A stretch of 21,289 nucleotides of DNA from a virus: positions 1 through 21,289 of IMG/VR virus record IMGVR_UViG_3300034198_003546. One strand, written 5' to 3'. Below are positions 1 to 21,289 of the stretch, in pieces. The position numbers and the translations under genes were made by a program. The notes under the pieces are model-generated. The model ran no database searches and was not told where the DNA came from. It saw only the letters and a program-made list of their open reading frames with translations. Position 1 is the first letter of the stretch. Each line of letters starts with the position of its first letter.

Positions 1-2
1 AT

Positions 3-329
3 AAAAAGCCAAGCGGCGAACCGAAATCCGCCGCCCGACCCAATGTTCAACGTCAAACGTCAAACAACAACAACGTCGCCAAAGATACACACGAATGTGT
101 TTTATTCGGGTCAATTGCAGAACATTTTTGTGATTGGGAAATCACGTTCATGATTCACCACATGAACAAGGAAAAAACATTCGGGGTTAAAATCAACCGT
201 CAATCCATTAAATTCATGGCAATCGAAACGATCCGTGAATTCATTAACACAATCAACGTCGGTTCAATCGGTCAATCCGTCGTTGGTTGCATATTATCAA
301 AATTGGCCACAAATACACAACAACCATAA
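3..329 (+). CDS. Partial gene of unknown function, cut by the left edge
   Basis: The frame is open from the window edge to a TAA at 327-329, giving at least 108 residues. The visible part has a low-complexity basic and Asn-rich stretch (four Asn codons at 66-77, read from an AAC repeat), then a compact segment with KTFGVKINRQSIKF and IETIREFINTI that looks folded. Codon use (TTG/TTA leucines, CGT/CGC arginines) matches neighbouring genes. The true start is outside the window, or possibly an internal ATG near 150. I do not recognise the family. The stop sits 2 bases before the next start, suggesting one transcript with the recombination genes. Confidence 0.6.
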   Translation, partial: KKPSGEPKSAARPNVQRQTSNNNNVAKDTHECVLFGSIAEHFCDWEITFMIHHMNKEKTFGVKINRQSIKFMAIETIREFINTINVGSIGQSVVGCILSKLATNTQQP

Positions 330-331
330 AC

Positions 332-814
332 ATGGAACAAAATTTTTTGCAAATGGTCAACGCGGAACAATCGTTGACAAAGACACGCGCCGCAGAGTTC
401 GCGGAAATGATTATTGAGATTAACGAAAACGGTCATGTGGACACGTTCACGGCGTTGGCCCGATTGGAATTCATGTCCCAGGTGATCGACAACGCCAAAT
501 CGAAATTGAGGCAATCCGCCACGGACGAATTGGATTTGTATGGTCCCGAAGCCAAAACGGGGATCAAACGTTTCGGGGTGACATTTAAGTCCAAAGAAAC
601 GGCGGTGAAATATGATTTTTCAATGACACCCATTTGGAACGATTTGAAAGCCGCAGAGGATCACGCGTCGGATCAACGCAAGGATTTGGAGGCCCAATTG
701 AAAGCGTTAAAAAAATCAACCGTGAATGTGGATCCCGAAACGGGTGAAATGGTCGAAATGGTTGTCCCAATCAAATCTTCAAAAACAACAGTCGAAATAA
801 CATTATCAAAATAA
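332..814 (+). CDS. 160-aa helical/coiled-coil phage protein upstream of recT
   Basis: Starts at the ATG after an A/C-rich leader (ACAACCATAAAC); an upstream in-frame TTG at 287 would overlap the previous gene and is less likely. The protein is charged and probably helical (FTALARLEFMSQVIDNAKSKL; later a Lys/Glu-rich coiled coil around residues 100-130), then a beta-like tail with PETGEMVEMVVPIKSSKTTVEI. It lies directly before the Bet/RecT gene, where phages often keep an exonuclease or nuclease inhibitor, but I see no exonuclease motif and it is too short for a RecE/lambda-Exo nuclease. It may be a recombination accessory protein; that rests on position only. Confidence 0.8.
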   Translation: MEQNFLQMVNAEQSLTKTRAAEFAEMIIEINENGHVDTFTALARLEFMSQVIDNAKSKLRQSATDELDLYGPEAKTGIKRFGVTFKSKETAVKYDFSMTPIWNDLKAAEDHASDQRKDLEAQLKALKKSTVNVDPETGEMVEMVVPIKSSKTTVEITLSK

Positions 815-816
815 TT

Positions 817-836
817 TTCAACAAATATTGTTTGAA
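817..836 (+). repeat. Imperfect palindrome TTCAACAA...TTGTTTGAA upstream of recT
   Basis: An imperfect inverted repeat of 20 bases lies 3 bases after the stop of the 160-aa gene and 44 bases before the recT start. A near-identical but perfect version (8-bp arms, 4-base loop) occurs at 4478-4497, again in an intergenic gap before a gene with a CAA leader. The sharing suggests a regulatory site or weak hairpin. There is no following T-run, so it is not a standard terminator. Confidence 0.4.
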
Positions 837-858
837 CGATTGTTCATTCGTATCTTCG
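831..858 (+). promoter_or_regulatory. Weak candidate Bacteroidetes-type promoter before recT
   Basis: TTTG at 831-834 and TATCTTCG at 851-858 resemble the Bacteroidetes -33 TTTG and -7 TAnnTTTG boxes, with one mismatch in the -7 box. The spacer is 16 bases, shorter than the usual 19 or so; using ATTG at 827-830 gives 20. The 66-base gap is one of the few places in the early region with room for a promoter. Low confidence. Confidence 0.2.
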
Positions 859-880
859 TTGAAATCAAAACAACAACAAC

Positions 881-1819
881 ATGAACGAGATTCAAAAAAA
901 CCAGGTCCACACCATTGACGTGGGCAAATTACAAACGTATTTGAACGCCATGGGAATGGCGAACAATTTGACCAAAGGCGAATTCGAACAATTTGTGGAA
1001 ATCGCCCAAGGGTTCGGACTGAATCCATTTAAGCGCGAAATATACGCGAATAAATACGGGAACAATTTTTCGGTCATTGTCGGATATGAAACGTATATAA
1101 AACGCGCGGAACGTTCGGGTTTATTATCGGGGTGGTCGGTGAAAACCGACGGGTCGGTCAATTTCCAAAAGCCAAAGGAATCGACATTGAGGGCTGAAAT
1201 CACAATTCACCGCCGCGATTTTCAACACCCATTTATTCATGAAGTTTATTTTTCCGAGTATTTTGGAACGACAAAGGACGGTGTATTAAATAAGTTTTGG
1301 GGATCTAAACCCATGACCATGATTAAAAAGGTTGCAATGGCCCAGGGTTTCCGATTGTGTTTTTCGGACGAATTGGGTGGTATGCCATACACGGCGGAGG
1401 AAATGAACACCATGGACGCGGATCATGTTGTAATTCCAAAACAAATAACAGTTCAAATTGAACCAAGCCCCGAAACATTAAAGGCCGAAATTGAAAATTT
1501 GGCCAAGGCCATGACCATGGTCAAGGAATCAAACGACATGGATCAATTGCGAAATGTTTGGGTTCAATTCGAAAATCTTCATGGAAATCCCGATTTCAAA
1601 AAATTGGTAAATGATCGGAAGTCACAATTCGCCGCAGACGTTGAACCACAAACCGATTTGAAATCGGAGGACGAAATGATCAAATTGATTTCGGATTGTT
1701 CAAATGAAATTGAGTTGTTGGAATTAACCGCAAACGAAACCCGTCGTGACGTTTTGGACGCCGCGTTGGTTCGTGTGACTGAATTAAGCGAAACCGCTGA
1801 AAATGGGGGGGACAAATGA
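881..1819 (+). CDS. bet: Phage recombination protein Bet / RecT-family single-strand annealing protein
   Basis: The 312-aa protein carries the Bet-family core: GLNPFKREIYANKYG followed by a strand segment (SVIVGYETYIKRAERSGLLSGW), then HPFIHEVYFSEYF and the signature KPMTMIKKVAMAQGFRLCFSDELGGMPYTAEE at about residues 145-178. These proteins bind ssDNA, anneal complementary strands and drive phage recombination, normally with a partner 5'-3' exonuclease. No exonuclease is recognisable in this window. It is longer than lambda Bet (261 aa) because of an acidic, helical C-terminal tail (about residues 200-312) that may bind SSB or another partner. The ATG follows a perfect CAACAACAAC leader. The stop overlaps the next start by 4 bases (ATGA). 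A G6 run lies just before the stop. Confidence 0.93.
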   Translation: MNEIQKNQVHTIDVGKLQTYLNAMGMANNLTKGEFEQFVEIAQGFGLNPFKREIYANKYGNNFSVIVGYETYIKRAERSGLLSGWSVKTDGSVNFQKPKESTLRAEITIHRRDFQHPFIHEVYFSEYFGTTKDGVLNKFWGSKPMTMIKKVAMAQGFRLCFSDELGGMPYTAEEMNTMDADHVVIPKQITVQIEPSPETLKAEIENLAKAMTMVKESNDMDQLRNVWVQFENLHGNPDFKKLVNDRKSQFAADVEPQTDLKSEDEMIKLISDCSNEIELLELTANETRRDVLDAALVRVTELSETAENGGDK

Positions 1820-2211
1820 AACAAGTGACACGAAATCGAATCCAAAGGATTAAATCAAATATCAAATTGAAATTTGGATCCATTCGTCAATTTTGCGCGG
1901 TGGCGCGGTTCAATTATTGGACCGCGACCAACGCGTTGAATGGTCGTTTGGAATTGGATCACATGTTGGACGTATTATCGGACATGGAACGTTTAATCGC
2001 TGCAATCCCCGTTCCGCCATGTGACGAATGTATCAACACCGAGGACCGCGAATTTGTTCGTATCACGTTGATTACACGGTGGAAATCAATTCAAAAGTTC
2101 GTGGACAACAACCCCGAATTTTCAATGACCTTTGTTCACAATGTAATTGCGGGAAAACGAAAGATCCGCGACAATCGATTTCACCAATTGATTGAATCCG
2201 TTAAATCATGA
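1816..2211 (+). CDS. Small protein with two tandem helix-turn-helix-like halves
   Basis: 131 aa, coupled by ATGA overlaps both to recT upstream and to the replication gene downstream. Residues about 18-60 and 87-130 can be aligned by eye: SIRQF/SIQKF, then a helix, then NALNGRLEL.DHMLDVLSDME against NVIAGKRKIRDNRFHQLIESVK. This is the pattern of a short DNA-binding helix-turn-helix repeated after internal duplication. The linker holds a Pro/Cys motif (PPCDEC). It could bind two half-sites as a monomer, perhaps at the origin or as a regulator; function is inferred. No known family is recognised. Confidence 0.8.
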   Translation: MKQVTRNRIQRIKSNIKLKFGSIRQFCAVARFNYWTATNALNGRLELDHMLDVLSDMERLIAAIPVPPCDECINTEDREFVRITLITRWKSIQKFVDNNPEFSMTFVHNVIAGKRKIRDNRFHQLIESVKS

Positions 2212-3014
2212 ACAATAATATCAAACAAAATTCCAGGGATCGCCAACCCGCGTTTCAATTTTATGCGGGGGATTGGTTGACCGATCCGTCTTTAAGAATG
2301 TGTTCATTCGAAACCCGTGGCGTTTGGATTGATATGTTGTGTGTCATGTTTTTGAGCGACGAAATCGGTGTTTTGAAGATCGGGAACCAAATTTTGGACG
2401 AAAACAATGTCCGAAAATTGGTCGGAATGTCGCCAAAAAAGTTCAAAAAAGTGTGGAATGAACTGATAAATTTTGGAATCCTAAAATGTGACGAAAACGG
2501 TCGGTTTTTTTCCAAACGAATGGTTGGTGACGAACGAATTCGCCAAGTCAGACGGGAGGTTGGTAAATTAGGAGGGAACCCGCAGTTGACAAAATTGGTT
2601 GGTGGTTTGGATAAGCAAAAGCGCAACCAAAAGCCAACCCCTTCATCTTCATCTTCATCTTCATCTTCAATAAATACAAACAATGAGATTGTTTGTGTGT
2701 CGGACCATGAATTGGTTGATCATGGAAAAATTCATTTTTTGATTGATCATGTGGCGAAAAATTTTCCAAATGTCGCAAAAATTAAAAATCAATTGACCAA
2801 TGAACAATGTGAAAATTTGGAGGCGGAATTTTCCCGCGCTGAAATCATTGAAGTTTTGGAGGCCATGGAAAACCATTCAAACGTCACGAAAAAATACATG
2901 TCGGTTTCATTAACTTTGAAAAATTGGATTAAAATTCGAAAACAAAATGTCAAACAACAACAACAAAATGGTCGTTCGAAACCCGATTTCGACGATTCAA
3001 TTCGCAAGTTTTAA
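2208..3014 (+). CDS. DUF1376-like phage replication initiation protein
   Basis: 268 aa. The N-terminus has the DUF1376-type motif FQFYAGDWLTDPSLRMCSFETRGVWIDMLCVMF (about residues 17-49), followed by a winged-helix-like section (NNVRKLVGMSPKKFKKVWNELINFGIL). A poly-serine linker of nine Ser (about 145-153, encoded by a TCATCT repeat) joins a C-terminal domain with SRAEIIEVLEAMENH and KKYMSVSLTLKNWIKIRK, resembling the C-terminal part of phage replisome organisers that recruit the helicase. The family is typically a phage replication protein acting at the origin. It overlaps its upstream neighbour by 4 bases and ends in a Gln-rich tail (KQQQQNG) encoded by the next gene's CAA leader. Confidence 0.8.
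   Translation: MNNNIKQNSRDRQPAFQFYAGDWLTDPSLRMCSFETRGVWIDMLCVMFLSDEIGVLKIGNQILDENNVRKLVGMSPKKFKKVWNELINFGILKCDENGRFFSKRMVGDERIRQVRREVGKLGGNPQLTKLVGGLDKQKRNQKPTPSSSSSSSSSINTNNEIVCVSDHELVDHGKIHFLIDHVAKNFPNVAKIKNQLTNEQCENLEAEFSRAEIIEVLEAMENHSNVTKKYMSVSLTLKNWIKIRKQNVKQQQQNGRSKPDFDDSIRKF
2640..2669 (+). repeat. Hexanucleotide CTTCAT microsatellite coding poly-serine
   Basis: About five head-to-tail copies of a 6-base unit (CTTCAT, last copy CTTCAA) inside the replication gene. Read in frame it gives Ser-Ser per unit, forming the flexible linker between the two domains. Because the unit is a multiple of three, slippage would change linker length without breaking the frame. Confidence 0.85.
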
Positions 3015-3822
3015 GGGCCGCGAAATTGCAGAGGCCGCAACCCAGGACACACCAATCCGTGATTTGATTGACGACGAACCAATCCGTCAATCGTTGCGTT
3101 ATGTGTTCGCGTTGATTGGATTGAAAGCGGAAAACCTACCAACGGACGTTCAAAAAATCGTTTTGTTGGAATTCATTCAAACCGAATTAAAACATTTCAC
3201 CCCCGAAGAACTGAAATTGGCGTTTCGAATGGCGGTCGCGGGTGAACTGAATGTGGAAATTTCCCATTTCCAAAATTTTAACGCCATGTATTTGTCCAAT
3301 GTCATGAACGCATACAAAGAAAAACGCGGGGCCGCATTGATCGAAATGAACCAAAAATTGAAAGCAATGGAACCAAAAAAAGAACCAACCGAGGCGGAAC
3401 AAATCGCCGCGTTTTGGGAATACATGGAACAATTCGTCGGGTCAAAATTTGAGCAATACCGAACAACCAAACAAATCGATTGGGACAAAGTTTTTGGATC
3501 GGATCACATGTTCATTCAATTGGAAAAATTGGGGATCATTCATTTAACAGTTGACCGAAAAAATGAAATCATGAAGATCGCAGAAACCCAAGTCAAAACC
3601 CAATGGGAAAATGAACGTTCACAATCCCGTGATCGTGTTCGTGAAATACGTCAATTGCGCGAAGCGTTGGCGGAGGGATTAAAACCGCCGCAGAATTTCC
3701 AACAAAAGGTTGTGACCCGCGCTCGTGAATTAGCAATCGAACAAACGTTCGCGTCAATGTTGGAATCAAATATCGATTTCAAAGAAACAATTCAATCAAT
3801 TAAATCAAATCAATATGAGTAA
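2968..3822 (+). CDS. 284-aa helical protein paired with the replication initiator, unknown function
   Basis: I chose the ATG at 2968 because it follows CAACAACAACAAA, the start leader used by recT and others; an in-frame ATG at 2947 would add MSNNNNK and a longer overlap. The protein is mostly alpha-helical: FTPEELKLAFRMAVAGELNVE with HFQNFNAMYLSNVMNAYKEKRG (about residues 75-120), then a charged coiled region rich in Arg/Glu (NERSQSRDRVREIRQLREAL). Its place directly after the initiator and before SSB suggests a replication accessory, for example a helicase loader analogue, but no Walker motif is visible and function is not assigned. It overlaps the initiator by 47 bases and the next gene by 8. 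Confidence 0.85.
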   Translation: MVVRNPISTIQFASFKGREIAEAATQDTPIRDLIDDEPIRQSLRYVFALIGLKAENLPTDVQKIVLLEFIQTELKHFTPEELKLAFRMAVAGELNVEISHFQNFNAMYLSNVMNAYKEKRGAALIEMNQKLKAMEPKKEPTEAEQIAAFWEYMEQFVGSKFEQYRTTKQIDWDKVFGSDHMFIQLEKLGIIHLTVDRKNEIMKIAETQVKTQWENERSQSRDRVREIRQLREALAEGLKPPQNFQQKVVTRARELAIEQTFASMLESNIDFKETIQSIKSNQYE

Positions 3823-4075
3823 GCCAGGACAAATTCAAGTCGGGACCGCCATTTTGTTTTTGTTACAACGCGAATTCGTTCGCGAGTGCAAAATCGAACC
3901 CGCGGTGGACGAAAACGGTGATCCACAATTGGATCCAAATGGTCAACAAATGGACCGCGCGATTCACCCAATGGGGTGGACATTTGAAACGTGGTTGAAA
4001 ACAAACAAAATTGTTTTTGACGAACCGTCAATCATTCAACAAGCCCCCGCGCCAATGCAAATTGTAAAATCTTAA
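3815..4075 (+). CDS. 86-aa phage protein of unknown function
   Basis: Starts at ATG 3815, overlapping the previous stop by 8 bases. It begins MSKPGQIQVGTAILFLLQREF, has a short acidic and polar hairpin-like section (DENGDPQLDPNGQQMD) and ends with a Trp-containing segment (GWTFETWLKTNKIVFDEP). No membrane segment or catalytic motif is visible. It stands immediately upstream of SSB in the replication cluster. Family not recognised. Confidence 0.8.
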   Translation: MSKPGQIQVGTAILFLLQREFVRECKIEPAVDENGDPQLDPNGQQMDRAIHPMGWTFETWLKTNKIVFDEPSIIQQAPAPMQIVKS

Positions 4076-4084
4076 AACAACAAT

Positions 4085-4474
4085 ATGAATAAAATCATTG
4101 TAATTGGACGCGTTGGACGCGATCCCGAAACACGAACGTTTGGCCAAGGAACAAGCGTCACAAATTATTCGTTGGCGGTGACTGAAAAATGGTCCCGCAA
4201 CGGTGAAAAGGAAGAAAAAACCACATGGTTCAACATTTCACAATTCGGACGCGGTGCGGAATTCGCGGCCCAATACGTTCGCAAAGGACAAAAAATCGCC
4301 GTTGACGGACGATTGGAAATCCGTGAATGGACCGACAAAAACGGAATCACCCGCAAAGATCCCGAAATCGTGGCGGACAACGTTGAAATTTTAGCGGATC
4401 CAAATCGAGTTGCAAACAATACCCAGGAACAACCGCAGCAAATTTCACCCGACGGTGAAGAAACACCGTTTTAA
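4085..4474 (+). CDS. ssb: Single-stranded DNA-binding protein (SSB)
   Basis: 129 aa with a clear bacterial-type OB fold: MNKIIVIGRVGRDPETR at the start, then TSVTNYSLAVTEKW, TTWFNISQFGRGAEFAAQYVRKGQKIAVDGRLEIREWTDKNG and IVADNVEIL. It ends in a short disordered linker and an acidic tip DGEETPF, matching the terminal Pro-Phe peptide by which SSB recruits partner proteins. It coats phage ssDNA during replication and would work with the Bet/RecT protein. The length is at the short end of the family, as usual for phage SSBs. The start follows AAAACAACAAT. A 95-base intergenic gap follows, the largest in the early region. Confidence 0.96.
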   Translation: MNKIIVIGRVGRDPETRTFGQGTSVTNYSLAVTEKWSRNGEKEEKTTWFNISQFGRGAEFAAQYVRKGQKIAVDGRLEIREWTDKNGITRKDPEIVADNVEILADPNRVANNTQEQPQQISPDGEETPF

Positions 4475-4477
4475 TCA

Positions 4478-4497
4478 TTCAACAAATAATTGTTGAA
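4478..4497 (+). repeat. Perfect 8-bp palindrome TTCAACAA-ATAA-TTGTTGAA
   Basis: The arms at 4478-4485 and 4490-4497 are exact reverse complements around a 4-base loop, 3 bases after the ssb stop. The same core occurs imperfectly at 817-836 before recT. It is a candidate regulator-binding site or weak hairpin. No T-run follows on the + strand. Confidence 0.5.
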
Positions 4498-4516
4498 AAA
4501 CAACAGTCAAAAAATT

Positions 4517-4550
4517 GGGACGAATATCAAATTTGAACGATATTCGTCCC
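4517..4550 (+). promoter_or_regulatory. Perfect 12-bp inverted repeat: operator or antisense terminator
   Basis: The arms GGGACGAATATC (4517-4528) and GATATTCGTCCC (4539-4550) are exact reverse complements around a 10-base loop, 19 bases before the start of the 159-aa gene. On the + strand no T-run follows (ATACAAC comes next), so it is not a normal terminator there. On the - strand the stem is followed by AATTTTTT, which fits an intrinsic terminator stopping antisense transcription. An operator for a dimeric repressor is the other reading. Confidence 0.6.
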
Positions 4551-4551
4551 A

Positions 4552-4569
4552 TACAACAACAACAACAAC
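4552..4569 (+). promoter_or_regulatory. (CAA)n translation leader
   Basis: Six AAC/CAA units abut the ATG at 4570. It is the longest example of a leader type also seen before 881, 2968, 4085, 5435, 7092, 7413 and 21146. No Shine-Dalgarno sequence is present. CAA repeats stay unstructured in mRNA; an enhancing role is inferred. Confidence 0.55.
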
Positions 4570-5049
4570 ATGAAGAAAACAAACGCAAACGAGGTTCACA
4601 CGTTTCAAATTGATTTGAAACAATACGTTAACGAAATAAAATGGGATTCCCATTTCAAAGAATATTTTCACGGGAACCAAACAAAAATCAAATACGGTTC
4701 GATTGAATTCACGGGGACCAAGTCCGAATTGGACGCGTTTTTGGACAAAATGCCCGACAACGATTCACAGTTCAAATTGATCGGGGTGACAAATTTATCC
4801 GACGTATTGATTGACGTAAACAATACCGTGGACGGGAACATTTCGGTTCGTGTATTTGAGTTAGAATTGCGCGACAATCAAATCAAAATGACAACCAAAG
4901 ACGTATTGTCCCAAATGTTTATGGATCCCGACGACATGCCCCGAATGGAGGCCAATTTAAGCCGCAGAACATTTTTCCGAACATGGATCCGCCGTTCCGA
5001 TTTTGAATCAATCACAAACCTAAATTATCAAACAAATGAAAACGTATAA
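4570..5049 (+). CDS. 159-aa phage protein of unknown function
   Basis: First gene after the 12-bp inverted repeat, with an uninterrupted CAA leader, so probably the head of a separately controlled group. The sequence alternates short strands and helices (KIKYGSIEFTGTKSELDAFLDKM; VRVFELELRDNQIKMTTKDVLSQMF), with an acidic DPDDMPRME turn and a basic stretch SRRTFFRTWIRR near the C-terminus. No known motif or membrane segment was recognised. The end overlaps the next start by 14 bases. Confidence 0.85.
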   Translation: MKKTNANEVHTFQIDLKQYVNEIKWDSHFKEYFHGNQTKIKYGSIEFTGTKSELDAFLDKMPDNDSQFKLIGVTNLSDVLIDVNNTVDGNISVRVFELELRDNQIKMTTKDVLSQMFMDPDDMPRMEANLSRRTFFRTWIRRSDFESITNLNYQTNENV

Positions 5050-5293
5050 ATTGAATATCATGGAAAAAATCGCCATGGTTTGGACATTGCCGTTGGCGGT
5101 TGTGATCACAGTCGTGTTGATCACCATATCAATCGCCGTTTATTTATTGCGCGTCGTATTCATTTTTTCGGGGACCGCGGGATCCGCCATTTGGATCATT
5201 GACAAAATAAAGCAGCGTTGGAAATCACACCAATGGAACAAGATAAGAGAACGCGACGGGGTGTCGTCAACCATTGATTCAATGTCAAAATGA
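5036..5293 (+). CDS. Small membrane protein (85 aa)
   Basis: Residues about 12-45 are almost entirely hydrophobic (VWTLPLAVVITVVLITISI then VYLLRVVFIFSG), enough for one or two membrane passes, followed by a basic cytoplasm-like tail (KIKQRWKSHQWNKIRERDG). Size and layout would suit a holin, superinfection-exclusion or other host-membrane protein, but it is not next to any lysis gene, so no role is assigned. The start could also be ATG 5060 (MEKIAMVW); 5036 follows ATCAAACAA and fits the tight packing. It overlaps the next start by 4 bases (ATGA). Confidence 0.75.
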   Translation: MKTYKLNIMEKIAMVWTLPLAVVITVVLITISIAVYLLRVVFIFSGTAGSAIWIIDKIKQRWKSHQWNKIRERDGVSSTIDSMSK

Positions 5294-5451
5294 GAATAAA
5301 TAAAAATTTTGACGACGGGGTCGCATGGTGCGACCGTCAAATCCAAATGTTGACCCAACAACGCCAATCGATTGATCGCATGATCACGAAGTACGAAAAC
5401 AAAAAAAATTTATTGATTCAAAAACAACAACAAAATGATCAAAAACTTTGA
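5290..5451 (+). CDS. 53-aa microprotein with a poly-Gln C-terminus
   Basis: ATG at 5290 overlaps the previous stop as ATGA and the frame runs to TGA at 5449-5451. The product is short, polar and likely helical (DRQIQMLTQQRQSIDRMITKYENKKN) and ends LIQKQQQNDQKL, where the Gln run is the next gene's CAA leader read as codons. It fills a gap that would otherwise be empty in a tightly packed genome. It overlaps the next gene by 17 bases. No family recognised. Confidence 0.65.
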   Translation: MRINKNFDDGVAWCDRQIQMLTQQRQSIDRMITKYENKKNLLIQKQQQNDQKL

Positions 5452-5833
5452 AGAACACACCGTTGAATTGTCACCCGACGAACAAAAATTTGTGGGCGTA
5501 ATCGTGCAAAGATTCAACACCAAAAAAGGAAAACAACACATTGTCACCGCAGACGCAATAATTGAGGGGCTGAAAACCCATTTCAATTTTGAGTTCAAGG
5601 AATCCAGGGTCCGAAAAATGATTCAATACATTCGATTAAACAATTTGGTCGTGGGATTGATCGCAACGTCCAAAGGGTATTTCGTCGCGGATTCAATCGA
5701 GGAGATTCAAGATTGGGTTAATTCATTAAAATCCAGGGAAAACGCGATCCGTTCCATTCGTGAAATTGCAGAACGTCAAATCGAAATCATGAATATTTCA
5801 AACCAACCAACAACCCAATTTGAACTTTTTTAA
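5435..5833 (+). CDS. Winged-helix-like phage DNA-binding protein
   Basis: 132 aa. After a short N-terminus come two helices (DEQKFVGVIVQRFNTKKG, ADAIIEGLKTHFNF) and then ESRVRKMIQYIRLNNLVVGLIATSKGYFVADSIEEIQDWVNSLKSRENAIRSI. The VRKMIQYIR recognition-like helix followed by LIATSKGYFVA as a beta wing, then the EEIQDWVNSLKSRENAI helix, is a layout I know from many small phage proteins of presumed winged-helix fold. DNA binding is inferred; the target is unknown. The start follows AAAACAACAACAAA. Confidence 0.8.
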   Translation: MIKNFEEHTVELSPDEQKFVGVIVQRFNTKKGKQHIVTADAIIEGLKTHFNFEFKESRVRKMIQYIRLNNLVVGLIATSKGYFVADSIEEIQDWVNSLKSRENAIRSIREIAERQIEIMNISNQPTTQFELF

Positions 5834-5834
5834 T

Positions 5835-6017
5835 ATGTTTGAAGCGATCAAAAACCACATGAACGAAATGTTTGATCAAACAATCGCAGACATGGCGGTC
5901 AACGATCAGATTTCATTGGAGGAATTCCAATTCAAATTGAAAGCAATCGAAACGGCCCGAACCAACGCCATGGGAATGATTGATTGGTTGGATCCATTAT
6001 CGAACAATTTGTTGTAA
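5835..6017 (+). CDS. 60-aa helical protein of unknown function
   Basis: I take ATG 5835, 1 base after the previous stop; an in-frame TTG at 5820 is possible but inside the previous gene. The protein is acidic and helical (MFEAIKNHMNEMFDQTIADM, then SLEEFQFKLKAIETARTNAMGMIDWLDP). No recognised motif. It sits at the border between the early genes and the packaging genes. Confidence 0.75.
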   Translation: MFEAIKNHMNEMFDQTIADMAVNDQISLEEFQFKLKAIETARTNAMGMIDWLDPLSNNLL

Positions 6018-6022
6018 TTTTG
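6015..6022 (+). promoter_or_regulatory. TAATTTTG box just before a start (possible -7 element)
   Basis: Matches the Bacteroidetes -7 consensus TAnnTTTG and lies 5 bases before the ATG at 6028; the same spacing recurs at 15125 and 17993. No -33 TTTG at the expected distance was seen, and the TAA is also the stop of the previous gene. Confidence 0.2.
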
Positions 6023-6027
6023 AAAAT

Positions 6028-6408
6028 ATGAACCGATCCATTCGACGCGCCACGGGGCGCGAACACATGAAGATCAACACCGAATTTTGGACGGTGGTCA
6101 ATTCGTTTACACGATATGTTGGAAACGATTTTCCCCGTCCCGAATTGGCGGATCATTTAATCACCAAACGACACAACGCCGTTTGGATTGAGTTTTGTGA
6201 CCATTGGTCCAAAGAAAAAACCCATTTGATCAAACCCGACCGAATGGCGTTTTTGAATTTTGTCACGGCAAACGAAGAAACAACAACAACGACGGACCAT
6301 GTTGGCCATGGTCACAATTTCGCGCCAAATGACAAAGAAAAAAACGGGGTTGCCGAACCCGAAATCGGTGAAATCCAAATCGAAGCCGCCCCAGGATCCG
6401 ACAATTGA
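6028..6408 (+). CDS. 126-aa phage protein of unknown function, upstream of terS
   Basis: ATG 6028 was chosen 10 bases after the previous stop; an in-frame ATG at 5980 lies inside that gene. The first 80 residues look folded (TEFWTVVNSFTRYVGNDFPRPELADHLITKR, VWIEFCDHW, RMAFLNFVTANEE); the rest is low-complexity and acidic (five Thr, HVGHGH, then DKEKNGVAEPEIGEIQIE). The disordered tail corresponds to the overlap with the small terminase gene, so its composition may be set by dual coding. Function not recognised. Confidence 0.75.
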   Translation: MNRSIRRATGREHMKINTEFWTVVNSFTRYVGNDFPRPELADHLITKRHNAVWIEFCDHWSKEKTHLIKPDRMAFLNFVTANEETTTTTDHVGHGHNFAPNDKEKNGVAEPEIGEIQIEAAPGSDN

Positions 6409-6862
6409 GCGTCGGGCCAAGGCCGAAAAGATTTGTGAAATGTATGAATCGGGCGACGTCACGATCGAATCGTGTTGTGGCGAAAACGGAATCACCGTCC
6501 GAACGTTTTGGAATTGGGCCAATTTGGATTCCGACATTTCCGAACGTTACAAAAAAGCCAAGGGAACCCACGGGAAAATCGGAAAAGAGGGGATCCGCGA
6601 AAAGGCGTTGGACGGATTGACCCGATTGATCACGGGGTATTGGATCGAGGAATCCGAAACGGAGGAATTGTTTTCAAGGACGGGACAATTGTCGGGTCGC
6701 AGGGTAAAGAAAAAAAACCGATTCATTGGACCAAATGCCACCGCGGTTATTTTTGCGCTGAAAAACACCGATCCAATCAATTGGAACGACAACACCGTGA
6801 TCGACGTGATCACCGAAGAACAAACATTCAAAATTGGAAATCAAACAATAAAATTTTCATGA
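6329..6862 (+). CDS. terS: Terminase small subunit
   Basis: 177 aa from ATG 6329 (MTKKKTGLPNPKS); an in-frame ATG at 6299 would add ten residues, and later GTG/TTG starts would shorten it. After a basic tail, residues about 28-65 form a helix-turn-helix (AEKICEMYESGDVTIESCCGENGITVRTFWNW), the DNA-binding part that recognises phage DNA for packaging. A helical oligomerisation region follows (RYKKAKGTHGKIGKEGIREKALDGLTRLI), then the IFALKNTDPINWND motif common near the end of TerS proteins. The position shortly before the large terminase fits. It overlaps the upstream gene by 80 bases in a different frame, and the next gene by 4 bases. Confidence 0.83.
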   Translation: MTKKKTGLPNPKSVKSKSKPPQDPTIERRAKAEKICEMYESGDVTIESCCGENGITVRTFWNWANLDSDISERYKKAKGTHGKIGKEGIREKALDGLTRLITGYWIEESETEELFSRTGQLSGRRVKKKNRFIGPNATAVIFALKNTDPINWNDNTVIDVITEEQTFKIGNQTIKFS

Positions 6863-7086
6863 CAAACGAACAATTTGACGAATTCGTCGCCGACCTTATT
6901 CAACAAAAACATGGTTTGAATGGGGCGTTAAAACATGCGAGAATGAAGATAAACGAATTGGAACAAGGATTCACATTTAAGGGTGGCGAATCAATGGACG
7001 ATCCGAACGACCTTTTCGAATCCAACGATTTACATTTTTGGTTTGACGTTTTCCGTGAATTGGATTCATTTATCGATTTGAATTAA
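6859..7086 (+). CDS. 75-aa acidic protein of unknown function
   Basis: ATG 6859 overlaps the terS stop as ATGA; the frame ends at TAA 7084-7086. The product is acidic and helical (EQFDEFVADLIQQKHGLNGALKHARMKINELEQ, then FDVFRELDSFIDLN). Composition and size suggest a small partner protein rather than an enzyme. No motif recognised. It is translationally coupled to terS. Confidence 0.75.
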   Translation: MTNEQFDEFVADLIQQKHGLNGALKHARMKINELEQGFTFKGGESMDDPNDLFESNDLHFWFDVFRELDSFIDLN

Positions 7087-7091
7087 ACAAC

Positions 7092-7403
7092 ATGGAACGA
7101 ATTTCATTTGATTTTGACGGTGTTTTGACAACCGAACGCGGCCGACAATTGGTTCGTGATAAGATAAACAAAGGTTTTGAAGTGTGGATAATTACGGCCC
7201 GACAAATGGATCCAAATGACCGAGTGTTTGAAGTCGCCAGGGAATTAGGAATTCGAAAAAACCATGTCGTGTTCACCAATGGACGGGACAAATGGTCATT
7301 CGTTGACAAATACGACATTTCAACCCATTACGACAACAACCCCGAACAAATCACCAAGATTAAAAAAAATACAAAGGCCAAAGGTCAATTGTTCACCAAA
7401 TAA
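7092..7403 (+). CDS. Small HAD-superfamily phosphatase-like protein
   Basis: 103 aa with the HAD motifs in order: motif I FDFDGVLTT (nucleophile Asp7, acid Asp9), motif II IITAR (Thr35), a Lys near position 67 in GRDKWSF (motif III) and motif IV HYDNNPE (Asp81, with Asn where a second acid is common). The protein lacks a cap domain and is among the shortest of the superfamily. These enzymes hydrolyse phosphate esters of nucleotides, DNA ends or small metabolites in the cytoplasm; the substrate here is unknown. It lies between the terminase genes, so DNA-end processing is possible but unproven. The start follows AATTAAACAAC. Confidence 0.85.
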   Translation: MERISFDFDGVLTTERGRQLVRDKINKGFEVWIITARQMDPNDRVFEVARELGIRKNHVVFTNGRDKWSFVDKYDISTHYDNNPEQITKIKKNTKAKGQLFTK

Positions 7404-7412
7404 CAACACAAC

Positions 7413-7691
7413 ATGACAACAACCGAACAACCCGTTTTGGCGTTCGTTTCCGAACCCGAAATACAAATGATCATTCAATCATTGATCGACGACACGGGAT
7501 CCGTTAACGCCGCAGAAAAATGGATCAATCGCAAATTGTCCCAAGTTTATCACGATATTGAAACCCAGGGATTGAAGAAAGAATTGATTTGCTCACGTGA
7601 CGAATGGACAAAGGTTCAAAGGTTTTTTTCGAACCGCAGACGTGCCATTATTTGTTCCCAAATTACCGAATCTAAATTTTGGCCCCATTGA
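7413..7691 (+). CDS. 92-aa phage protein of unknown function before terL
   Basis: Starts at ATG 7413 after TAACAACACAAC and stops 3 bases before the large terminase. Helical: EPEIQMIIQSLIDDTGSVNAAEKWINRKLSQVYHDIETQGLKKEL, then DEWTKVQRFFSNRRRAIICSQ with a basic cluster. The basic C-terminal half could contact nucleic acid. Not recognised as a known family. Confidence 0.8.
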   Translation: MTTTEQPVLAFVSEPEIQMIIQSLIDDTGSVNAAEKWINRKLSQVYHDIETQGLKKELICSRDEWTKVQRFFSNRRRAIICSQITESKFWPH

Positions 7692-7694
7692 TCC

Positions 7695-8963
7695 ATGGTC
7701 AAATTTGAACCGCACCCCAAACAATTAGAATTCATGGAGGCCGTTTTCGGCGGAGGTTATGAATCGTTGTTGTATGGCGGGGCGGCGGGTGGCGGGAAAT
7801 CTTATGTGTCATTGGCCACATTGATATTGTTGGCGAAGATTTTCCCCAATTCCAAGTCACACGTGATACGCGAATCGTTGCCGTCGTTAAAGCGGACCAC
7901 CATTCCAACGTTTTTCAAGTTATGCCCGAAGTCATTTATCCGCTCTTATCACCAAACGGACCACATTGTGACGTTCGTCAATGGTTCAACCCTGGAGTTT
8001 TTCCCCGAAAATTACAACATGGACAAAGATTTGACGCGATTCGACGGATTGGAAACAAATTTTTTTTTGATTGAGGAGGCCCAAGAGGTACAAAAAAAGA
8101 CCTTTGAAAAGTGCAAATTGAGGGTGGGCCGTCACATTATACCGAACCAACCGCCCCGTTTAATTTTATTGACATGCAACCCGTCGCAGACGTGGACCAA
8201 AACCGAATTCCACGAACCCGCAATGGCGGGAACATTGCCGCCGTCGTATTTCTACAAACGCGCGTTAATGATCGACAATCCAACATTACCGACCGAGTAT
8301 TTGGCCGCCATGCAAAATTTGGACGAAATCACCCGCGCCGTGTTCGTCAATGGGGATTGGGACGTGATTGACGTGGACCGCCCGTTCGCTTACGCGTTTA
8401 ATAAGTTCAAGACTGTTAAACCAAACGTCGAAATCAACCCAAAGGAACCAATCATTTTGTCGTTCGATTTCAACGTCGATCCGATTACATGTATTGCGGG
8501 GCAATCATACAACGATAAAATCCGAATCATTCGGGAATTTAGATTGAGGAATTCGGACATTTTCCAATTGTGCGAAACGATTCGCGTGGCGTTTGGGGAT
8601 CGGTTTTTCATTATCACGGGTGACGCGTCGGGGGCCAACCGTTCCGCCATGACCAAGGGGGCGTTGAATTATTACATGATCATTCGGGACGAATTGGGGA
8701 TCCCCAAATCCGCGTTCAAGGTTCCAAGCGTGAACCCTTCAATAAAAAATTCGCGGGTATTGCTCAATTCAATGTTGGAAAAACACCCCGATTTGATTAT
8801 CGATTCGAGTTGTCAATTTTTGATTCATGATTTGCAGAACGTCGAAACAACGGCCAATGGGGACATTGACAAAGGCCGCGACGCGTCGTTGACCCATTTG
8901 TTGGATTGTTTCCGTTATTATTTGTGGACATTTCACAACGATTTCATTCGTTTTATGAAATGA
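7695..8963 (+). CDS. terL: Terminase large subunit
   Basis: 422 aa. ATPase half: Walker A GGAAGGGKS (residues 28-36), Walker B FFLIEEA (about 123-129, with Glu-Glu in place of the usual Asp-Glu) and the coupling motif LLTCNPS (158-164). Nuclease half, RNase-H-like: acidic residues in SFDFNVDP (Asp258), IITGDASG (Asp310) and LLDCFRYYLW (Asp404), the expected three metal ligands. The protein translocates phage DNA into the prohead through the portal and cuts the concatemer. Length fits the family. Neighbours are TerS upstream and, unusually, tail genes rather than the portal downstream. Confidence 0.96.
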   Translation: MVKFEPHPKQLEFMEAVFGGGYESLLYGGAAGGGKSYVSLATLILLAKIFPNSKSHVIRESLPSLKRTTIPTFFKLCPKSFIRSYHQTDHIVTFVNGSTLEFFPENYNMDKDLTRFDGLETNFFLIEEAQEVQKKTFEKCKLRVGRHIIPNQPPRLILLTCNPSQTWTKTEFHEPAMAGTLPPSYFYKRALMIDNPTLPTEYLAAMQNLDEITRAVFVNGDWDVIDVDRPFAYAFNKFKTVKPNVEINPKEPIILSFDFNVDPITCIAGQSYNDKIRIIREFRLRNSDIFQLCETIRVAFGDRFFIITGDASGANRSAMTKGALNYYMIIRDELGIPKSAFKVPSVNPSIKNSRVLLNSMLEKHPDLIIDSSCQFLIHDLQNVETTANGDIDKGRDASLTHLLDCFRYYLWTFHNDFIRFMK

Positions 8964-8996
8964 TTTTTGACGTATTTTTGGGGAAATTAAATCCAC

Positions 8997-9155
8997 ATGC
9001 CAGGACAAAAACGTTTTTCCGCAAAATTTGACCGTTGTGTTTCCCATGTCCAAGCGTCGGGGAAAAACCGTTCCGCGTCTTATGCCATTTGCCAAGTTAG
9101 CGTAAACAAAAAAGGCGGTGGAATAATAAGCAAACCCAAAAAATCAACAAAATGA
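8997..9155 (+). CDS. 52-aa basic cysteine-containing phage microprotein
   Basis: From ATG 8997 the frame runs to TGA 9153-9155, overlapping the next ATG by 4 bases. The sequence FDRCVSHVQASGKNRSASYAIC has the spacing F..CV..V...SAYAIC that I have seen in many tiny phage proteins encoded near virion genes (general form CV..V......YAVC). The rest is basic and Gly-rich (KKGGGIISKPKKSTK). Function unknown; the two Cys and Lys content would suit a minor DNA- or virion-associated protein. The ATGA coupling and compact packing support its being real. Confidence 0.75.
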   Translation: MPGQKRFSAKFDRCVSHVQASGKNRSASYAICQVSVNKKGGGIISKPKKSTK

Positions 9156-9781
9156 AATGGTTCAAACGACAACAACCGCATGTTGAACAACCCCAACAAC
9201 ATGTGACGGGATCCAAAATCCCATTGAAAAAAGTATTCACGGAGGCCGACGGAACCGAATGGTTCGAATATCACAACCCCATGACAATCCCCGCAAAACG
9301 CGCAATTTCCGCAGAGGTTGCAACGCGATTCGTGGAAATGAACATGACAAAGGATCAATTGGGAACAATAATCGACGCCATGAAGAAATCCGCCAATGGT
9401 GGAAACATTGTCGAAATGTTCCATTTGTTGGCTGAAATGGAATTCCGTTTGGAATTTATTGGCGAAGAACAAACCATGATCGAATTGGCCGCGTGTTATT
9501 TCGTGATTAAAGGCGAGGACGAAACCGAATTTTCGGACGTGTGGAAACAAATAAAAATTGAACGGATCAAATCCAATTCGGAGGCGTCCGATTTTTTTAT
9601 CCAAAGGGCGTTCGTACACACAACCAAATATTCCGAAATGTCCGACAACGATATTCACGAATATTTGAGAGCGAACGTCCCCGCAAACGAACGGTTTCGT
9701 CAAATTTTGCAACGATTGAAATCGGGCGATATATTGACGAAATCCAATATGTTAACCAAATCATTTGTGAAAACCGAGTAA
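9152..9781 (+). CDS. Probable tail assembly chaperone (upstream of the tape measure)
   Basis: 209 aa. Basic, Gln-rich N-terminus (MKWFKRQQPHVEQPQQ), a beta-like VFTEADGTEWFEYHNPMTIPAKRA, then a helical body (ATRFVEMNMTKDQLGTIIDAM, NIVEMFHLLAEMEFRLEFIGEEQTMIELAACYF). The gene directly before the tape measure is usually the tail assembly chaperone (lambda G/T type), which coats the tape measure during tail building, often with a -1 frameshift product. A T TTT TTT heptamer occurs in frame at codons 147-149 and the -1 frame is then open to 9891, giving a 246-aa fusion. The role is inferred from position and the frameshift layout rather than a family motif. Confidence 0.72.
   Translation: MKWFKRQQPHVEQPQQHVTGSKIPLKKVFTEADGTEWFEYHNPMTIPAKRAISAEVATRFVEMNMTKDQLGTIIDAMKKSANGGNIVEMFHLLAEMEFRLEFIGEEQTMIELAACYFVIKGEDETEFSDVWKQIKIERIKSNSEASDFFIQRAFVHTTKYSEMSDNDIHEYLRANVPANERFRQILQRLKSGDILTKSNMLTKSFVKTE
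9592..9598 (+). other. Candidate -1 ribosomal frameshift heptamer T TTT TTT
   Basis: Read in frame as gaT TTT TTT atc, it matches the X XXY YYZ slippery pattern. After a -1 shift 97 codons are open to TAA 9889-9891, spanning the zero-frame stop at 9779-9781. Position before the tape measure is where such shifts are common. No downstream stem or pseudoknot was established. Confidence 0.45.
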
Positions 9782-9786
9782 CCGAA

Positions 9787-9891
9787 ATGAAGGCGTTGGA
9801 ATCGTTGTCAATTGACGAATATTATCAAACGATTTCAACATTTTTCAAGATCGTGGACGAACGGAATGAAGCAATGGAAAAAAATAAATAA
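9787..9891 (+). CDS. 34-aa ORF or -1 frameshift C-terminus of the tail chaperone
   Basis: ATG 9787 lies 5 bases after the stop of the 209-aa gene and in its -1 frame; the product MKALESLSIDEYYQTIS... is acidic, helical and ends at TAA 9889-9891, 11 bases before the tape measure start. The same frame is open upstream to at least 9598, and the part just upstream (GRYIDEIQYVNQIICENRVTE) reads like protein. It is therefore either a separate microprotein or, more interestingly, the C-terminal part of a lambda GT-like fusion. Confidence 0.5.
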   Translation: MKALESLSIDEYYQTISTFFKIVDERNEAMEKNK

Positions 9892-9902
9892 AACACCAAA
9901 CC

Positions 9903-12900
9903 ATGGCAGAGGTCAAAAACATATTATTCAAGTTACAAGCCGACACGTCGCAAATGCGTCGTGAATTGGACGCAATAAAATCGGGAATTAACAACGTCGG
10001 AACCGCAACGAAACAAACGGAATCCGCCGTTTCGGGATTGAAGAAAACATTGGCGGGGGCCGCCGCCGCGTTTGGTGGTATTTCAGTCGCCGCCGCGGCA
10101 ATTGATTTCGGTAAAGGCGCGATCCAGGCGGTTGCGGATTACGAAAACGTTCAAATTTCATTGGAAACATTTTTGGGTTCCGCAGACAAAGCGAAAAAAA
10201 CATTCAAGGAATTGGAGGAATTTTCAATCAAAACCCCATTCACCCCCGAACAAGTCAACCAAGCGGGAAAGGCGTTGTTGGCGTTCGGTGAACCCGTGGA
10301 TCAATTGACCACGACGTTGGGACGGATTGGTGACGTATCGTCGGCAACGGGCAAAGATTTTAATGAATTAGCGGTTATTTATGGGAAGGCCCGTGTTCAA
10401 GGAACATTGTTCGCCGAGGATATAAACCAATTGACCGAAGCGGGTGTCCCGATCATTGGGGAATTCGCCAAACAATTGGGCGTGTCCGAAAAGGAGGTCA
10501 AAAAATTAGGGTCCGAAGGGAAAATTTCATTCGCCAATCTCGAAAAGGGATTCCAATCATTAACGTCCGAGGGTGGACGGTTTTTTGGTTTGACCGATAA
10601 GTTGTCGCAATCAACCACGGGTCGTTTGTCCACATTGGAGGGGAATTTTACCGAGTTAAAACGATCCATTGGCCAGGGTTTATTGCCCGTTTTCGAATCG
10701 TTGGTGGGCGTTGCGTTTGACGTGATTGACGGATTGAGAGCAATCCCCGCGTTTGTCGAAGAAAACCGCAGAACATTATTGTTGTTGGCGGGTGTTGTGG
10801 CGTTTTATGTTGGCCAAAGAAAAGCCGCATTACAAGCCGAAATACTTTATGAGGCCCGTTTCAAGTTGTTGTTGATCCGTGAACAATTGGGATTGGTAGT
10901 CACCAAAGCCAAGGCGTTTTTCACACGGGCGGCGGCAACGGCCACGAACGTATTGACGGGGGCCACGTCGGCCCAAGCGGTGGTAACGCGTGGCGCAACG
11001 GCGGCCCAGGCGGCGTTGAATGGGGCAATGAAAGCGAATCCGATCGGATTGGTGATTGGTTTGGTCACTACATTATTGGCATTATTCCCCGATTTGATTT
11101 TTGGGGCGGAGGACGCCGCCGCGGCGACACAACAATTGTCGTTGGAACAACAAGCGGTCGCGGATTTTACGGAAATCATGAACAAAAAAATCGCCGACGA
11201 ACAAGTTGAATTGGACGGTTTATTTAACGCGTTGCGTAATACCAACGCGGGAACGGCGGAACGTTCGCAATTGATCAATGAAATCAATTCAAAGTATGGG
11301 ACGACATTGACCAATTTGAAAACCGAAAAGGAATTCGTTGAACAATTGGACATTGCGTATCAAAATTTGATTACTCAAATACGAAATAAAGCGGCCGCAG
11401 AGGCAAAAACCCAGGTGATCACCGATTTGATCGCTAAACAAATCCGCGCCCAACAGTTTTTGGAAAATTCATTTTCGGGTTTGGCCAATTCCATAGGTCA
11501 AGGATCCGCCACGGCCATGAAAATTTTCGACGGTTTATCCAAAGAAAATAAAAAATTGGTTATGGAATTAGTGGCGGGAAATAAAACCGCAACCGAGGCG
11601 TTGGCTGATAACCCATGGGGTGTTCGGGGTGCGGAATTAGACGCCGCGGGAGCCGCTAAAAATTTACAAAATGTGGCGGCGTCGTTAGCAAACGTTGATA
11701 ATCCATTTTTACAATTATCCCAATCCGAAACCGACGCAATCGCCAAAATTGAGGAGGAAACGGGATCCGCGGTTTCGAGTTACCAATATTTTTTGGAACA
11801 ATATGAAGCCACAACACGCGGAATTGCCGCCGTTGACGCCGCGTATGTTGTAACGGGCAAAGACAAACCCAATCCGCGAACATTTACAAGCGCGTCGGCA
11901 AACAAAGACGCGGAAAAATTAAAAGAGGCCCAAAACAAATTGAAATTTTCGTTACAACGAGAAATCGATAAACAAGTCCTCGAATTGAAATTTCAACCCG
12001 CGTTGTTGGCGGATCCGAAAAACGTCGAACAAGCGGTGGACCAAGCACAAAAAATCGGGCAAAAACAACGTGAAATTTTTGAACAAGAGATCGCCCAACG
12101 GATTGAGGATTCGAAAACGGAGGGAACATTCACGACCGCAATCGCGTTGCAATTTGGGGAATTGAAGAAAAACGGATTGGAAATTTTAGCAGCAGAAACG
12201 GAAAACGCAATCACCAAGATTAAAGAGGACGCGGAAAAAAAGAGATTGACGACATTGGATCAAATCGCCGCCGTGGAATTGGAACGCCAATTGACGTTGG
12301 TGGAACAAAACACCCAAACATTGGAGGGGCAAAGGTCCAAATTGATTAAAGATTTGGCCGACGCCCGTGGAACCGAGGAACAAAATCGAATCCGTCAACA
12401 GTTGAATGATAATTTGAAATTGATTAAAGATTCATTGACAAACGAACAAGGCGTGAGAATTAAAGCCATTGAAGCGGACCGCGACGCGGAATTGAAAAAT
12501 ACTGAATTGACATTGGAGGAACGAACGTTGATCGAAAAACAAGCGGATTTGGAAATATTAAAAACCAAAAACGATTTTCACGACCGATCAATCAAATTAT
12601 TGGAGGACGAAACGGACAAAACTAAAGAGGAAACCGCAAAACGAAAAGAGGCGATTATCCAGGGAATCGAGGACGTTTTGAAAGCGACATTGGATTTGGC
12701 CAACGCGGTCATTGACGCACAAATTCGCCAAACGGACGCCGCCATTTCGGCCCAACAAAGACGTGTTGACGCCGCCGCAGAAATTGCAGAAAAGGGAAAC
12801 GCCGAGTTGCTACAAATCGAAGAAACCCGTTTACAAAAGTTGAACGAACAAAAGGCGAAATTCGTCCGCGCACAACAAGGGTTGGCCGCCATTGAATTGG

Positions 12901-13373
12901 TTGCCAATTCCGCCGTGGCAATTTCGAAAGCCGCCGCCGAGGGTGGGGCCGCCGCACCATTCACCATTGCCGCGACATTGATCGCATTGGCCGCGGGATT
13001 GGTTGCCGCCCGTGCCCAAGCCAGGGCCGCCGCGGGATCATTTGCCGAGGGGGGTTACACGGGCGACGGTGGGAAATATGAATCCGCGGGTGTTGTTCAC
13101 CGTGGGGAATTTGTCATGACCAAAGAAAAAACGCGCCAATGGCGTCCATTATTGGAGGCGATCCACGCGGGTCGTGATCCAATGTTGGCCAAGGGATTGA
13201 ATGATCGTGTTATTGCGATAAACAACAAATCCATGGATTCAAAATTGGAACGTATTGAAATGGCAATTCGTCAACAAAAGGGTTTGACATTATCGATTGA
13301 CGAACGCGGGATCAACGGAATCGTTTCGAAATTGCAGTATAAAGAACAACGAATTCGAAACAAAGCCAAATGA
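9903..13373 (+). CDS. Tail tape measure protein
   Basis: 1156 aa, the longest gene here. The N-terminus is a short coiled coil (LFKLQADTSQMRRELDAI), followed at about residues 75-280 by the conserved tape-measure domain (ADYENVQISLETFLGSADKA ... EFSIKTPFTPEQVNQAGKALLAFG ... RVQGTLFAEDINQL ... GVPIIGEFAKQLG). Hydrophobic segments occur near 291-305 (TLLLLAGVVAFYVG), in PIGLVIGLVTTLLALFP and near the end (FTIAATLIALAAGLVAARA). The centre is long charged coiled coil. The end has GSFAEGGYTGDGGKYESAGVVHRGEF, a frequent C-terminal motif. No cysteine was noticed. It sets tail length; at about 0.15 nm per residue that would be roughly 170 nm. Confidence 0.96.
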   Translation: MAEVKNILFKLQADTSQMRRELDAIKSGINNVGTATKQTESAVSGLKKTLAGAAAAFGGISVAAAAIDFGKGAIQAVADYENVQISLETFLGSADKAKKTFKELEEFSIKTPFTPEQVNQAGKALLAFGEPVDQLTTTLGRIGDVSSATGKDFNELAVIYGKARVQGTLFAEDINQLTEAGVPIIGEFAKQLGVSEKEVKKLGSEGKISFANLEKGFQSLTSEGGRFFGLTDKLSQSTTGRLSTLEGNFTELKRSIGQGLLPVFESLVGVAFDVIDGLRAIPAFVEENRRTLLLLAGVVAFYVGQRKAALQAEILYEARFKLLLIREQLGLVVTKAKAFFTRAAATATNVLTGATSAQAVVTRGATAAQAALNGAMKANPIGLVIGLVTTLLALFPDLIFGAEDAAAATQQLSLEQQAVADFTEIMNKKIADEQVELDGLFNALRNTNAGTAERSQLINEINSKYGTTLTNLKTEKEFVEQLDIAYQNLITQIRNKAAAEAKTQVITDLIAKQIRAQQFLENSFSGLANSIGQGSATAMKIFDGLSKENKKLVMELVAGNKTATEALADNPWGVRGAELDAAGAAKNLQNVAASLANVDNPFLQLSQSETDAIAKIEEETGSAVSSYQYFLEQYEATTRGIAAVDAAYVVTGKDKPNPRTFTSASANKDAEKLKEAQNKLKFSLQREIDKQVLELKFQPALLADPKNVEQAVDQAQKIGQKQREIFEQEIAQRIEDSKTEGTFTTAIALQFGELKKNGLEILAAETENAITKIKEDAEKKRLTTLDQIAAVELERQLTLVEQNTQTLEGQRSKLIKDLADARGTEEQNRIRQQLNDNLKLIKDSLTNEQGVRIKAIEADRDAELKNTELTLEERTLIEKQADLEILKTKNDFHDRSIKLLEDETDKTKEETAKRKEAIIQGIEDVLKATLDLANAVIDAQIRQTDAAISAQQRRVDAAAEIAEKGNAELLQIEETRLQKLNEQKAKFVRAQQGLAAIELVANSAVAISKAAAEGGAAAPFTIAATLIALAAGLVAARAQARAAAGSFAEGGYTGDGGKYESAGVVHRGEFVMTKEKTRQWRPLLEAIHAGRDPMLAKGLNDRVIAINNKSMDSKLERIEMAIRQQKGLTLSIDERGINGIVSKLQYKEQRIRNKAK

Positions 13374-15127
13374 ACACGTCAATCAAAATAAAATTGAACG
13401 GGGTGTGGATCACGGGTCGCATTGACGGGACCGCCACATTCGAGGTCACATTGCGACGCGCCGACGCCAATGGTCAAACGGCCAAGTCTTATTCGTCGGA
13501 ATTGACATTTTTCGACGACGGGTATCAAATTTTGAAAACCGCATTGATTGACGATCCAAATGGATTTGCCAATGAAATCCCCGTTGAAGTGTGGGACGAC
13601 TGTTGTGGGACGGCTCAATTCGTTGGGGTGATTAAAGGCGACGCCATTGATTGGTGTGAACCCGATTGTTCCATTTCGGCCAACATGATCGAAAAAACGC
13701 CCGAATTTAATTGCGTTCAATCAACCATTTTGTGGGACAATTGGAACGGGTTTTTGAACCAAAATCGACCCGCGGTTCGATATTGCATTGACCACCGCCC
13801 CGCATTTATTCAAATTGTGATTTTGTGGATTGCGTTTTTATTGGCGTTGATTGTAGATCTTATTTTATATCCGTTGGCCATTATATTCGCGCCATTGTTG
13901 GCGGTGATTTATGTGATTTGTTCGATTGTTTGCGCGTTGCCAGGAACCGACTGTGAACAAAGTGATTGTAACGAATCGAATTTTTCCCCATGGGGTGCGT
14001 TTGATTTGATTGGTGATATAAACGCCGAAATTGCTGAATGGGTGATCCCATGCGGTTGGTATCACCCGTCCGCATTGGTTCGCGATTACGTCAAAAATGT
14101 TTGTGGAAAATGTGGATTGACATTTCAGTCGTCCATTTTGAACGATCCCGCGTCGCCGTATTGGAACACCGTATTGTTGTCGGCGCAAGTCCGCAGAGGA
14201 TTCAAAAAAGACGAAACCAATTTCATGTTGATTTCGGAAAATTTGCCCGTGGAAACATTGTCGTCGTTTTTGGACAACATTTTGAAACCAACATTCAACG
14301 CGGATTGGCGGATCATTGGGAACAATTTAGTGTTCGAACGAAAAGATTTTTTTCAAGGAACAACACCATGGATTGACGCGATTGATTTATTGAACAACAA
14401 CATGATCGCAGAAAACAAAATTTGTTATTCATGGATTGATCGCGAACGTTGGGCGTTTGGCCGCTTCGAATATCAACCCGACGCCCAAGAATATTTGGGG
14501 AATGAAGCCGCCCCACGATTCAATGATATTATTGATTTCAATGTCCCATTCAACCCGTCACAGTCGGGACAATACACGGTTTCGTTGCCGTTGTCACCCG
14601 TTCGAACCAGGGAGGACGGAATCCGTCAAAATTTTTACGAATATTTCGAAAATTGGGCGGGTGGGATTGTGAATTCATTTTTCGGTGGCGCGTTGTCCGA
14701 TTACACTAACGCCATGTTAATGAACGACGACACCGCGTTCAATTACAAATTATTGATTTGGGACGGTCAAGACATGCAAAACGCCGCGGTTAAAACTGAT
14801 TATTCGGATTCATTCACGGGTGGATCGGTGATTGTTAACGGCTCAAATGTTCCCGTTGGATCGCGCCAAAATTATCCGTTTTGGTTCAAGGAAAACAACG
14901 CGAATAATTTGTACACATTGTTTCACTACATTGACGATCCAAGACAACCAACCGCGACACAATTCAATTTTGATTTCGCGTTTGAATTTTCATGTAATGA
15001 TTTGGCCAATTTTGATTGGGCCAAAACAGTTAGATTGCCAAAAAACGGATCCGTGGTTTATGGCCAAATCACGGAGGTTAAATTGAATTTTGTGACACGC
15101 GTGGCCACGTTGTCGGGAATTGTCTAA
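13370..15127 (+). CDS. Tail tip/hub-like protein with a hydrophobic hairpin
   Basis: 585 aa, coupled to the tape measure by an ATGA overlap, the usual place for distal tail and hub proteins. N-terminal beta-rich part (IKIKLNGVWITGRIDGTATFEVTLRR, IPVEVWDDCCGTAQFVGVIKGD). Residues about 146-190 are a continuous hydrophobic block (IVILWIAFLLALIVDLILYP then LAIIFAPLLAVIYVICSIV) able to form two membrane passes, which is odd for a tail structural protein. After a cluster of Cys, the region SSFLDNILKPTFNADWRIIGNNLVFERKDFF resembles hub/late-control-type proteins. About 15 Cys. The hub role is an inference from position and beta-rich character; the hydrophobic hairpin might insert into the host membrane at DNA entry. 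Confidence 0.7.
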   Translation: MNTSIKIKLNGVWITGRIDGTATFEVTLRRADANGQTAKSYSSELTFFDDGYQILKTALIDDPNGFANEIPVEVWDDCCGTAQFVGVIKGDAIDWCEPDCSISANMIEKTPEFNCVQSTILWDNWNGFLNQNRPAVRYCIDHRPAFIQIVILWIAFLLALIVDLILYPLAIIFAPLLAVIYVICSIVCALPGTDCEQSDCNESNFSPWGAFDLIGDINAEIAEWVIPCGWYHPSALVRDYVKNVCGKCGLTFQSSILNDPASPYWNTVLLSAQVRRGFKKDETNFMLISENLPVETLSSFLDNILKPTFNADWRIIGNNLVFERKDFFQGTTPWIDAIDLLNNNMIAENKICYSWIDRERWAFGRFEYQPDAQEYLGNEAAPRFNDIIDFNVPFNPSQSGQYTVSLPLSPVRTREDGIRQNFYEYFENWAGGIVNSFFGGALSDYTNAMLMNDDTAFNYKLLIWDGQDMQNAAVKTDYSDSFTGGSVIVNGSNVPVGSRQNYPFWFKENNANNLYTLFHYIDDPRQPTATQFNFDFAFEFSCNDLANFDWAKTVRLPKNGSVVYGQITEVKLNFVTRVATLSGIV

Positions 15128-15132
15128 ATTTG
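15125..15132 (+). promoter_or_regulatory. TAAATTTG box just before a start (possible -7 element)
   Basis: Fits TAnnTTTG, 6 bases before ATG 15139, with the TAA doubling as the stop of the upstream gene. A transcript from here would be nearly leaderless. No matching -33 box at the usual distance. Confidence 0.2.
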
Positions 15133-15138
15133 TAAAAT

Positions 15139-17955
15139 ATGCCAAATAAATTTTCAATCGGATCATGTTTGAATCCATTACCAACCCAAAATCGGGTTTG
15201 GATTCGTTGTTGTCAAACGTTGACATGTACCGTTACCAATGTACACAATACCCCATTGACATTAACCGACACGAAATTGACGTTCAATGTCGGCGCACTG
15301 TATTCAGTTACGGGAATTTCAATCAATGGTGTGACGCCATACGAAAACAATTTACCAATTGTCGTTCCCGTCGGAGGAACATTTGAAATTGTCATGGACA
15401 TTTGTCACACGGGAATGGCAAAAACAGACGTTGGTATTTTATCAATTGATTTCACAACCGTAGAACATGGAGTTGAAACCAACGCGTTTAATTTTGCGGT
15501 TTCCCATACAATGTTCCCATACGTTTCACCCAACCCATTGGATTTTGGATCGGTGATTTTTGGAACAACGGGGACCGCCAATTTGAACGTGACCAATCCA
15601 ACGATTGGACCCATGGATTTTATTATTGATTTTGCCGCATGTTCCGAAGGTGGGTTCGATTTGCACACGCCAACGAATCCCGTGAATATTGCGCCAGGTG
15701 TGACCCAAGCCGTTCCAATCGAATGGACGCCGCAAATGGTTTTAGAAATTTTGGAATGTTCGATCCGAGTGACTGTTGAATGTAATGGGGTGAATACAAC
15801 ATTGGACGTGTCGGGAATTTCCGAACAAGATTGTTCATGTTTGTGTTGTGACGACGTGACCGTTGTAACTGAAAACGATTTATTGAGAGGGGTTAAAGGG
15901 TTATGTGCAACGACCGAATTGTTTAATCGTTCCGCCGTATGTGAACAAAAAACAGTTCGGTTTACATTTACATATTTGAATGGATTAACCGACGGCCTAA
16001 AAATTTGGTTCAACCCATGGTTGTGGTCATTTTGGTGTGATTTCGGGACAAAATACGGATCGGGAATCGTTGACGGCCCACCGCCCGTTGGTTGGTTTTT
16101 GAATTACAACAATTCTACAATGGGGGTTGGAACACAAACGGCCATGGCATTGATTGGAACGGGTTCCAATTTCATGGCGGCCAAAAATTTCGGGGTAACA
16201 TTTGAACCATTGGACACCCAACAATTTGTAATTGAATTCACATTTTTTCAAATTGAAGATTTGGACAATTGGACCACGGCGAATTTGGTTCCGAACAACC
16301 CTAAATGGAGGCGGACCGACGTGAGCGCAATCAATCCGCCCGTTGGCGATTCATTATTGACGAACATGTTTCCGTCGGTTTACAACATGCCCAAAAAATT
16401 GTGTTCGTTGTTTTATTTGATTGATCCAAACACAACGGTGGACGGCCAACCTTTTGAGTGTGCGGAAACGCAAACAATCAATTGGGCGTCACGTTGGTAT
16501 AATTCGGGTTTATATGGTGGGGCGTCCGAGTTCACGGATCATTCGTTCACATTTGAACGCAATGGGGCAAACGTTCCGAATTTTTCAACAGTTCAAACAA
16601 CCAAAGTTTATTTTCAAATTACCATTCCACCCGCTTATTCGGGTGGATTAAACGGAGTTATTTTTCAGTTGTTTGACGAAACCCAAACAACCAATTCGGT
16701 GGATTTTTTGACCAATTACGGTTCAAGTCGCGCGGAAATTCCAAATGTTGGCGGGATTTCAGTATTGGACAACAATTTGGAATCGCCGTCGGACACAATT
16801 TCATTAGGCGGAGGAGTTTATCAAATATCCGCACACGTCGGAATTGGTGTCAATCCGTCGGGCGTTTATCGAGTGGCGGCGATTGTTTACGGTGGGGATT
16901 CGCAGACGGTCAACACATTTATTTCGGATCCGATCGAAGTCACCCAGGTCCCCGATTTGGAATGTGACGGGTGTGGTATTAAAATAAACAAACAAAATTT
17001 CAAACAATATTTTCAAAAAAACGACACAAATTGTGTTCAACCCGTAGCAAAGGAACGGATCAACCATTTTTTACAATTGGCGGCGGGAAATTTCAAAGAT
17101 TGTTTGTCCGCATGGGGCGCGTCCATTCCCGATTACCGTGAATACATGAATAATATCACGTTGAACGTTTATCGCAGAGTTCAAGATTTTCCAACCGTTG
17201 GTCAAACGACATTTTTCATTTGGCAAACCCACCAATCCAATCGCGTGATTGGGTTCCCAGGCAATTGGCAAAATTTAGGTGACATGATTGTGGCGGACAT
17301 TGGGTCAACGTTTATTGATATAAATTTCGAAACAAGAGTTCGTTGGGAATCAACCGCATTTGACGGGCCGTCGATAATGTTGGCAAACACGGCCACATAT
17401 ATGAACCGAACGTCGGCGGGTCCATTGGGGTCCACATACGTTTCGACATTGGGGATCACTAACGATTGGCGTGGCGAAGAAATTTATTTGGAATACCGAT
17501 TCCGTTTTGATTTATCCGCTTTATTTGGTCAACCATATATTGCAAACCAAATCGCAGCGTTCGCAGTCCGACCAATCCAAAATGAATTTGACAATTCGGG
17601 GTATTCAAGTATTTTAACCGACATGAAGGTTGAAGGATATAAAGACGAAACGGGCGAATGGACGGGAATCAATGGACCAATTTGTCCGTCCGATTGGGAC
17701 CAAATTCGCGTAATTTATACGGCAAACCAAAACGGTGATTTTATTTTCTTCATGAACCCATTGGGCGGAGGCGTTTCGCAATTAACCGAATCCGAATATA
17801 ATGTTTCACCATTTAGTTTTTCGCAAATGGTCAACGTGTTGTCAATTGACCCCGATTTTTCAAGTGGCCAGGCGGCCGCTTATTTGGATCTTACAACATT
17901 GACAAATGGAACATGGGAATTGTGTGGATTGATTTCAGTTCCGCCCGTGTATTAA
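15139..17955 (+). CDS. Large cysteine-rich tail protein with Ig-like/ASH domains
   Basis: 938 aa. Two beta-sandwich domains open the protein: about residues 25-125 (TCTVTNVHNTPLTLTDTKLTF ... VPVGGTFEIVMDICHTG) and 127-228, where FPYVSPNPLDFGSVIFGTTGTANLNVTNPT ... VNIAPGVTQAVPIEWTP ... CNGVNTTLDVSGISE matches the ASPM/SPD-2/Hydin (ASH) or choice-of-anchor type. A knot-like DCSCLCCDD follows at 231-239. The remaining 700 residues are beta-rich with aromatic and Asn-rich strands and about 23 Cys in all. The likely role is a distal tail or receptor-contact protein outside the cell. No signal peptide, as expected for a virion protein. The function is inferred from domains and position. Confidence 0.78.
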   Translation: MPNKFSIGSCLNPLPTQNRVWIRCCQTLTCTVTNVHNTPLTLTDTKLTFNVGALYSVTGISINGVTPYENNLPIVVPVGGTFEIVMDICHTGMAKTDVGILSIDFTTVEHGVETNAFNFAVSHTMFPYVSPNPLDFGSVIFGTTGTANLNVTNPTIGPMDFIIDFAACSEGGFDLHTPTNPVNIAPGVTQAVPIEWTPQMVLEILECSIRVTVECNGVNTTLDVSGISEQDCSCLCCDDVTVVTENDLLRGVKGLCATTELFNRSAVCEQKTVRFTFTYLNGLTDGLKIWFNPWLWSFWCDFGTKYGSGIVDGPPPVGWFLNYNNSTMGVGTQTAMALIGTGSNFMAAKNFGVTFEPLDTQQFVIEFTFFQIEDLDNWTTANLVPNNPKWRRTDVSAINPPVGDSLLTNMFPSVYNMPKKLCSLFYLIDPNTTVDGQPFECAETQTINWASRWYNSGLYGGASEFTDHSFTFERNGANVPNFSTVQTTKVYFQITIPPAYSGGLNGVIFQLFDETQTTNSVDFLTNYGSSRAEIPNVGGISVLDNNLESPSDTISLGGGVYQISAHVGIGVNPSGVYRVAAIVYGGDSQTVNTFISDPIEVTQVPDLECDGCGIKINKQNFKQYFQKNDTNCVQPVAKERINHFLQLAAGNFKDCLSAWGASIPDYREYMNNITLNVYRRVQDFPTVGQTTFFIWQTHQSNRVIGFPGNWQNLGDMIVADIGSTFIDINFETRVRWESTAFDGPSIMLANTATYMNRTSAGPLGSTYVSTLGITNDWRGEEIYLEYRFRFDLSALFGQPYIANQIAAFAVRPIQNEFDNSGYSSILTDMKVEGYKDETGEWTGINGPICPSDWDQIRVIYTANQNGDFIFFMNPLGGGVSQLTESEYNVSPFSFSQMVNVLSIDPDFSSGQAAAYLDLTTLTNGTWELCGLISVPPVY

Positions 17956-17992
17956 AAAAATGAAAAACCGCATGTCGATAAAAAAAACACCG

Positions 17993-18000
17993 TAAATTTG
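17993..18000 (+). promoter_or_regulatory. TAAATTTG box just before a start (possible -7 element)
   Basis: Fits TAnnTTTG, 5 bases before ATG 18006, in a 50-base A-rich gap between two tail genes. It is the only one of the three such boxes outside coding sequence (apart from an 11-codon ORF not thought real). No -33 box at the usual distance. Confidence 0.25.
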
Positions 18001-18005
18001 AAACC

Positions 18006-19055
18006 ATGGCCGAATTGTTTGATTCATATATAAATCCCAATAACCCGTCCGAGGTTTATTGCGATTTGACGGACGAATTTGATTGTCCCGATCCAAACAC
18101 CCGCTTGTTATGCGGAACGATTCAAATATTTTGCGGGTCAAATACGTTTTGTTCAGACATGATTGTCAACAACGGTTTGATTTTGTGCGATTGCCACGAA
18201 TCATGGAACTGTAATTTGTGCGGCAACGATTCCGCGTTTTGGATTCCATTTCAAACGGGTGACACATACACATTCCAATTCCAACAAATACTAATTAAAC
18301 CCGTAGGCGGTTGGTTTTCAAACGGTACAACATTTATAGGTGCCGCAAGTTTTCGAATAACAACATGTTGTGGCAATTCATTTAATATTGACGACGAATT
18401 ATTCAATCAATTTGTTCTAAATCAATTTGTCGGTGAATTTCAAACAACCCAGGTTGGCGGAATTGTCACAACAACACCAATTCAACAAATCGAATTTGAT
18501 TTGTACGCAATCACCGAGTATTTAATCGCCCAAGGTTGGGACACATGTTTTTATTTTGAATTTTGTTTTGGAAACCCCAAAGAAGAAAAACCACAATGTT
18601 TTTGTTCGGAACCGTTCAAATTGGAGGTTTGCAGCGACAAAAAACAATCGGTTTTGATTGAATCCGATTATCCGTCAACGGATTGTTTTGGCCTATATTA
18701 CGGGAACAATTGGTCCGACGTTTTTGGCGGAATTGCGTTCAATTATTCAAATCAAATTCGGATCCCATGTTCATTTGAACAAACCAATTTTAACATTTCC
18801 AAATCGATCATTGAAACGTCGCGCAAAACGACGGGTTCGGAAATATGCGAGAATTGGCTAATGAATTCGTTCGCATTGCCGCAGAGGTTCACAAAAATAT
18901 TGGCCACCATTGTCGCGGGGACAAACATAACAATCGACGGTGTTGATTTCAACATTGACGGCGAAATCACAAAAAATAATGAAATTGGAACCCGTTGGTG
19001 GGTTTCGTTAACTTTCGAACATTGCGAATGTTCTAAATCCCTTACATGTTTATGA
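18006..19055 (+). CDS. Very cysteine-rich putative distal tail protein
   Basis: 349 aa with about 22 cysteines (some 6 percent), in pairs such as CDCHESWNCNLC, TTCCGN, CFCSEPF and a C-terminal HCECSKSLTCL. Between them are beta-type strands rich in Phe, Asn and Gln (DTYTFQFQQILIKPVGGWFSNG, GEFQTTQVGGIVTTTPIQQIEFDLY). It shares the CxC style and composition of the preceding 938-aa gene, suggesting that both belong to the same distal tail or adhesin structure stabilised by disulfides or metal. No enzymatic motif. The start follows AAATTTGAAACC. The end overlaps the portal start. Confidence 0.75.
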   Translation: MAELFDSYINPNNPSEVYCDLTDEFDCPDPNTRLLCGTIQIFCGSNTFCSDMIVNNGLILCDCHESWNCNLCGNDSAFWIPFQTGDTYTFQFQQILIKPVGGWFSNGTTFIGAASFRITTCCGNSFNIDDELFNQFVLNQFVGEFQTTQVGGIVTTTPIQQIEFDLYAITEYLIAQGWDTCFYFEFCFGNPKEEKPQCFCSEPFKLEVCSDKKQSVLIESDYPSTDCFGLYYGNNWSDVFGGIAFNYSNQIRIPCSFEQTNFNISKSIIETSRKTTGSEICENWLMNSFALPQRFTKILATIVAGTNITIDGVDFNIDGEITKNNEIGTRWWVSLTFEHCECSKSLTCL

Positions 19056-20980
19056 TTGAAATCGAGCAAATCACCGCGTTATTGGCGGACGAAAAATACC
19101 GACCAAAAAAATACGAAGATTGGAACGACGTTCGTCGAACAATGTTTGTTCACACCCGTGGCAAAAACCCCGAAAACATATTGACGGCGCGTCGTCCGAA
19201 TGAGGATCCCGACGTTCAAAAATATCGTTTGTCGATTTACGAACCAATCACAAAGGGTTCAATGAATCGCGCGATTGATAAGTTGTTCCGCATTTTCCAA
19301 AACGCAAATTTTTCGATCCAGGTATCGGACGAATTGAACACATATTTGTCACAACACAAATTCGACGGTCAATTTTTTTATTCATACATTCAAAAGTTCG
19401 TCGTTCGACGCATGATTGAAGATCCGAACGGTTATTTGGTTTGGATCCCCGTGGGGCCAGGATTGACCGATCCAACAGTCAAGGTTGACGTTGAACCGAT
19501 TTTGATCATGTCCAACGACATTAAAGTTTTGAACCACAATTTGATCACATGGAGGTCAAACGACGAATATTCCATGATCCGCGAAAACGGAAAAATGGTT
19601 GAACGTGGCGTTGTTTATTACACCATGACCGACACGGCGTTTTTCCGCCATGAACAATTTGGAAACGCCATTGATAAAAAATTCAACACGGTGATCGTTT
19701 ACGAACATAACATTGGCCAATGTCCCGCCGTTATTTTGGGTGGGGATTTGACCGACGACAATTTTTTCGATTCATATTTTTCCGCGTTTGTTCCATTCGC
19801 AAATGAAGCGATCCGCCAATATTCCGATTGGACGGCGGTCATGACAACGTCGGCGTTTCCTTATCGTGAGGAGGTTGCCGAAACATGTGACGCGAAGGGT
19901 TGCCGCGACGGTGTCGTTTACAATTCCGAACATGAAGAACATGAAACATGTTCAAAATGTAAAGGATCGGGACGAATCATTTCACGTTCACCATTTGGGG
20001 TTTTTCTTCGAGAAAAGGGGAATGCAGCATTGGGAACGGACACGGGTTCAAGTGAACCAATGATTCGATTCATTTCACCGCCCGTTGACATTATCAAATA
20101 TTCGGGCGAAGCGTGGGAAACGTTATTAAGAAAAGCCGAGGAATCGTTGCATTTGAACACAATCGACGAAGCGCAAAGCGGAACGGCCAAACAAATCGAT
20201 CGTGAGGATTCGTTTTCGCAGTTGACCAAGATTTCAAACAATTTATTCGACGAAATCATTTTCAAATCGTTGGTATTTATTGAGCAATACCGAAACGTTG
20301 TCAATCCAATGGATCCGATCATTGTCAAACCCATTTCGTTTTCCATGAAAACCGAGGACGATTTGATTGACGAATTGAACAAGTTAACCGACAAAAACGC
20401 CCCGATTGCTTTTTTGGTTGAATCAACCAAAGATTTGGCGCGGAAACGTTTTTCGGGAAACAAGACGGTTTCGAGGTTGGTTGAAATATTGGTTTCTTAT
20501 GATCCAATTTATCATTTGAACACCAAGGACAAACAAATGTTGTTGGCGTCGGGAACGATCCGAAAAGAGGATTTATTGAAGTCGTTGTTTGCTTACAAAA
20601 CATTGACCGCCATGGTCGCAGATAATGGAACCGAATTTTTGGAACAACCGTTGTCGGTGATCTTTGCCGAGTTGGACGCCAAATTGGCCCCAATACTTTC
20701 GATCTACATTCCAAAAACGGTGATCGATATAAATTCGGATTCCGCAGCAACGGGAACCCAGGACACCGAATTGGCCCGTCAACGCGCCGAGGCCCAAGCG
20801 AATCTAAAAGGAACCGTTGGGGGTGTTCAAGGTATATTGTCAATTCAACAATCCGTGTCCCAGGGCGTGACCAAACGCGACGCGGCGATTTCGTTATTGG
20901 AAACCATTTACGGGTTTGATTCCGAAACGGCGAATCGATTGTTGGGTGATCCAATTGAAATTCCGCCACCGACCGCGTGA
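19052..20980 (+). CDS. Portal protein with an inserted DnaJ-like zinc knuckle
   Basis: 642 aa from ATG 19052, which gives the ATGA overlap usual here (ATG 19046 would add two residues). Portal features: an N-terminal helical part with ITKGSMNRAIDKLFRIFQNANFSIQ, a stem-like region (FVPFANEAIRQYSDWTAVMTTSAFPY), ISPPVDIIKYSGEAWETLLRKAEESLHLNTIDEAQSGTAKQIDREDS, and the C-terminal GGVQGILSIQQSVSQGVTKRDAAISLLETIYGF typical of Bacteroidetes-phage portals. Twelve copies would form the DNA gate used by the terminase. Unusual insert at about residues 279-307: CDAKGC then CSKCKGSG, like a DnaJ CxxCxGxG zinc site. It lies after the tail genes, not next to terL. Confidence 0.88.
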   Translation: MIEIEQITALLADEKYRPKKYEDWNDVRRTMFVHTRGKNPENILTARRPNEDPDVQKYRLSIYEPITKGSMNRAIDKLFRIFQNANFSIQVSDELNTYLSQHKFDGQFFYSYIQKFVVRRMIEDPNGYLVWIPVGPGLTDPTVKVDVEPILIMSNDIKVLNHNLITWRSNDEYSMIRENGKMVERGVVYYTMTDTAFFRHEQFGNAIDKKFNTVIVYEHNIGQCPAVILGGDLTDDNFFDSYFSAFVPFANEAIRQYSDWTAVMTTSAFPYREEVAETCDAKGCRDGVVYNSEHEEHETCSKCKGSGRIISRSPFGVFLREKGNAALGTDTGSSEPMIRFISPPVDIIKYSGEAWETLLRKAEESLHLNTIDEAQSGTAKQIDREDSFSQLTKISNNLFDEIIFKSLVFIEQYRNVVNPMDPIIVKPISFSMKTEDDLIDELNKLTDKNAPIAFLVESTKDLARKRFSGNKTVSRLVEILVSYDPIYHLNTKDKQMLLASGTIRKEDLLKSLFAYKTLTAMVADNGTEFLEQPLSVIFAELDAKLAPILSIYIPKTVIDINSDSAATGTQDTELARQRAEAQANLKGTVGGVQGILSIQQSVSQGVTKRDAAISLLETIYGFDSETANRLLGDPIEIPPPTA

Positions 20981-21183
20981 TCCAGGAACGATTGAAACAT
21001 TGTAAATTTGCATTATTGGCATGTACAAACAACGTTAAATTGTTTTGTGACACATGTGACGGTGGTGACAATTACGAATGTTATGAACCCGAATTGGAAC
21101 GACGTGAAAAGTTAAAAAAAGAGCAAAAACAACAACAAAAACAAAATGGCGGAATTCACGGACGAAATAATTCGGATCATTGA
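20977..21183 (+). CDS. Small CxxC (zinc-ribbon-like) protein, GTG start
   Basis: 68 aa, starting with GTG at 20977 that overlaps the portal stop (GTGA). No in-frame ATG is available. Five cysteines in the first half (Cys9, 16, 24, 27, 35: C-x6-C-x7-C-x2-C-x7-C), with FCDTCDGGDNYEC recalling a zinc ribbon. The second half is a charged helix (ELERREKLKKEQKQQQKQNGG) whose Gln run is the next gene's CAA leader in another frame. It may be a minor head or connector-related protein; no family recognised. Confidence 0.65.
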   Translation: MIQERLKHCKFALLACTNNVKLFCDTCDGGDNYECYEPELERREKLKKEQKQQQKQNGGIHGRNNSDH

Positions 21184-21289
21184 AAAAAAGGATCGGACCA
21201 TGGAAACAATCAACAACGATTTGTTTCAATCATTGGATCCGACCCAACAAACGATTTTTGAAGCGGTAAAAAAACACATTTCAAAAATG
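21146..21289 (+). CDS. Partial gene after the portal, cut by the right edge
   Basis: ATG 21146 follows AAAACAACAACAAAAACAAA and the frame is open for 48 codons to the window edge. The visible product is acidic and helical (AEFTDEIIRIIEKKDRTMETI, then DPTQQTIFEAVKKHISK). Being directly after the portal, it might be a head morphogenesis, scaffold or capsid-related gene, but there is too little to say. Confidence 0.7.
   Translation, partial: MAEFTDEIIRIIEKKDRTMETINNDLFQSLDPTQQTIFEAVKKHISKM

Follow-up and report, generated by a model that had tools for sequence, protein, structure and literature searches.

Loss of CCGG and other short DNA words in a Flavobacterium-phage-like virus and its relatives

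Introduction

Avoidance of restriction sites by phages is usually pictured as affecting a single enzyme, with a few dozen of its sites lost. In non-temperate double-stranded DNA phages, 4 bp sites are known to disappear entirely, a loss presumed to be directed against Type II systems of the hosts (Rusinov et al. 2018, PMC6286503). The phage family described here likewise eliminates 4 bp sites completely. However, it purges several words together, including asymmetric words of 3–5 bp and two-base words, and its avoided sets change from one close relative to another and reshape codon usage. Enzymes that act on very short words exist in chloroviruses: the AG-specific nickase Nt.CviQXI (R/AG), the methyltransferase M.CviQII (AG), and Nt.CviPII (/CCD) (PMC7019647). 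Those enzymes belong to algal viruses that also encode methyltransferases of matching specificity, whereas the DNA analysed here lacks the word and such a gene was not found in it. A literature precedent for dinucleotide avoidance in phages was not found.

The closest described phages are tant8-1 (Tantvirus), FPSV-D22, and Fpv5-11, which have distant homologues of the portal protein (tant8-1) or the terminase (FPSV-D22) together with a winged-helix gene, c11. They share depletion of AG/CT and TA with the DNA analysed here, and their CTC is at 0.07–0.19 of expectation. In contrast, their AG/CT depletion is milder, their genomes are larger (40–43 kb), and the combined avoidance of CCGG and GATG is a feature of the window clade.

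Results

Gene content and relationships of the window

The window is the whole IMG/VR record IMGVR_UViG_3300034198_003546, a linear fragment of 21,289 bp. The full genome of the phage is about 33 kb, of which about a third is absent from the window; long relatives measure about 31–37 kb. The recognised features are:

881–1819, plus strand: RecT-family annealing protein (Pfam RecT, 7.5e-26; phrog_10056, 1.8e-41)
2208–3014, plus strand: replisome-organizer-like protein, which holds a Ser repeat (phrog_13246, 1.2e-11)
2641–2665, plus strand: (TTCATC)n microsatellite of Ser codons, site of all four CATC of the window (sequence)
4085–4474, plus strand: single-strand DNA-binding protein, SSB, cluster c16 (tblastn against annotated phage SSBs, best E 9e-25)
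5435–5833, plus strand: winged-helix protein, cluster c11, phrog_2113 (homologue searches)
7695–8963, plus strand: terminase large subunit, TerL (Pfam Terminase_3, 3.8e-7)
8997–9155, plus strand: open reading frame of 52 amino acids with a Pro-Gly pair encoded CCA-GGA at 9000 (sequence)
9903–13373, plus strand: tape measure protein (Pfam TMP_3, 5.6e-26)
19046–20980, plus strand: portal protein (phrog_7376, 4.3e-12)

The portal protein matched only Flavobacterium phages in the phage collection, suggesting that the hosts belong to the Bacteroidota. A profile of the portal matches tant8-1 at 2.5e-18, and a TerL profile matches FPSV-D22 at 1.7e-8 but not tant8-1. These similarities indicate that tant8-1 and the FPSV-like Flavobacterium phages are probably distant kin of the window phage, which would represent a separate genus. 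Megablast of the window against phages yielded zero matches, two scans of 84,980 bacterial and archaeal GTDB genomes revealed no relatives or related prophages, and searches with the SSB against phages and plasmids yielded no host. No integrase is present among the recognised genes, and the phage is probably lytic.

CCGG is absent from the window

The first-pass annotation of the window had reported that CCGG is missing. The computed count is zero in 21,289 bp, compared with 93–94 sites expected from a maximal-order Markov model (z = -12.7, the lowest of the 256 tetramers). When every codon was replaced by a GC3-matched random synonym, 56 sites were expected, and shuffling of synonymous codons, with codon usage and proteins fixed, gave 47.2 ± 4.9 (minimum 35 over 200 shuffles). 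CCGG is therefore under-represented beyond composition under all three null models (0 vs 47–94). The codon choices described in the annotation are also found. Pro-Gly is encoded CCA-GGN in six of six pairs in called genes (3824, 6391, 13940, 15694, 17257, and 19457) and, with the pair at 9000, in seven of seven, and Ala-Gly is GCG-GG in 22 of 22. Other restriction sites are still common, as had been stated (GGATCC 24, GAATTC 22, GATC 148, GGCC 80, and CATG 128).

The annotation had interpreted the pattern as selection against one specific site. The part of this reading that concerns selection through synonymous choice stands. The part that concerns a single site does not, because GATG/CATC, AGCT, and CT/AG are purged too and relatives purge other words. 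A host enzyme of the HpaII/MspI type would be a plausible agent of the CCGG loss, yet it would leave the avoidance of GATG/CATC and CT/AG to be accounted for.

Other words are purged along with CCGG

GATG does not occur in the window (0 vs 74 expected from the Markov model) and CATC occurs four times (vs 80), each time within the Ser repeat, so that four of about 155 expected GATG/CATC remain. Codon shuffling with fixed usage gave expectations of 82.6 ± 6.5 for GATG and 56.4 ± 6.2 for CATC, and the observed/expected numbers under the codon null are 0/84 for GATG, 4/65 for CATC, and 0/72 for AGCT. AGCT, CTAG, CTCC, and TCTG each have a count of zero. Asp codons preceding a G are GAC in 121 of 121 cases, and none of the 133 in-frame ATG codons has a G before it.

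The depletion extends to dinucleotides. CT (101 occurrences) is at 0.09 of the base-composition expectation, AG (530) at 0.35, and TA (595) at 0.35, with TT and AA enriched where CT/AG are depleted. GC3-matched synonym sampling gave 957 expected CT against 98 observed (about 10%). CT can be fully avoided by synonymous choice, whereas the protein sequences impose 257 of the 506 genic AG, chiefly where a Lys, Glu, or Gln codon precedes G, which is why AG seems less depleted than CT. The same words are absent or rare in the fuller members of the window clade, G001, G002, and G007. CCGG is thus one among several purged words.

Avoided sets differ between related lineages

Relatives were located by their terminases (279, of which 80 were kept), and the avoided set differs by lineage across the TerL tree of 85 rows. 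The window clade lacks CCGG and GATG/CATC, whereas clades with terminases 83–86% identical to that of the window avoid other words: GATC in G009 (observed/expected 0/163) and GAC/GTC in G022 (18/502), in which Asp is encoded GAT in 383 of 387 cases. Among more distant lineages, G017 avoids CTC/GAG (11/829) and also CCC; G016 has no CATG, CGCG, GGCC, or GCGC; CATG reaches 0/79 within the family; and one clade has CG at 0.04–0.07 of expectation and retains AG. Parsimony on the TerL tree requires at least five state changes each for CCGG, GATC, CATC, and AGCT, and six for CCCGC. Avoidance is a trait of the family with changing targets. The residual CATC in G007 (L101/L102) and G003 (L129/L130) is almost always A-CATC-R, which suggests that the avoided word there is longer than CATC or degenerate on one side.

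Two further observations concern individual relatives. The G016 contig (L117/L118, 36,745 bp) contains the tape-measure gene and adjoining genes twice (clusters c2, c0, and c4), either as a true duplication or as an assembly artefact. G013 encodes a TET-associated glycosyltransferase (L114:420–1499; Pfam TAGT, 4.7e-33), hinting that this phage may have hypermodified cytosine.

Selection acts on words in double-stranded DNA

Avoidance of asymmetric words extends to both strands: G022 has 14/309 GAC and 4/193 GTC, and G017 has 5/282 CTC and 6/547 GAG. G014 has an apparent strand asymmetry (CTC 0.16, GAG 0.83). Glu and Asp codons necessarily contain GA, whereas TC can be avoided, and the pattern can be interpreted as avoidance of TC/GA under protein constraint. 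The loss is not limited to genes, as intergenic CT number 2 vs 38.7 expected.

Pairs of relatives differ by 628 to 1,970 synonymous codons. The differences between the window and G007 created no CCGG (8.5 expected), and those in pairs with a GATC-lacking member created no GATC (12.8, 16.2, and 16.0 expected). All 16 NCTN contexts are at or below 0.11 in G007/G003, and all 16 NCGN contexts are at or below 0.17 in L093/L094, indicating that the avoided units there are the dinucleotides CT and CG, respectively. The unit is a trinucleotide in G017/G018, in which CTC is gone and CTT enriched. In a segment found only in G002, located between RecT and the following core gene (26117–27964; L096:6117–7964), CATC and AG are both at 0.50, vs 0.05 and 0.26 elsewhere, as if recently acquired DNA had been incompletely purged. 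The use of every kind of synonymous change, together with the intergenic loss, argues for selection against double-stranded DNA words and not for mutation bias or host codon usage. Selection against the words through synonymous choice is well supported.

Cultured phages

AG is normal (0.87–1.14) in Bacteroides phage BS-TP1, Riemerella phage CRP5, Flavobacterium phages 11b, 6H, and FCL-2, and in Nonlabens, Polaribacter, and Cellulophaga phages. In contrast, the Flavobacterium phages tant8-1, FPSV-D22, and Fpv11 have AG at 0.36–0.43, TA at 0.34–0.47, and CTC at 0.07–0.19; several other Flavobacterium phages, including 6H, which is listed with an integrase, have AG at 0.90–1.11. F. psychrophilum is host to both FPSV-D22 and 6H, of which only FPSV-D22 is depleted in AG/CT, indicating that the host species by itself does not set the composition.

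The siphovirus tant8-1 and the unrelated myovirus lotta8-1, both of which grow on Flavobacterium LMO8, are without CTC/GAG (0.07 and 0.09), CTAG, and GGCC. According to the paper that described their isolation, a methyltransferase was found in neither genus (PMC7077304). Muminphages and their relatives, which grow on LMO6/LMO9 and are annotated with three to four methyltransferases, do not avoid CTC (0.70–0.79). The contrast fits host restriction and is suggestive, with host strain and methyltransferase content varying together.

Other avoided sets occur in cultured phages. Flavobacterium phage 1/32 (L139), from the Baltic, has CA/TG at 0.62, CTC at 0.12, CATG at 0/64, and CCAG at 0/69. Riemerella phage CRP5 (L137) avoids most 4 bp palindromes (GATC 3/152, GCGC 1/45, GGCC 1/45, ACGT 7/152, and CATG 9/152) and has normal dinucleotides, which is the classical avoidance pattern.

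Methyltransferases and the winged-helix gene

No DNA methyltransferase was detected in G001, G002, G003, and G007 of the window clade (PF01555; the C5 cluster c49 is absent). Methyltransferases are sporadic in relatives, and a clear link to tolerated words was not seen in the genomes compared, among them the GATC-avoiding clade G008–G011. FPSV-D22 is AG-depleted despite a methylase gene.

The c11 gene is rare, with homologues limited to 32 of the 50,697 phage records, 31 of them from Flavobacterium phages and one from a Chryseobacterium phage, and many relatives carry a C-terminal Q-x-x-LF motif that resembles clamp-binding motifs. The gene is present in every AG/CT- or CTC-depleted family genome whose contig holds the region (G002 is cut there), as well as in tant8-1 and the FPSV phages, and family members with normal AG lack it. 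However, Chryseobacterium phage MA9V-3 combines a weak c11 homologue with normal AG, and c11 was rejected as the cause of the depletion; at most, it marks a lineage.

Discussion

We consider it likely that the window is part of the genome of a Flavobacterium-phage-like virus, probably a lytic one, that escapes cleavage of its DNA by lacking the target words. Restriction of unmodified phage DNA by the hosts is the best explanation for the selection. Bacterial hosts would cut unmodified phage DNA, and the phage would lose the target words: a system that cuts CCGG, with the specificity of HpaII/MspI, would lead to the loss of CCGG, and a second enzyme to that of GATG/CATC. Less certainly, the almost uniform disappearance of CT/AG, and elsewhere of CG, GAC/GTC, or CTC/GAG, may reflect a defence with a recognition word of 2–3 bp, and a change of host may change the avoided set of a lineage. 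Because phages of the family are mostly without methyltransferases, avoidance appears to replace modification. Host restriction would explain both the complete loss of 4–5 bp words and their turnover among lineages.

Several points count against host restriction. No cognate enzyme was found for the avoided words, and the short words are depleted to 2–20% and not eliminated. To our knowledge, no bacterial restriction system has a two-base recognition word. Avoidance in the survey of Rusinov et al. 2018 (PMC6286503) occurs almost solely at orthodox Type II sites, whereas the words avoided here include asymmetric and very short ones.

The loss of 4–5 bp sites is ordinary in kind. The same cannot be said of the near disappearance of two- and three-base words, which implies a defence with an exceptionally short recognition word. 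This loss requires either such a defence or many overlapping ones. The depletion could be the sum of many ordinary restriction words of 4–6 bp from diverse hosts, with no enzyme of 2–3 bp specificity involved. CCGG, GATC, CATG, CGCG, GGCC, ACCGT, CCCGC, and AGCT are each wholly absent from some lineages, indicating that several enzymes act at once, and the loss of CTC beside enriched CTT in G017/G018 agrees with such a sum. However, longer words in limited number should spare some of the contexts that are uniformly depleted around CT and CG, which favours very short specificity and makes the sum of longer words rather unlikely. Alternatively, the phage might encode its own nuclease of short specificity that degrades host DNA, from which a phage genome without the word would be safe. 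That the AG/CT trait follows phage lineage and not host in FPSV-D22 and 6H, and that chlorovirus enzymes such as Nt.CviQXI and Nt.CviPII have this kind of specificity (PMC7019647), fits this proposal. Nevertheless, it is improbable: neither the window genes nor the scanned core clusters included a recognisable nuclease, the one scanned protein of a relative that matched a PHROG nuclease was not linked to the trait, and the best gene correlate, c11, encodes a winged-helix protein with its weak Chryseobacterium homologue in a phage of normal AG. It also leaves the CTC depletion of lotta8-1 unexplained.

Mutation bias, such as C-to-T deamination at CT or CG resembling the loss of CpG in vertebrates, would agree with the enrichment of TT/AA but is very hard to reconcile with the codon patterns, which require other changes. 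ACT, GCT, CCT, and TCT codons are lost too (ACT 2/762 and GCT 2/651 in G007), although C-to-T there alters the amino acid. Phages lacking CG encode Arg as AGR (146 of 155 in L094), which C-to-T alone cannot produce from CGN, and close relatives switch avoided words. Equally remote is a match to host composition or codon usage, for which no supporting points were found, as codon usage flips between phages with 83–86% identical terminases and Flavobacterium phages such as 6H have ordinary AG. As metagenome contigs, the window and most relatives could raise the suspicion of a sequencing, assembly, or library artefact. The chance of this is negligible, since CCGG is zero in contigs from seven metagenomes and cultured phages have the same kind of depletion; the artefact is refuted by metagenome 3300037041, which yielded both L031 (CCGG 0/49) and L019 (27/24).

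Under host restriction, aquatic Bacteroidota could carry restriction-like defences that read two or three bases (AG/CT, CG, CTC/GAG, or GAC/GTC), with phages nearly deleting a dinucleotide and switching words at a change of host; we propose this broader reading only tentatively. Avoidance here reshapes the codon usage of a whole phage, down to a two-base word. The avoided set would be a readable record of host defences that could predict host range and flag defence enzymes of environmental Bacteroidota that have yet to be described. With related phages and hosts in culture (tant8-1, lotta8-1, FPSV-D22, and Flavobacterium LMO8), the cause of the avoidance is directly testable.
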